NCBI RefSeq assembly: GCF_001281265.1
Contig: NZ_JXDB01000002.1
Span: 124,001-188,000, forward strand
DNA: 64,000 nt
From: Apilactobacillus kunkeei DSM 12361 = ATCC 700308
Lineage (GTDB): Bacteria > Bacillota > Bacilli > Lactobacillales > Lactobacillaceae
Direction of reading: 5' to 3'
This document shows positions 1 through 64,000 of the stretch, in pieces. Positions within the stretch are counted from its first letter, which is position 1; every line of letters starts with the position of its first letter. The position numbers and the translations under genes are program-made. Under the pieces are notes generated by a model that did not search any database, was not told the origin of the DNA, and saw only the letters and a list, made by a program, of their open reading frames with translations.

Positions 1-1
1 A

Positions 2-568
2 AAGGTGTTAAATCAAAAGGGACTAACCCTAGATGACTTTTTATTGATTCATCAATACGCATTGGATAACGATTTACCATTGGATATTCTAGACTTTGAA
101 AAGGTTTACGAACTAACTGACTTGGTCAAATCCACTTATAAGGAAGTCTTGAACTCACCACTCGAATTCGTTCCAATGGACTTCAAGAAATTAGATGACA
201 AACCATACAGTAAGGCCATTATGTCAGAACAAATTGCGGTATTGGATAATGCACGTGCTAATTTCCCAGCAGAAATTACTGACCATTATAAAATCGTTCG
301 TTCTCAGCCCAAAATCATGGAATTTTTGCCATTAAACATGAGTAAGGCTTACGGTTTAAATATCTTGTTAAAGCACTTAGGAATGGATTTTTCCAACCTG
401 ATGGCATTCGGTGATGCGGAAAATGATTACGAAATGATTGAAGCTGCCAATGTGGGGGTTGCGATGGGCAACGCCTCCGATGAAATCAAGGCAATTGCCA
501 CAGATGTGACTGTCGACCACGATGACGATGGTGTGGCAGTTTTCTTACACAAATACTTTAAAGACTAA
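2..568 (+). CDS. Cof-type HAD-superfamily phosphatase, 5' end cut by the window edge
   Basis: Reading begins inside the gene; about 189 C-terminal residues are visible, while Cof-type hydrolases are usually about 270 residues, so roughly 80 residues including the catalytic DxDxT motif lie upstream. The visible part has the motif III lysine region (MSKAYGLNILLKHLGMD) and the motif IV loop GDAENDYEMI followed by AANVGVAMGNA, which bind Mg2+ and the phosphate. Family members are cytoplasmic Mg2+-dependent phosphatases of sugar phosphates, nucleotides or flavin precursors; the substrate cannot be told from sequence. The GTG at position 5 is internal and should not be taken as the start. A strong terminator follows directly. 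Confidence 0.9.
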   Translation, partial: KVLNQKGLTLDDFLLIHQYALDNDLPLDILDFEKVYELTDLVKSTYKEVLNSPLEFVPMDFKKLDDKPYSKAIMSEQIAVLDNARANFPAEITDHYKIVRSQPKIMEFLPLNMSKAYGLNILLKHLGMDFSNLMAFGDAENDYEMIEAANVGVAMGNASDEIKAIATDVTVDHDDDGVAVFLHKYFKD

Positions 569-576
569 ATAAAAAA

Positions 577-606
577 GGACTTAAACGAGAGGTTTAAGTC
601 CTTTTT
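577..606 (+). terminator. Rho-independent terminator, probably bidirectional
   Basis: Perfect 10-bp stem GGACTTAAAC/GTTTAAGTCC with a 5-nt loop, flanked by an A-run on the left and TTTTT on the right. It lies between two convergent genes and can serve both. Confidence 0.88.
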
Positions 607-608
607 GT

Positions 609-1571
609 TTACTTGTTGTTTGCGAATAAGTAGTTTAAGTATTCCATAAATGTCTTTAGGTAACGCTTTTCATCTACTTGAATAGCAACACTAGCAGTAG
701 GGTTTGGGTCGTCTAGGTGAGCAGTATCACCAGTAGTACGTCCGTAGTTTAATTCACCAGTGTGAACCAATAGATCTAAGTCCAATGTTTGAACGAAGCT
801 AGGATCACAAGCAACACCAACGGCTAATGGGTCGTGTAATGAACAACCACCTAGGTGTGGGTACATTTCAGCGTAAATATCGATGTAGTAGTCAACAATA
901 TCTGCGAACTTTTCACCAGCAACAGTGCCTAAGTTACGCCATTGTTGAGTTTCTTTTTTAGTTAGAAGCGTTCTTAATGTAACGTCTAGACCAACCATAG
1001 TATCGTGTAGTGGGCTTCTGAATACTTCGTTTGCAGCAGTAGCATCTTGGTTGATGTTTGCTTCAGCAGCATCAGAAACGTTACCAGGAACAGTTAAAGC
1101 ACCACCCATTAGAGTAACGTTACCGATTAAGTCGGCAATTGATGGGTCCTTACGTAAGGCTAAGGCTAGATTGGTAAGTGGACCAGTAGGGATGATTGTT
1201 AAATCCTTACCGTACTTGTGAGCGGCTTCGATGATGAAGTCGACACCTGATTGTTCTTCCACTTGGCGGCTACTTGCTGGTAATTCAACTTCACCAACAC
1301 CGTTAACACCATGAATGTGAGCTGAAACTTCCATTACTTCGAAACTGTCAGTTTCTAGTGAATGAGGTTCACCTTCAAATACTGGTACGTCAGTAGCACC
1401 TAATAGGTCTAGAATTTCAAGTGAGTTCTTAGCGGCTTGTTCTACCAATACGTTTCCGTATGAGTTCACAACACCTACTAAATCGGCGTTAGGGGCAGCG
1501 ACAGCGTAAGCGATAGCCATTGCGTCATCGACACCTGTATCAACGTCTAAGATAATTTTTTGCTTTGCCAT
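609..1571 (-). CDS. Inosine/uridine-preferring nucleoside hydrolase
   Basis: A 320-residue protein of the IU-nucleoside hydrolase family, which cleaves ribonucleosides to base and ribose for salvage in the cytoplasm. The N-terminal Ca2+-binding signature is clear (D9-V-D11-T-G-V-D15-D16), the middle has PTGPLTNLALAL and a GGAxxxPGN segment, and the C-terminal HDPLAV motif holds the usual catalytic His and Ca2+ ligand Asp. I start at the ATG ending at 1571, which has GGGAGG nine bases upstream; a TTG at 1589 overlaps that ribosome binding site. The gene is monocistronic, with a 20-base inverted repeat in its leader that may be an operator. Base specificity (purine or pyrimidine) is not resolved. 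Confidence 0.92.
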   Translation of the reverse strand: MAKQKIILDVDTGVDDAMAIAYAVAAPNADLVGVVNSYGNVLVEQAAKNSLEILDLLGATDVPVFEGEPHSLETDSFEVMEVSAHIHGVNGVGEVELPASSRQVEEQSGVDFIIEAAHKYGKDLTIIPTGPLTNLALALRKDPSIADLIGNVTLMGGALTVPGNVSDAAEANINQDATAANEVFRSPLHDTMVGLDVTLRTLLTKKETQQWRNLGTVAGEKFADIVDYYIDIYAEMYPHLGGCSLHDPLAVGVACDPSFVQTLDLDLLVHTGELNYGRTTGDTAHLDDPNPTASVAIQVDEKRYLKTFMEYLNYLFANNK

Positions 1572-1601
1572 AATGAAAAACCCTCCCAATATTAATTCCC
1601 C

Positions 1602-1621
1602 TCACGGATCTTTGTCCGTGA
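1602..1621. promoter_or_regulatory. Inverted repeat in the nucleoside hydrolase leader
   Basis: TCACGGA-TCTTTG-TCCGTGA, a perfect 7-bp inverted repeat with a 6-nt centre, lies about 30 bases upstream of the start codon. It has no T-run in the gene's direction, so an operator or a leader hairpin is more likely than a terminator. Confidence 0.45.
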
Positions 1622-1744
1622 ACATTTTTCATTAACTTTAATTATATGGGCTTTCAGTCCAAAATAAAAGGGGATACTAAGAAGTTTTTAAGGAAATAGC
1701 ATATAAATACGAACAAATTTAACGAAAATAAGAAATTTGTTAAT

Positions 1745-1777
1745 AAAAAATCTCGACTTCTAAATGAAATCGAGATT
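1745..1777 (-). terminator. Terminator of the DUF915-type hydrolase gene
   Basis: On the minus strand an AATCTCGA/TCGAGATT stem with a 13-nt loop is followed by a T-run. It lies directly downstream of the hydrolase stop codon. Confidence 0.8.
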
Positions 1778-1784
1778 GTGGTTG

Positions 1785-2564
1785 CTAGTTTCTAAATAGG
1801 AATTCAGCAATTGTTTTATCCAATGTTGGATTTTCATGTAACATTGAATGTTCAGCAGAAATTGGATCTCCACGGTATAGATAGAATTGGTAGCTCTTAA
1901 CGTAAGGCTTAACTAGTTTACCCATTGGTTTAACGATATCAACGGCTTCTTCACCATCGGTACCAACGTTGTAAATTTCACCAGCGATGTTAAATATCTT
2001 TAGGTTACGTGGTAAGTTCTTAGCACGTTTGTCCCCAGCTGGGTAGTCGTTGGCGATACTTACGAACTTGTTAATCTTAGGAGCGTTCTTTTGGTTAGGG
2101 TTTCTAACCATGTATTCATAGGCGATTTGACCACCTGATGAATGTCCTAAGAAGTTAACTGATTTAATGTGATAAGTCTTGTATAGGTAAGTCATCACAT
2201 TCTTCATTTGTTTAGCTTCTTTGATTGGGTGAGTGTTGTCTTCAAAGATTAATTGAACTAATGGGTTATCAGCTGAAATCTTCTTGACATATTTCTTCAT
2301 GGTAGTAACCTTACCCTTGCTAGAAATATGAATACGAAGAGCACGTTTAGCAATGCCATGATCGTTGAATTGATTAATGAAGTCATCGGTTGAAACGGCG
2401 TTTCCACCATAACCAGGGATGAAGATAGTAGCAGTTCTAGTCTTATCTACCTTCACATCATTTAGGACACGACCTCTGAAAATCCATGAGGTAGTGATGA
2501 ATAGGGCAATTGCTTCAATAATCAAAACAATCCCAATGATAATTTTTCTGCGTTTGCTGTGCAT
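1785..2564 (-). CDS. DUF915-type alpha/beta hydrolase, membrane-anchored
   Basis: A 259-residue protein with one N-terminal membrane segment (about residues 8-28) preceded by a basic stretch, so the catalytic domain should face outward. The domain begins with IFIPGYGG, and the nucleophile elbow is G140-H-S142-S-G144. A late His is seen in the AEHSMLHENP segment. This matches the cell-surface hydrolase family DUF915, common and multi-copy in lactobacilli and related to lipases and esterases; the substrate is unknown. The ATG has AAAGGA upstream. The gene diverges from the YumC-like reductase gene with about 80 bases between them and ends in its own terminator. Confidence 0.85.
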   Translation of the reverse strand: MHSKRRKIIIGIVLIIEAIALFITTSWIFRGRVLNDVKVDKTRTATIFIPGYGGNAVSTDDFINQFNDHGIAKRALRIHISSKGKVTTMKKYVKKISADNPLVQLIFEDNTHPIKEAKQMKNVMTYLYKTYHIKSVNFLGHSSGGQIAYEYMVRNPNQKNAPKINKFVSIANDYPAGDKRAKNLPRNLKIFNIAGEIYNVGTDGEEAVDIVKPMGKLVKPYVKSYQFYLYRGDPISAEHSMLHENPTLDKTIAEFLFRN

Positions 2565-2645
2565 AATTGTTCTTCCTTTGCTAAAGTATAATTATAAGAT
2601 ACATAATATATTAAATAACACCAAAATAAAAGGAGTTAAAGTAAA

Positions 2646-3635
2646 ATGTCAGCTGAAATCTATGATATTACGATAATTGGAGGAGGTCCCGTGGGAATGT
2701 TTGCCGGTTTTTATGCCGGACTACGTACCGCGAAATTCCAAATCATCGAAAGTCTTTCGGAACTAGGGGGACAAGTAAATGCATTATATCCAGAAAAAAC
2801 GATTCTAGATATCCCAGCATATCCTGCGATTTCAGGTCGTGATTTAGTGGCTAACTTGAAGAAACAACTTGCCACCATGGATGGTGACATTAAGTTGAAT
2901 CAAACAGTAGTCAATGTTGAGAAAGACGACGACGTTTTCAAGGTTACCACAAATAAGGGAATTACCAAAACTAAAGCCATCATTATTGCAGTTGGTAACG
3001 GGGCATTTAACCCACGTAAACTAAGCGCTGATGGCGTCGAAACAATCTCAGACCAACAACTAGTATACACCGCTTCGGACTTAGATGCCTTTAAAAATAA
3101 AAAAGTTTTAGTCGCTGGTGGTGGTGATTCAGCAATCGATCAAGCACTGATGCTAGAAAACATTGCCGATGAAGTCTACTTGTTGCACCGTCGCAACGAG
3201 TTTAGAGGACTAGAACACACCGTCAACCTATTGAAGCAATCAAGCGTGAAACTAGTGACTCCATACTTGATTAAGTCATTAGAAAACGTGGACAATAACC
3301 AAGTTAGAGTCCACGCTAAGAAGATGAAGACAGATGATGAATTTATCGATATTGATGTTGATAAGATTCTGGTAAATTACGGCTTCATTTCTAATAATAA
3401 AGACATGCAAGGCTGGAATGTTGATATTGAAGAAGACCACCATGCCACAAAGGTTGATGGCAGTCTTCAAACTAATATCAAAAATATTTACGCCGTTGGT
3501 GATCAAGCTAAGTATGATGGTAAACAAACCATCATCGCGACTGGATTCGGTGAAGTTCCAATCACAATCAATGCGATTATGAACGACCTATACCCAGGTA
3601 ACCGAGCACCAATTCACAGTACTCAATTATCATAA
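2646..3635 (+). CDS. Ferredoxin/flavodoxin--NADP+ reductase, thioredoxin-reductase-like (YumC type)
   Basis: A 329-residue flavoprotein. The FAD-binding GGGPVG motif is at residues 12-17, the GGQVNALYPEK region follows, a second dinucleotide motif (AGGGDSAIDQAL, about residue 155) binds NADPH, and the C-terminal YAVGDQ motif contacts FAD. The CxxC pair of true thioredoxin reductases is absent, which together with the C-terminal tail places it in the YumC-type ferredoxin-NADP+ reductase family. It passes electrons between NADPH and ferredoxin or flavodoxin in the cytoplasm. AAAGGAG precedes the ATG. The stop is only 4 bases from that of the convergent channel gene and I see no terminator between them, so the 3' ends of the two transcripts probably overlap. 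Confidence 0.9.
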   Translation: MSAEIYDITIIGGGPVGMFAGFYAGLRTAKFQIIESLSELGGQVNALYPEKTILDIPAYPAISGRDLVANLKKQLATMDGDIKLNQTVVNVEKDDDVFKVTTNKGITKTKAIIIAVGNGAFNPRKLSADGVETISDQQLVYTASDLDAFKNKKVLVAGGGDSAIDQALMLENIADEVYLLHRRNEFRGLEHTVNLLKQSSVKLVTPYLIKSLENVDNNQVRVHAKKMKTDDEFIDIDVDKILVNYGFISNNKDMQGWNVDIEEDHHATKVDGSLQTNIKNIYAVGDQAKYDGKQTIIATGFGEVPITINAIMNDLYPGNRAPIHSTQLS

Positions 3636-3639
3636 AAAA

Positions 3640-4401
3640 TTATTTTTTCTTAGCATCCTTAGAAGGGGTGCTATTTTTTTTGACCGTCTTTTCTAGACTT
3701 TGAACTTCCTTGGTTAAAGCTTCAATTTGTCTGGTTAATTGATCGATTTTATCGTCTGTTTCGTCCTTATCTCCATGGGTGAAGAAGTCGGTAATAGTAG
3801 AGGTCAACAAACCAATAAAACCAATTCCACCGAACATTAGGAATGCGGCAATTAGTTTACCACCAGCGGTTTGCGGAGAAATATCACCGTAACCAACTGT
3901 AGTGGCGGTTGTAATTGCCCACCATAATGAAGTGGATAAATCGTGTTGTTCGAAGTGTGAGTAAATCAATGCACTGAAGATTAAAATTACAATACTGATT
4001 GAGAATAGGTAGATAAAACCAGTATCGTAAATGAAACGGTGGATGCCACCGGTCACTTTTCCGTCCCAACCAAACTTCCAGAATAGGTTGTAGTGACGGA
4101 CGATTCTAATCACACGGTATAAACGAAATACCACGAAAATCGGATGGGCTGGAATTAGTGAAATTAAGTCCAATGATGTTTCTAATAAGAATTGCTTGTG
4201 GTTCTTGGCCAATAGAAAGCCGGATATGTAATCAATAATGTAAAAAATCCAGATACCATAGTAGATATTCCCCAATATCCCATGGTAGATGTTGATAACG
4301 CCGAAGTAGTCTAGACCCACCATCACAACGGATGCAACGGCGATGAAAATAATAAACAGACTATAAATCAATTCGACGGTTTTATTTTTAAATTGTTTCA
4401 T
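3640..4401 (-). CDS. Voltage-gated-type potassium channel
   Basis: A 253-residue membrane protein of the six-helix voltage-gated ion channel superfamily. Hydrophobic segments are seen from about residue 10 onward, an S4-like stretch with regularly spaced arginines (RLYRVIRIVR, about residues 93-102) follows, and the pore loop has the canonical K+ filter TVGYGD at residues 168-173 before a last helix. Residues about 213-245 form a charged, heptad-like tail that probably helps tetramerise the channel in the cytoplasm. It should conduct K+ across the membrane and influence membrane potential. The ribosome binding site is weak (GTGAG). Confidence 0.9.
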   Translation of the reverse strand: MKQFKNKTVELIYSLFIIFIAVASVVMVGLDYFGVINIYHGILGNIYYGIWIFYIIDYISGFLLAKNHKQFLLETSLDLISLIPAHPIFVVFRLYRVIRIVRHYNLFWKFGWDGKVTGGIHRFIYDTGFIYLFSISIVILIFSALIYSHFEQHDLSTSLWWAITTATTVGYGDISPQTAGGKLIAAFLMFGGIGFIGLLTSTITDFFTHGDKDETDDKIDQLTRQIEALTKEVQSLEKTVKKNSTPSKDAKKK

Positions 4402-4474
4402 TATTTCAACTCACTTTTTCTCTATCTCTTAATTCAATTATAATCATTTTACCTTTAAGTTAGTTTAAAGCAAA

Positions 4475-4503
4475 TAAAAAACGACCAATCTTTCAATTGG
4501 TCG
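4475..4503 (-). terminator. Terminator of the ltaS-like gene
   Basis: CGACCAAT/ATTGGTCG stem with a 6-nt loop, followed on the minus strand by TTTTTTATTTG. It lies just after the LTA synthase stop. Confidence 0.85.
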
Positions 4504-4510
4504 CTTTATT

Positions 4511-6634
4511 TTAGTTATCTTCGTTGTTGTTCTTGGAGATTCGAGATGATCCACCTGAATGGTTTAATTCTGGCGCATCGGTCTTGTATAGGGATTGAGT
4601 AGATTTCTTCTTAAGTTTGTCATACAAACTAGTAGACTTTTTGCCCAATTCTGTTTCAGTCCCAAGTTCCTTTTGGAATCCATTTTGGTAATTGTAATCT
4701 TTAGGATTTACTGGAGTGAATCCGCTAGGGTTGTAGAAACGAAGTAAGTTTTGTTCGTTTAGTTCATCAGAGAATGATAACTCGGTGTTAACACGAGCTT
4801 GCATCTTATTGAAGACTTTTCTTTGATGAGGGGTAGGGTGAATTACCTTACCGGTCTTGTTGCTGTAGATAGTACCGCTGATGGATGTGTACTTAGTACT
4901 TACCCAATCACGATTTCTAAATGCGACGACTGTATCGTGTTTCTTAGAGAATAAGTCGGTTCCAAATTGAATATATTGTTTAGTGTTTACGCCCAGTAGG
5001 TGGAGTAAAGTAGGCAATACATCGATTTCACCACCGTAGGTATTATCAATGTATCCCTTCTTCATTCCAGGAATGTTAAACATTAATGGAACTCGTTGTA
5101 GTTGTGCATTATCAAAATCATTCCAGTCGTTAGGATTCTTACCTAATGCTCTAGCAAGACTTAAGTTTTCTGAGTTCGAAATACCATAGTGATCACCATA
5201 CAACATGATTATTGAATTTTTTAGCAATCCTGATTTTTGTAAGTATGCATAGAATTCTTGGATGGCTTGATCTAGGTAATGAGCTGTCTTGAAGTAGTTG
5301 TCTACTTTGGTATCGCCAGTATTAGTAGTCTTAAAGTTACTGTCTTCGCTATCGATTGAGTATGGGAAGTGGTTAGTAACAGTAATGTACTTCGCGTAGA
5401 AAGGTTGTTGCAATCTTTCAAGGTACTTGACGGAGTCTCTAAATAATAGTTTATCCTTTAAACCATACCCCAATGCCTTATCTCCGGAAGTATCATAGTA
5501 GCTTTCGTCGAAGAAGTATTGATATCCCATGTTCTTGTAGACATTGTTTCGGTTCCAGAAACTAGCAACATTTCCATGGAAAACAGCTGAAGTGTATCCT
5601 TTGTTTTGTTTCAAAATAGCAGGAGCTGCTTGGAAAATATTGTCACTTCCAAATTGAGTAAACATTGAACCTTGAGGTAATCCATAAGTACTTGTTTCTA
5701 GCATGTTTTCAGCGTCAGATGTCTTTCCTTGTCCTACTTGGTGGAAAAAGTTAGAAAAGGCGATCGTCGACTTACTATGGTAGAGACTGTTTAAAAATGG
5801 TGTTACTTCTTGTCCATTTACCTTCTTATCAATTAGAAATTGTTGGAAACTTTCCAAGTGAATAATAATTACGTTTTTACCCTTGGCAAGACCAAACATG
5901 GATTTTTCAGGAGCAGCGTAGTGCTTATTAATGAACTTTCTAACGTCATTCATTTCTGATTTGGTAGCCATTGCACGCAAGTCCTTAGTGTGTTGCGTGG
6001 AGATAGCATCATATACTGTAAATGAATCTACACCAAGATATTTAACAATGTATGTACGGTCAAAAGTTCTTGTTAGAAGTTGTGGTCTAGCCATTTCACC
6101 AAATGATAGGTTGGCAGTAAATATTAACAGAGCGACGGAAGTAATGGCGAATGCACCTTTTCCACCGAATTTATTGTTATCGATACGAATTACTCTAAAT
6201 AATAGTAAAAGTAAGACTAACACGATATCTAACCAATAGAAGACGTCATGAGGCATGGTAAGTGCAAGTGATGATCCACTAAGCCCTTGGTTAACTTTTG
6301 AGTAACCAGTCATGGTACTTACTGTCATGAAGTCGGTAAATTCACGATAATAAATAACGTTTAAATATAGTAGTAAAGTGTTTAACCCATCAATCAAAAG
6401 GATGATAGGGTAAAATAATCTACTTGATTTGATGTACATTGCAAGTCCAAACAATAGCATGGTAGTTGCGATTGGATTAATGAATGCTATGAAGTATTCA
6501 AATGGATTTGCAAGACCTAATTGAAAATCAGTGAAATATGCGTATATAGTTTTAGCCCAAAATAAAACAACTAGTAGGATGAAAAAACCAAGCCTAGTGG
6601 ACATTTTAGAGCGCAGATAATTTATCGCTTTCAA
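4511..6634 (-). CDS. ltaS: Lipoteichoic acid synthase (LtaS family)
   Basis: A 707-residue polytopic membrane enzyme that builds the polyglycerol-phosphate chain of lipoteichoic acid from phosphatidylglycerol. Five hydrophobic segments fill about residues 15-175, followed by an extracellular sulfatase-fold domain. The active-site pattern is present: Glu261 in IIIHLESFQ, the nucleophile Thr305 in GKTSDAEN, and a metal-binding YGDHYG further on. The tail after about residue 640 is long, Ser/Lys-rich and ends in a hydrophilic segment. The start is a TTG at 6634 with AAAGGAG nine bases upstream; the first ATG is ten codons inside. It is transcribed alone and ends in a strong terminator. A second family member elsewhere in the genome cannot be excluded, so the exact role (synthase or primase) is open. 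Confidence 0.9.
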   Translation of the reverse strand: MKAINYLRSKMSTRLGFFILLVVLFWAKTIYAYFTDFQLGLANPFEYFIAFINPIATTMLLFGLAMYIKSSRLFYPIILLIDGLNTLLLYLNVIYYREFTDFMTVSTMTGYSKVNQGLSGSSLALTMPHDVFYWLDIVLVLLLLLFRVIRIDNNKFGGKGAFAITSVALLIFTANLSFGEMARPQLLTRTFDRTYIVKYLGVDSFTVYDAISTQHTKDLRAMATKSEMNDVRKFINKHYAAPEKSMFGLAKGKNVIIIHLESFQQFLIDKKVNGQEVTPFLNSLYHSKSTIAFSNFFHQVGQGKTSDAENMLETSTYGLPQGSMFTQFGSDNIFQAAPAILKQNKGYTSAVFHGNVASFWNRNNVYKNMGYQYFFDESYYDTSGDKALGYGLKDKLLFRDSVKYLERLQQPFYAKYITVTNHFPYSIDSEDSNFKTTNTGDTKVDNYFKTAHYLDQAIQEFYAYLQKSGLLKNSIIMLYGDHYGISNSENLSLARALGKNPNDWNDFDNAQLQRVPLMFNIPGMKKGYIDNTYGGEIDVLPTLLHLLGVNTKQYIQFGTDLFSKKHDTVVAFRNRDWVSTKYTSISGTIYSNKTGKVIHPTPHQRKVFNKMQARVNTELSFSDELNEQNLLRFYNPSGFTPVNPKDYNYQNGFQKELGTETELGKKSTSLYDKLKKKSTQSLYKTDAPELNHSGGSSRISKNNNEDN

Positions 6635-6823
6635 AATGAAGAGCTCCTTTGATATAATTCATATTTAATATTAACAGACCAAAGTAAAAAAGGCATGTTT
6701 TTTTCGTGTTATAAATACGTCACCACAATATGTGGCTAAATAAAAAATAGTTGTCACTATATATAGTTGCAAAATTATACAGATGTTGTAAAATAAAGTT
6801 AAATCAGTAGGAGGATGACGGCA

Positions 6824-7090
6824 TTGCTAAAAGGTAATACTAAAAAATTAAATGTTCAGTTAAGTGATGGACAAATAATTGAATTCATGCCAGAGATGGT
6901 CCATAGTGACTTGCTAGCTTTAACTAGTAACCAAGAGATTATCAATCGTACTGAAAGATTAATCTTAGTCCAATTGAGTTCCTACACTATCATTAAACTA
7001 CATGAACTACAAATGATAATTTATAAGACGCTAGATAAGTTGCGCTACCACAAGATTGCGTCTAAATATTACAATACTGAGTTAAGTTAG
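6824..7090 (+). CDS. Hypothetical small protein of 88 residues
   Basis: I do not recognise this protein. It has no signal peptide or membrane segment. The first half is beta-like and acidic (KLNVQLSDGQIIEFMPEM), and the second half is helical and rich in Leu, Ile and Tyr, so it is probably a small soluble cytoplasmic protein. The start is decided by the ribosome binding site: AGGAGG at 6809-6814 directly abuts the ATG at 6815, leaving no spacing, whereas the in-frame TTG at 6824 sits nine bases downstream. The gene stands alone, diverges from ltaS and its stop overlaps its own terminator. Confidence 0.7.
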   Translation: MLKGNTKKLNVQLSDGQIIEFMPEMVHSDLLALTSNQEIINRTERLILVQLSSYTIIKLHELQMIIYKTLDKLRYHKIASKYYNTELS

Positions 7091-7114
7091 GCAGAATGTT
7101 GTCTAACTTTTTTT
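7085..7114 (+). terminator. Rho-independent terminator overlapping a stop codon
   Basis: AGTTAGGCA/TGTCTAACT stem (one G-T pair) with a 6-nt loop and a seven-T run. The 5' arm contains the stop codon of the 88-residue gene. Confidence 0.8.
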
Positions 7115-7150
7115 ATTAGTGCTATTCTATTGTTATTAGCTAAAAAGGGG

Positions 7151-7816
7151 ATGAATGTTATCACATTTAATCTATACGTTGTTCGACACGGACAAACATA
7201 CTTTAACATTTACAATCGTTTGCAAGGATGGAGTAATTCACCTTTGACTGATAAAGGAATCGCTGGTGCTGAAAAGACTGCTAACAAACTCGCTGATACT
7301 CATTTTTCAGCTGCATACTGTAGTGACACCACCAGAGCAATGCATACAGCTAAGATTATCTTAGATGGTAACAAGGCTAGTTCAGTTAAAGAGCCTACCA
7401 TTTCCAATTATCTCCGAGAGGAATTTTATGGATATTATGAAGGAAATGATATGGATCAGACCTGGTACGTTGCTGGTGCCCCACATGGTTTACCAACATT
7501 TAAGGATATTGTTACTAAGTATTCAATCGGGAAGGCCAAGGACTTCTTAAAGGAAGCAGATCCTTTCCATCAAGCAGAAAGTAATGAAGAATACTGGAAT
7601 CGATGGGATAAAGGATTAGACTTAATAAGAAACGATGAAAACATTAAAGATGGTGACAACGTCCTATTAATTAGTCACGGAAACGCTGTATTGAGTCTAG
7701 TTGAACGTTTTGGTAAGGGCAAGTACGATGTTAGAGAAAGACCTGCAAATGGAAGTCTTACCAAGATGGAAGTAAGCGACGATCAAATTAGAATCACTGA
7801 TTACAACATTCAGTAA
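7151..7816 (+). CDS. Histidine phosphatase / phosphoglycerate-mutase-family protein
   Basis: A 221-residue cytoplasmic protein of the histidine phosphatase superfamily. The catalytic RHG motif is at residues 12-14 (VVRHGQT), followed by LQGWSNSPLTDKG and a CSDTTRAMHTA segment containing the second phosphate-binding Arg. The second catalytic His lies in LLISHGNAV. Lactobacilli carry several such paralogues, most acting as phosphatases rather than glycolytic mutases, and the substrate here is unknown. The start is uncertain: GGGG directly abuts the ATG at 7151, and a TTG at 7130 has no ribosome binding site. Confidence 0.85.
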   Translation: MNVITFNLYVVRHGQTYFNIYNRLQGWSNSPLTDKGIAGAEKTANKLADTHFSAAYCSDTTRAMHTAKIILDGNKASSVKEPTISNYLREEFYGYYEGNDMDQTWYVAGAPHGLPTFKDIVTKYSIGKAKDFLKEADPFHQAESNEEYWNRWDKGLDLIRNDENIKDGDNVLLISHGNAVLSLVERFGKGKYDVRERPANGSLTKMEVSDDQIRITDYNIQ

Positions 7817-7830
7817 AAGAAGATAAAAAA

Positions 7831-7859
7831 GACGATTACATTTAGTAATCGTCTTTTTT
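7831..7859. terminator. Bidirectional terminator
   Basis: GACGATTAC/GTAATCGTC, a perfect 9-bp stem with a 5-nt loop, flanked by AAAAAA and TTTTTT. It separates the convergent histidine phosphatase and NlpC/P60 genes. Confidence 0.88.
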
Positions 7860-7877
7860 GGATTTTAAGAGATAGAA

Positions 7878-8345
7878 TTAAGCAACTCGACCGTAAGCAA
7901 CTACGTGCCACCATGGAGCATGGATGCTTTCACGGATAACACCACGGTTTTGAGCGTCAATCATCTTACCGCCACCGATGTACATACCAACGTGGTAAAT
8001 GCTATTCTTTGATGAACCGATAAATACTAGATCACCTTTTTTAAGATGTTTCTTACTAACTTTTTTTGAATAATGGTATTGTTGTTGTGCAGTTCTAGGT
8101 AAATTAACACCTAGACTATGACTGTATATGTATTTTGTGAAGCCAGAACAATCAAAAGTACGTGAACCTTCGGAACCGTAAACATAACGAGCTCCCAGCT
8201 TAGTCTTAGCAACACGATATACTGAAGTGAATTGTGCTTTAGTATCAGCGTGGGCAGTGTTGCTGTTACTTGCAGCGGCACCTGCAAATAGTAGTGAAGT
8301 AAACGCGGCAGCGGTTATAGCAAATTTAGTGATTAGTTTTTTCAT
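7878..8345 (-). CDS. Secreted NlpC/P60 peptidoglycan endopeptidase
   Basis: A 155-residue exported protein. A signal peptide with an Ala-rich core ends near AHA-D (residues 32-34), and a single NlpC/P60 domain fills the rest. The catalytic Cys66 is in FDCSGF, His118 is in YHVGMYIGGG, and the third polar residue is probably His142 or His147. Such enzymes cut the peptide stems of peptidoglycan outside the cell during growth and separation. There is no separate wall-binding domain, so it probably acts as a diffusible or loosely bound enzyme. The leader is unusually rich in GAGA repeats next to the ribosome binding site GAGAGAGGA. Confidence 0.9.
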   Translation of the reverse strand: MKKLITKFAITAAAFTSLLFAGAAASNSNTAHADTKAQFTSVYRVAKTKLGARYVYGSEGSRTFDCSGFTKYIYSHSLGVNLPRTAQQQYHYSKKVSKKHLKKGDLVFIGSSKNSIYHVGMYIGGGKMIDAQNRGVIRESIHAPWWHVVAYGRVA

Positions 8346-8591
8346 CTCTCAAAATCCTCTCTCTTATAAAAAATCTCTCTCGTTTTTCTCTATCTCAATA
8401 TATTTCATATGATAAGGGATTAATATTTCAAGAATGTAACAAAGTAGTTTCAAATTAATTAAAACTTTCCAATTTTAATGTAATCTTTATATTTTTAGTG
8501 TTTAATATTTACTGTACCCAATTAAAGTAATGAAAGGGTTCCAAATTTGTGGTAAATTTATTATGTAGATTACACGAAAGGAACCGTTGAA

Positions 8592-9044
8592 ATGTCGGGC
8601 TTAAAGAAATTATTTCCCGAAAAAATAGACCTTAATCGTCTAATTTTTAAAATCGGGGAAGTCAGCAAGATGATGGACGTGTCAACACGTCAACTTCGTT
8701 ACTGGGAACAAAAAGGTTACATTACCTCAATTAGAGACGATAAGAGTAGATCTCGCGTTTTTAATATGGAAAACTTAAATAAAGTTTCATTAATCAAGTA
8801 TTACTTGGATAAGGGGTTTACTCTTACAGCTGCAAATGAGACATCTTCTGAAAAGATTGCTAAGATGCGCTATCTAAGAAGGTTTATGATGAATGCATTC
8901 CAAGATGTGGAGACAATCGATGGGCAATCAGTTGTTAATCTGGGGTACTTTAATGAAGAAAAAACTTCCATATTATATGCCTCAGTTGATGAGAATGACG
9001 AAATAAAATATCGTGTTGTCGATATAAAGAAGAAGGATAAATGA
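8592..9044 (+). CDS. MerR-family transcriptional regulator
   Basis: A 150-residue regulator. After a 20-residue extension, the MerR winged helix-turn-helix begins with FKIGEVSKMMDVSTRQLRYW and continues with the typical ExKGYI and SRVF segments. The C-terminal part (about residues 105-150) is a short beta-rich sequence without the Cys residues of metal sensors, so the effector is unknown. The ATG has GAAAGGAA upstream. The stop overlaps the start of the glucosaminidase gene, so the two are translationally coupled and the regulator may act on cell-wall functions; this is inferred from position only. Confidence 0.85.
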   Translation: MSGLKKLFPEKIDLNRLIFKIGEVSKMMDVSTRQLRYWEQKGYITSIRDDKSRSRVFNMENLNKVSLIKYYLDKGFTLTAANETSSEKIAKMRYLRRFMMNAFQDVETIDGQSVVNLGYFNEEKTSILYASVDENDEIKYRVVDIKKKDK

Positions 9045-9721
9045 TGAGAAAAAAGAAAATGAGTTTAACTAAGAAAATTGTCTGGTTAGTTGTTATTGTG
9101 ATTGTGTTATTTGGTGGATACGAAGTTGCAAAACAAATTCACAGTACAATCAGAGAAAACCAAATTCAAAAATCTGATCAACAAAGAATTGAAGAAGCAC
9201 AAGAAGAAGCAGCAAAGAAACGTCATGAGTTTGCTGAAACAATTGCTAAACCAGCTGTTCAGGTATGGAATAAACAACACGTTGTATTACCAAGTGTTGT
9301 GGTTGCCCAAGCTATTCAAGAATCTAACTGGGGACAATCAGAACTATACAAGAAGGCATACAACATCTTCGGTGTGAAGGGAACATACAAGGGACAATCA
9401 ATCCAATACTACACTGATGAATACGTAAGTAACGATACACCAGTAGGTAAGGGTGTTAAGGTTGTCCGCGAAGGTGACAAGAAGAAGATTTCAATTCCTG
9501 CTACCTTCAGAAAGTATCCCAGCGTCTATGATGCGGTTGAAAACCACAGTACTGTTACAGCTCTTAACTTCATTAAGCAAAAGAACGTGATGAGCTATGA
9601 AGAACAAGCTAAGATGCTTCAAAAGAATGGGTACGCAACTGATCCTAACTACGCAAAGAACTTAATTGCATTAATCAAACAATATAATTTATCTAAGTAC
9701 GATGATCAAATTAGTAAATAA
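9044..9721 (+). CDS. Membrane-anchored endo-beta-N-acetylglucosaminidase (GH73-type)
   Basis: About 225 residues. One N-terminal membrane segment (about residues 9-27) is followed by a charged coiled-coil-like linker (about 35-65) and a GH73 glucosaminidase domain. The proposed catalytic Glu lies in AQAIQESNWG (about residue 93), followed by KKAYNIFGVKG and the FRKYPSVYDAVENH segment typical of the family. It should cleave glycan strands of peptidoglycan outside the membrane. Two ATGs stand in tandem at 9041 and 9044; the second has better spacing from AAGGA. The start overlaps the stop of the upstream MerR gene. I see no clear hairpin terminator before the TerC gene. Confidence 0.9.
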   Translation: MRKKKMSLTKKIVWLVVIVIVLFGGYEVAKQIHSTIRENQIQKSDQQRIEEAQEEAAKKRHEFAETIAKPAVQVWNKQHVVLPSVVVAQAIQESNWGQSELYKKAYNIFGVKGTYKGQSIQYYTDEYVSNDTPVGKGVKVVREGDKKKISIPATFRKYPSVYDAVENHSTVTALNFIKQKNVMSYEEQAKMLQKNGYATDPNYAKNLIALIKQYNLSKYDDQISK

Positions 9722-9798
9722 TAAAATTTAATAGTTAAAACTATATTTTCAAAAATTTATCTTATATAATAGTAGAAAAATAGAAGAGGAGACTTTAG

Positions 9799-10536
9799 GT
9801 GATACCATTATTAAGTAAATTATATGGTCCGTTTTTTGATTTGAATAACTGGCATAACGTAATTTTTTCTGAGGATGCATGGATTGTTATCCTATCCCTA
9901 GTGCTAATTGAATGTTTACTGTCAGTTGATAATGCGGTGGTGCTAGCCACGCAAGCTCAAGTTTTACCAACTAAAAAAGAACAGGAAGAATCATTATTTT
10001 ATGGTCTTTGGGGTTCTTACATCTTTAGATTTATCATTATTGGATTAGGGGTATTCCTAATTCATATTTGGGAATTAAAGGTTGTTGGTGGATTATATCT
10101 TTTCTACTTAGTCTATGCGCACTTCGCTCATTCTGACAAACAGAAAAAATCCATGTTCAAGCAATCTGCCAACGAATCCAATCGTAAGCGTTTTTGGATG
10201 ACAGTATTACAAATTGAATTTATGGATATTGTCTTCTCCGTTGATTCCGTGCTAGCCGCTCTAGCAATTTCTGAGAATCCAGTAATTGTTTTATTGGGTG
10301 GGTTAATTGGAATTCTATGTATGAGAGGAATCGCCGAAGTCATCATGTTAGTGATGAAGAAGGTACCAGAGTTAAAGACAATGGCATACTTCTTAATCGC
10401 AGTGATTGCTTTGAAGCTAATCCTTTCAATCCCAATGATTGATATTGAAATTGAACCACTTCACTTTGGTTTAATTGTATTGGTTACATTCATCGTAACC
10501 TTCATCATTCATTTTATTCGAAAAGCAAAGAGGTAA
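9799..10536 (+). CDS. TerC-family integral membrane protein
   Basis: A 245-residue protein with about seven membrane segments and the two conserved acidic TerC motifs inside helices: LLSVDNAVVLA (about residue 47) and IVFSVDSVLAAL (about residue 150). TerC-family proteins are linked to tellurite resistance in some bacteria and to manganese or other metal export in Firmicutes; here the substrate is inferred only from the family. The start is a GTG with AGAGGAG seven bases upstream. The stop is 4 bases before the thioredoxin ATG, whose ribosome binding site overlaps it, so the pair is an operon. Confidence 0.88.
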   Translation: MIPLLSKLYGPFFDLNNWHNVIFSEDAWIVILSLVLIECLLSVDNAVVLATQAQVLPTKKEQEESLFYGLWGSYIFRFIIIGLGVFLIHIWELKVVGGLYLFYLVYAHFAHSDKQKKSMFKQSANESNRKRFWMTVLQIEFMDIVFSVDSVLAALAISENPVIVLLGGLIGILCMRGIAEVIMLVMKKVPELKTMAYFLIAVIALKLILSIPMIDIEIEPLHFGLIVLVTFIVTFIIHFIRKAKR

Positions 10537-10540
10537 TAAA

Positions 10541-10861
10541 ATGGCAACAACAATTACAAGGGAAAACCTTGCACAAGAAACAGATAACAAAATGACTGTC
10601 ATCGACTTTTGGGCACCATGGTGTGGTCCATGTAAGATTATGGATCCAGTGCTTGAAGCAATGGAAGAGGAATTCGGGGACCGCATTCACTTTGGTAAGA
10701 TGGACGTCGACAATAATGAAGACGTGGCAAAACAATACAAGGTGATGGGACTACCAAGCATCGTTTTATTCAAAAATGGTAAGGCAGTCGAAAAGGTGAC
10801 TGGAGTATATCCAAAGGAAAAGATGGCGCATTATCTAAACCGTAAACTTGAAGAAATATAA
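10541..10861 (+). CDS. trxA: Thioredoxin
   Basis: A 106-residue cytoplasmic disulfide reductant of classic single-domain size. The redox motif WCGPC has cysteines at residues 28 and 31, preceded by FWAPW, and the cis-Pro loop is VMGLPSIVLF. It is reduced by thioredoxin reductase and keeps protein thiols reduced. The gene overlaps the translation signals of the TerC gene and is probably cotranscribed with it. Lactobacilli usually carry more than one thioredoxin, so the symbol marks the family rather than the sole copy. Confidence 0.93.
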   Translation: MATTITRENLAQETDNKMTVIDFWAPWCGPCKIMDPVLEAMEEEFGDRIHFGKMDVDNNEDVAKQYKVMGLPSIVLFKNGKAVEKVTGVYPKEKMAHYLNRKLEEI

Positions 10862-10868
10862 ATTTTAG

Positions 10869-10897
10869 TTGACGGATTAAATCTGTAGTGCTAATCT
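10869..10897 (+). promoter_or_regulatory. Candidate promoter of the T-box transcript
   Basis: TTGACG, 17 bases, then TAATCT. The -35 box is good and the -10 box weak. It lies just upstream of the T-box leader and just after the thioredoxin gene, where I see no terminator, so readthrough is also possible. Confidence 0.45.
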
Positions 10898-10919
10898 TAA
10901 TTTAATCAAATAAAGCAAA

Positions 10920-11157
10920 ACAATTATTCCAAATTAAGTAACGAATTAGCTGGGTGTCAGGAAGTCGGTGGTTGCTGCGAACCGATCAGGCTAATCTCGA
11001 TGAAATACATTGGATAGTGTCTACCCAAGAACGGTAACTAGAGTCGTTATTTCTAGAGAGTGAGTGACCACTATGTGTGGTTACTAATTTGGGTGGTACC
11101 ACGGTAAAAAATACAAATAAGTCGTCCCTGTTGTTTTATACAACAGGGACTTTTTTT
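10920..11157 (+). promoter_or_regulatory. T-box riboswitch (probable tyrosine specifier)
   Basis: The universally conserved T-box GGGTGGTACCACGG is at 11091-11104 and is followed by a terminator stem GTCCCTGTTG/CAACAGGGAC (11124-11150) with a seven-T run. Upstream, Stem I has the apical motif GGTTGCTGCGAACC, and TCCAA near 10928 can pair with TTGGA near 11010. The specifier region reads GAAATACAT, giving TAC (Tyr) at 11006-11008 followed by the usual A. Binding of uncharged tRNA would favour the antiterminator and switch on the NhaC-family gene. The T-box is certain; the tyrosine assignment is an inference from alignment by eye. Confidence 0.93.
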
Positions 11158-11278
11158 ATGGAAAGAAGACGAGAAAATGATAATAGCTAATTGCGGAGGA
11201 CTAATCCGATATCAAAATAATTAAAAACACTACATATATTAGATAAGAAAAATTAATATTATTTTGAGGAGAGATATT

Positions 11279-12661
11279 ATGCAAGAAGAAAAGAAACCGA
11301 CAGTCAGTCTGGCTGAGGGAATTATTATTTTAATAGTAATGATGGCTATTATGTCATTTGGTGTTATTGGTTTGGGCATTTCACCAGAAGTGCCAATCCT
11401 AACTGGAATTATGTTATTGGTATTCTGGGGTCGTTTCAAAGGCTTCAAATGGGATGACATCGACGAAGGATTCATTACTGGAATTAAAAATGGAATTGTT
11501 CCATTATTTATCTTTCTATTGATTGGTTCATTGATTGGTGTTTGGATCGCCTCAGGGGTTATTCCTTCACTAATGGTTTTTGGTTTCCACTTGATTAATA
11601 TCAATTGGTTCTTACCATCAATCTTTCTAGTATGTGCCTTAGTTGGTACATTCATCGGTAGTGCGTTTACTGTTATCTCTACTTTAGGGATTGCCTTTAT
11701 GGGAATCGGTATCACAATGGGGATGAACCCAGCAATGATTGCCGGTGCCGTTATCTCAGGTGCGGTCTTCGGTGATAAGTCATCACCACTATCAGCAACT
11801 GTTAACCTAGCCGCTGCTGTATCAGGTGCTGACTTGATTGCTCATATCAAGAATTTGATGTGGTCAACAATTCCTGCCATGATTGGTTCATTCATCATCT
11901 TCGTGTTCTTAAACCACAGTGATGGTAAAGCCAACCTAGCAAACGTCGACAAGACAGTAAACGTATTGAACAGTAACTTCCACATTTCATTTTTAGCAAT
12001 TATTCCAATCGCACTACTACTTATCTGTGCATGGAGTCACATTCCAACAATTCCTACATTATTCATTAACATCATCGTTTCAATCGGATTAATGGGAATT
12101 CAAGATCATAAGCTTTCACTACTAAAGATTAACGACCTAATCACTAGTGGATTCGTATCAAAGACTGGCAACAAGTCAGTTGACCTTCTTCTATCAAGAG
12201 GGGGAATCAGTTCAATGATGGGTACGCTAGCATTGATCATGATTGCCTTAGCTTTTGGTGGGCTATTGATGCATTTAGGAATCATTGACGCCGTTGTGCA
12301 ACCACTTACTAAGCATCTAAACAGCGATGCTAAGTTAATCATCGCTGTAATTTTCACTGCCATCGGGGTAAACGTATTCGTTGGTGAACAATTCCTATCA
12401 GAAATTCTACCTGCCAATGCATTTAAGAAGGTCTTCCACCAAGCTGGATTAGCACCAGTTGCACTAAGTCGTGCGATTGAAGATGGTGGTACCGTAATTA
12501 ACTACTTGATTCCATGGGGTGTTGCCGGAGCATTTATTTCAGCAACATTAGGTGTTCCAGCAAGTCACTTTGCTCCATTCCTATTCCTAAGTATCTTGTC
12601 TCCAGTATTCTCAATTCTAAGTGCAGTCACAGGAATTGCTATTAAACATAATAAAGATTAA
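11279..12661 (+). CDS. NhaC-family antiporter-like transporter, probable T-box-controlled amino acid (tyrosine) transporter
   Basis: A 460-residue protein with about 11-12 membrane helices of the NhaC Na+/H+ antiporter family, including the conserved GAVFGDKSSPLSAT segment and the C-terminal EDGGTVINYLIPWGV region. Most NhaC proteins exchange Na+ for H+, but members behind tyrosine T-boxes in Firmicutes (YheL type) have been predicted to carry tyrosine. The T-box directly upstream, with a probable TAC specifier, supports that role here. I start at the ATG at 11279 with GAGGAG seven bases upstream; an earlier TTG at 11264 overlaps this ribosome binding site. The gene ends in a strong terminator and is monocistronic. 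Confidence 0.85.
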   Translation: MQEEKKPTVSLAEGIIILIVMMAIMSFGVIGLGISPEVPILTGIMLLVFWGRFKGFKWDDIDEGFITGIKNGIVPLFIFLLIGSLIGVWIASGVIPSLMVFGFHLININWFLPSIFLVCALVGTFIGSAFTVISTLGIAFMGIGITMGMNPAMIAGAVISGAVFGDKSSPLSATVNLAAAVSGADLIAHIKNLMWSTIPAMIGSFIIFVFLNHSDGKANLANVDKTVNVLNSNFHISFLAIIPIALLLICAWSHIPTIPTLFINIIVSIGLMGIQDHKLSLLKINDLITSGFVSKTGNKSVDLLLSRGGISSMMGTLALIMIALAFGGLLMHLGIIDAVVQPLTKHLNSDAKLIIAVIFTAIGVNVFVGEQFLSEILPANAFKKVFHQAGLAPVALSRAIEDGGTVINYLIPWGVAGAFISATLGVPASHFAPFLFLSILSPVFSILSAVTGIAIKHNKD

Positions 12662-12706
12662 CTAATGTTTAGAATAATTTAATGCTATTAAGAAAAAGTT
12701 AAAAAG

Positions 12707-12738
12707 CCTATCATAAAGCAATTTATGGTAGGTTTTTT
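12707..12738 (+). terminator. Terminator of the NhaC-family gene
   Basis: CCTATCATAAA/TTTATGGTAGG stem with one T-G pair, a 4-nt loop and six Ts. Confidence 0.85.
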
Positions 12739-13063
12739 GTTTTCGATTTTTACGTTGCACATCACTTTAAATGAAACATATTTGAGTGATTTTGAAAAAA
12801 ATTCGAAATTTTTTTGCGAAAATTGATCAAAAATTTCCTATATATTGTACACGATTATTAAAACAAGAAAGCCGAGTTATTAGTCATTGTGTTCATTTAT
12901 ATTTCAATAAGTTACAGTTATGTTACTATATTGCAAATCGAACGATGAATGTAACATCTATGTAACACTCATGTAATATTGAGTAGATAGAATATGCATT
13001 CGTTGTTGAAGGACAACCAACGCAATTTTTTATTTTTTAATTTTATATAGGAGTGTTTCAGTT
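12739..13063 (+). promoter_or_regulatory. Long apf-type promoter region with WalR-like boxes
   Basis: This AT-rich stretch has no gene. It holds three WalR-like hexamers in 11-base phase, TGTAAC at 12950-12955, TGTAAC at 12961-12966 and TGTAAT at 12972-12977, matching the WalR (YycF) consensus TGTWAH-N5-TGTWAH. A second pair lies on the minus strand at 12911-12927 (TGTAAC and AGTAAC, also 11 bases apart). WalRK controls peptidoglycan hydrolases in Firmicutes, which fits the Apf-type gene downstream. The ribosome binding site AGGAG is at 13049-13053. Confidence 0.6.
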
Positions 13064-13651
13064 ATTAGATATAAATTTCATGTTTTATTTCTTGTAATCG
13101 CAATCTCGTTCGCGGGATTACTTTCTATTTACCGAAATGCTACTGTAGATACCAACGCGAATACAGTAGTGACTGTGAAGTCTGGCGATACACTAGAAAA
13201 CTTGTCAGATAAGTACAATGTTTTCATGTCTGTTTTAGAGCATGCTAACGGCAAGTATAGTGATGATGATTTATTAGCTGGCGATCAAATCGTGGTTCCA
13301 GATAATAATAATGATGCAAAAGACGACAAGAAGGTTCAAAAGCAACACTCGACTAAGTCAAATAAACATCATTCTACTTCTAAGAAACAAAATCAATCAC
13401 AATACAGTGCTCAATCAGCATGGAACAAAGCAAATGCCGAAGCGAAGGCATGGATTTCTTTCCATGAATCTACCGATTCATACACCGCACAAAACGGTCG
13501 TTACTATGGTAGATATCAATTAGATAGTAGTTACCTTAACGGTGATTACTCACCAGCTAATCAAGAACGTGTCGCAGAACAGTATGTTGCTAACCGATAT
13601 GGTTCTTGGGTGAACGCCAAACAACATTGGGTTGCCAATAACTGGTATTAA
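13064..13651 (+). CDS. Secreted LysM protein with Apf-type C-terminal domain (first copy), probable AUU start
   Basis: About 195 residues. A basic N-terminus (RYKF) and hydrophobic core (VLFLVIAISFAGLLS) form a signal peptide or anchor. A LysM peptidoglycan-binding domain follows (VKSGDTLENLSDKYNV), then a Lys/His/Ser/Gln-rich linker and the Apf-type C-terminal domain (NGRYYGRYQL, DYSPANQERVAEQYV, RYGSW, ending NNWY). Apf proteins are wall-associated and affect cell shape and aggregation in lactobacilli. No ATG, GTG or TTG in this frame lies near the strong ribosome binding site at 13049-13053; the first canonical codon is a GTG at 13169, which would delete the signal peptide and cut into the LysM domain. 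ATT at 13064 (or GTT at 13061) is therefore the likely start. Confidence 0.82.
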   Translation: MRYKFHVLFLVIAISFAGLLSIYRNATVDTNANTVVTVKSGDTLENLSDKYNVFMSVLEHANGKYSDDDLLAGDQIVVPDNNNDAKDDKKVQKQHSTKSNKHHSTSKKQNQSQYSAQSAWNKANAEAKAWISFHESTDSYTAQNGRYYGRYQLDSSYLNGDYSPANQERVAEQYVANRYGSWVNAKQHWVANNWY

Positions 13652-13658
13652 AAAGAGA

Positions 13659-13690
13659 CGTTGAAAGTTTTACTTTCAACGCCTTTTTTT
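13659..13690 (+). terminator. Terminator of the first Apf-type gene
   Basis: CGTTGAAAG/CTTTCAACG stem with a 5-nt loop, followed by CC and seven Ts. Confidence 0.85.
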
Positions 13691-14011
13691 TAACCCATTT
13701 TCGATCAATTTTAGGTTTGCAAGGATTTTTTCAAAATCTTTTAGCACTTTTTTGGCCAGATTAGAAACAATTTTAGAATAATTTAAGATGTATGTAACGT
13801 TCGAAATGGCTCAACCATGGGCATAATACTACTTTTGATGTCATATTGTTACAGCGTAACGACAATGTTACGAAAAAGCCAAATCTTTTAACGTGCATGA
13901 TATAGGCATGTAATGGATACGATGTAGTATATATCACAGTTAATCAAATCGATTAACACTTTCGACGATACAGAAATACAGAATTATAGATTTTTATAGG
14001 AGTGAATTATT
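13691..14011 (+). promoter_or_regulatory. Promoter region of the second Apf-type gene
   Basis: No gene is seen. Around 13848-13871 there are three adjoining WalR-like half-sites arranged as inverted repeats (GTTAC-AGC-GTAAC-GACAAT-GTTAC), and a single TGTAAC lies near 13795. These resemble the boxes before the first copy but lack the clean 11-base direct repeat. The ribosome binding site AGGAG is at 13998-14002. Confidence 0.4.
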
Positions 14012-14677
14012 ATCGTTAAATTAAATAGTATGAAGTCAATGTTATTTGCTACTGCCGCAGTAGCTGGATTATTTGTAGCTGGTGGCGCAAATGCCAACGC
14101 AGATCAAACTGCTAATGCATCTGCACAACAACCACAACAACAAGCTAAAGCATCAGTTAAGAAGACTGTGACTGTTCAAAGTGGTGATACTCTATGGGGA
14201 TTATCACAAAAATACAACGTTTCATTAAGTTCACTTAGAGCAGTTAACAACCGTGTTAACACAGATTTAATCTATGTAGGTGAAAAGATAACTTTACCTT
14301 CAAGTGCAACTGTATCTACTGATCAAAAGACTGTTGCCTCAGCAACAACTACTCAAAGTACTACTAACCAACAATCAGTAGCACAACCTCAACAACAAGC
14401 ACAAACTCAAAGCACAACTAATTACAGCCAATCACAAAGCTCAAGCTACACTGGATCAAGCAGTTCTGCTAAAGAATGGATTGCTAACCGTGAATCTGGT
14501 GGTTCATACACTGCTTCAAACGGTCAATACTATGGTAAGTACCAACTAGGTGCTGCTATGCTACACGGTGACTACTCGGCCGCTAACCAAGAAAAAGTTG
14601 CTGATCAATATGTTGCTGCCCGTTACGGTTCATGGGATAACGCTAAGTCATTCTGGTTACAACACGGTTGGTACTAA
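14012..14677 (+). CDS. apf: Aggregation-promoting-factor-like LysM protein (second copy), probable AUU/AUC start
   Basis: About 221 residues. The signal peptide (core MLFATAAVAGLFVAGG, cleavage near ANA-D) is followed by a LysM domain (TVQSGDTLWGLSQKYNV), a Gln/Ser/Thr-rich linker and the Apf C-terminal domain (IANRESGGSYTASNGQYYGKYQL, then RYGSW and HGWY), which resembles a lysozyme-like fold. It is exported and held on peptidoglycan by LysM. The first ATG, at 14030, is 27 bases after the ribosome binding site AGGAG (13998-14002), too far for efficient initiation. ATT at 14009 or ATC at 14012 has normal spacing and restores a basic N-terminus (VKLNSMK). The neighbour upstream shows the same oddity. 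Confidence 0.87.
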   Translation: MVKLNSMKSMLFATAAVAGLFVAGGANANADQTANASAQQPQQQAKASVKKTVTVQSGDTLWGLSQKYNVSLSSLRAVNNRVNTDLIYVGEKITLPSSATVSTDQKTVASATTTQSTTNQQSVAQPQQQAQTQSTTNYSQSQSSSYTGSSSSAKEWIANRESGGSYTASNGQYYGKYQLGAAMLHGDYSAANQEKVADQYVAARYGSWDNAKSFWLQHGWY

Positions 14678-14720
14678 GATCTTAGCCGATTTATTCAATC
14701 GATATTTATATCTACAAAAA

Positions 14721-14745
14721 GACGCCTTTATGGGCGTCTTTTTTT
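14721..14745 (+). terminator. Terminator of the second Apf-type gene
   Basis: GACGCC/GGCGTC stem with a 6-nt loop and seven Ts. It overlaps the 3' end of the convergent membrane-protein gene. Confidence 0.85.
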
Positions 14746-15369
14746 GTCGGTTATTTCTTCACCAGTTTTTACTAATTCATACCACGAAATGATTGTTAAA
14801 ATAATTAGTGGTAGTTCAATGCAATAAATAAAAGCCAAGATAATATTAGCATTGGTAAAGCTAGTATTATCATCCATGATTTTAATTCCACCATATATAA
14901 TGGAAATAACCGTAAAGGAATTTTTGAGCATTTCTAAAATAACTTTAGGTAAAAAATATTTAGCTCGAAAACTATTTAGATTAGGATTTATTGTTTGAGT
15001 GTGGCGATAATAAAATATGGTTATGATGATTGAAAAACATAATAAAAGAATAATGACGAATGATAAAGATGATGTAATGTAATAATCGATAATGGATATT
15101 TTGGGATGGAAGAAGCTTAAAAAATTAAATGTTCCCAGACATGCAAGCTGAGCAAAAATAATCATATCTATAGAAATGATTAACATCTGTTCACCATTTC
15201 TGACTCTTACTATGATAAGAAATAATAACGGTACGCATATTGAAGAATAAAAAAGGTTAAACAGTTGTGATATATGGCCAAATAATGCACCTACTATTAT
15301 TAAGGACGCCACTAAAGATATTTTTAATATAAATATTGTGGTAAATTTTGTTCTTAAAGATGGTTTCAT
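14728..15369 (-). CDS. Hypothetical polytopic membrane protein
   Basis: A 213-residue protein that I do not recognise. About six strongly hydrophobic segments cover most of it, separated by short basic loops (RVRNGEQ, RHTQTINPNLNSFRAKY), and the tail is hydrophilic and basic. No catalytic motif is visible. It is more AT-rich than its neighbours, and its ribosome binding site is weak (GGAAGTGATTAG). The last codons overlap the terminator of the convergent Apf-type gene. It may be a small accessory or poorly conserved gene. Confidence 0.7.
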   Translation of the reverse strand: MKPSLRTKFTTIFILKISLVASLIIVGALFGHISQLFNLFYSSICVPLLFLIIVRVRNGEQMLIISIDMIIFAQLACLGTFNFLSFFHPKISIIDYYITSSLSFVIILLLCFSIIITIFYYRHTQTINPNLNSFRAKYFLPKVILEMLKNSFTVISIIYGGIKIMDDNTSFTNANIILAFIYCIELPLIILTIISWYELVKTGEEITDKKRRP

Positions 15370-15475
15370 CTAATCACTTCCAAATTGTAAAGTTATTTAT
15401 TTACTGTCATTATACAAACAAAATGTCATGATAATTGAGATATTGGTAATCTTAAGAATGTTTTTAAAATTTGAC

Positions 15476-15503
15476 TTGTTATATTTCATAATTGTGATAT
15501 ATT
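15476..15503 (+). promoter_or_regulatory. Candidate pyr operon promoter
   Basis: TTGTTA, 16 bases, then TATATT. It lies about 35 bases upstream of the first PyrR-type hairpin, a suitable distance for a leader transcript. Confidence 0.45.
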
Positions 15504-15538
15504 AGAAACAACATAAAAAGAGATTCGCCTTTAAGTAT

Positions 15539-15642
15539 TGACCAGAGAGTCAGACAAGGCCTATGCGTAGAAATTATACGCCATCAGTGTAAACAACAGA
15601 CATTGAGGGACTTTTCTGACACGGTCAGGGAAGTCCTTTTTT
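15539..15642 (+). promoter_or_regulatory. PyrR-type attenuator 1
   Basis: The anti-antiterminator hairpin TGAC-CAGAGA-GTCA (15539-15552) has the PyrR-binding loop CAGAGA. Downstream, GGACTTTTCTGAC and GTCAGGGAAGTCC form a terminator (15608-15635) with a T-run to 15642. GTCAGA just after the PyrR loop can pair with TCTGAC of the terminator's 5' arm, giving the alternative antiterminator. With UMP-bound PyrR the hairpin would form and transcription would stop. Confidence 0.8.
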
Positions 15643-15665
15643 ATTATCTTGGTTTCAATTAAGCA

Positions 15666-15743
15666 ACTCCAGAGAGGGTGCATTGGAATATTACGCAATC
15701 AGTCCATTCCAAGCACCCACTCCATCGAGTTGGGTGCTTTTTT
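15666..15743 (+). promoter_or_regulatory. PyrR-type attenuator 2
   Basis: A second PyrR hairpin, ACTC-CAGAGA-GGGT (15666-15679), matches the PyrR consensus (TCCAGAGAGG) closely. GGGTGCATTGGAAT can pair with ATTCCAAGCACCC as antiterminator, and AAGCACCC pairs with GGGTGCTT (15711-15739) as terminator with six Ts. It ends directly before the pyrB ribosome binding site AGGAGG (15744-15749). Confidence 0.92.
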
Positions 15744-15757
15744 AGGAGGATGGATAC

Positions 15758-16696
15758 ATGCAAACACATTTTTTAGACCTTAATCAGCTAGACGATGACG
15801 AAATCATGGAACTACTAAAGTTAGCCATTGATTACCGAGACGGAAAGGTTGTGCAACTAAAACGTCCGGTATATTTCGCTAACATGTTTTATGAAAACAG
15901 TACGCGTACCCACACATCGTTTGAAATGGCTGAACGTAAGTTAGGTATCACGCCAATTAATATCGATCCAAAGAATAGTTCGGTGCAAAAAGGTGAAACG
16001 CTACCGGATACAATCAAAACGCTACAAGCAATTGGAACCGATGGGATAATTATCAGACATAAGACGACAGGATGGTATGAACCACTAATAGATGATGAAA
16101 GAATTCAGACATCATTGGTAAACGCAGGGGATGGTAGTGGTCAACACCCATCACAGAGCTTGTTAGATTTACTTACCATCTACGATGAATTCAAGAAGTT
16201 TAAGGGCTTAAAGATTGCCATCGTCGGAGACTTACTTCACTCAAGAGTCGCAAGGTCAAACGCTGAAATTCTAAAACGACTTGGCGCAAAGTTATACTTC
16301 GCTGGACCAGATGAATGGTACCCAAGCGATTTTGACCAATTTGGTGAGTTCACCAACATCGACACTATTGTCGGTAAAGTTGATGTCATGATGATGCTGA
16401 GGGTGCAACTAGAAAGATTAAATGAAGATGCCCGTGAAAGTTTCACTGCCTTGGAATACGCCAACATCTTTGGACTAACCGTAGAACGCGGCAACAAGAT
16501 GAAGAAAAAGGCTATTATCATGCATCCAGCACCTGTTAATCGAAACATTGAAATTGCCGATTCTCTTGTGGAAGCACCCCAATCTAGAATTTTTCGACAG
16601 ATGCAAAACGGGGTGTTTGCCAGAATGGCTATTCTAACATCAATCTTAAAGAGTAAAGACTTAATTGTGGAGGACGATTATGAAGACATTAATTAA
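15758..16696 (+). CDS. pyrB: Aspartate carbamoyltransferase, catalytic chain
   Basis: A 312-residue cytoplasmic enzyme joining carbamoyl phosphate and aspartate, the first committed step of pyrimidine synthesis. The carbamoyl-phosphate loop STRTH is at residues 48-52 (Arg usually ends this motif; His is also common), HPSQSLLD follows at about residue 128, and HPAPVNR lies near residue 258. No regulatory chain gene is present, as is normal for Firmicutes. AGGAGG lies 8 bases before the ATG. It is the first gene of pyrB-pyrC-carA-carB-pyrD and overlaps pyrC by 17 bases, so the operon is translationally coupled. Expression should be set by the two attenuators upstream. Confidence 0.96.
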   Translation: MQTHFLDLNQLDDDEIMELLKLAIDYRDGKVVQLKRPVYFANMFYENSTRTHTSFEMAERKLGITPINIDPKNSSVQKGETLPDTIKTLQAIGTDGIIIRHKTTGWYEPLIDDERIQTSLVNAGDGSGQHPSQSLLDLLTIYDEFKKFKGLKIAIVGDLLHSRVARSNAEILKRLGAKLYFAGPDEWYPSDFDQFGEFTNIDTIVGKVDVMMMLRVQLERLNEDARESFTALEYANIFGLTVERGNKMKKKAIIMHPAPVNRNIEIADSLVEAPQSRIFRQMQNGVFARMAILTSILKSKDLIVEDDYEDIN

Positions 16697-17948
16697 AAAC
16701 GTATATGTAGACAATCAATTACAATCCATCCTAATTGAAGATAAAAAAATCAAGGCCATCGGAACCAACCTAGGAGAAAAGTTCAATCAAGTGATTGACG
16801 GAAATGAAGCGACTGTATTACCCGGACTGGTAGACGTTCACGTCCACTTTAGAGATCCAGGACTAACATACAAGGAAACTACAGAGACCGGAAGTAAGGC
16901 CGCTGCACATGGTGGATTTACTAGCGTCTGTGTGATGCCAAACGTTAAACCAGTTGTGGATACACCACACGAGTTACAAGAACAATTAAGTCTAAATCGA
17001 CGTGAGAGTGTCGTACATGCCTACCAATATGCAGCAATCTCAAAACAGTTAATCGCATACAAGCCAACTGACTTTACACAAATGGCCAAGATGGGTGCCA
17101 TTGCATTTACCAACGACGGGCATGGGGTTCAAAACGCTGAAACAATGTATCTTGCAATGGAGGAAGCACAAAAATTAAATAAACCACTAGTTGCCCATGT
17201 TGAAGATGACTCGTTAATTAACGGTGGGGTGATGAATGCGGGTGACAAGGCTGACGAACTTGGCTTGCCAGGGATGTCACCACTATCAGAATCATCACAA
17301 CTAGCTAGAGACCTAGTATTAGCCAAGGATACTGGAGTGCACTACCATGTTGCTCATATCTCCACTAAGGAATCAGTGGAACTTGTTAGAATTGCTAAAC
17401 AACGTGGAATCAACGTGACTGCCGAAGTTTCACCACATCATTTATTATTGGATGATTCAATGATTAACAGTGATAATCCAATGATGAAGATGAACCCACC
17501 ACTAAGAAGCCTAGAAGATAGACATGCACTAATCGCCGGACTATTGGACGGCACAATCGACATGGTAGCAACTGACCACGCTCCACACAGCGAAAAGGAA
17601 AAATCGGGATCGATGAGAGACGCGGCTTTTGGAATTGTTGGAATTGAAACAGCATTCAGCTTAATGTACACCAGCTTTGTTAAGTCAGGATTGGTTGACT
17701 TAAAGACATTGGTTAAATGGATGAGTAAGAATCCTGCTGAAATCTTTCACTTACCAGCGGGAAGATTAGAAGAGGGTCAACCAGCTGACTTAACCTTGAT
17801 GGATTTAGATGATGAATATGAAATCAATGCTAATGACTTCTTCTCAAAAGGTAAGAACTCGCCATTCATCGGTAAAAAGGTATATGGCAAGACAAGACTA
17901 ACATTAGTTGACGGCGACATTGCATATCAAGATGGGAGCGTGGAATAG
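16680..17948 (+). CDS. pyrC: Dihydroorotase
   Basis: A 422-residue class I dihydroorotase, which closes carbamoyl aspartate to dihydroorotate in the third step of the pathway. The zinc-binding HxH is at residues 54 and 56 (VDVHVHFRDPG), and the catalytic Asp is in ATDHAPH (about residue 303). I start at the ATG at 16680, which has GGAGG six bases upstream; an earlier GTG would include the ribosome binding site in the coding region. It overlaps the pyrB end and its stop abuts the carA ATG. Confidence 0.96.
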   Translation: MKTLIKNVYVDNQLQSILIEDKKIKAIGTNLGEKFNQVIDGNEATVLPGLVDVHVHFRDPGLTYKETTETGSKAAAHGGFTSVCVMPNVKPVVDTPHELQEQLSLNRRESVVHAYQYAAISKQLIAYKPTDFTQMAKMGAIAFTNDGHGVQNAETMYLAMEEAQKLNKPLVAHVEDDSLINGGVMNAGDKADELGLPGMSPLSESSQLARDLVLAKDTGVHYHVAHISTKESVELVRIAKQRGINVTAEVSPHHLLLDDSMINSDNPMMKMNPPLRSLEDRHALIAGLLDGTIDMVATDHAPHSEKEKSGSMRDAAFGIVGIETAFSLMYTSFVKSGLVDLKTLVKWMSKNPAEIFHLPAGRLEEGQPADLTLMDLDDEYEINANDFFSKGKNSPFIGKKVYGKTRLTLVDGDIAYQDGSVE

Positions 17949-19028
17949 ATGCAATCACGGTACTTAGTATTAAAGAATGGATCAACTTACGAAGGAATTG
18001 GATTTGGTTCCAAGAAGGTAGTTCATGGTGAATTGGTTTTCTCGACAGGGATGACTGGTTACCAAGAAAGTATGACCGATGCAAGTTATGATGGGCAAAT
18101 GTTAGTGTTTACATACCCATTAATCGGAAACTATGGGGTTAACAGAGACGACATGGAAAGTTTGCATCCATCCGTTGCAGCTATAGTAGTAAATGAAATC
18201 GCTAGATTGGTTGGTAACTGGCGTAGCAACATGACACTGACTCAATATGCTGAACTAGAGGATCTTCCTGGAATTTCACAAATCGATACCAGATCATTAA
18301 CCCAAGAATTAAGAGACGAGGGTTCAATGGAAGCTGTTATTGTAGATGATTTAAAACCAGAGACCGTTCAATCAGCATTTGATCTGCCACTAGAAAGTAC
18401 ATCTGCAAAAAGTGCCTCCACTAACAGCGTATATCAAGCACCTAACACTGGATTGCGTGTTGCACTAATTGATTTCGGACTAAAAGACTCTATCTTACGT
18501 TCGCTAGCCCAACGTAATCTAAACGTAACGGTCTTTCCATCAACCAGCACAGCAGAAGAAATTTTAGCAAGTCATCCTGATGGAATCTTGTTATCAAACG
18601 GACCTGGGGATCCAAAGGAATTAAAATACGTTTTACCAGTAATTCGTGAACTAGAAGAACAATTACCAATACTTGGAATTTGTCTGGGACATCAACTATT
18701 TGCTTTAGCCAATGGTGCTAACACCTACAAGATGAAGTTTGGCCATCGTGGGTTCAACCACGCAATTGCAGAAGCTGGGAAGAAACAAACTTACTTTACT
18801 TCCCAAAACCACGGATACGCAGTGGATGCAGAATCAATTCCATCAACTGAATTAGAAATTACTCAAACAGAAATCAACGATGGAACGGTTGAAGGAGTGC
18901 GTTTGAAGAACAGACCAGCATTCTCGGTTCAATATCATCCAGATGCATCACCTGGACCACACGATGCGGAATACGTCTTTGACGATTTTGTAAAAGCAAT
19001 GCAAGATAATCAGAAAGCGGGGATTTAA
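17949..19028 (+). CDS. carA: Carbamoyl-phosphate synthase, small (glutamine amidotransferase) chain
   Basis: A 359-residue subunit that frees ammonia from glutamine for the large chain. The N-terminal CPSase_sm domain is followed by a class I amidotransferase domain with Cys245 in GICLGHQ and His330 in [12 protein letters not shown]. The third triad position is Asp rather than the Glu of the Escherichia coli enzyme, a variant I believe occurs in other Firmicutes. The start codon directly follows the pyrC stop, and carB begins one base after the carA stop. It is also known as pyrAA. Because it lies in the pyr operon, it is controlled by uridine nucleotides rather than by arginine. Confidence 0.96.
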
Positions 19029-19029
19029 G

Positions 19030-22000
19030 ATGGCAAAACGAACTGACATTAACAAAATTTTAGTAATTGGATCCGGACCAATCATTATTGGGCAAGCTGC
19101 TGAATTTGACTACTCAGGATCACAAGCTTGTCTGGCTTTGAAGGAAGAGGGTTACGAAGTTATCCTAATTAATTCCAATCCGGCGACAATCATGACCGAC
19201 ACTACGATTGCTGATAAGATTTTCGTTGAACCAATCACCTTGGAATTCATCAGTAAAATCATCCGCCAAGAATTACCTGATGCAATCCTACCAACATTGG
19301 GTGGGCAAACTGGATTGAACATGGCTAAAGAACTAGCTGACAGCAACATTCTTGATGAATATAATGTCGAACTATTAGGTACTAAGTTAGATGCTATCGA
19401 AGAAGCTGAAGATAGACTTCGTTTTAAAAATCTAATGGAAGAAATTGATGAACCGGTTCCTGAATCCAAGACGGTCGAAAACATGGAAGACGCAATCGCT
19501 TTTGCTGAAGAAATCGGCTTTCCATTAGCCATTCGTCCTGCATACACGCTGGGTGGAACTGGCGGTGGATTCGCGCATAACATGGCAGAATTCGAAGAAA
19601 TTATGGAAAATGGATTACGCCTATCACCAATCAGCCAAGTGCTAGTGGAACGTTCAATCGCCGGATACAAGGAAATCGAAATGGAAGTAATGAGAGACCA
19701 AATCGATAATGCAATGATTGTCTGCTCAATGGAAAACGTCGATCCAGTCGGTGTTCATACTGGAGATTCAATCGTTGCCGCACCAGTTCAAACGTTATCT
19801 GACCGTGAATATGAAATGTTACGTGACGCAGCATTGAAGATTATCAGAGCTCTCCATATTGAAGGGGGATGTAACGTTCAAATGGCACTTAGTCCAACTT
19901 CAATGAAGTATTACATCATTGAGGTTAACCCCCGTGTATCACGTTCATCAGCTCTGGCTTCAAAAGCAACTGGGTATCCAATTGCCAAGATTGCAGCCAA
20001 GATTGCCGTTGGTATTAATTTAAACGAAATCAAGAATCCGGTAACTCAAATCACATTAGCTCAGTTTGAACCCGCCTTGGATTATGTTGTAACTAAGATT
20101 CCACGTTGGCCATTCGATAAATTTCCACAAGCTGATAACCACCTCGGGACTCAAATGAAGGCTACTGGTGAGGTTATGGCAATCGGTCGAAATTTCGAAG
20201 AGTCTTTATTAAAGTCAGTTCGTTCTTTGGAAATCGATCAACGCTACTTTGACCCAGGACAATATGAAAATGTCGATTCTGTTGACATGCTTCAAGCAAT
20301 TGGAGAACCAACCGACGATCGACTATTCATGATTGCCGAATTAATCAGGAGAGGGGCTACCATTGAACAAATCAATGCCAGAACCCAGATTAACCTCTTC
20401 TTCTTAGATAAAATTCAACACATTGTGGAAATTGAAACAGAGTTAGCAACTGACCAATCACTTCCGATGTTAAAGATAGCCAAACGTTATGGCTTTTCGG
20501 ACGAGTGGATTGCTAAAATTTGGAATACAGACGAAAAGTCAGTTCGTCAAATTCGTAAAGATAACCAAATCACACCAGTTTACAAGATGGTAGATACATC
20601 TGCTGGTGAAATCAAAGCCGCAACTCCATATTTCTACAGCACGTGGGGTCAACACAGTGAATCAGAAGTATCTGATAAGAAGTCAATCTTAGTACTAGGT
20701 TCGGGTCCAATTAGAATCGGTCAAGGAGTCGAATTCGATTACGCTACAGTTCATGGTGTGCAAACCCTACAACAATTGGGCTATGAATCCATCATCATGA
20801 ATTCCAATCCAGAAACGGTTTCAACCGACTTCTCAATGTCAGACAAGCTATATTTTGAACCGCTAACTATTGAAGATGTGCTAAATGTTATCGATATTGA
20901 AAAACCGGAAGGAGTTATCGTCCAATTCGGGGGTCAAACTGCCATCAACCTGGCGGAACCACTTCAAGAAGCAGGCGTTAAGGTATTAGGAACAACTGTA
21001 GAAGACATTAATCGCGCTGAAGATCGTCATGATTTCGACCAAGTTATCAAGCAATTAAAACTACCGCAACCACAAGGTGATACCGCTACAAACATCGATG
21101 AAGCCATAAAAATTGCCAATGCAATTGGTTACCCAGTCATGATTAGGCCATCATACGTATTAGGTGGAAAGGCAATGGAAATCGTCCACGACGATGATGA
21201 GCTACATCGCTACATGACCAAAGCAGTTCATGCATCAAACGACCATCCCGTTCTAATTGACCAATACTTATTAGGATCAGAAGCTGAAGTTGATGTCGTA
21301 TCAGACAGTGAAACTGTTGTTATTCCTGGAATTCTTGAACATATCGAGAGAGCCGGGATTCATTCTGGTGACTCAATGGGGGTATACCCACCACAAATCA
21401 TGTCTAAAACTGTCCAAGACCAAATTGAAACGGCGGCGGTGGAATTGGCCAAGGCATTAAACACCAAGGGATTAATGAACGTTCAATTCGTTATTAAGGA
21501 TGACGTGGCCTATGTCATCGAAGTTAATCCAAGAGCTTCAAGAACGGTTCCATTCATGTCAAAGGTTGCTCACGTCCCAATGGCTGACCTAGCCACCCGT
21601 GTCATGGCAGGGGAAAAACTATCAGACCTTGGATACAGGTCAGGGGTGGTTACACCAGCTAAACGTATTAGTGTGAAATCACCTGTGTTTAGTTTCTCCA
21701 AACTACCACTAGTCGATAACACGTTAGGACCTGAAATGAAGTCCACAGGTGAAGCGATGGGTTCAGATACAAGTTACGCTAAAGCATTGTACAAGTCATT
21801 CATCGCATCTGGAATTACGATTCCAACATCAGGGAATGTCTTATTCACTGTCTGTGATGAAGATAAGCAAGAAGCATTAGATTTAGCCAAGCGTTTCAGA
21901 AGATTAGGGTTCCAAATTAAAGCAACTGCAAATACGCATCGCTTTTTCCAAGAAAATGGTTTAGACAACGACTTAATCCACAAGTTCTCAGAAGACGATG

Positions 22001-22206
22001 ATAATAACCCGGTCAGCGAATTAAATAAGCAACATCTAAAACTAGTCGTTAACACTATCGACTCAACGGAAGCGACTTTCGACGATGAAGCACAAATCAG
22101 GGCTGCAGCGATTGAAAATGCAGTGCCTTTGTTCACAGCATTAGACACTGTTGCATCATTGTTAACAGTACTAGAAGATCAAACACTAACCGTCAACGCA
22201 CTTTAG
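19030..22206 (+). CDS. carB: Carbamoyl-phosphate synthase, large chain
   Basis: A 1058-residue synthetase making carbamoyl phosphate from bicarbonate, ammonia and two ATP. The two homologous halves are visible: each begins with a pre-ATP-grasp motif ([17 protein letters not shown] near residue 14, [16 protein letters not shown] near residue 559) and has an ATP-grasp lysine/glycine loop and an EVNPRxSR motif (about residues 298 and 837). The C-terminal methylglyoxal-synthase-like domain from about residue 925 is the usual allosteric site for UMP. The length is normal. It is also called pyrAB. GGGG just before the ATG, inside the carA end, serves as the ribosome binding site. Confidence 0.97.
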
Positions 22207-22217
22207 GAGGAATTCAA

Positions 22218-23162
22218 ATGTCAGTAGACTTATCAGCACAAATCGCCAACATGTCAGTAAAGAACCTATTTTTAAACGCGTCAGGAATTCATTGTCAAAC
22301 AGAGCAGGAACTAGATGAATTGATGAACGAATCAGTATCAGGCGCCATGGTAACCAAGAGTATGACCCCCAAGAGTCGTTTTGGAAATCCGCTTCCCCGA
22401 TACTACCGTATGGAAAACGGCTCTATTAACTCAATGGGATTACCTAACCAAGGGTTCGATTACTACATGAATTACTTGAAGAATCATGACCAAAGAAAAC
22501 CAATCATTGTATCAGTGGCGGGGATGTCAAAACAAGAAGATTTAGAAATGTTACACCAACTTCAAGATAACGACGACTATCAAGGTTTGACTGAGTTAAA
22601 CCTATCTTGTCCGAACGTGATTGGCAAACCACAAATGGCCTATGACTTTGATGCTGCTGATGATTTACTGCATGAGGTGTTTAGTTTCTATAAGAAACCA
22701 TTAGGGATTAAGTTACCGCCATACTTTGACCTAGTTCATTTTGACATGATTGCTGAAGTATTGAACAAGTATCCACTAAGTCACGTTAATACGATCAACT
22801 CTGTCGGAAATGGTCTGTGGGTTGATACCAATTCTGAAACGGTTGTATTAAAGCCAAAGGGCGGCTTTGGAGGTGTCGGAGGATCGATGGTATTACCAAC
22901 AGCTTTAGCCAATGTCCGTGGATTACGACAACGTCTAAACGACGACATTAAGATTATCGGTACCGGTGGAGTTACCAATGGACGAGACGCATTCGCCCAC
23001 ATCTTGTGTGGTGCAGAAATGGTTTCAATTGGTACTCAATTATATGAAGAAGGTCTACGAACTTTTGAACGAGTAACAAGAGAATTAACTGACATTATGG
23101 AGGCTAAAGGATATACATCACTAGATGATTTCCGAGGCCAATTAAAGATAATTGAAGACTAA
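22218..23162 (+). CDS. pyrD: Dihydroorotate dehydrogenase, class 1A (fumarate-type)
   Basis: A 314-residue FMN enzyme oxidising dihydroorotate to orotate. The catalytic Cys131 lies in LNLSCPNVIGKPQ, the class 1 signature, and FMN-phosphate binding is seen in IGTGGVTNG and near GAEMVSIGTQ. No pyrK-like electron-transfer gene is adjacent, and the short N-terminus lacks a membrane helix. Together these indicate the soluble class 1A enzyme that uses fumarate. AGGAGG precedes the ATG. It closes the operon; pyrE and pyrF are not in the window and must lie elsewhere if the pathway is complete. Confidence 0.95.
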   Translation: MSVDLSAQIANMSVKNLFLNASGIHCQTEQELDELMNESVSGAMVTKSMTPKSRFGNPLPRYYRMENGSINSMGLPNQGFDYYMNYLKNHDQRKPIIVSVAGMSKQEDLEMLHQLQDNDDYQGLTELNLSCPNVIGKPQMAYDFDAADDLLHEVFSFYKKPLGIKLPPYFDLVHFDMIAEVLNKYPLSHVNTINSVGNGLWVDTNSETVVLKPKGGFGGVGGSMVLPTALANVRGLRQRLNDDIKIIGTGGVTNGRDAFAHILCGAEMVSIGTQLYEEGLRTFERVTRELTDIMEAKGYTSLDDFRGQLKIIED

Positions 23163-23170
23163 ATAAAAAA

Positions 23171-23192
23171 GGCTGGAAATCCAGTCTTTTTT
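23171..23192 (+). terminator. Terminator of the pyr operon
   Basis: GGCTGG/CCAGTC stem (with a G-T pair), AAAT loop and six Ts directly after pyrD. Confidence 0.82.
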
Positions 23193-23284
23193 ATTTAAGA
23201 ATTGGTAATGGTTGCGACTTATATAACGAAATTTGGATTTTTTGTGGTACGATAAAAATATAAAATAACTAGTGAGGAATCATC

Positions 23285-23944
23285 ATGAAAAAGAAGTTAT
23301 ATACAGCTACATGGGTGTTATTACTTGTGGTTGGAATTTTCTTAGTCAGCCTACCATTTATAGAAAATTCAGCTATTCAACATTTGACTAACAGTGAAAT
23401 GAATGGAAAAATCGCTCAACAAGATAAGGGCAAAAATGCTAACTTTGACTTTTCAAAGATTGAAAGTGTTAGTGCTTCATCTATCTCAAAGGCCATTTTT
23501 AGTCACAAACACACAATGATTGGAAAAATTTCCATACCATCTGTTTCAATTAACCTACCTGTTTACTATGGTTTGGATAACGAAGAATTATTGTCTGGTG
23601 TCGGTACTATGAAACCTAACCAACAACTAGGTAAGGGTAATTATGCGATTGCAGGACACCACATGAACAATGAAAAGATTTTGTTTGGTCCATTACACAA
23701 GGTTGTTGAAGGGGATGCTATTTACATCACCAACGGGAAAAGGGTATACAAGTATGAAGTTAGCTCAGTCTCTGTGATTGATCAATACGATACCCAATAC
23801 ATCACTAAGAAGTACAAGAAACCAACGTTAACCTTGATTACCTGTGCTAGTGGTACACCGAATGAACCAAACCGTACAATGGTAAGGGCTAAACTAAGCT
23901 CAATTACAGATTTAACGGATAAGACAGCTAAATACTTTAAGTAA
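23285..23944 (+). CDS. srtA: Class A sortase
   Basis: A 219-residue membrane-bound transpeptidase that links LPXTG-type proteins to peptidoglycan. One N-terminal membrane segment (about residues 8-27) is followed by the sortase beta-barrel with the catalytic His in AGHHM (residues 125-126), Cys187 in LITCAS, and the Arg of NRTMVRA. The short N-terminus and single domain fit class A housekeeping sortase. GAGGAA precedes the ATG and the gene has its own terminator. No substrate with a C-terminal LPXTG is seen in the window; the complete giant surface protein here uses a different anchor. Confidence 0.93.
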   Translation: MKKKLYTATWVLLLVVGIFLVSLPFIENSAIQHLTNSEMNGKIAQQDKGKNANFDFSKIESVSASSISKAIFSHKHTMIGKISIPSVSINLPVYYGLDNEELLSGVGTMKPNQQLGKGNYAIAGHHMNNEKILFGPLHKVVEGDAIYITNGKRVYKYEVSSVSVIDQYDTQYITKKYKKPTLTLITCASGTPNEPNRTMVRAKLSSITDLTDKTAKYFK

Positions 23945-23949
23945 AAAAA

Positions 23950-23976
23950 GACCAACTCGGATGAGTTGGTCTTTTT
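23950..23976. terminator. Bidirectional terminator
   Basis: GACCAACTC/GAGTTGGTC, a perfect 9-bp stem with a GGAT loop, flanked by AAAAAAA and TTTTT. It separates the convergent srtA and guaC genes. Confidence 0.88.
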
Positions 23977-23986
23977 ACATATAATC

Positions 23987-24952
23987 TTATGATTCATCAA
24001 TGCTGTCTAGTAGGACGTAGTTAACTTTACGTAGTGACATTAAGTCTTTTCCACCAGCATATGAGATTGATGATTGTAGATCTTCTTTCATTTCTAGAAG
24101 GGTGTCTTCAATGTTTCCCTTGAATGGGATTAACAATTGACGACCTTCGACGTTGTGGTGTTCACCTTTTTGTTTGGCAGAAGCTGATCCCCAGTATTGC
24201 TTAAATTTCTTACCATTCTTTTCGACGATTTCACCAGGGGATTCAACGTGGCCAGCAAATACTGAACCAATCATCATCATGGTAGCACCGAAACGAATTG
24301 ATTTTGCAAGATCACCGTTAGTGCGGATACCGCCATCGGCAATCATTGGTTTGGTTGCAGCTTTTGAGCACCATTTAAGTGCGGAAAGTTGCCAACCACC
24401 AGTACCGAAACCAGTCTTGTACTTAGTGATGCATGCCTTACCAGGTCCAATTCCAATCTTAGTAGCATCGGCGCCGGCATTTTCGATTTCACGAACAGCG
24501 TCAGGTGTACCTAAGTTACCAACTATTAGGAAGGTTTCTGGGATTTCTTTTTTGATGTATTTAATCATCTTGATAACGAAGTCTGAGTGACCATGAGCCA
24601 CATCAATAGTGGTGTATTCAGGAACGGCGTTAGCAGCTTTTAATTCGTCGATAAATTCGTATTCAGCATCTTTGATACCAACACTAATTGAAGCAAATAA
24701 ACCTTTCTTGTGCATGCTTTGAACAAATTCTAGACGTTGTTCCGGTTGGAATCTGTGCATTACATAAAAGTAATCATGTTGAGCCATCCAAGTAGCTAAG
24801 TTTTCGTCCATGACTGTTTCCATGTTTGCGGGAACAACGGGTAATTGGAATTTATGTGGGCCGAATTGAACTGAAGTATCAGCTTCGCTACGGCTCTTAA
24901 TGATACATTTTTCAGGTAATAGTTGAACATTGTGGTAATCAAAAGTTCTCAT
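23987..24952 (-). CDS. guaC: GMP reductase
   Basis: A 321-residue TIM-barrel enzyme of the IMPDH/GMPR family converting GMP to IMP with NADPH, so guanine nucleotides can feed adenine nucleotide synthesis. The active-site Cys174 lies in [13 protein letters not shown], and the phosphate site is in [10 protein letters not shown] and MIGSVFAG. It lacks the CBS domains of IMP dehydrogenase, and its length fits the GuaC2 type of Firmicutes. It follows purA by 15 bases on the minus strand, so IMP made here passes to the neighbouring PurA. GAGGT precedes the ATG. Confidence 0.94.
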
Positions 24953-24967
24953 TATAATGACCTCACT

Positions 24968-26341
<1,374 letters not shown>

Positions 26342-26374
26342 TTAATCAAGAACTATTTGTATAAATGAGAAAAT

Positions 26375-26406
26375 AATGTTCGGAAAAAAGATAAAAAACG
26401 AACAAT
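26375..26406. promoter_or_regulatory. Pair of PurBox-like sites between purA and purB
   Basis: AATGTTCGGAAAA (26375-26387), read on the minus strand, fits the PurR box AWWWCCGAACWWT with one mismatch, and AAAAACGAACAAT (26394-26406) fits on the plus strand with one mismatch. The GTTCG and CGAAC cores are 16 bases apart. Each box points toward one of the divergent genes. Two TATAAT hexamers (26410-26415 and 26425-26430) lie on the purB side without good -35 boxes, which fits activation by PurR as known in lactococci. Confidence 0.55.
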
Positions 26407-26491
26407 AAGTATAATTAATTTTAATATAATAGTGAAAAAACGAATTTTGTATGTTAATATTAAAGCAAGATATTCGAAAGGATGGATTGTG

Positions 26492-27787
26492 ATGATTGAT
26501 CGTTATACCAGACCGGAAATGGGAAATGTATGGTCTAAATATAATCAATACGCCTCATGGCTAGCTGTGGAGGTAGCAGTTGACGAAGCTTGGGCTAAGT
26601 TAGGAGAAATTCCGGCAGAAGATTTAGCTAAGATTCAAAAGAATGCTACATTCGATGAAAAGGAAATTGAAGAAATTGAAAAGACTACCCATCATGATGT
26701 CGTAGCATTTACTCGTGATGTTTCAAGATACTTGGGCGATGAAAGTAAATGGATTCACTTCGGTATGACCAGTACAGATATCGTTGATACTGCGCAAGGT
26801 TATCGTTTGAAACAGGCCAATGCGATTATTCGAAAAGATATCGAAGAAATTATCGAAACTATCGGTAACAAAGCACTTAAGTACAAGGATACTGTTATCA
26901 TGGGTAGAACCCACGGTGTGCAAGCTGAACCAACTACATTTGGTTTGAAGTTACTTCGTTGGTATGAAGAAATGAAACGTAACTTGGAACGTTTTAACAT
27001 TGCATCTAAGGATGTTGAAGCTGGTAAGATTTCCGGTGCCGTTGGTACTTTTGCGAATGTCGATCCATATGTTGAACAATATGTGTGTGATAAATTAGGT
27101 ATTCGTGCTCAATCAGTTGCCAGTCAAGTCCTACCTCGTGATTTACATGCAAATTACATTGCATGTTTGGGTGTAATTGCAACTAGCCTAGAAGAATTTG
27201 CAACCGAAGTTCGTGGTTTACAACGTTCAGAAATTCATGAAGTTGAAGAACATTTTGCTAAAGGCCAAAAAGGTTCTTCAGCAATGCCACATAAGAGAAA
27301 TCCGATTGGATCAGAAAATATCTGTGGTTTAGCACGTGTCATGAGAGGCCACGTTGTGACAGCGATGGAAAACGTCGCATTATGGCATGAACGAGACATC
27401 TCTCACTCATCAGCAGAACGTGTTATTTTGCCAGATTCTACTATCTTAATTGATTATATGTTGCATCGTTTTAACAACATTGTTCGTGACTTAGATGTAT
27501 TCGAAGACAGAATGTTAAGTAATCTAAATATCACAAATGGTCTAATCTATTCACAACGTGTGATGTTGAAATTAGTTGAAGCGGGAATGACTAGAGAAGC
27601 TGCTTATGACACAGTTCAACCACTTACTGCAATTGCTTGGGATGAAAACAAGCAGTTCAAGCCATTAGTTGAAGCAAGCGAAACAATTAACGAAAAACTT
27701 TCAAAAGAAGACATTGATGATGCCTTTGATTATCACTATCACATCCGCCACGTCGATGAAATTTTCAAACGTTGTGGTTTAATGTAA
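26492..27787 (+). CDS. purB: Adenylosuccinate lyase
   Basis: A 431-residue member of the fumarase/aspartase superfamily acting twice in purine synthesis, on SAICAR and on adenylosuccinate. The signature GSSAMPHKRNP is at residues 261-271, and the catalytic histidines are His68 (THHDV) and His141 (GRTHGVQAEPT). I start at the ATG at 26492 with GAAAGGA upstream; earlier in-frame codons would add about 20 residues unlike the family. The gene diverges from purA, so both steps from IMP to AMP are encoded side by side. Confidence 0.96.
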   Translation: MIDRYTRPEMGNVWSKYNQYASWLAVEVAVDEAWAKLGEIPAEDLAKIQKNATFDEKEIEEIEKTTHHDVVAFTRDVSRYLGDESKWIHFGMTSTDIVDTAQGYRLKQANAIIRKDIEEIIETIGNKALKYKDTVIMGRTHGVQAEPTTFGLKLLRWYEEMKRNLERFNIASKDVEAGKISGAVGTFANVDPYVEQYVCDKLGIRAQSVASQVLPRDLHANYIACLGVIATSLEEFATEVRGLQRSEIHEVEEHFAKGQKGSSAMPHKRNPIGSENICGLARVMRGHVVTAMENVALWHERDISHSSAERVILPDSTILIDYMLHRFNNIVRDLDVFEDRMLSNLNITNGLIYSQRVMLKLVEAGMTREAAYDTVQPLTAIAWDENKQFKPLVEASETINEKLSKEDIDDAFDYHYHIRHVDEIFKRCGLM

Positions 27788-27795
27788 AACAAAAA

Positions 27796-27823
27796 GAGTT
27801 GGCAATCCGTCAGCTCTTTTTTT
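27796..27823 (+). terminator. Terminator of purB
   Basis: GAGTTGGC/GTCAGCTC stem with two G-T pairs, a 5-nt loop and seven Ts. Confidence 0.82.
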
Positions 27824-27869
27824 GTGTAATTTTTTAAAATCAGTTAGAATGAAATATAGGTGATATATA

Positions 27870-28418
27870 ATGAATAAAAAATTTAAAATGACAAAAGAAG
27901 GATGGATATTTGCTGTCCTATTCTTCTTATTTACGGTTTATTACAGTTTCAGTAAAGCCCACTTTGCTCACTGGGGCAGTGTGAAGGTGACATTCTTTTT
28001 AGTTAATTGGTCAACATTATTAAGTTCATTAATTTATGCAGTGATCTTGGTATTGTTCTACCTAGTTTGCACATTGTTACCATCACGTCGCATTGTGGCT
28101 TTACCAACAATTATTACGTTATTACTAGCTGGGCAGGAATTAGCACTTGCTTACTACACACTTCCAGTCGGTGATATTTTAGGCGGACTAGTATTATTAA
28201 TTGGTACTTTGACGATCCTATATATGGCTTATATTAATGCCAAGATTAGTTTCAACATTATTGATTCAATTGTTGATGCAGATGAAGGACATTACTTTAG
28301 ACGCTGGTTTAACCGTGTGAAGGTTAGTCTAGCGTACGATTGGAAACCACTAGTGATTGCAATTGTTGTCTACATGATTATTAATGCATCAATGTTTATG
28401 ACACTAACTATTAAGTAA
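27870..28418 (+). CDS. Hypothetical membrane protein
   Basis: A 182-residue protein that I cannot assign. A basic cytoplasmic start is followed by about five hydrophobic segments, with a charged loop (DEGHYFRRWFNRVKVSLAYDWK, about residues 135-158) before the last one. No enzyme motif is visible. AGGTG precedes the ATG, and the gene sits alone between two terminators, so it is an independent transcription unit. Confidence 0.78.
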   Translation: MNKKFKMTKEGWIFAVLFFLFTVYYSFSKAHFAHWGSVKVTFFLVNWSTLLSSLIYAVILVLFYLVCTLLPSRRIVALPTIITLLLAGQELALAYYTLPVGDILGGLVLLIGTLTILYMAYINAKISFNIIDSIVDADEGHYFRRWFNRVKVSLAYDWKPLVIAIVVYMIINASMFMTLTIK

Positions 28419-28420
28419 AA

Positions 28421-28450
28421 GGAATAGCCTGTAAGGTTATTCCTTTTTTT
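28421..28450 (+). terminator. Terminator of the membrane-protein gene
   Basis: GGAATAGCC/GGTTATTCC stem with a 5-nt loop and seven Ts. Confidence 0.85.
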
Positions 28451-28513
28451 TATTATAATTTTCTATAATCTTCAATTAATGATATTATAAAAATACGATA
28501 GGGAGGATTTGTG

Positions 28514-29185
28514 ATGAAAAAAATTATATTTATGATGGGGGTACTTGTTTTAATCTCAACTGCTTTAGTTGGTTGTGGAAAGAGTAAATCAAATACTTCA
28601 TCAGATAAACCATATGGAGCGGGGGCAACTTCAAAAAAGGTCAGTTCGACAGCTACTAACTCAACTAGTTGTAGTTCAAGTGATAATCATTCTAGTCAAG
28701 TTAATGTAAATAACTTGGATGATAAAACAATTGGATTATTAGCTTATGAATGGACTAGAGATGAGCAGTCTAAATCTTTGGGTAAAAAGACTAATTTTGA
28801 TCAATATTCTCATTACAACACTGTTATAAAGAGTAAATTTTTAGGTAATGATGATGGAAATACTGACGACTATTACCTTAGTAGGATTTGTTACGATGGG
28901 ACGAAATCCAATGGATACAGTTCATTAACTTTAAATGGTGATGGTTTAGCTGATCTTCAATTTGATGTTGACGGATCAAACGTTAAGCTTCAATATCTCG
29001 ATTCATCTCATTTGGGTAATAGACCTGTATCTCAAGCTCCGAAGGTAAATAAAACAGTTAGTGTGTTGTCTTTGGTTAAGACATACTACAATACTGTGGT
29101 ACAAAAAAAACATGTAGATAATTTTGCTAAATCTATTTTGAGTGAATCAGAATGGACTAAAGAATACAATGAAAATAATGACTAA
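28514..29185 (+). CDS. Hypothetical lipoprotein
   Basis: A 223-residue exported lipoprotein. The signal peptide ends in the lipobox LVGC, with the lipidated Cys21. A Ser/Thr/Asn-rich linker to about residue 65 is followed by a domain that starts near NLDDKTIGLLAYEW. I recognise this last segment only as a type often seen in lactobacillus lipoproteins of unknown function. Two tandem start codons exist (GTG 28511, ATG 28514); the ATG has the better spacing from GGGAGG. The domain has two further Cys residues (the Ser-rich linker and RICYD) that may or may not pair. Confidence 0.8.
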   Translation: MKKIIFMMGVLVLISTALVGCGKSKSNTSSDKPYGAGATSKKVSSTATNSTSCSSSDNHSSQVNVNNLDDKTIGLLAYEWTRDEQSKSLGKKTNFDQYSHYNTVIKSKFLGNDDGNTDDYYLSRICYDGTKSNGYSSLTLNGDGLADLQFDVDGSNVKLQYLDSSHLGNRPVSQAPKVNKTVSVLSLVKTYYNTVVQKKHVDNFAKSILSESEWTKEYNENND

Positions 29186-29192
29186 ATAAAAA

Positions 29193-29218
29193 GACCCAGC
29201 GAAATGCTGAGTCTTTTT
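29193..29218. terminator. Bidirectional terminator
   Basis: GACCCAGC/GCTGAGTC stem, which pairs better on the minus strand, with a 5-nt loop and A- and T-runs on both sides. It separates the convergent lipoprotein and hydrolase genes. Confidence 0.75.
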
Positions 29219-29220
29219 TA

Positions 29221-30159
29221 TTAGTCAAAATGAGTACGTAAGAAATCTTTAACACGTTTTTTGTATGCAACTGGATTAACCCAGAAGCTTTCTTCATGAC
29301 CAGCACCTGGCACAATCCAAAGTTGTTTTGGACCGTTAGATGCCGCGTAGTTTTCATAAGACATGTAAGTTGGAACATAGATGTCGCTGTCCCCATGAAT
29401 GAATAGGGTAGGTAAATCATTTTTCTTCAATGCTTCGGTGCATGAAGCATTATGCAAACGATATCCGACCTTATACCAGTTAATTGCACTTACCAGAGGT
29501 TCGATTGGGTATGGAGGTAGGTGGAACATATCCTTTAGTAGGTAGTTAAATTCATCACCAACATTGGTGTATCCACAATCAGCGATAATTGCTTTAACTT
29601 GTTTTGGTAAATCTTCGCCACTTAACATTGTGACAATTCCAGCTCCCATACTGATACCAAACAAAAGAATTTTGGCGTCTTCACCGACTTTTTCAAGTAC
29701 TAGCTTAATCCAACGAAGATAGTCGATGCGATCCTTCCAGCCATAGCTGACGTATTTACCGTCACTATCGCCGTGGGCACGATCATCTGGAGCCAAGACG
29801 TTAAAACCTAATTCGTGGTACATCTTAATGAAGTTAGCCATTGTTTCACGATTACATCCAACACCATGAGCCATAATGATTGTTTTGTTTGTTTCATCTT
29901 CAGCGGGGACATATGAAGCAATCATTTTTTCTCCAGTATCGACTTCGTTTAACACCCACTCTTCTTTTGGAATAGCGTGGAACCAATCGACATAACGATA
30001 GTATGCGTATGCGAAACGTAATTGGCTAGTTTGTGGGACAGGTTCTTCGTCCTTTCTGTTCATACCTAACTTAAATAGGTAGTTACTGAACATAAAAGCT
30101 CCTGCCCCAACTGCAGTAGACATTACACCTAAAGCAGCAGCAGCTTTTTTAAATCCCAT
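29221..30159 (-). CDS. Alpha/beta hydrolase (esterase-like) with N-terminal membrane segment
   Basis: A 312-residue protein. Residues about 4-28 form a hydrophobic segment that could be an anchor or uncleaved signal. The alpha/beta hydrolase domain has IIMAHGVGCNR as oxyanion-hole region, the nucleophile Ser160 in GISMG, an Asp in HGDSDIYVP and His in PGAGHEES. It resembles the YqkD/FrsA-like serine hydrolases that are widespread in lactobacilli; the substrate is unknown. I start at the ATG with GGAG eight bases upstream. It follows the tyrosine phosphatase gene by 20 bases on the minus strand, so the two are probably cotranscribed. Confidence 0.88.
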   Translation of the reverse strand: MGFKKAAAALGVMSTAVGAGAFMFSNYLFKLGMNRKDEEPVPQTSQLRFAYAYYRYVDWFHAIPKEEWVLNEVDTGEKMIASYVPAEDETNKTIIMAHGVGCNRETMANFIKMYHELGFNVLAPDDRAHGDSDGKYVSYGWKDRIDYLRWIKLVLEKVGEDAKILLFGISMGAGIVTMLSGEDLPKQVKAIIADCGYTNVGDEFNYLLKDMFHLPPYPIEPLVSAINWYKVGYRLHNASCTEALKKNDLPTLFIHGDSDIYVPTYMSYENYAASNGPKQLWIVPGAGHEESFWVNPVAYKKRVKDFLRTHFD

Positions 30160-30179
30160 AAAAATCACTCCAATGTTAT

Positions 30180-30962
30180 TTAATCAGTAAGGTAAATTTC
30201 TTTTAATTTAGCGATATCATCATCGGTTAATCCGATGAATTCATGCAAGAAGTTATTAATGTTACCGTATTTTGCTTTGATGGTAACCATGGCAGCATCA
30301 AAGTATGATTCATCAACAGTATATAAGTCGTGTAGGTTTTGACGAAGTTCCTCGGTCATACCGTACTTACTGTATTGATCAATTTTCACTTGAATGAATG
30401 GTTTCATTGCTTCTTTTGATAATAGGTAATCTTTTTTTATAGTTTCTTCATCAACACCCAGAGCAAACAAGAAGAAAGCAGCTGATAGACCAGTACGGTC
30501 CTTCCCTTGCGCACAATGGAATAGTACAGCACCGTCGTCAGTGTTAGCCAATAAAGTTTTAAAAAGATTCTTAAAAGCTTTTTGTGCGGATGGACTAGTT
30601 ACCATTGACTGGTATGAGTTAATCATATTTTGTTTACCGCGCGTAGCATCGTCCATATATTGTTCAGCGTATTGGCGTTCGGTCTTATCATGACCACTAT
30701 TGAAGACAGGATTTGCGATAAATTTTGTCTTTTTAGGTAATTTATCTGAAGCCTTTTGTCTTTCGGTGTCTGATCTTAAGTCGACATCGAAATTAATACC
30801 ATAATCTTCTAAAAAAGCTAAGTCAGAATCAGATAATTCTGATAGTTCTCCAGAACGCAGGACTTTATTCCATTTTACAAAACGTCCATCTTCAGTTTGG
30901 TATCCACCAAGTTCTCGGAAGTTATAGCCGTTTTTAATGTCTAATAATCGTTGTTGTGACAA
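30180..30962 (-). CDS. Tyrosine-protein phosphatase, lipid-phosphatase-like family
   Basis: A 260-residue protein with the CX5R phosphatase loop HCAQGKDRTG (Cys150, Arg156). The N-terminal part has NFRELGGY and VLRSGEL, typical of the bacterial family that includes Listeria LipA and the Mycobacterium PtpB-like enzymes, which act on phosphotyrosine or phosphoinositides. It has no signal peptide. The start is TTG, with GGGAGG eight bases upstream and no nearby ATG. It is the first gene of a probable two-gene operon with the hydrolase. Confidence 0.88.
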   Translation of the reverse strand: MSQQRLLDIKNGYNFRELGGYQTEDGRFVKWNKVLRSGELSELSDSDLAFLEDYGINFDVDLRSDTERQKASDKLPKKTKFIANPVFNSGHDKTERQYAEQYMDDATRGKQNMINSYQSMVTSPSAQKAFKNLFKTLLANTDDGAVLFHCAQGKDRTGLSAAFFLFALGVDEETIKKDYLLSKEAMKPFIQVKIDQYSKYGMTEELRQNLHDLYTVDESYFDAAMVTIKAKYGNINNFLHEFIGLTDDDIAKLKEIYLTD

Positions 30963-31392
30963 AATTTATACCTCCCATACTAACGCAAATATTATTTATT
31001 ATATTGTAAAAGAAATTAGACAATAATGAAAGCTAGAAGAAATAATATTTCTTATGTGGTTTTAATTATAGATACAGTAATTTTTATGTTATGATATTTC
31101 GAATTAAAATTATAAAAAGATTAAAAATAAGACAATCTAAATGCATTGAAAAATTCTTTTAAAATATGAATTTTAAGCCATTTATTAGACAATATGTATT
31201 GTTTAATCGATAAATATTAAATGATTCTTCAAAACGTTTTAAATTTCTTTAAGAAGATGATAATATAGTGATTATATAAAATTACCCTCAATGCGCGCTT
31301 TTTAATGAAGTAGCAGCGCGAAATAATATTTTTTTGAAAAAGTTTTTAATTAAAGTTTTAAAACCTCGATTGAATTTGAAAGGACCATTACT
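30963..31392 (+). promoter_or_regulatory. Intergenic region and leader of the first giant gene
   Basis: This 430-base stretch is extremely AT-rich and holds no gene. Candidate -10 boxes are TATGAT near 31089 and GATAAT at 31259-31264, neither with a good -35. In the leader, CGCGC (31294-31298) and GCGCG (31316-31320) can form a GC-rich hairpin with a 17-nt loop, standing out in AT-rich surroundings. The ribosome binding site GAAAGGA lies just before the ATG at 31393. Confidence 0.5.
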
Positions 31393-34300
31393 ATGCAATA
31401 CAACAAGCAACAATTCAACAAAGTAAAAGATAAAAAAGTGATGAAAAAAGTTAAGAAACAATGGGTTGTAGTATCCGTTGCTACCTTAGCCTTTTTGGGA
31501 ACCACGGCATACACTATAGGTGGAAATAAGGCCCATGCGGACACTAAGCCTGAAACTAATAGTGGAAGTAATTCTTCAGGAAATACAACAACTCAAAGCG
31601 CTCGATCTAGCTCAAGTTCAAGCGTTTCTTTGACAGCGGCTAGTGGACAAACATCTTCTAGCAACCAAAGTAGCGGGACAAGTGCGTCTTCATCAAACGG
31701 TGGAACAGCAAGTTCTTCTAAACCAGTTGTTAATGTAGGAACTACTAATGGTCAAGCTCCTAGCTTTAACAACAATGATGATTCATCTACTTACGCTCAA
31801 CAAATTCAACAAGGTTATCAAGATGCTTTCAATGGTAAGGCTAACAACTCTGGTACATTAACCGGACAAGCAATTAACTACTACAATGCTGGTTATGCAG
31901 CTGCAGCCGCAGTAATGAACGATTACAACCAAAAGACTCAGGGAATTGGTACTGGTACACAAGATTACACTTACTACGGAAATACGCCTAATAGAAAAGA
32001 CGATGCCGGAAACGTTAAGTCAGCCAGTTTAAGCTCAAGTGGAGCTAGTTTAGCAAGTAATACAGCGGCAAATTCAACTACATCTAACAACTCTTCATCT
32101 GGTGCTGCGTCTAGTAATGGAAGTGGATTTACTGGTGCATCAACTACCAATCCACAAACTGCATTAACAGATGGAACTCCACAAAACTACAACAGTCCGG
32201 ATTCCCCATATCGTGGAGGTGCTGATAATCCATATTCAGCATATACTTCTACACAAAATTACGAACAACAATTACTATCTAAGTTTTCAAATGTTAATAA
32301 TGTCAGTGTTAAATCTTCGAATAGCATTGGTGCTGGAATCATTCCTCAATCCAGCGATGCAATTATTCAACAAGCACGCCAACAATATGCTAACTACGCC
32401 GGTTTGGCGAAGGCTTTTGATACTGCCACAAATATGACTTTGGCAATGCAAGGTTATAATGACGCAGAATCTGGAAAGTGGGTTGGAATTTCTTCAGGAA
32501 ATGCAAGTCAAGGAAACCAAGACTTTTACATGAATTCATTCTCAGGAATTAGAAATTCATCTAATCCATACGATCAAGCATATATTGGTGCAAAAGACTC
32601 AATTGCTAATACTTTTGATAATAATAATAACTTCAAGGTTAATTCTGCATTTAACCCTGTTAATACATCTAATCAATATTACAACATGGGATACAACGAT
32701 GTAGTTAACCAGACTACGGCTAACGGTTCGGGTGTTGTATTCGTATCTAATGGTAAGCAGTTCTACAACGTTTTGACTGGTCAAACTGGTTCAATTAGTA
32801 CTGCAGGTGGAAACGTCGCGAATAACGTTACTAAGATTAAAATTATTGGAGATATCGATTTATCTGGAATTTCTGGTACTGGTGGAGAATATGCAAATAT
32901 TGCTTCAACAGGTTCTTCTATTACTATTGATGGACAAAACCATATGATGGATTTCCATGATATGGATTACTCGTTTACTAATAGTAATTTTACTGACTTA
33001 TATTTACAAAATTTTCAAGCGCTTTATGCATCTAACTACTATGGTCCATTCCGTGTGGGAAATAATGATAATATTCATTATTCAAATATTAATTATATTG
33101 GTGGTCAATTGCTTAGTGCGATTTATCAAAATGTATACTTCTCTGGAAATGTTAATGTTTTAAACCCAGTTAATTATAATAATTTGGCTAATTCTCAATA
33201 TTACAATTCACCATTTACTCAGAATGTATTGACTGTTGGTGGAGGAAATCAACAAAACCTTGAAGTGCAAAACTTTGTTCTAGAAAATAATTCACATTAC
33301 TTTGGTAATACCTCACCTGTTAATGGTGGTAATGCAATTGAATTATATGGAAACATGACTCTTGGACAAAATTCTAAGATGACACTAGCCAGTCGTGATA
33401 CTGGTGGTAATGGTGAAAACGCAATTAATAGTTCTAACATGGCGATTTATTTCCGTAATTCATCCGCCAATTTGAATGTTTCTAAGGATGCTGTGTTAAA
33501 TATTATTCCATTGGCTTCAAAAACTGCTAACCGTTTATCTGGTGGTATTTTCATGAGTGGTGGTAATATCACTGTTGACGGGGGAACTATTAACTTCCAA
33601 GGATATAATGGTACAGCTGGTTACAATAACCAGGCAATTGATATGCAAGGATCTTCCACAATTAAAGTTATCAATGGAGGACTAGTTAAAGTTCTTGAAG
33701 CTGGTTTGCCACAAACTACGGGGACTTACTATACCTTAAATGGTCGTCAGGCGACATTGTATGGATTAATCGCTAACGAAAGCACTAGTGGTAATTTCTA
33801 TGTAGGTAATGGTGGAAACTTGATTGTCGGTCTTACCGACCAAAATGGTGGATATGTAACGCCTTACTACGGTAACTTAACCATCAACGGTGTCGGAAGC
33901 GATCATGTTATTTTTTATAATAACAACACGACTAATAATACTTTCCAAACAGGTGGTAATCAAAACGGTATTAATGCATACAATGTTGGTATATTAGATT
34001 CTTCTAACCGTATTACCCCACTTTATTACTTCAACCTACCTACGGGAAGTATTAATTATACTGGTGTTGATGGCTCAGGTAGTCCAGTAAGCGGTAGTGT
34101 AAACACAACCAAACTAGAAATTCAAAGCATTCCGGCGGTTCAATTTGTTGGAACCAGTGGGGTATCTGTTGATAATAATGGCAATACCGTAATCACTTCT
34201 TATGCAAAGTTGACTAATTATAATTCTATTATTGGCCAAAAACTTTATTATCAAGTTGGATATTCTTCTAACGATCCAAAGGGGAATTTTAACGGCTTAA

Positions 34301-37300
34301 CGACATATCCTAATTCATCGTCCCAAGATTTATATTCAAACGCAGATCCTAACCTATATACAGGTGCAATCAATGTTCCAACCAATTATTCTGGAGAAAT
34401 TATTCCAATTACCTTTACTTTACAGAAGAGTGCAATAGGGAATATTAATCCTCAATTTGTTGGAATGCGTTTGAAGTATGGTTTAACCAGTGTTAACAAT
34501 ATTGTTAATACTAGCCCAAGTGCAGGTGCAAATAACTACACCATTACAATTGAAGGTTATAACTCTGGTAATAATGGTAAAGTAACTGAAAATGGTGATA
34601 TGGGTATTACAGCAGGTAGTACTGCTGTCCAACAAAATGGTATTGTGGATGGTTTGACTGATGCTTCTGCTGGTAACAGTAATGCTAAGAATTCAGAAAA
34701 TTTCAATACTAGGACAAGCACTGATTATACAGGTGCCTATAACGATGCACAAAGTGGTTACGCTGCATTTAATAAGAGTGCGCCTTTATCTATTGATGAT
34801 TTAAAGCAAACTGCTGGATTTAATGCTGCAGTTAATCCGGTTGCTTATATTCAAGGTTATCAAAAGGCTGCATATGATGCTGGGGTTAGTGACGCTCATT
34901 TCGGGATTACTAGTCCACAACTACAAAATATCCAAGGATATCAAGATGGTGTTAATCAATATAACCAGGCTTATTTAGTTGGACTTGATCCAAATAAGGC
35001 TACGCTTCCATTAGCAACTCTTCAATCACAATATGGATTGGCATCCACATATCTTGGCATTCCAGCATCGGCTACAACGACTGGTTTATCTGATGCTCAA
35101 GGTGCTCTTTCATTCGTTCAAGATGAAAGAAACGCGATTATTAACAGTACATCTGGTGGATACGGAACTGTTCTATCAAACCCAACACAAAAGAACGCTT
35201 ATTTAGATGCAGAAGCGGGTTATTTCAATGCGGTTAAAAACGTATCAAACCCAACAGCTGCCAATCCAAATCCAAACGCAAGTAAAGCTGAACAAGCTGG
35301 ATTCCAATACGGACAATCATTAATTAACGGTGCACTAGCTAAACAAAGACCAACAGTTGTCAACCCATCTGCTGGTATCTACAACTTATCAGCCGCACAA
35401 TCAGCATATGATGCTGTTCAAGTAGCCTTAATTCACTCTGTTTCTAATATTTCATCAGAATCAAGCACTACTAGTCACGGTGCTTTATCCGATGATTCAT
35501 ATGTAGGGGACAAAACTGTCTACAAGAGTATTAAGTATGGATATTACAAGGCGGCCCAAGGACAAACGGACATTAGTCTGAACTCATCTGAAACAGAATC
35601 AAAACTAGACTTGCTTGAAGAAGTTGGGTACATCTTATACGTTCAACCAAAAGCTTACGAACAAGGTGCGCAAACTTTCAACAACAAGCAAGCTAATACA
35701 GTTGCTAACAATCCATACAACAACTCAACAATTGGACAACAATCATTTAATAGCGGTTTTTCTGATGCACAAGCAGCCTTCAATCAAGGTCAAACGGATG
35801 GATTAAATACTGTTAAAAATAGCAGCAATCCTCAAAGTGTTTCTAATACTGCAGCAACAATTCCATCTAGTTATGTAAATGACGGCAATTTGTCATCATC
35901 ATACAGTACTGGATACAAAGGTGCTGTTGATGGATATAAGGATGGTGTGTCATCAACTACTGGATCAAGTGCCAACAACAATTCTACTGGTGCTAATGCC
36001 AATTATGAAACTTCATACCAAAATGGTAATGCGCAAGGTAGACAACAAGCAGGGGCTAATGACTATGTCAACAACACTGTTAGCCAAAGTGTTGCCAACA
36101 GTGATACTAACTATGCTACTGGGGTAGATACAGCCGCTAAAGGTCACAAGGATGGTTATACTGCTGCTTCTAACCAACCTGGAAATCAAAATATTACCAC
36201 TAACAACTCTGATAAGACCTATGTAACTGGTTTTAACACTGGGGTAAGTGATGAACGCTCAGATGCAACCAAGAGTAACGATGCCCAAGCATTCGCTCAA
36301 GGTGCACAGGACTACACTAACAACTTACCTAAGTCTGTAAGTGGTCATGACGGATACTACATTGCTTACTACAGTCAAGGTTATGATGCCGCTAGACAAG
36401 GTCTATTGGATGCGCGCGATGGTAAAAACCAAAGTCTACCAACCTTTACACCTTCAGCTAACAAGGCTGATCCAACATATGTAAACAGTAGTACAATTGT
36501 TGCTCAATTCACTACTAGTCTACAAAATGCGTACAAGTTGGGTTATAGTTCATTCAACAATGGCAAAAACGATGCGACAACTGGATTCAGCGATTCCAAT
36601 AACGCACTATCTGGTAATCAAACTGCACTAACTGCTAATGATAGTAGTAAATCTGTGGCTTACAATGTTGCTGCCGATATCTTTAACACTCAACTAGCAT
36701 CATTGGAAAACACTAAATACAATAACCAACAAAGCACCAGTGGTACTTTGTACACAGACTTGCAAAATTGGTTCAGTACTAAAGCACAAGCCGATTACCA
36801 AAGTGGTGAAAACATTGCCAAGAAGACAACTGTTGCACCAACTGCCGGTAACACTCAACCACAAATTTCATTTGGATTCCTACAAACTGGTTTCAACGAC
36901 CTAACTAATGGATACAATGGAACAACTGGAAACACTATTAACACCAAATCTCAAGGTTACGTTGATGGTGTAAAACAACAACAACAATTAAATACAGGGA
37001 TTAATACTGCCATTCAATCAGTTCAAAACAACGCACCAAGCGATTCAGATCAATTGGATGCCTACAATGGTACCAAGGCTGGATACATGGATATTGCAAC
37101 TGGTTCAACTACTGGTTCTAAGACAATTACTTCCCAATATGACAAGGTCTTCGTTGATGCATATAACAAGGCTTATTCAGATGGCGCTAGTTTAGCCAAC
37201 GAAGCATTGCAACAATTAAGCCAAAATCAAACAGCATCTGATGCAACATTAAATGCTGATGGTGCTAAGAACGTTGCTTATACAGCAGCTTACAACCAAG

Positions 37301-40300
37301 TAATGGATGGATACCATTCAGTTCTTGGCATGACCACAGGTTCAACGCCTACATCAAACAACAACTACCAACAAGGTCAAGTAGTTGGTCATGCCTTCAT
37401 GAACGACTACAATGCTGCCGAAGCTAAGAGTAATCCAAAGGTATCTGACTCATCATCGCAAACATACCATGGTGTTGTTGATGCATTGACTAAAGCTTCA
37501 AATAACGGAAAAATTGATGAGATTCAAAGTAGTCAAAATGGAACGCTTTATGTTGACGGATACAACCGTGCCGTGGCAGATATCAACAAGGCTTCTGCAG
37601 ATGCTGTTAGAGACTTTGATAATGGGGTTCAACCAAACCCAAGTCAAGAATCTACAGCAGCTATTCAAGCTGGTTACACTCAAGCCTACCAAGCACTAAC
37701 TACTGGATTTAAACAGGGATTGAGTAATCCAAATTCATCTGCTCCTGCTAACACTAACGCAGCTGCTGGCTTCGCAAATGGACAAGCTACTGCTAAGGGG
37801 TATGCTGACGCCATTAAGGATTTTAACAATGGCAGTAACAACCCTAACGCCAACAATGAACCAGGTTACTCAGACACTATGAATGCGTTGCTTGATGCGC
37901 AAAAGAAACAACGTAATAACAGCAACACAACCACTGTTTATGGATTGGCTTACTCACAAGCTTTAGGTGCTAACGATGGTTTGACTGCCGTTAAGAACAA
38001 TTCTTCAACTAGTGACATTCCAACCAACGTTCCAAGTACCGTTAACCCATTCGCATACCAAGATGGTTACCAAGGATCTGTTGATGGTTACAAGGATGGT
38101 TCTGCATCTACTGAAGGAACATCTACAAACAATAGTGCTGCTCAAGCTAACAACCCGATTTATCAAAATGCTTACAAGCAAGGTAATACAGCTGGTCGTC
38201 TTCAAGCTGGTGCCAATGACTACACCAACGGTACTGTTAGCCAAGCTGAACAACAAAAAGATAAGGACTATGCAACCGGTGTGTCGATTGCCGAAAATGG
38301 TTATCAAGATGGTGCTAGTGGTGTCACCAAGCAAGGACAAGATAAACCATATACCACAGGTAATACTCAGGGTATCCAATCTGCTGATGGGGTAAAACAA
38401 GCCCAAGCGCTAAACAGTACAGATAATGGTCTATCTGGTGATTCCAAGAGTGCATACTACGGGGTTAAAGATGCTTATGCATACGTTGCTAATCCAAATA
38501 TTCAGAACTCACAATTACCTTCATACGGTGTGAGTGGAATCAACACTCAATCAAATGCTTACCAAGCAGCCTTTGCTGCCGCTAAGGCCAAGGCATTAAC
38601 TGATGAATCTCAAGGGGTTGCTACATTCCAAGCTAGTCAAGATAATAACTATGACACAACATCAGCTAACGCAACCGTTGATACTAAGGCAATGAGCAAT
38701 GGTTACAACCAAGCTCAAAAGGGTTACACTGCATCAACAACAAATACGTTTGATACTACCAACAATAGCGCATCATACAAAGCTGGTAACACCATGTACA
38801 ACGATATTCAAGCTGGTATTACCGATGCCAAGGCTAACCCAACTCTAGGTACTAATTATACTGGTTCAGCAGTAAGAGTTGCTGCCTATGATGGTACTGC
38901 CGGAGCCTTTAATGATGTTTTGAAGAACACACCCGGTGCTTCTGCAACACCATTAAGTCGTGATGCTAACCAATCAAAGGCATACGTTGATGCATATAAC
39001 CAATCAAAAGATATCGCAATTCAAGATGGTGCTAACGGTGCTTTGGCATACGTTAGAGGACAAAGTCAAGCTACAAGTAGCGATGCTGATTCACAAGCGT
39101 TTAACTACGGTTATGGTCGTGCTCAAAAGGGATTTAGCGATTCCAAGACCATCCAATCACCTCAAGCATCCGATTCTGCATACATGACAGGTTACAATGC
39201 ATATCAATCTGAAAGTCTAGCTAATAATGATGCTGTAAGTGGTAACAGAAATAGTTACAGTTCTGCTGTTGACAAAAATTCCTACAACGATGCTTACAAC
39301 GCATATATCGCTGCATATACAGACTTGAGCAAGAATCCAGATAATACTAATAATCCAAATATGACTGGGAAATCACCAGCTTATGTTGATGCATATTCGG
39401 CTGCAAAAACATACCTACAAAGCCAATACCAACAAGGAGTAGCACAATTCCCTCAAGGAATTGCTAAAGGAACTGGATATAACACAATTGGATTAGGAAG
39501 TTCTCAAGCTGTTCAAATGCTAATTAATGGTTACACTGATGCAAAACAAGGTTATACAGATGCGTTGAGTGGTGAACAAGCTGCAACCACCATCACAACC
39601 AGTGGTGCTATATCAGGTTTTCAAGAAGGTCAACAACTACTAGGTGCGGTTAATGATGTTGCCAACAACGGCAAGCTAACGAACCCCTCTGGCGGGGACC
39701 CAATCTACAGCCTAGCCTTCACCGCGGCACTAAAAGCAAAGGATGCTGTCGATGCTAACCCGGATGTATCTAATTTGGTTCCATCTTCTAATTTAAATGC
39801 TTCAAATAGCGTTTACGCATCTGCATATACCAATGCGGTTAATACAATGCAAGCTAACTACCAAAAAGGTGTTCAACAATATCTAAGCAGTCAAGCTGAA
39901 CCTACTAATCCAACTCATGAATATGACATGGGTTACAATGACGCTAAGCAAAGTTTTGAAGATGCCATTGTTCGTGGTCAATCTTCATCTACAAAGAGGA
40001 CTACTGAAGCTATTAATGCATTTAACGAAGGTCAAAAGGCACTTCAAGGTTATAATGATGCGGTTTCCACTGGTCAAATTAACTATTCGGCTGGAACTGA
40101 CCAAAACCAAATTGATGCTAACAATGGTGCTACTCAAGCACTTAATGATATTAGTAATGGTCTTGCTAACAACGATTCTGCATATGTCTCAAACAGTAAT
40201 GCCTTTAAGCTAGCTTATGCCAAAGTCAAACAAGCTGCGCAAACTGCTTATGATAAGGGTGCTAGTGGTTATGTAAATGGTGATAATAATACAACCGCTA

Positions 40301-43300
40301 GTGATCCATTATCAAAAGTACAAAGTGCTGGTTACAATGCTGCTAAGCAAGGTCATGATTTGCAACAAAGTGGTCAAACACTAAGTGACACGCAAAAGAA
40401 TAATTCGGCTCTAAATACTGGTTTCAATGATTCTAAGTCAGGAAACGAAGGATTAGCAGCTGCTGGTGGCAACACCACTCCAGACATGACTAACTGGACT
40501 CAACCCCAAAAAGATGGTTACAAAGGTACTGTTGATGCATACGCTAACGGTCAATCTGACGGTCAAATGCCAGACTTAACAGGTAAGACTCAAGCATACA
40601 AGGATGCATATACAACTTCGTATAATGATGCCAGACAAAAGGCCACTCAAGGTGCTACGGCAACGTTGACTGGTCAGACGGTTGATCAAAGTGGTTGGAC
40701 GCAAAAACAAAAGGATGCATATACAACTGGTGTTACTAACGCCAACAATGCATATAAGCAAAACCAAGATAATGTTAATGCAACTAACACATACACTGCA
40801 GGTAGTGATGGCTCAGAATCATTCGAAGGTGCTAAGGCTGGTTTTGCTGACGGTACTGATGGTGGACAAACTTCACTAGACGGTAAGTCAGACGTATTCA
40901 AGGCTGCCTACAACAAGGCTCAACAAGAAGCTAAACAAAATGCTCAAGCCGGTATCGATGAATTTACCGCTAACAAGAGTAATACTGCCAATGCGTCAGC
41001 TACTGATGCTAAGAACGTAGCTCACAATGATGGTTATACCCAAGCCCAAGCTGGATACAATGGACAAACTGGTCCTGGTATCAATACCAACGATCCAGCT
41101 TATAAGGCAGGTCAACAACTACGTACCGATGAAAACACCGGTGTTTCAGCAGCCCAAAAAGCAACTGGTAGTGATGATAAGTCATTCACTCCAGCCAATG
41201 ATTCACAAAAAGCTGCTTACGATGCTGCTTTAGCTGGTATCACAGCTGGTGCTAACAACAATAATAACGGTCAAAGTGTTCCTGAAGGCGACTCTGCTCA
41301 AGCTAAGGCATACACTGATGCATATAACCAAGCTCATGCATTAGGTATGCAAAAAGCTGCAGCTGGTGCTAACGCATTTAACTCAGGTCAAGCAGATACT
41401 TCAGATAATAGTTTGGCCGGACAAGCTCAAAGCCAAGGTTACAAGGATGCTCAAAGTGGTCACGATGCCGCTGTTAAGAACCAAACACCAACTGAAGCAC
41501 AAAAGAACAATCCATCATTTATGGCTGGATACAATGCGGCTGAATCTGCTCGTACAGGTCTATCCGACATTGAAAAAGGTGCAACTACTGCAACTAGCCA
41601 CGCTGATAACAATGCGTACAACCAAGCGCAACAAGCTTACAAGGATGCTAGTGATTCAATTGCTGCAAACCCAGACAACCCAGCTCCAACAACTAATACT
41701 TCACCTGCATATCAAGAAATCTACAAGCAAGCTCAAGCTGACTTGAAGACCAACTACGATGCAGGTAAGCAACAATTCATGGATGCTCAATCAAGTGCTA
41801 ACACTAGTGGCGCTTCATCCGACCAAGGTAAGGGTAGAATTACCCAAGGTTACACTGATGCTCAAGATGGTTTCAATGCTGCGATTAACGGGCAAACCAT
41901 TACTAATCCAAACGATGCTCAAAAAGTGGGGATGGACGCTGCTAAGACAGTAGCTGATACTGTTAACTCTTCAGTGGATGGTTCATACAAGAACAGCAAT
42001 GACCCAATTGCACAAGCTGCTAACAGTGCAACCCAATCAGCACATAATGATTTACTAAGCAACCCAGATCATGCTGATGTATCAACTGATCCAAGCATCG
42101 CTAATAACCCTGTTAAGGCTGCTGCATACAAGCAAGCTCAAGAACAATATAAGGCTAATTACGACGCCGGAACTAATGCATACTTGAATAATACCAACGA
42201 GCCTAGTGATGATCTAGGTAAAAAGGGTTACCAAGAAGCAAATGATGGATTTACTGCTGGCTTCAGCGGTCAAACATCAATCGCTAACCAACATAGTGCA
42301 GCCCAAAGCGGACTATCCGCTGGTGAACAAGCACTTGCTGGTTACAACAATGCATTATCTCTAAAGGATGAAAATGCGAATGCACCACAAGTCGAAAAAG
42401 ATGGTAACAACGGTGCAAAACAAGCATTTGCTGACGCTAAGAACAATACTTCAATGAGTGAAAGCGACCTTGCTAAAGAACCGGTAGCCTTTCAAGCTGC
42501 CTACAACAAGGCTAAAGAAATTGCTCAACAAGCGATTACAGATGGTGCGACAGCATTCGCAAGTGGCCAAGTTCGTCCAACAGTGACCGACGCCATCACA
42601 GATGCCCAAGCTAAGGCTTATGATGATGCACGTTCCGGATACGATGCAGCTAAGACTGGCGCAACGTTGACTCAAGAACAAAAGAACGACCCATCATTCA
42701 TGGCTGGGGTAAAGGCATATCAAGATGCTCAAAATGGTCGTACGTTATTTAATGAAGGAAAAGCATTACCAGGGGATGCAACTACAGCTGAAAAGCTAGC
42801 TTACAACGCTACTAAGGACGCTTATACAGCTGGTGCAAGTGATCAACCACAAAGAAGTGATTTGAATCAACAACCAGGTATTTACCAAGATGAATATTCA
42901 GATTCTTACACAGATGCACAACAAAAAGCCCAATCAGGTGCTAGTGAAGCATTTGGTAACTCAACTTCTAAGGTAGATCAAAGCACGTGGAACAAAGCGC
43001 AAAAGGATGCTTACAACACTGGTGAGGCGAACGCTGAAGCTGGTTTTGATAAGACTAAGCAAGACGTTACCGCTCAAAATAACTACCCAACTGGTAGTAA
43101 CTCCGGTGAAGCATTCGATGGTGCTAAGGCAGGTTTCTCAGACGGTAAGTCTGGTGCAACCACTGACCTAACTAACAAGACTCAAACATTCATTAACGCA
43201 TACAATGCAGCTAAGCAAGAAGCACAACAAGCTGCCAAAGCTGGTGCTGATCAATTCAACGCTCAACAAGGTGACTCTGCTGATGCTAATGCTAAGGATG

Positions 43301-46300
43301 CAATAAGTGTTGCTCACGTTAATGGTTACGCCCAAGCCCAAGCTGGATACAATGCTCAAAATAACAACAATGTTGACAATGGCAACAAGGACACTTCTTA
43401 CCAATCAGGTGTGCAAACTGCCAAGGATGTTGCCAAGGGTTCTGCTGATGCATTATCTGATCCAAGTAAGAAAGATTCATACAACTCTGGTTCATCTGCT
43501 CAAGACGCTGCCTACAAGGCGACCGTTAATGGTTACCTAGACGGTAGTTACGGCAATAACGATAACGCAACAACTACAGACCCTAGTCAAGCCAAGGCCT
43601 ACAACGATGCTTATCAAGCTGCTAAGCAAAAGGGTGAACAAGCCGCAACCACTGGAGCTAGCTCATATATTGCTGGTAGTGCTAAACCAACTGGTAGTTC
43701 TGCCGAAAGTCTTGCTCAACAAAAGGGTTACCAAGATGCAACAGACGGATACAATGCTGCAACCAACAAGGATGCAACAATTCCAACTAACGCAACTGAC
43801 GCCTACAAGACTGGTTTCAATGCCAACAAGTCTGGTCAATCCGGAATTAATGACATCGAAAATGGCACAACTACTGAAAATGTTGTCGATTCTGCTTCAT
43901 ACAACAAGGCTCAAAAGGCATACGATGATGCTTCTAAGGCAATCAGTGCCAACCCAGATTCACCAGCAACTGCTAGTGATAGTTCACCTGTATACAAAAC
44001 TTCTTACACTAAGGCAGTTAACGACTTGAAGCAAAACTACCAAGATGGTACTAATCAATTCGTTAACGGTAGTAACTCTGCTGATACTTCAGGTGCTAAA
44101 TCAACTCAAGCTAAGACGCAAATTGAACAAGGTTACACTGATGTTCAACGTGGTTTCAATGACAAGATTGACGGAACTACAACCAACAACGCTAATGCAA
44201 CCACCCAAGAGGGTGCTAATATTGCACAAAAGGTTATTGATTCCGTAAACGGTGTCGCAACTAACAACGTTTCAAGCACCAATGATCCAATTATTCAAAC
44301 TGCCAACAGTGCAGCTGGACAAGCAAAACAAGATCTACAAAATGATCCAGACCATTCAACTGTTTCAGACGACGCAAGCATTCAAAACAACCCAATCAAG
44401 GCAGCTGCTTACAAGGTTGCCGTTAACCAAATGCATCAACAATACGAAGATGGTTCCAATGATTACTTGAATAACCAAACTAAGCCAATCACTGATCTAG
44501 GTAAGCAAGGTTACAATGATGCCCAAGCAGGTTTTGCTGCTGGTTTTAATGGGACTAGTGTTCCTAATGAGCACAGTGCTACTAAGGCTGGTCAAACTGC
44601 TGGTCAATCAGCATTATCAGGTTACCAAGATGCCTTATCAAACAAGAAGGACAATTCAGGCGATGCAATGCAACAACAAGCTAACGCTGCAGCCCTTCAA
44701 GCATTTGATGATGCTAAACAAAATAAGACAACCGACGTTTCAAAAGAACCAGTTGTTGCATACCAATTGGCATATCAAAAAGCACAACAATCTGCTGCTG
44801 TAGCAACTACTAGTGGTGCGACAGCATTTGCTAATGGTGAAACTAGACCAACTGGTGACGATGCACTAAGTCAAGTTAAGCAAGCTGCTTACGACTACGC
44901 TAAGTCAGGTTACGAAGCTGCTAGAGACGGTAAGGTTACCGATGATGATAAGAAGAACCCATCATTTATGGCTGGTGTTGATGCATACAACCAATCAATT
45001 AAGGGACACGATGCATATGTAAATGGTGAAAAATTACCAGATGATGCTAGTGCTGCTGAAAAGGCTGGTTATACTGCTTCTCAAGATGCTTACTCAAGTG
45101 GTAAGAATGACAGCGCTAAGCCAAGTGACTTAGGAAGCAAACCAGAAACATATCAAGACGTTTACAACAATGCCTATGCCGATGCCAAAGCTAAGGCTAC
45201 AATCGGTGCTTCTGAAGCATTTAACAACACTACTGCAGTCAACCAAGATGACTGGACTCAAGCACAAAAGGCGGCTTATGCTGCTGGTAAGCAAAACGCA
45301 ACATATGCGTACGCCGACACCAAATCCGATAACACTAAGGCTAACCCAAATGCTGCTGACACAGATGCTGCACAAGCATTTGACGGAGCTAAGGCTGGTT
45401 TCGCTGCTGGATCAACAGGAATTACTCCTAATCTATCAGACAAGTCCAACATATTCCTAAATGCCTTCAACAAGGCTAAGGATGAAGCTAGTGCCGCTGC
45501 TAACGATGGTCTTAAGGAATACGAAGCAGGTAATAGTGATTCCTCTACTGCTTCAAACGATTCATTAAACCAAGCTCACAAGGCTGGTTATCAAGCTGTA
45601 TCAGATGGTTACCAAGCTCAAAAAGCTGGTAACGCTGATAACAATAACCAAAACGTTAATTACCAAGCAGGTATCAATCTAGCTAAGCAATTAGCAAATG
45701 GTACTAACGATGCCACAACTAACCCAGGCAATAACGGTAATGACTACAAGAGTACTGCTGCCCAAGAAGCTGCATATCAAGCAACATTGAATGGTTACAA
45801 GGATGGTGCCAACGGTAACTCTAATAACCAAACACCAACTGATGTAAGTCAATCAGTGGTTTACAACGATGCTTATGCTGCTGCTAAGCAACAAGCTCAA
45901 AAGGATGCTTCAACTGGTGCTAGTGACTTTAACAAGGGACTAGACAAACCATACGGCGCAGACTCTCATTCAATCGCTCAAGCTAAGGGTTACCAAGATG
46001 CTAGTGACGGATATCAATTAGCTAAGAACAATAACGTTGCCTCATTACCAAGTGGTGCAACTGACGCTTACGTATCTGGATACAACGCATACAAGTCAAG
46101 TCAAGCAGGTCTAAACGATGTTGAAAACAACACCACTACCGACCATGTCGACAAGGACGCATATGCTAAGGCCCAAAAGGCTTACACGGATGCAAGTAAT
46201 GCAATTGCCGCTAGCCCTGACAAACCACAAACATCTCAATACAAAGACCCAGCTTACGTTGATGCCTACAAAAAGGCTGTATCTGATTTACAAACAAACT

Positions 46301-49300
46301 ACCAAACTGGACAACAACAATTTGATAGTGGTAAGAACGTTGCAGATACTACCGGTGTAACTTCACAACAGGCTAAGGATCGTTTGGCTCAAGGTTATGC
46401 TGATACCAAGGAAGGATTCGATTCAGTTGTTAACAACACACCAATCAGTAATCCAAATGCTGCTCAAAAAGATGGTATTAAGTCAGCTAAGACTGTTCAA
46501 GATGCCGTTAGTGGAATCGTAAACAGTAATACTGACAGCAATAACCAAGACCCTGTCTACACTAGCGCTACTCAAGCAGCACAACAAGCTAAGACTGACT
46601 TGGTTGATAATCCAGGACATAGCACAAATTCTGATGATCCAACAATTCAAGACAATCCAATTAAGAAGGCTGCTTACAAGCAAGCCATTCAAGCTATGCA
46701 AGTTCAATACAATGAAGGTGCAAACGCATTTGTATCTAACCAACCAGAACCAAGCGATAAGCTAGGTCAAGATGGTTATCAAGACGCCCAACAAGGATTC
46801 AACACTGGATTTGCTGGTACTAAGGTCGCAGATAACGCCGATAATGGAACCCAAACCGGTAACAAGTACGGACTATCAGCATTGAATGGTTACCAAGATG
46901 CCTATAACGGTGTTTCAAACAGCAATACTGGCGATGCACCAAGAGACGATGCTAACAAGGCTGCTCAACAGGCATTCGACGATGCCAAAACTGGTAATGT
47001 CACTGTTTTATCTAATAAGTCATTAGCTTATCAAGCGGCATACAAGAAGGCCCAAGGTGATGCTAAACAAGCTCTTATCCATGGTGCTCAAACATTTGCT
47101 GATGGAAACGCTAGTCCGGCCGTAACCAATGCCCCAACTGGTGTTGCTGCTAAGGCATATGCCGATGCAGTAGCTGGTTACAAGGCTGCACAAGCCGGTG
47201 GTAACTACACTGATGAACAAAAGGCTAATCCACAATTCATGGTTGGGGTTAATGCTTACAACGACATGGTTTCAGGTCGTCAATTGTTCACCAGCGGTGG
47301 TCAACTAACCGGTAATGAATCAGCATCTGAAAAAGCTGGATATCTTGCCGCTCAAGCTGCGTTTGCTGCTGGTAAGAACGATGAATCAAAGGATTCAACT
47401 TTGGCTAACGAGTCGGTTCAATACCAAGATGCTTACAACAACGCTTACGACAATGCTAAACAAATTGCTACAAGTGGTGCCAACGATGCATATGCAACTA
47501 ATCCAACAACAGATACTTCAAACCTATCTTCAACTGAATTAGATGCGTACAATGCGGGTAAGCAAAATGCGCAAACTGCATACAATGCAATCAAGGGTGA
47601 CACTACAACTGCTAACAACAACATTGTTGATAGTGATGCTTACAACTCATTTGAAGGTGCTAAGGCTGGTTTCGCTGCTGGTAAGACCGGTAATGATACC
47701 TCACTAGATGGAAAGTCAACTGCATACATCAACGCATACAAGAGTGCGAAGAAAGAAGCTGCTCAAGCAGCAGCTGCAGGACTTGCAGAATTTGCCGCTG
47801 GTAAAACCGACACTGCTACCATTTCAAATGATGCGCTAAACGTCGCTCACAAGAATGCGTTTGATCAAGCAACTTCTGGATATAATGCTCAAGTTAGTGG
47901 TCAAATTAACACTAACAATAACGATAAGTCATACCTAGCTGGTGTCCAAACTGCAAATGATATGCAAACTGGATACAATGACGCTGTATCTAATCCAAAT
48001 CGTTCCGTTTACAACGGTACCCCTGCTCAAGTGGCTGCATACCATGCCACTGCAAATGGTTTCCATGATGGAAGTTACGGTACTAACAACTCAACACCTA
48101 CCGATGCAACTCAAGCTAAGGCTTACGCTGATGCATACAACAAGGCAATGAGTGCTGGTCAAGCTGCTGCATTAGCTGGTGCAACTACTTACAACAGTGG
48201 AAGTGCTAAGACTGATGACAACAGTGCGACTGGTCAAGCATCTCAAAAAGGTTACGATGATGCTAAACAAGGTCATGATAACGCAATGAACAATGTTCCA
48301 GCGCCAAGCAACCCAAGTGCCGCATATCAATCAGGTGCACAAGCTGTTGCAGATGGTAAGAGTGGTGCCAGCGACTTTAACGGTCAAAATGATGCCAACG
48401 CTAACTACACATCTGGTAACGCTAATGTGCAAACCGGTCATGATGGTGCTAAAGATGGTTACCTAGACGCAGTTATAGGAAACACCAAGAAGAGTTTTGA
48501 CAATAGTTCTAACAAGACTCAAGCATACCAAGACCAGTACAATGCCGAATACAACAAGGCATTGGCTAAGGCATCACTTGGTGCCCAAAACCAATTCACA
48601 AACAGTAATCAAGACATGACTAACTGGACTCAAGCTGATAAGAATGCTTACCAAGCTGGTCAAGCTAGTGCATCACAAGGTTACAATGAAGCACGTCAAA
48701 ACCCAGATGACGCCACCCACACTGGTAACACCAATGTGGATGAAAGTTTCAAGGGTGCTGCTGCCGCATTTAACGACGTGAAGAATGGTGAAGAAGGACA
48801 AAATGGTACTTCCGATGCCAGTCCTGTCTACCAAGATGCTTACCAAGTTGCATTGAATGCTGCTAAACAAGTAGCTAACAATGGGGCAACTAGTTTTGGT
48901 AATGGCCAAGACCTAGCCACTCAAGTTGCTAAACTAGGTAACAACCAAGCTGACAAGAACGCCTTTACTAAGGGTTACAACGATGCTCAAACAGCTTATG
49001 AACAAGCTCAACAAACTCCTAGTCAAGCTAGTCCTTATTCAACCGGAACTAACAGTAACTTGGTATTCGAAGCCGCTCAAAACGCATTTAGCGATGTTAA
49101 GAACGGCGAAGCGGGTGCTCAAGCTAACAAGAGTTCTGATCCTGCATACGTTGCTGCTTACCAACGTGCTTTAAACGAAGTCCAACCAGTGGCAACTAAC
49201 GGTGCTAGCGGATTCAGTAATGGTGTGAACCTACAACAACAACTTGAATCATTTGGTAACAACCAAGCTCAAAAGGACGCTTACACCAAGGGTTACAACG

Positions 49301-52300
49301 ATGCACAAACTGCTTATGGCCAAGCATTGCAAAATGCTAACGATAACGCCGATCACAATACATCATCAAATGGTGATGAAACTTACCGTGGTGCTGCTGC
49401 TGCATTATTAGATGTTAAGAACGGAACTGCTGGTCAACATGCAAATACAGAACAATCAGCACCATACCAAGCTGCATACGCTAAGGCATTGGCTCAAGCC
49501 CAAGCTCAATCTAATGCTGGTGCCACTGCATTTGGTAGCAAGACCGATCTTAACAGCGCACTTGGTCAATTTGGTAACAACCAAGCATTAAGCGATACCT
49601 TTGCTAAGGGTTACAACGATGCCAGTGACGGATACAACGACGCACAAAAGGATGCTAATATGAGTTCAACTCATAGCACTAATGGTGATAAGGATGAGGT
49701 TTACCGTGGAGCTGCCGACGCATTTAACGCGGTATCTCGTGGTGACAACCCAACTCCTGATGCATCACAAACCAATGCTGCTTACCTGGCAGCATTCAGT
49801 CGTGCGAAGGATCAAGCACTACAAATCGCCAAAGATGCTGCAGTTGGTTTCAACAAGGGAACTGCTCAACAAGACTTGCTAAGTGCACAAGGCGACAACA
49901 AAGCATTACAAAATGCCGTCAGTCGTGGATACACCGATGCACAATTGGCATACAGTCAAGCTGAAGCACAACCTGACACAACCACTCATCAAACTGATAG
50001 CAATACCGACAAGACATTCCACGGTGCTTCATTAGCATTCAACGATGTTAAGAACGGTACCGATGGTAATAGTCGTCCTGCTGACGGTGATGTTGTTGCT
50101 CAAAGTGCTTACGACAAGGCTTTAAGTTACGCTCAAGGCGTTGCCAAGAACGGTAGTGACGCATTCATCAAGGGTGCCACTTTTGATAACACTGTTAACA
50201 GCGCGGGTGCTAACCAAGCTGATAAGGATGCAATCACAAAGGGTTACAATGATGCTCAAACTGCTTACGCAGAAGCTCAACGAAACCCAAGTGAAAACAA
50301 CCCATATGCTGCTAACACTAACAGCAACCTAGTTTTTGCCGCCGTTGCAAATGCAATCGCTGACTTGAAGGCTAACAACGTTGGAGCTCAAGCAAATGCT
50401 TCAACCGACAAGGTATATGTAGATGCATATCAACGTGCATTGAACGAAGCACAACCTCAAGCAACTAATGGTGCTACTGGATTCGGTCAAGGTGTTAACC
50501 TTGCGGATGAACTTGCTAAGTTGGGTAACAACCAAGTTCAAAAGGATGCATACACTAGAGGTTATAACGATGCCCAAGCTGCTTATGCTCAAGCACTTCA
50601 AAATGCTAATGATGGTAGTGACCATGCAAGTTCAAGCAATGGTGACGAAGTCTACCGTGGGGCAGCTGCCGCATTGCAAGATGTTAAGAATGGTCATGCT
50701 GGTCAAAATGCAAATGCAGAACAATCAGCACCATTCAGAGCTGCTTACGCTAAGGCATTGCAAGAAGCTCAAGTTCAAGCTAATGCTGGTGCTACAGCAT
50801 TCGGTAACAGTGCCGACCTTAACAGTTCACTAGGTCAATTCGGTAACAACCAAGCATTGAAAGATGTCTTTACTACTGGTTATACCGATGCCAATAACGG
50901 TTTCAACGCCGCTCAACAAGATGCATCTAAGGCTGCCGATCATAAGACATCAAGCAACGAAGACGTGGCATACGTCGGAGCTGCCGATGCGTTTAACGCT
51001 GTCGCCCAAGACAAAGATGCTACTCCTGATGCATCACAAACTAACCCAGCATACATTTCAGCATTCAACCGTGCTAAAGCATTGGCTAACCAACTTGCTC
51101 AAAAAGGTGCCGTTGGATTTAACCAAGGTAAATCACAAGCTGACTTGCTTGCTGCTCAAGGTGATAACACCACTCTTAAGAATGAAATTAGCCGTGGATA
51201 CACTGATGCCCAAACAGCATACGGTCAAGCCAAGAGCAAGCCAGATACTGAAAGCAGACAAACTGACACTAATGCTGATCAAACCTTCCATGGTTCATCA
51301 CTTGCATTTAACGATGTTAAGTTAGGTCAACTAGGTAGCAGTCGCCCAGCTGACAGTGATGTCGTAGCACAAAGTGCTTACGATAAGGCTTTAGCTGAAG
51401 CAATTGAAATCCTAAGAACTGGTATCACTGGTTACCTAAGTGATAGTCAATTGAGTGACCTATTAGACCGTGTTGGTGACAACCAATCTGATAGGGATGC
51501 AATTACCAAGGGTTACAACGATGCTCAAAAGGCATACGCTCAAGCTCAACAAAACCCAGATCAAAACAGTCCATACACTGCAAACAGTACAAACGACTTG
51601 GTATTCAAGGCTGTTGTTAATGCAATTAACGACGTTAAGAGCGGGAATGATGGAGCACAAGCTAAGGCTTCTAACGATATCGTTTACATCGACGCATATC
51701 AAAAGGCTCTACAAACTGCTCAGCCTGAAACTACCAACGGTGCGACTGGATTTGGTAATGATGTCAACTTGAATGATCAATTGGCAACATTCGGAGATAA
51801 CCAATCTCAACGTGCTGCTTACTCTAAGGGTTACAGCGATGCACAAAATGGTTACAACCTTGCATTGCAAAATGCAAACGATGGTGTTAACCATACAACT
51901 AACTCTAATGAAGACACAGTCTACCGTGGAGCAGCCGCTGCTCTTAATGACATTAAGAATGGAAACCCTGGTCAATATGCAAATGCTGAACAAGGTGCTC
52001 CATACAAGGCTGCTTACGCTAAGGCATTGGCTTACGCAAGTCAAATTGCTAAGAACGCGGGTGTTACTTACCTACAAAATGGCTCATTGAATGATTCATT
52101 AGGTCAATTTGGTGGTAACCAATCCGTTAAGGATGTCTTCACCAAGGGTTACAACGACGCCAAGGTTGGTATCGAATTAGTACAATTAGGTACTGATCAA
52201 TTGGCAAGTCACACTAACGGAAACAATGTGGACAACACTTACCGTGGTTCTGTATTGGCATTGATTGATATTAATTCAAACCGTCCAAACAACCATCTAA

Positions 52301-53961
52301 GTGATAGTAACGATCCTGTATTTATTGCTGCATACCAACGTGAAGCACAAATTGCTCAACAAGCTGCTAACAATGGTGCTAAGGCATATACTGAAGGACT
52401 AAGTGAAACAGCTGCAGTTAACAAGTACTCAGTAACTCCTGAAGATGCCACTGCAATTAGAATGGGTTACGAACAATCACAATCTGGATACAATGATGGT
52501 AATAAGGCTAATGCACAATCTAAGTCAGATAATCCATATTACCAAGTTGGGTTCAACTATGCTGACTCTGCTTACAAGGGTTATCAATCTGCTCAAAGTA
52601 ATGGTAAACAAAGCACAACTGGTAACGTTGCTACTGACGATGCATATCAAGCAACGATTGCTGCTAGTGCGGATGCCAATAAGGGAATTAAGCAAGATGT
52701 TAGCGGCAAGTCATTGGCTTACCAAGTTACTTACCAACGTGCTTATGATTACTTCTTGGCTAAGAAGAAAGCTGCACAAGAAAGCGACTTCTCTAAGGTA
52801 TCTAAGAAGTACTACAAGAAGAATTACAAGTTGTACAGAGTTTCTAACAAACATGGTGCAAGAATGTACATGAGTCCTAAGTTTACCAAGCATAACTGGA
52901 TTACTACATTGCAACATGGTGATCTAATCAAGGTTATCAAGATTGTTAGATACGGTAAGACAACTAGACTATACGTTGGTCACGGTGAATACGTCACTGG
53001 TAACAAGGATTACGTTGTTGCAACTCAACTAGCCAAGGCCGATAAGAAGACTACTAAGAAGGTTAAGAAGACAACCAAGAAGAAGGTTGTTAAGAAGGTA
53101 ACTCCAGTAATTCAGACAAAACCAGCTAAGAAGAAGGTAGTCAAGAAAACTGAAACAACCAAGAAACCAACTGTAGTTAAGAAGCATAAGACCAAGGCAA
53201 AACAAACATCAATTAAGCAAATTCATAAGAAAGTAGTTACACCAGTTGTTAAGAAACAACAAACTATTAACAACCCAGGCTACTCCGTAACAGTGACTCC
53301 AACGAAGGTAAGTCGTTACTACAGAAAGAACTACACTGAATTCAGACTTCAAAAGGATGCTTTGATTCATACAAGTAAGAACTTTACTGACGGCAACTGG
53401 GTATCAACACTTCGTCGTGGCGATATCATTAGAGTTGAAAAGGTTGTTAAGTTCCATGGAATTACCAGATTCTACCTTGGAAAAGGTCGTTACGTAACAA
53501 GTAACAAGTCATTTGTGATTGATGAGAAGACTTACGATCAACGTAAGGCAACTCAAGATGCCAAGAAGTACAAGGCATCACACAAGTCACTTCCAAAGAA
53601 CTTGTCTGATCATAGTGATGCTTATGTCGACGCTTACTTGAAGGAATTCTATCGTGGCAGCAATGCTAAGGTTACATTCCGCCGTAAGAAGACTGATACT
53701 AATTCAAAGACTACTTCAAACAAGCAAGAAAGTCGTTATTACCGTAAGAACCATAATAAGTTCAGAGTGATAGCTAAGAATGGTATTAGAATTCACACCG
53801 ATTTGAAATTTAACGATAAGAACTGGACTGTGAAATTACAACGTGGAAATGTATTCAAAGTTCAAAAAATAGTTAAATATTATGGAATTACCAGACTATA
53901 TATTGGTCAAAATGAATATGTAACAGGTAATACATCATTTGTTAGAGAAATTACGGATTAA
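31393..53961 (+). CDS. Giant secreted repeat surface protein, 7522 residues (complete)
   Basis: An exported protein of 7522 residues, roughly 0.8 MDa. A basic signal peptide (KKVMKKVKKQW, hydrophobic core, AHAD at about residues 47-50) resembles a degenerate KxYKxGKxW type. Then come a Ser/Asn-rich neck (about 55-270), a mixed region, a pectate-lyase-like beta-helix head (about 447-915) and an Ig-like module (about 916-1075). From about residue 1080 to 7125 the chain is repeats built on a GYxDAxxGY and AYxxAYxxAxxxAxxGAxxF pattern. A short tail has DUF5776-like modules at about 7137-7209, 7307-7376 and 7447-7522, with a Lys-rich linker between the first two. No LPXTG is present, so wall binding probably uses the tail. 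I found no cysteine, and Trp is rare. A strong terminator follows. Family: giant proteins of Apilactobacillus; function unproven, adhesion likely. Confidence 0.92.
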   Translation: MQYNKQQFNKVKDKKVMKKVKKQWVVVSVATLAFLGTTAYTIGGNKAHADTKPETNSGSNSSGNTTTQSARSSSSSSVSLTAASGQTSSSNQSSGTSASSSNGGTASSSKPVVNVGTTNGQAPSFNNNDDSSTYAQQIQQGYQDAFNGKANNSGTLTGQAINYYNAGYAAAAAVMNDYNQKTQGIGTGTQDYTYYGNTPNRKDDAGNVKSASLSSSGASLASNTAANSTTSNNSSSGAASSNGSGFTGASTTNPQTALTDGTPQNYNSPDSPYRGGADNPYSAYTSTQNYEQQLLSKFSNVNNVSVKSSNSIGAGIIPQSSDAIIQQARQQYANYAGLAKAFDTATNMTLAMQGYNDAESGKWVGISSGNASQGNQDFYMNSFSGIRNSSNPYDQAYIGAKDSIANTFDNNNNFKVNSAFNPVNTSNQYYNMGYNDVVNQTTANGSGVVFVSNGKQFYNVLTGQTGSISTAGGNVANNVTKIKIIGDIDLSGISGTGGEYANIASTGSSITIDGQNHMMDFHDMDYSFTNSNFTDLYLQNFQALYASNYYGPFRVGNNDNIHYSNINYIGGQLLSAIYQNVYFSGNVNVLNPVNYNNLANSQYYNSPFTQNVLTVGGGNQQNLEVQNFVLENNSHYFGNTSPVNGGNAIELYGNMTLGQNSKMTLASRDTGGNGENAINSSNMAIYFRNSSANLNVSKDAVLNIIPLASKTANRLSGGIFMSGGNITVDGGTINFQGYNGTAGYNNQAIDMQGSSTIKVINGGLVKVLEAGLPQTTGTYYTLNGRQATLYGLIANESTSGNFYVGNGGNLIVGLTDQNGGYVTPYYGNLTINGVGSDHVIFYNNNTTNNTFQTGGNQNGINAYNVGILDSSNRITPLYYFNLPTGSINYTGVDGSGSPVSGSVNTTKLEIQSIPAVQFVGTSGVSVDNNGNTVITSYAKLTNYNSIIGQKLYYQVGYSSNDPKGNFNGLTTYPNSSSQDLYSNADPNLYTGAINVPTNYSGEIIPITFTLQKSAIGNINPQFVGMRLKYGLTSVNNIVNTSPSAGANNYTITIEGYNSGNNGKVTENGDMGITAGSTAVQQNGIVDGLTDASAGNSNAKNSENFNTRTSTDYTGAYNDAQSGYAAFNKSAPLSIDDLKQTAGFNAAVNPVAYIQGYQKAAYDAGVSDAHFGITSPQLQNIQGYQDGVNQYNQAYLVGLDPNKATLPLATLQSQYGLASTYLGIPASATTTGLSDAQGALSFVQDERNAIINSTSGGYGTVLSNPTQKNAYLDAEAGYFNAVKNVSNPTAANPNPNASKAEQAGFQYGQSLINGALAKQRPTVVNPSAGIYNLSAAQSAYDAVQVALIHSVSNISSESSTTSHGALSDDSYVGDKTVYKSIKYGYYKAAQGQTDISLNSSETESKLDLLEEVGYILYVQPKAYEQGAQTFNNKQANTVANNPYNNSTIGQQSFNSGFSDAQAAFNQGQTDGLNTVKNSSNPQSVSNTAATIPSSYVNDGNLSSSYSTGYKGAVDGYKDGVSSTTGSSANNNSTGANANYETSYQNGNAQGRQQAGANDYVNNTVSQSVANSDTNYATGVDTAAKGHKDGYTAASNQPGNQNITTNNSDKTYVTGFNTGVSDERSDATKSNDAQAFAQGAQDYTNNLPKSVSGHDGYYIAYYSQGYDAARQGLLDARDGKNQSLPTFTPSANKADPTYVNSSTIVAQFTTSLQNAYKLGYSSFNNGKNDATTGFSDSNNALSGNQTALTANDSSKSVAYNVAADIFNTQLASLENTKYNNQQSTSGTLYTDLQNWFSTKAQADYQSGENIAKKTTVAPTAGNTQPQISFGFLQTGFNDLTNGYNGTTGNTINTKSQGYVDGVKQQQQLNTGINTAIQSVQNNAPSDSDQLDAYNGTKAGYMDIATGSTTGSKTITSQYDKVFVDAYNKAYSDGASLANEALQQLSQNQTASDATLNADGAKNVAYTAAYNQVMDGYHSVLGMTTGSTPTSNNNYQQGQVVGHAFMNDYNAAEAKSNPKVSDSSSQTYHGVVDALTKASNNGKIDEIQSSQNGTLYVDGYNRAVADINKASADAVRDFDNGVQPNPSQESTAAIQAGYTQAYQALTTGFKQGLSNPNSSAPANTNAAAGFANGQATAKGYADAIKDFNNGSNNPNANNEPGYSDTMNALLDAQKKQRNNSNTTTVYGLAYSQALGANDGLTAVKNNSSTSDIPTNVPSTVNPFAYQDGYQGSVDGYKDGSASTEGTSTNNSAAQANNPIYQNAYKQGNTAGRLQAGANDYTNGTVSQAEQQKDKDYATGVSIAENGYQDGASGVTKQGQDKPYTTGNTQGIQSADGVKQAQALNSTDNGLSGDSKSAYYGVKDAYAYVANPNIQNSQLPSYGVSGINTQSNAYQAAFAAAKAKALTDESQGVATFQASQDNNYDTTSANATVDTKAMSNGYNQAQKGYTASTTNTFDTTNNSASYKAGNTMYNDIQAGITDAKANPTLGTNYTGSAVRVAAYDGTAGAFNDVLKNTPGASATPLSRDANQSKAYVDAYNQSKDIAIQDGANGALAYVRGQSQATSSDADSQAFNYGYGRAQKGFSDSKTIQSPQASDSAYMTGYNAYQSESLANNDAVSGNRNSYSSAVDKNSYNDAYNAYIAAYTDLSKNPDNTNNPNMTGKSPAYVDAYSAAKTYLQSQYQQGVAQFPQGIAKGTGYNTIGLGSSQAVQMLINGYTDAKQGYTDALSGEQAATTITTSGAISGFQEGQQLLGAVNDVANNGKLTNPSGGDPIYSLAFTAALKAKDAVDANPDVSNLVPSSNLNASNSVYASAYTNAVNTMQANYQKGVQQYLSSQAEPTNPTHEYDMGYNDAKQSFEDAIVRGQSSSTKRTTEAINAFNEGQKALQGYNDAVSTGQINYSAGTDQNQIDANNGATQALNDISNGLANNDSAYVSNSNAFKLAYAKVKQAAQTAYDKGASGYVNGDNNTTASDPLSKVQSAGYNAAKQGHDLQQSGQTLSDTQKNNSALNTGFNDSKSGNEGLAAAGGNTTPDMTNWTQPQKDGYKGTVDAYANGQSDGQMPDLTGKTQAYKDAYTTSYNDARQKATQGATATLTGQTVDQSGWTQKQKDAYTTGVTNANNAYKQNQDNVNATNTYTAGSDGSESFEGAKAGFADGTDGGQTSLDGKSDVFKAAYNKAQQEAKQNAQAGIDEFTANKSNTANASATDAKNVAHNDGYTQAQAGYNGQTGPGINTNDPAYKAGQQLRTDENTGVSAAQKATGSDDKSFTPANDSQKAAYDAALAGITAGANNNNNGQSVPEGDSAQAKAYTDAYNQAHALGMQKAAAGANAFNSGQADTSDNSLAGQAQSQGYKDAQSGHDAAVKNQTPTEAQKNNPSFMAGYNAAESARTGLSDIEKGATTATSHADNNAYNQAQQAYKDASDSIAANPDNPAPTTNTSPAYQEIYKQAQADLKTNYDAGKQQFMDAQSSANTSGASSDQGKGRITQGYTDAQDGFNAAINGQTITNPNDAQKVGMDAAKTVADTVNSSVDGSYKNSNDPIAQAANSATQSAHNDLLSNPDHADVSTDPSIANNPVKAAAYKQAQEQYKANYDAGTNAYLNNTNEPSDDLGKKGYQEANDGFTAGFSGQTSIANQHSAAQSGLSAGEQALAGYNNALSLKDENANAPQVEKDGNNGAKQAFADAKNNTSMSESDLAKEPVAFQAAYNKAKEIAQQAITDGATAFASGQVRPTVTDAITDAQAKAYDDARSGYDAAKTGATLTQEQKNDPSFMAGVKAYQDAQNGRTLFNEGKALPGDATTAEKLAYNATKDAYTAGASDQPQRSDLNQQPGIYQDEYSDSYTDAQQKAQSGASEAFGNSTSKVDQSTWNKAQKDAYNTGEANAEAGFDKTKQDVTAQNNYPTGSNSGEAFDGAKAGFSDGKSGATTDLTNKTQTFINAYNAAKQEAQQAAKAGADQFNAQQGDSADANAKDAISVAHVNGYAQAQAGYNAQNNNNVDNGNKDTSYQSGVQTAKDVAKGSADALSDPSKKDSYNSGSSAQDAAYKATVNGYLDGSYGNNDNATTTDPSQAKAYNDAYQAAKQKGEQAATTGASSYIAGSAKPTGSSAESLAQQKGYQDATDGYNAATNKDATIPTNATDAYKTGFNANKSGQSGINDIENGTTTENVVDSASYNKAQKAYDDASKAISANPDSPATASDSSPVYKTSYTKAVNDLKQNYQDGTNQFVNGSNSADTSGAKSTQAKTQIEQGYTDVQRGFNDKIDGTTTNNANATTQEGANIAQKVIDSVNGVATNNVSSTNDPIIQTANSAAGQAKQDLQNDPDHSTVSDDASIQNNPIKAAAYKVAVNQMHQQYEDGSNDYLNNQTKPITDLGKQGYNDAQAGFAAGFNGTSVPNEHSATKAGQTAGQSALSGYQDALSNKKDNSGDAMQQQANAAALQAFDDAKQNKTTDVSKEPVVAYQLAYQKAQQSAAVATTSGATAFANGETRPTGDDALSQVKQAAYDYAKSGYEAARDGKVTDDDKKNPSFMAGVDAYNQSIKGHDAYVNGEKLPDDASAAEKAGYTASQDAYSSGKNDSAKPSDLGSKPETYQDVYNNAYADAKAKATIGASEAFNNTTAVNQDDWTQAQKAAYAAGKQNATYAYADTKSDNTKANPNAADTDAAQAFDGAKAGFAAGSTGITPNLSDKSNIFLNAFNKAKDEASAAANDGLKEYEAGNSDSSTASNDSLNQAHKAGYQAVSDGYQAQKAGNADNNNQNVNYQAGINLAKQLANGTNDATTNPGNNGNDYKSTAAQEAAYQATLNGYKDGANGNSNNQTPTDVSQSVVYNDAYAAAKQQAQKDASTGASDFNKGLDKPYGADSHSIAQAKGYQDASDGYQLAKNNNVASLPSGATDAYVSGYNAYKSSQAGLNDVENNTTTDHVDKDAYAKAQKAYTDASNAIAASPDKPQTSQYKDPAYVDAYKKAVSDLQTNYQTGQQQFDSGKNVADTTGVTSQQAKDRLAQGYADTKEGFDSVVNNTPISNPNAAQKDGIKSAKTVQDAVSGIVNSNTDSNNQDPVYTSATQAAQQAKTDLVDNPGHSTNSDDPTIQDNPIKKAAYKQAIQAMQVQYNEGANAFVSNQPEPSDKLGQDGYQDAQQGFNTGFAGTKVADNADNGTQTGNKYGLSALNGYQDAYNGVSNSNTGDAPRDDANKAAQQAFDDAKTGNVTVLSNKSLAYQAAYKKAQGDAKQALIHGAQTFADGNASPAVTNAPTGVAAKAYADAVAGYKAAQAGGNYTDEQKANPQFMVGVNAYNDMVSGRQLFTSGGQLTGNESASEKAGYLAAQAAFAAGKNDESKDSTLANESVQYQDAYNNAYDNAKQIATSGANDAYATNPTTDTSNLSSTELDAYNAGKQNAQTAYNAIKGDTTTANNNIVDSDAYNSFEGAKAGFAAGKTGNDTSLDGKSTAYINAYKSAKKEAAQAAAAGLAEFAAGKTDTATISNDALNVAHKNAFDQATSGYNAQVSGQINTNNNDKSYLAGVQTANDMQTGYNDAVSNPNRSVYNGTPAQVAAYHATANGFHDGSYGTNNSTPTDATQAKAYADAYNKAMSAGQAAALAGATTYNSGSAKTDDNSATGQASQKGYDDAKQGHDNAMNNVPAPSNPSAAYQSGAQAVADGKSGASDFNGQNDANANYTSGNANVQTGHDGAKDGYLDAVIGNTKKSFDNSSNKTQAYQDQYNAEYNKALAKASLGAQNQFTNSNQDMTNWTQADKNAYQAGQASASQGYNEARQNPDDATHTGNTNVDESFKGAAAAFNDVKNGEEGQNGTSDASPVYQDAYQVALNAAKQVANNGATSFGNGQDLATQVAKLGNNQADKNAFTKGYNDAQTAYEQAQQTPSQASPYSTGTNSNLVFEAAQNAFSDVKNGEAGAQANKSSDPAYVAAYQRALNEVQPVATNGASGFSNGVNLQQQLESFGNNQAQKDAYTKGYNDAQTAYGQALQNANDNADHNTSSNGDETYRGAAAALLDVKNGTAGQHANTEQSAPYQAAYAKALAQAQAQSNAGATAFGSKTDLNSALGQFGNNQALSDTFAKGYNDASDGYNDAQKDANMSSTHSTNGDKDEVYRGAADAFNAVSRGDNPTPDASQTNAAYLAAFSRAKDQALQIAKDAAVGFNKGTAQQDLLSAQGDNKALQNAVSRGYTDAQLAYSQAEAQPDTTTHQTDSNTDKTFHGASLAFNDVKNGTDGNSRPADGDVVAQSAYDKALSYAQGVAKNGSDAFIKGATFDNTVNSAGANQADKDAITKGYNDAQTAYAEAQRNPSENNPYAANTNSNLVFAAVANAIADLKANNVGAQANASTDKVYVDAYQRALNEAQPQATNGATGFGQGVNLADELAKLGNNQVQKDAYTRGYNDAQAAYAQALQNANDGSDHASSSNGDEVYRGAAAALQDVKNGHAGQNANAEQSAPFRAAYAKALQEAQVQANAGATAFGNSADLNSSLGQFGNNQALKDVFTTGYTDANNGFNAAQQDASKAADHKTSSNEDVAYVGAADAFNAVAQDKDATPDASQTNPAYISAFNRAKALANQLAQKGAVGFNQGKSQADLLAAQGDNTTLKNEISRGYTDAQTAYGQAKSKPDTESRQTDTNADQTFHGSSLAFNDVKLGQLGSSRPADSDVVAQSAYDKALAEAIEILRTGITGYLSDSQLSDLLDRVGDNQSDRDAITKGYNDAQKAYAQAQQNPDQNSPYTANSTNDLVFKAVVNAINDVKSGNDGAQAKASNDIVYIDAYQKALQTAQPETTNGATGFGNDVNLNDQLATFGDNQSQRAAYSKGYSDAQNGYNLALQNANDGVNHTTNSNEDTVYRGAAAALNDIKNGNPGQYANAEQGAPYKAAYAKALAYASQIAKNAGVTYLQNGSLNDSLGQFGGNQSVKDVFTKGYNDAKVGIELVQLGTDQLASHTNGNNVDNTYRGSVLALIDINSNRPNNHLSDSNDPVFIAAYQREAQIAQQAANNGAKAYTEGLSETAAVNKYSVTPEDATAIRMGYEQSQSGYNDGNKANAQSKSDNPYYQVGFNYADSAYKGYQSAQSNGKQSTTGNVATDDAYQATIAASADANKGIKQDVSGKSLAYQVTYQRAYDYFLAKKKAAQESDFSKVSKKYYKKNYKLYRVSNKHGARMYMSPKFTKHNWITTLQHGDLIKVIKIVRYGKTTRLYVGHGEYVTGNKDYVVATQLAKADKKTTKKVKKTTKKKVVKKVTPVIQTKPAKKKVVKKTETTKKPTVVKKHKTKAKQTSIKQIHKKVVTPVVKKQQTINNPGYSVTVTPTKVSRYYRKNYTEFRLQKDALIHTSKNFTDGNWVSTLRRGDIIRVEKVVKFHGITRFYLGKGRYVTSNKSFVIDEKTYDQRKATQDAKKYKASHKSLPKNLSDHSDAYVDAYLKEFYRGSNAKVTFRRKKTDTNSKTTSNKQESRYYRKNHNKFRVIAKNGIRIHTDLKFNDKNWTVKLQRGNVFKVQKIVKYYGITRLYIGQNEYVTGNTSFVREITD
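34637..40440 (+). repeat. Divergent repeat block of giant gene 1, with a 2154-bp paired segment
   Basis: Older, diverged repeats on the GYxDAxxG pattern. One clear long-range pair starts at 35911 and 38065 (GYKGAVDGYKDG and GYQGSVDGYKDG), 2154 bases or 718 codons apart, followed in both by AGANDY, a TVSQ segment and a YATGV segment. Confidence 0.75.
40441..48690 (+). repeat. Superrepeat array A of giant gene 1, about 756 codons per unit
   Basis: Units begin near 40441, 42736, 45004 and 47275, giving periods of 2295, 2268 and 2271 bases, all multiples of three. Each complete unit contains six sub-blocks of about 126 residues. Diagnostic anchors recur in every unit: EGAKAGF or DGAKAGF, and AxxxAHxxGYxQA. 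In the first three units, NPxKxAAYKxA recurs near 42100, 44390 and 46655. The fourth unit is incomplete and passes into a partial unit from about 48355 that resembles the head of unit 1. Confidence 0.85.
48691..52250 (+). repeat. Superrepeat array B of giant gene 1, 1269 bp per unit
   Basis: The segment NLVFEAAQ and its variants recur at 49060, 50329 and 51598 (third base position of comparison identical), exactly 1269 bases or 423 codons apart each time. Each unit has four sub-blocks of about 105 residues ending in G-x-N-Q followed by KGYNDAQ; eleven such sub-block junctions can be counted from 48937 to about 52108. The copies share protein sequence but differ at many synonymous sites. Confidence 0.88.
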
Positions 53962-53985
53962 GTATTTCTTTAAAATATTCATAGA

Positions 53986-54020
53986 AAAAACCCCCTCATA
54001 TAATTTATGAGGGGGTTTTT
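53986..54020 (+). terminator. Strong terminator of giant gene 1
   Basis: CCCCCTCATA/TATGAGGGGG, a perfect 10-bp GC-rich stem with a 5-nt loop and TTTTT. It separates the two giant genes into independent transcription units. Confidence 0.9.
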
Positions 54021-54035
54021 ACGTATATATTTCAT

Positions 54036-54083
54036 AAATATTAAGAAAATATAAAGAAAATATTAAGACTTCACTTCTATAAT
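54036..54083 (+). promoter_or_regulatory. Triple 11-bp direct repeat and -10 box before giant gene 2
   Basis: AAATATTAAGA (54036-54046), AAATATAAAGA (54047-54057) and AAATATTAAGA (54058-54068) are head-to-tail. A perfect TATAAT follows at 54078-54083, and the repeats occupy the place of the -35 box, which is poor. An 11-base phase over the -35 region is typical of OmpR-family activators; which one is unknown. Confidence 0.5.
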
Positions 54084-54172
54084 TAAAACAGTTTTAAATT
54101 TAAATTAAGAGTGGTATCATAATCGGGACGATAGGTATAAATATATAAATTGCATTTTTAGGGGATGATATA

Positions 54173-57100
54173 TTGCAATATAATAAAAATGAATTTAATA
54201 AAGTAAATGACAAAAAAGTCATGAAAAAGGTTAAGAAACAATGGGTTGTTGTATCCATTGCGACCTTAGCTCTTTTAGGTGCGTCTGCATACGGTATGAC
54301 AAACACTTCCCAAGTGGTTGTTCATGCTGATACAACAGGTGCATCAGGTACATCAAGTAGTGATAATGGTAATGAAAACCAAGCTGAACAACAATCTTCA
54401 GCTACGAGTCTAGGTACTGCAGATGGTTCTGCTGGAAGATCAAAAGCCACATTATCAGCTTTCCAATCAGATTATGATGCGGCGTATAGTTCAGCTTCAA
54501 CTTCAGCAAGTTTAGCTGCTTCTAACGCAGGTTCAAGTGATTTTACCGCTAATAAGTCAAAGGCTTCTTATGCAAACCACCAAGACGCATACGATACAGC
54601 ATACTCAGCTGCATCAACTGCTGCTAGTGTAGCTGCATCACAAAAAGCACATGATGACAGTGTGGCTGCATCATCAAGTGCCGTAAGTGCAGGTATTAGT
54701 GATTACGCTAAAGGCAGGTCAGCTGCTTCAAATGTAGGAGATGTAAACCAATCTACATATAACAGCGCATACAGCCAAGCAAGTAGCGGATTTTATGCTG
54801 CTTTGAACAGTAGTACAGCTAGTGGTGCTAACACTTCAGACGCTAACTACCAAGCTGGATCATCATATGAAGCTAAATACTCAGCTGCGATTTCAGCTGC
54901 CATTAATGATGTTGTTATGAGTAATGGTAACAACATGGCTTCTTACTCAACCGATCAAGGTGCTTACTACAGTGCTGCTTATGCTGGTGCTCAAGTTGCC
55001 ATTAATGCATACTCAAATGCTACTCAAGGTAATGGTACTGGTACTCAAGATTACAACTACTACAACAACACCGCTAACACTTCCTACACTTCAGGAAATG
55101 GATCAACAGCTGCAGTTAAACCAAACATTAACACATCAAATTGGGGCCAAGGTTCAAGCGCTACATATAACGCTTCAGCAGCCGCTTCATACACTGGTTC
55201 ATACAATGACAGTTACCAAGCAAATAAGGGGGGAGCTGATAACCCTAACGATGCTTATAACTCAGTAATTAGCTATGAAAATGACTTAGGTCTAAAATTC
55301 AATAATGCACAAAACACTTCAGTTAAGATTAATGGTCAAAATGCAACATCTGGTACAGCTAACATTAAGGTAGCTTCACAATCAGATGTTAATACCAATA
55401 ATTCTGCATTCTATGGTGCGTTATCTGACGTTTACAAGTACGCAACTTCTGCAGCTCTTGCTAAGCAAGGTATGGTAGATGCCGAAAAAGGTAAGTGGAC
55501 AGGGGTTATTGGTGATGGATCTGCTAAGGGTAAAACCCAAGATTTCTATCTAACAAATAATCCAAACGTTAACACTAGTTCTACTAACCCATACGATCAA
55601 GGATACTTAGGGGCAAAGGCCGCTATCGCTGCTCAATTCAATGGTGGTAACTCTGTTCAATCGATTTCTGCCATTGATGCCTCAAGTAAACAAGACAAGA
55701 ACTACATCGCTGCATACAATGACGTTGTAAGTCAAGCAGCACAAAACGTTGTGTTCGTATCTACTGGTAAGCAATTTGACGGTATTATGAATAACTCAAC
55801 ATTGTTAAGCAAAGGTTTCACAATTAAGTTGGTAAATGATATTGACTTACATCCTGTTAGTACAGCTCAAGAAAATGATGTTAATGTAAATTCTACAGAT
55901 GGTAAAACTTTTGTGATTGATGGTCAAAATCATATTGCTGATATGTCTGGTCAACAGTATAAATTTAATACAAACTCAACTAGTAATACTCAATTATATG
56001 TACAAAACTTCCAAACTCTATATGGAACTAACTATTTTGGACCATTCTCATTATCTAATGGTGGTGCAATTTACTACAAGAATGTTAACTACGTTGGTTC
56101 ACAAATCTTGTCAGCCAAAGGTAACTACGTTTATGTTGATGGTAATGTGAACGTCTTCCAACGTGATGATGTTTACGATTCACCGTTCTTAAAGGGACAA
56201 GGTGCCCAAGGATCAGGTAACCAAAATAACCTATCAATTGCCAACATGGTGTTGAACAAGGGTGCTCACTACTTTGGTTCAGTTGGTTCAAATACTGGTT
56301 CTAACGTTGTTTACATTTCTGGTGGTGGTAATCTTACCTTAGGTGAAGACTCGAGTATGACATTGATTCCTAGAGGTAACGCAACTGGTGGAGACGACGG
56401 TGCTGACCAAGGACCTATGGGTGTCGATATTCAAAATGGTAGTTTGACTGTGAACAAGAACGCCAACTTGAACATCATGCCAGATTACTCCAACACCTAC
56501 CCAGATTATGGTGCCGGTGGTGGTATCTATGTAGGTAGTAATGGTGGTGTTCGTGTTGATGGTGGTCGTATTAACATTGAATCTAACCAATCACCTAAGA
56601 TGTATGGACAAACAAATGCACTACTTTATGTAAATAGTGGTTCAAATGTTTTAGCAACCAATGGTGGTACCATTCAAGTTAAGGTTGCTCATATCAGTGA
56701 CAATCGTGCTCCAAAAGCTCCAACATCTGGTGGTGGATTAGTTTACCTAAATGGTGGTACTGTTCAAGTCGCTAATCGTGGTAACTTAATCTCAGCCATC
56801 TCTGATGGTACAGGTGCAGGTGTTCCTTTAGTTTACGGTAACTTGATTGTCAACAACTCTGGTGATAGTCACGTTATCCTAGATGCTGGTTCAGCTAGAA
56901 ACAGTAATGGAACCAACACCAACCCATTTGTTAGTGGTGGAAATATTAACGCCTACACTGGTAAGGTTAATGGTAAGATTTACTACAACTACCAAATGAA
57001 CCCATCAAGTCAATACACTTCAACTGATCAATACTTGAAGACAACAAATAACACACCTTATTCTGGTGGACAAATCTTAGACATTAGTAGTATTCCTTCT

Positions 57101-60100
57101 GTATATTTCGCTAACCCAATCAGTGCTAAGACTAACAGCGATGGTTCAATAACTGTTTCTGGTATTGCTAAGGTTGCTGGTTACGATGGTTCTGACTATG
57201 CTAAGCAAAACGTTTACCTACAATTTGGTATTGATAAGAATTCAACAACTAACTACAATGATTCCGGTATGACCACATTCCTAACTACTGATTCAACCGG
57301 GAAGACTGTTCAATACTCAAACCCAGCTAAAGATGATAATGGAAATATTGTTGATAACAACGTATACTCTGCAACATCATCATCAAATGTTAATCAAATT
57401 CCAATTAACTTCACAATTCCAGCTAATCAAGCTAATGGAATTAAGACTGTTGGTATTTACATGAGATATGGTGTTAATGGTATCTACATGACTGCAACAC
57501 CAAGTGCTAATGGTGGTAGTGACTATAGTTCATCCATCGTTGGTTACTCAGCCGGTTCAAACGGTGTATTATCTCAAGATTCAGCCGCAACTGTTCAAGT
57601 TAATAGTGGTAAAGGTCAAGATATTACTGATGGTTTAAACAATGCGATTGCTGATGCCACAAACGGTACCAACTCAAAAGATCCATTAAGATATCAAAAG
57701 AACAACGATTATACTGGTGTTTACGATAGTGTAATGAGTGGTTACAAAGCTGCAACTCCTCAATTGCTACAACAATTAGGAATTACGGACCCAACCAAGG
57801 CCCCTACTACACTTACACCTGACCTTTTGGCTAAGATTCAACAACTACCAGAATATCAAAAGGCTTCTAACCCAAGCGCCTTCATGCAAGGTTTACAACA
57901 AGCATATCAAGATTACTTAGCAAACTCACAAGCCGCAAACGACATTGCAAATGCAAGTCCAGCTGCAGCTGCTTCGGTTGCTAACGGTAGTCAAGATTCT
58001 GCTTATAAGAAGAACTATGCTGCTAGTTACAACACAGCACAACAAGCTCTTAACGATGCAGTTGCTGGTACCAAGACTAACAGACCTGCTGACACAGACC
58101 CAACTGGTCAACAAGTTTACGATAAAGCTCAACAACAATATAAAGATGCTCAACAAGCCATGGTTGAAGCTGCCCAAGGTACTACAAACAATCCAAACAA
58201 CTTAGACCCATCAGCTTACCAAGCAGGTCAAACTGCTTACAACCAAATTGTCAATGACGTAAGAAGTGGTAAGAAAGAATCATCAAACGATTCTCCTTTC
58301 AACCAAATGTCACCATTGCAACAAACCTTATATAACCAACAATATGATGCCATTAAAGCAAAATACGATGCTGGTCAACAAGCTGCATTGAGTGGTCAAG
58401 CTGCTCCATCAGATCCACAAGCACTTGCTGGTTACAATGATGCAAAAGATGGTTTCAACAATGCCCAAGTGTCTGATACAGAAAAGAATTCACCTGCATA
58501 CAAGGCCGGTCAAGCTGCCAAGACTGATGAACAAGCTGGACAACAAGCAGCAATGAGCGATTCAAATGCACAACCTACTGATAAAGATTCACAAGCTAAG
58601 AAAGATGGTCTACAAGCAACAAAGGATGCATATGCTGCTGCAAGTGGTCAACAAGCTCCACTAACAGCCGATCAACTAGCACAAAAATCATTACCTTACC
58701 AAGACGCTTATAAGGCCGCTCAAAATAATGCAAACAACACTGTTGCTCAAGCGGAAGCTGACTATAAGAATGGTACAACAGCTAACAAGCCCCAAGGTAA
58801 TGGTGTAGATGCTGCGGCTTACAAGAAGGTTCAAAATGATGCTGCTGCCGGTGCTAATGCTGCTAGTCAACCAGGTAGTGCAGACACACCTGATGCAAAC
58901 CAAACACCTGCATACAAGATGGGTTACAACGTTGCTAAGGGTTCAGCTGACGCTTTAAATGGTGCTACAAAGAATCCTAACAACACTAATCCAGAATATG
59001 GTAAAGCATACGATGAAGCGACTGACGGTTTTAATAGTGCAAACAACACTGCCCCTGAAAACCAAACAGCTGCATACAAGGCAGGTCAACAAGCTAAGGA
59101 AGATTCGCAAACAGGTGCTGATTTAGCAACTAAGGGTCAAGGCCTACCAACTACCCCAGCTCCATCACAAGCTGAACAAGATGGTTATCAAGCTACTAAG
59201 GATGCTTATGATGCTGCTGCTGGTAAGAAGGCACCTATTTCAGACACTGATCTAGCTAAGAAGTCATTAGCTTACCAAGACGCCTACAAGAAGGCACTTG
59301 CTGCTGCTCAACCTGTAGTAAACAACGCACTTGCTGATTACAAGAACGGTTCAACTGCTAACCAACCAAATGATCCAAACAGTGCTGCTGGTCAAGCATA
59401 CAAGGCCGTTAAAGATGATGCCGCTGCCGGTGCTAATGCTGCTAACCAACCAAATAGTGCAGATACACCTGCTTCTGACAAGACACCTGCTTACAAAGAA
59501 GGTTACAACATTGCCAAGGGTGTAAGTGATGCTGAAAATGCTAAACAACCTTCATCAACTAACCAAGACCCTGATTACACTAATGCTTACAACAACTTTA
59601 ATAGTGAAAAAGCGCAAGGTGAAAGTGCTAAACCAACTGATTCTGCTCCAGCTAACGCAGATCAAGCAACCAAAGATGGTTTCGCTTATGGTCAAGGAAT
59701 CGCTGCTCTTAAGAATGCCAAGAACCCAGAAGATCCAAATGCTTCTCAAGGTTTAACTGGTAAACAATTAGATGGTTTCAATGCTGCTAAAGTTGGTTAC
59801 GAAGCTGCAATGAAGGGCCAACCTGCTCCAACTGCTCCAGCCGCTGCTGTTGAAGGTTACAACTACGCAAAAGCGTTAACTGATGGTTCTACTGCAGATA
59901 AGAGACCTGATACTGCTACTGGTAACGATGACCTACCAACTGAACAAAAAGCTTACGATGACACTCAAGCTGCCGTTGCACAAGCAAAGGCCGATATTAA
60001 GGCTGGAAAGACTGGAAGCCAATTAGCTCCTAGTGATGGTAACGCCAACAATAAGGATGTATACGATAAGGCTTACGCCGCTGCTGTTAAGGCTTACCAA

Positions 60101-63100
60101 AACACTGATCCAACTGCTACTGCCGCTTCTGCTGGTATCAAGGATGATGTTGTCGGTGCCGCTGCATTCGAAGCTGCCAAAGCTGACGGTCTAAAGGTTC
60201 AAGGTGCTAAGGCATTCACAGATGGTAAGGCAAACAACCAAAGTGATTCTAACTTTACCAAGGGTTACAACGATGCTAAACAAGGATACGCCGACGCATT
60301 ACATGACAAGAGTGCGCCATCTAATGCCACAGATGAGTACAACACAGGTGCTGCTGCCGCTGCTAACGATAAGGCTGGATTCCTAAGCGCTGAAAACGGT
60401 AAACCTGATGACTCAGATGCCGCTAAGGGTGCTGCTGCTGCTATTGCTGCAGTTAAGGCTGCCAAGGGTAAAGACTTAGATTCATTACCTGAAAGCAATG
60501 ATTCAACCAAGCCTGCATCATACAACAACGCTTACAACGCTGCGTTAGAAGATGCTAAGCAAGCTGCTAAACAAGGTATTGCTTCACAATTAACTCCAGA
60601 TAGCACAAACACTCAAACCCCAGTTCCTGGTGCATTAGCCGATGTTTACAAGGCTGCTGCAAGTGACGCTCAAAAGGGTTACGCTGAAGGATTAACTGGT
60701 AAACCAGTATCGGACAGCAATAATGCTAGCGAGACTCAAGGTAACCAAAAGGGTGCTTCTGATAAACAAAAATATGAAGATGCTTTAGCTGACTTTGCTA
60801 AGGGCATTACTGACCCAGCAAATGCTTCAACTGACCCATCATTGAAGTCAGATCCTGTTTACAGATCAGCTATTTTCGCTTTAGTTGATGCTTCTAAGGG
60901 AACAACTGGTAGTGATAACTCACCTGTATACACAGTTGCAAACTCACAAGCATTAGGTGCCAAGGATGCTCAAGCAGAAATCGCTAAGGATGCTGCCAAT
61001 GGTACTGATCCACAACCAATCAAGGACCTAAGTGATCAAAGACTAGCTCAAACCCCAGCTAAGGATAAGCAATCATACATGAACGCATATAACGACGCTA
61101 TCAAGGGTTACAATGCTGGTAAGAAAAACACATCTGACACACCTAATAATAATGACCAAGCTGATCAAAACGCATTTAATGCTGGTAAAATACTTGGTGA
61201 TGCTGCTCGCGGTGCAAATGATGCATTAAATGGTAAGAAGTCAAACGATGATGTTGCTTCTGATTTAAACAGCACTGATCCAGCTAAGAAGGCTTACGCT
61301 CAAGGTGTTACTGATGCTAACAATGGTTACGCACAAGGCCTAAGTGATCAACAATCAATGAGTTCTGATGCATTAGCTCAAAAGACTCCTGCTTTCCAAA
61401 AGGCCTACGCTCAAGGACAAGCTGACAAGGCCGGTGTTGATGCTGCTAAGTCACAATCAACTCCAGATGCTAACAACGTGCCAGACAACATCAAGAATAA
61501 CCAACAAGCTGCTGATGCTTACAAGGGTTATGCTGCTGCCGTTGCTGCAGTTAAAGCTGCAAAGGGTGACGCTACTAAGGCTGACCGTCCAAGTGACTTT
61601 GATTCACAAACTCCAGACTTTAAGGCTGCTTACCAAAAGGCAATGCAAGATGCTGTAGATGCTAACAAGGCTGGTCAAGATTCCGTTGCTAACCCAAGTT
61701 CAGCTGCTGCTCGTCCAAGTGACCCAGCTCAAGCCGCTGTATACGATGCTGCTAGAAATGATGCAAGCAAGGGTTACGCAGAAGGATTAACTGGTAAACC
61801 AGTTTCAGATACTAATAATGGCAACGAAAAAGCTGGTCAACAAGCTGGTCAAAACGACAAGGCTAAGTATGAAGCTGCTGTTAATGATTATGCAAATGGC
61901 ATCACTGACCCAGCAAAAGCTTCAAACCCAGCTAACGCAAATGACCCAGTATACAAAGAAGCATTGAAGGCAATTGCCGACGGAGCTCAAGGTAGAACTG
62001 ATGCTAACGATAAATCACCTGTATATGCGGTTGCGAACTCACAAGCATTAGCTAAGAAGGATGCAATGGATGCAATTAAAGCAGCCAACACTTCTGCTAA
62101 TGGTACTGATCCACAACCAATTACTAGCGACAATGACCCAAGACTTGCAAATACTCCTGCAACTGATAAGGAATCATACAAGAATGCATTTAACGATGCT
62201 ATCAAGGGTTACAACGCTGGTAAGAACAATGATTCAAGCGCTACACCAACTAACTCTGATCCAGCTGACCAACAAGCATTTAACGATGCTAAGGTTGCTG
62301 GTGAAGCTGCTCGTGGTGCAAATGATGCATTGAACGGTAAGAAGGAAAATGCAGATGTTGCTTCTGATTTAAACAGCACTGATCCAGCTAAAAAGTCATA
62401 CGCTCAAGGTGTTACTGATGCTAACAATGGTTACGCACAAGGTCTAAATGACGCAACTCCAATGAGTAGTGACCAATTAGCTAAGAAGACTCCTGCTTTC
62501 CAAAAGGCCTACGCTCAAGGACAAGCTGACAAGGCCGGTGTTGATGCTGCTAAGTCACAATCAACTCCAGATGCTAACAACGTGCCAGATAACATCAAGA
62601 ATAACCAACAAGCTGCTGACGCATACAAGGGTTACGCTGCTGCCGTTGCTGCAGTGAAAGCTGCAAAGGGTGACGCTACTAAGGCTTACCGTCCAAGTGA
62701 CTTTGACTCACAAACCCCAGACTTCAAGGCTGCTTACCAAAAGGCAATCCAAGATGCTGTAGATGCTAACAAGGCTGGTCAAGATTCAATTGCTAACCCA
62801 AGTTCAGCTGCTGCTCGTCCAAGTGACCCAGCATTAGCTGCTGTATATGATGCTGCTAAGCACGATACTAACAAGGGTATGGCTGAAGTATTAAGTGGTA
62901 AGCAAGGTAATTCAGATTCTTCAAATCAAAACGAACAAGCCGGTATTCAAGCTGGTACCCAACTACAAGCTGCATACCAAGCTGCCGCTAAGGACTTTGC
63001 TGCTGGAATTACTGACCCAACTAATGCAACTCAAAAATTCAGTGATCCTGATCAAGTTCAAGCTTACAAGGATGCATTGGCTGGTATGAAGGATGGTTCA

Positions 63101-64000
63101 CAAACACCTGCTTCAGACCAAAATGATCCTAAGAGCAATTCACCAATTTATGCTATTGCTAAACAACAAGCACAAAACGTTCAAAACGCTGTCGCTGCTG
63201 CTCAAGGTAGTCAAAATGTTGCTGACGGTCATCCTAACCAGGATGCTGACCTAGCAAAAGCAACTGGTTACGACAACGATGACAATAAGCCTGACATGAA
63301 TGATGCATACACTGCTGCAGCTAACGCATACAGCGATGCAATCAACCATACAAATGGTGACAATCCTACAGATCAAAGCAAGTACAGTCCTGCTGATCAA
63401 ATGGCTTATGCTCAAGCTTACAAGGCTGCTAAGGATGCTGCTGCTAAGGGATTAACTGACTTTGGTAATGGTAACAAGGATCAACAACCAAATAACCCAG
63501 CTGATAAGGCTGCTTACAACAAGGCTCAAAGTGATGCTCTTGATGGTTTGAATGATGGATTAGCAAACAATGTCGATACTAATAAACAAGGTAACAACCC
63601 TGCATACAAGCAAGGTGTTGACGATGCTGCCGCAATCAAGAAAGCCGCTGAAGATGCCGTAAATGGTACTCCAGATGCTGGTAAGTCAAGCTTAGTTTCA
63701 GATGCTCAAAAGGCTGCTTACGATGCCATCAAACCTGCTGCTGACGCTGGTCAATCTGAATACACAAATAACCCAGATAAGTACGCTGGTAAGACTGGTG
63801 ACGCCTTGAAGACCGCCGCTAACCAAGCAGCACAAGATAAGTATCCAAACGATCCATTGAAGCAAGCTGCATTTGCTCAAGCAATTGAATCTGCTGGTGA
63901 CGCATTTGGTAACGGTGCTAGCGCATTCGGTAATGGTGAACAACAACCAACTGGTATTGCTGCTGCTGGTTACCAAGCTGCTCAACAAGCATACAATGCT
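54173..64000 (+). CDS. Giant secreted repeat surface protein 2 (3' end beyond the window)
   Basis: The reading frame starts at a TTG at 54173 with AGGGGAT upstream. It aligns with the ATG of giant gene 1 (QYNKNEFNKV against QYNKQQFNKV) and stays open for 3276 codons to the edge. The layout repeats that of its neighbour: signal peptide with KKVMKKVKKQW and a cut near VHAD, a Ser/Ala-rich neck rich in AYSAAS-type blocks, a GTGTQDY segment shared with giant 1, a pectate-lyase-like beta-helix (about residues 525-970, VFVSTGKQF, FVIDGQNH, GTNYFGPF), an Ig-like module to about 1128, then Ala-rich repeats. The start at TTG, not the internal ATG at 54221, keeps the conserved N-terminus. The C-terminus is unseen; a DUF5776-like tail is expected by analogy. 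Confidence 0.9.
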   Translation, partial: MQYNKNEFNKVNDKKVMKKVKKQWVVVSIATLALLGASAYGMTNTSQVVVHADTTGASGTSSSDNGNENQAEQQSSATSLGTADGSAGRSKATLSAFQSDYDAAYSSASTSASLAASNAGSSDFTANKSKASYANHQDAYDTAYSAASTAASVAASQKAHDDSVAASSSAVSAGISDYAKGRSAASNVGDVNQSTYNSAYSQASSGFYAALNSSTASGANTSDANYQAGSSYEAKYSAAISAAINDVVMSNGNNMASYSTDQGAYYSAAYAGAQVAINAYSNATQGNGTGTQDYNYYNNTANTSYTSGNGSTAAVKPNINTSNWGQGSSATYNASAAASYTGSYNDSYQANKGGADNPNDAYNSVISYENDLGLKFNNAQNTSVKINGQNATSGTANIKVASQSDVNTNNSAFYGALSDVYKYATSAALAKQGMVDAEKGKWTGVIGDGSAKGKTQDFYLTNNPNVNTSSTNPYDQGYLGAKAAIAAQFNGGNSVQSISAIDASSKQDKNYIAAYNDVVSQAAQNVVFVSTGKQFDGIMNNSTLLSKGFTIKLVNDIDLHPVSTAQENDVNVNSTDGKTFVIDGQNHIADMSGQQYKFNTNSTSNTQLYVQNFQTLYGTNYFGPFSLSNGGAIYYKNVNYVGSQILSAKGNYVYVDGNVNVFQRDDVYDSPFLKGQGAQGSGNQNNLSIANMVLNKGAHYFGSVGSNTGSNVVYISGGGNLTLGEDSSMTLIPRGNATGGDDGADQGPMGVDIQNGSLTVNKNANLNIMPDYSNTYPDYGAGGGIYVGSNGGVRVDGGRINIESNQSPKMYGQTNALLYVNSGSNVLATNGGTIQVKVAHISDNRAPKAPTSGGGLVYLNGGTVQVANRGNLISAISDGTGAGVPLVYGNLIVNNSGDSHVILDAGSARNSNGTNTNPFVSGGNINAYTGKVNGKIYYNYQMNPSSQYTSTDQYLKTTNNTPYSGGQILDISSIPSVYFANPISAKTNSDGSITVSGIAKVAGYDGSDYAKQNVYLQFGIDKNSTTNYNDSGMTTFLTTDSTGKTVQYSNPAKDDNGNIVDNNVYSATSSSNVNQIPINFTIPANQANGIKTVGIYMRYGVNGIYMTATPSANGGSDYSSSIVGYSAGSNGVLSQDSAATVQVNSGKGQDITDGLNNAIADATNGTNSKDPLRYQKNNDYTGVYDSVMSGYKAATPQLLQQLGITDPTKAPTTLTPDLLAKIQQLPEYQKASNPSAFMQGLQQAYQDYLANSQAANDIANASPAAAASVANGSQDSAYKKNYAASYNTAQQALNDAVAGTKTNRPADTDPTGQQVYDKAQQQYKDAQQAMVEAAQGTTNNPNNLDPSAYQAGQTAYNQIVNDVRSGKKESSNDSPFNQMSPLQQTLYNQQYDAIKAKYDAGQQAALSGQAAPSDPQALAGYNDAKDGFNNAQVSDTEKNSPAYKAGQAAKTDEQAGQQAAMSDSNAQPTDKDSQAKKDGLQATKDAYAAASGQQAPLTADQLAQKSLPYQDAYKAAQNNANNTVAQAEADYKNGTTANKPQGNGVDAAAYKKVQNDAAAGANAASQPGSADTPDANQTPAYKMGYNVAKGSADALNGATKNPNNTNPEYGKAYDEATDGFNSANNTAPENQTAAYKAGQQAKEDSQTGADLATKGQGLPTTPAPSQAEQDGYQATKDAYDAAAGKKAPISDTDLAKKSLAYQDAYKKALAAAQPVVNNALADYKNGSTANQPNDPNSAAGQAYKAVKDDAAAGANAANQPNSADTPASDKTPAYKEGYNIAKGVSDAENAKQPSSTNQDPDYTNAYNNFNSEKAQGESAKPTDSAPANADQATKDGFAYGQGIAALKNAKNPEDPNASQGLTGKQLDGFNAAKVGYEAAMKGQPAPTAPAAAVEGYNYAKALTDGSTADKRPDTATGNDDLPTEQKAYDDTQAAVAQAKADIKAGKTGSQLAPSDGNANNKDVYDKAYAAAVKAYQNTDPTATAASAGIKDDVVGAAAFEAAKADGLKVQGAKAFTDGKANNQSDSNFTKGYNDAKQGYADALHDKSAPSNATDEYNTGAAAAANDKAGFLSAENGKPDDSDAAKGAAAAIAAVKAAKGKDLDSLPESNDSTKPASYNNAYNAALEDAKQAAKQGIASQLTPDSTNTQTPVPGALADVYKAAASDAQKGYAEGLTGKPVSDSNNASETQGNQKGASDKQKYEDALADFAKGITDPANASTDPSLKSDPVYRSAIFALVDASKGTTGSDNSPVYTVANSQALGAKDAQAEIAKDAANGTDPQPIKDLSDQRLAQTPAKDKQSYMNAYNDAIKGYNAGKKNTSDTPNNNDQADQNAFNAGKILGDAARGANDALNGKKSNDDVASDLNSTDPAKKAYAQGVTDANNGYAQGLSDQQSMSSDALAQKTPAFQKAYAQGQADKAGVDAAKSQSTPDANNVPDNIKNNQQAADAYKGYAAAVAAVKAAKGDATKADRPSDFDSQTPDFKAAYQKAMQDAVDANKAGQDSVANPSSAAARPSDPAQAAVYDAARNDASKGYAEGLTGKPVSDTNNGNEKAGQQAGQNDKAKYEAAVNDYANGITDPAKASNPANANDPVYKEALKAIADGAQGRTDANDKSPVYAVANSQALAKKDAMDAIKAANTSANGTDPQPITSDNDPRLANTPATDKESYKNAFNDAIKGYNAGKNNDSSATPTNSDPADQQAFNDAKVAGEAARGANDALNGKKENADVASDLNSTDPAKKSYAQGVTDANNGYAQGLNDATPMSSDQLAKKTPAFQKAYAQGQADKAGVDAAKSQSTPDANNVPDNIKNNQQAADAYKGYAAAVAAVKAAKGDATKAYRPSDFDSQTPDFKAAYQKAIQDAVDANKAGQDSIANPSSAAARPSDPALAAVYDAAKHDTNKGMAEVLSGKQGNSDSSNQNEQAGIQAGTQLQAAYQAAAKDFAAGITDPTNATQKFSDPDQVQAYKDALAGMKDGSQTPASDQNDPKSNSPIYAIAKQQAQNVQNAVAAAQGSQNVADGHPNQDADLAKATGYDNDDNKPDMNDAYTAAANAYSDAINHTNGDNPTDQSKYSPADQMAYAQAYKAAKDAAAKGLTDFGNGNKDQQPNNPADKAAYNKAQSDALDGLNDGLANNVDTNKQGNNPAYKQGVDDAAAIKKAAEDAVNGTPDAGKSSLVSDAQKAAYDAIKPAADAGQSEYTNNPDKYAGKTGDALKTAANQAAQDKYPNDPLKQAAFAQAIESAGDAFGNGASAFGNGEQQPTGIAAAGYQAAQQAYNA
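60677..62900 (+). repeat. Recent superrepeat in giant gene 2, 1095-1104 bp per unit
   Basis: The segment from about 61262 to 61770 recurs from about 62366 to 62870 at an offset of exactly 1104 bases (368 codons), with long stretches identical at the DNA level. A related, more diverged copy starts at 60677 (GYAEGLTGKPVSD) and its partner at 61772, 1095 bases apart. A shorter, older pair lies upstream at about 58688 and 59264, near 193 codons apart. Confidence 0.85.

Follow-up and report, generated by a model that had tools for sequence, protein, structure and literature searches.

Giant tandem surface-protein genes in the Apilactobacillus kunkeei species complex: probable fibrillar adhesins beside a pair of SdgA/SdgB-like glycosyltransferases

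Giant1 and Giant2, two very large neighbouring genes in a genome of the Apilactobacillus kunkeei species complex, probably encode fibrillar adhesins, i.e., chains exported by Sec and held at the wall by DUF5776 domains, in which a helical rod bears a binding head. The analysed stretch of DNA (hereafter the window) had 64 kb and corresponded to C2:124001-188000 of a 1.516-Mb genome with a completeness of 99.96%. Giant1 (31393..53961, plus strand) was complete, with an ATG start and one uninterrupted frame of 7522 aa. Giant2 (54173..64000, plus strand) started with TTG and was still open at the window end after 3276 aa; in the genome its frame closed beyond the window, for a total of 4579 aa at C2:178173-191912. 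An earlier inspection of the letters alone (the sequence-only reading) had described the two as a tandem pair of giant surface-protein genes, and both frames were indeed found intact. The same contig extended the array downstream to five genes, since followed on the strand of Giant1 by Giant3 (C2:192120-217148, 8342 aa from its ATG), Giant4 (C2:217476-234467, 5663 aa) and Giant5 (C2:234718-244107, 3129 aa). From Giant1 to Giant5 the array covered 89 kb (C2:155393-244107), with adenylosuccinate synthetase and lyase and pyrimidine genes upstream and two glycosyltransferase genes downstream. Protein alignment of Giant1 and Giant2 covered residues 274-1162 of Giant1 with 31% identity, and the C-termini aligned as well; together with a Ser-rich stretch behind both signals, this bears out the module order proposed as common to the two proteins. 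Neither a tRNA nor an Rfam match at the gathering level was found within the 64-kb window. Outside it, about 86 kb upstream of Giant1, lay a sixth giant of 3350 aa (C2:59023-69075; L023:3023-13075), with a signal start of the same type, DUF1542 repeats, which we take to be Ebh/SasC-like, and DUF5776 tails.

The locus is the published Giant1-5 cluster, which it matched on each tested point (order, lengths, domains and flanks), so that the kinship with A. kunkeei giants suggested by the sequence-only reading was right and could be sharpened. The finding of giant genes is itself already known from Tamarit 2015 (PMC4494060) and Seeger 2023 (PMC10496945), which also cover the extracellular detection, and from Pedersen 2026 (PMC12863079); these and the other papers cited here are used as far as their available text extends. 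Pedersen 2026 describes Giant1-5 as five consecutive A. kunkeei genes whose products have a signal peptide, an Ig-like module and DUF5776 tails, with a beta-solenoid head like that of serine-rich repeat proteins (SRRP) in Giant1-4 and long helical repeats in Giant1-3; upstream are purB/pyrB, and downstream is a gene pair to which the names tarM and gtfA are given. Relative to the available text of these accounts, what this analysis adds is the recognition of KxYKxGKxW-type signals, the assignment of the flanking pair to the glycosyltransferases, and the sixth DUF5776 giant.

The giants are not an assembly artefact, because long unbroken counterparts were present in other Apilactobacillus assemblies: open frames of 7540, 7550 and 7556 aa for Giant1, 4618 aa for Giant2 and 8265-8366 aa for Giant3. 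The closest named heads, those of A. zhangqiuensis and A. waqarii, had 91% identity in a search that may omit very near records. The dN/dS ratio of the rod was 0.083, 0.093 and 0.112 against three relatives (435 codons), and that of the head 0.044 and 0.042 against two relatives (639 codons); these ratios point to constraint, the head values being only rough because dS there exceeded 1. Between Giant1 and Giant2 there was an intrinsic terminator (53986..54020) with perfect 15-bp arms and a 5-nt loop; its hairpin had a folding energy of -24 kcal/mol (z -7.2) and carried an A-tract and a T-tract within the stem. Giant2 to Giant5 each had a 3' hairpin too, with arms of 14-27 nt and 85-100% complementarity. 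As a hairpin stood behind every giant, each is probably a separate transcription unit. These hairpins came from folding and a repeat search; the terminator scan gave no match at the giants, probably because the T-tract sits inside the stem. Of the promoter and terminator that each gene had been assigned earlier, the terminators thus stood; promoter-like sites numbered 3 before Giant1 (4.7 expected from shuffled sequence) and 5 before Giant2 (4.2 expected), i.e., not above chance.

Sequence repeats occupied Giant1 from about 34850 to about 52690 (plus strand). Near the C-terminal end of this region the repeat had 106 aa, with three long helices and one short, and there was a 423-aa super-repeat. 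Two adjacent copies of it shared 64% of their residues and 68% of their nucleotides, and in-frame duplication of four-repeat blocks seems to account for the growth of part of the rod. Adjacent 423-residue super-repeats of Giant1 can be seen at 48961-51525 of the window. Residues 5856-6290 of Giant1 (48958..50262, plus strand) were modelled from 42 rows, consisting of in-gene repeats and relatives, and gave a predicted all-helical solenoid with ordered loops (435 residues, pLDDT 94.6, pTM 0.86). The folds of head and rod discussed here are predictions, that of the rod coming from this single 435-residue segment, with the remaining rod known from sequence alone. Foldseek returned 119 PDB matches for the rod model at E<=10, none of them at E<=0.001 (best E 0.97, TM 0.17), and 150 matches in BFVD (viral), again none at E<=0.001; the rod profile had 0 matches at E<=0.1 among PDB chain sequences. 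Since Foldseek copes poorly with helical repeats, its null result argues only weakly that the predicted rod is a new fold. The result agrees with PMC12863079, where such helical repeats are called previously undescribed and where the published models show a long stalk; those models and ours back the long stalk proposed in the sequence-only reading. At E<=1e-10 the rod profile matched 15 of 301 family genomes, 14 of them Apilactobacillus and one of another genus. Ser made up 8.7%, 6.0% and 8.9% of the repeat regions of Giant1, Giant2 and Giant3, and Ala 15.8-21.6%.

The C-terminal region of Giant1 (52801..53961, plus strand) was strongly basic and contained three DUF5776 (SH3b-like) domains (PF19087, E 6.4e-36, three stretches). 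All of Giant1-5 had C-terminal DUF5776 above the cut-off; in Giant2 one domain was above it and one just below, in keeping with the 2-4 such domains that mark the Giant1-5 family. The last 420 residues of the giants were basic, with net charges from +12 to +73 (Giant1, +73), and the middle parts acidic. No LPxTG-like motif was found in Giant1-3, Giant5 or the sixth giant, and the single match in Giant4 was internal, not C-terminal. PMC12208459 describes DUF5776 as SH3-related, with binding still to be demonstrated; attachment of the giants to the wall is what we infer from these ends, as we do binding and ligand class from the head (see below). Cell-free pellets contained all five giants in strain A0901 and the first two in A1401 (PMC10496945), and the five were also detected in whole-cell lysate (PMC12863079). 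Transmembrane domains were reported in three giants in the former paper; none were predicted in the latter. Since much of the evidence concerns released protein, anchoring may be loose. A rather unlikely alternative is that the giants are mainly shed and become entangled with alpha-glucan in a biofilm or particle matrix, attachment being secondary. Their occurrence in cell-free pellets along with GH70 enzymes (PMC10496945) would agree with such a mat, as would the lack of a visible covalent anchor at the C-terminus; however, DUF5776 ends are present on all five giants, the lysate contained them as well, and the head has the fold of a known adhesin, which favours adhesins attached to the cell.

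The signal peptide region of Giant1 (31393..31545, plus strand) scored 19.0 bits with PF19258 in the genome search (cut-off 23.6) and 12.8 bits with TIGR03715 (cut-off 18). PF19258 had 15 matches at E<=0.1 in the genome; Giant4 exceeded the cut-off with 24.2 bits, Giant3 had 23.3, or 23.8 when counted with its neighbours, and the sixth giant (22.3), Giant2 (21.3) and Giant5 (19.8) were below it. Judged by these scores, the giants' signals are divergent relatives of the KxYKxGKxW signal, a term absent from the main text of PMC12863079. The Ser-rich neck of Giant1 (31543..31782, plus strand; residues 51-130) had 32.5% Ser and 13.8% Thr, and the same residues of Giant2 had 25% Ser. Ser and Thr together accounted for 46%, 35% and 47.5% of residues 51-130 in Giant1, Giant2 and Giant5, and for 21% and 22.5% in Giant3 and Giant4.

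The head of Giant1 (32713..34632, plus strand) is predicted to be a Pectate_lyase_5-like beta-solenoid followed by a beta-rich module. It matched PF20585, the "putative pectate lyase-like adhesive domain" (E 2.6e-9), and an AlphaFold2 model from an alignment of 16 heads had pLDDT 79.6 and pTM 0.83, with beta strands after the solenoid at the site of the expected Ig-like module. Foldseek found 497 PDB matches for this model at E<=10, of which four were at E<=0.001, all of them Limosilactobacillus reuteri SRRP chains (5ny0 and 5nxk); a profile of three heads had 0 matches at E<=0.1 among PDB chain sequences. The Giant2 head (55748..57580, plus strand) was homologous to that of Giant1 (33% identity, blastp). 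The L. reuteri SRRP binding region is described as binding epithelial cells and pectic acids (PMC9210967), and SRRP ligand residues are not conserved in the giants according to the available text of PMC12863079. Note that a giant-type head was also found in Fructobacillus tropaeoli F214-1 (L035:10001-11838), where the match shifts frame between 11164 and 11251, so that either the gene is broken or the sequence contains an error. It is quite improbable that the head is a pectate-lyase-like beta-helix enzyme which the rod displays for the degradation of pollen or plant walls, not for adhesion. The Pfam match to a pectate-lyase-like fold would suit an enzyme, and so would a niche rich in plant polysaccharide, as inferred from the habitats in PMC12863079, but by its description PF20585 is adhesive, and structurally nothing other than SRRP binding regions matched at E<=0.001.

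As for export, the genome had a single SecA, whose 916.7 bits fell narrowly short of the SecA2 cut-off (930), and a single SecY (186.4 bits; SecY2 cut-off 249.6). No accessory SecA2/SecY2 was over the cut-off in the 99.96%-complete genome, and an accessory pair is absent because the single SecA and SecY must be the housekeeping copies. That the giants are true SRRPs exported by SecA2/SecY2 is extremely improbable and was rejected: the SRRP-like head fold, the KxYKxGKxW-related signals, the Ser-rich neck, the GtfA-like glycosyltransferases adjoining the array and the 17.6% Ser of Giant5 would fit, but the Sec result refutes it, barring a second SecA absent from the assembly, the repeats of Giant1-3 have the low-Ser, Ala-rich composition given above, C-terminal LPxTG is lacking, and the available text of PMC12863079 gives the AST domain (SecA2 targeting) as absent from the giants.

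Directly after Giant5 and opposite to it were two tandem SdgA/SdgB/GtfA-like genes for proteins of 504 aa and 544 aa (C2:244150-247301; L013:15150-18301). Both enzymes were of the GT4 glycosyltransferase type and had the EX7E motif, which is catalytic. Their top NCBIfam models were SdgA and SdgB, SdgA with E values of 1.5e-62 and 2.5e-73; with NF047880, whose cut-off is 800 bits, they reached 211.8 and 247.3, which makes them homologues and not members. Among PDB sequences the best matches were 7ec7/7ec1, presumably SdgB, with E values of 1.9e-53 and 5.9e-43. GtfA and TarM followed far behind (TarM, 4.7e-20 and 1.5e-21), with TarM ranking ahead of GtfA (6.5e-13) for the 504-aa enzyme; a TarM (wall teichoic acid) identity of the pair is disfavoured by the far better 7ec1/7ec7 matches. 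PMC12863079 calls the two "glycosyl hydrolases (tarM and gtfA)", in its available text without further discussion. On sequence comparison they are not hydrolases but glycosyltransferases, nearest to SdgA/SdgB, the O-glycosyltransferases of adhesins. Protein glycosylation in L. plantarum and Enterococcus faecalis depends on enzyme pairs of this sort (PMC5796085, PMC5542707), and SdgA/SdgB modify staphylococcal adhesins (PMC3794999). The Ser/Thr-rich necks of Giant1, Giant2 and Giant5 could be the target.

We examined the association of pair and giants in 16 Apilactobacillus genomes, counting as full-length the glycosyltransferase matches of 175 bits or more (the next had 58.4). There were 33 such matches in 15 of the 16 genomes, forming 17 loci (16 pairs and one single), and 16 of the 17 loci lay near a giant, in several arrangements. 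In 12 loci the distance was 65-339 bp from a DUF5776 match in an ORF of at least 1369 aa, among the DUF5776 matches listed; two loci directly preceded a giant on the same strand (G008, G012), two had a giant 4.3 and 7.8 kb away (G002, G012), and one had no giant on its 17.8-kb contig (G014). Distances were read by hand from match lists and ORF maps, and the 12 short ones were recomputed. G003 and G012 had two pairs each, every pair near a giant. The counter-cases were G006 (93% complete), where four giant heads were found but a full-length pair was not, and G010 and G014, where a pair was present and giant heads were absent. One inherited neighbourhood probably accounts for most of the 12 close cases; the arrangements differed, however (convergent, co-directional and between two giants), and therefore not only one inherited neighbourhood is involved. 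In G008 (L106, G008:C36:40001-60000, positions 5981-19999) a giant with a KxYKxGKxW-like start and an open frame of 5920 aa came directly behind a same-strand glycosyltransferase pair, possibly in one transcript with it.

In the wider family, homologues of the 544-aa enzyme (E<=1e-30) were present in 90 of the 151 genomes drawn, six of the 90 being Apilactobacillus. Twenty regions were hand-picked from the better-scoring of these 90, 19 outside the genus (18 genomes) and one, L083, in G014; the stretches read were up to 20 kb, ORFs of at least 700 aa were considered, and KxYKxGKxW-like starts were judged by eye. All 20 regions had a tandem pair, and in four of them (L082, L085, L090 and L097) the same stretch also held a large ORF of 913-2565 aa whose start was KxYKxGKxW-like; 15 of the 19 regions outside the genus had no large surface gene by the pair. 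A pair exclusive to giants is ruled out, as pairs are common across the family and in the regions read mostly have no large surface ORF nearby. Rather, we read the two enzymes as serving protein glycosylation in general and as having come to lie next to the giants in this genus, the giants being likely but putative substrates; in the open-access literature, as far as its text was available, no treatment of a link between pair and giants was found. The fuller proposal, which we would put a little short of an even chance, is that the giants are O-glycosylated by the flanking pair, perhaps on the Ser/Thr-rich necks, and then exported by the housekeeping Sec pathway. They would be glycoprotein rods with a helical-solenoid fold unmatched in solved structures, hybrids of an SRRP-style head and signal with another stalk, anchor and export.

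As fibrillar adhesins of the A. kunkeei species complex, whose members are fructophilic symbionts of bees, Giant1 and Giant2 would leave the cell by the ordinary Sec pathway through their divergent KxYKxGKxW signal peptides, and the basic DUF5776/SH3b-like domains at their C-termini would hold them non-covalently at the wall. Helical repeats spanning thousands of residues would form a stiff solenoid and carry the N-terminal beta-solenoid head outward; the most likely ligand of the head would be a polysaccharide or glycoprotein, whether from the bee, nectar, pollen or neighbouring cells. Addition of O-GlcNAc by the neighbouring SdgA/SdgB/GtfA-like pair is the weaker part of this scheme. The interpretation in the sequence-only reading is supported in outline, and its statement that the function is not established still holds for the giants. 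About 6% of the 1.5-Mb genome is devoted to five surface chains, in a species described as a defensive symbiont of honeybees (PMC12863079). The flanking enzymes, apparently of an adhesin-modifying type, offer a testable handle on whether the giants are glycoproteins, and the confidently predicted rod fold, for which Foldseek gave nothing in the PDB at E<=0.001, could be a new kind of stalk.

Compared with other known systems, the giants have the architecture of fibrillar adhesins, as far as architecture goes: an adhesive-type head, a stalk and a tail. They resemble the L. reuteri SRRP in being large surface proteins with a beta-solenoid binding region (5ny0, 5nxk) and a KxYKxGKxW signal, stated for such adhesins in PMC10496945, but differ from it in the lack of SecA2/SecY2 over the cut-off and of a C-terminal LPxTG, and in that Giant1-3 are Ser-rich only in a short neck and have a helical rod in place of Ser-rich repeats. 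With the staphylococcal SDR adhesins modified by SdgA/SdgB (PMC3794999) they share tandem GT4 enzymes beside large adhesin genes, whereas glycosylation of the giants is putative and the enzymes here scored far below the family cut-off (see above). The megaproteins of Nicoliella, a related fructophilic genus, are likewise very large and secreted, some with DUF5776 tails (PMC11349052); they are reported as Nicoliella-specific and Ser/Ala-rich, and are likened to the giants by description alone. The published Giant1-5 of A. kunkeei agree in the five genes, the beta-solenoid head, the helical rod, the DUF5776 tail, the pur/pyr genes upstream and tarM/gtfA downstream. Published Giant1 reaches residue 7535 and that of the present genome has 7522 aa; there is no essential difference, the present genome belonging to the same species complex.
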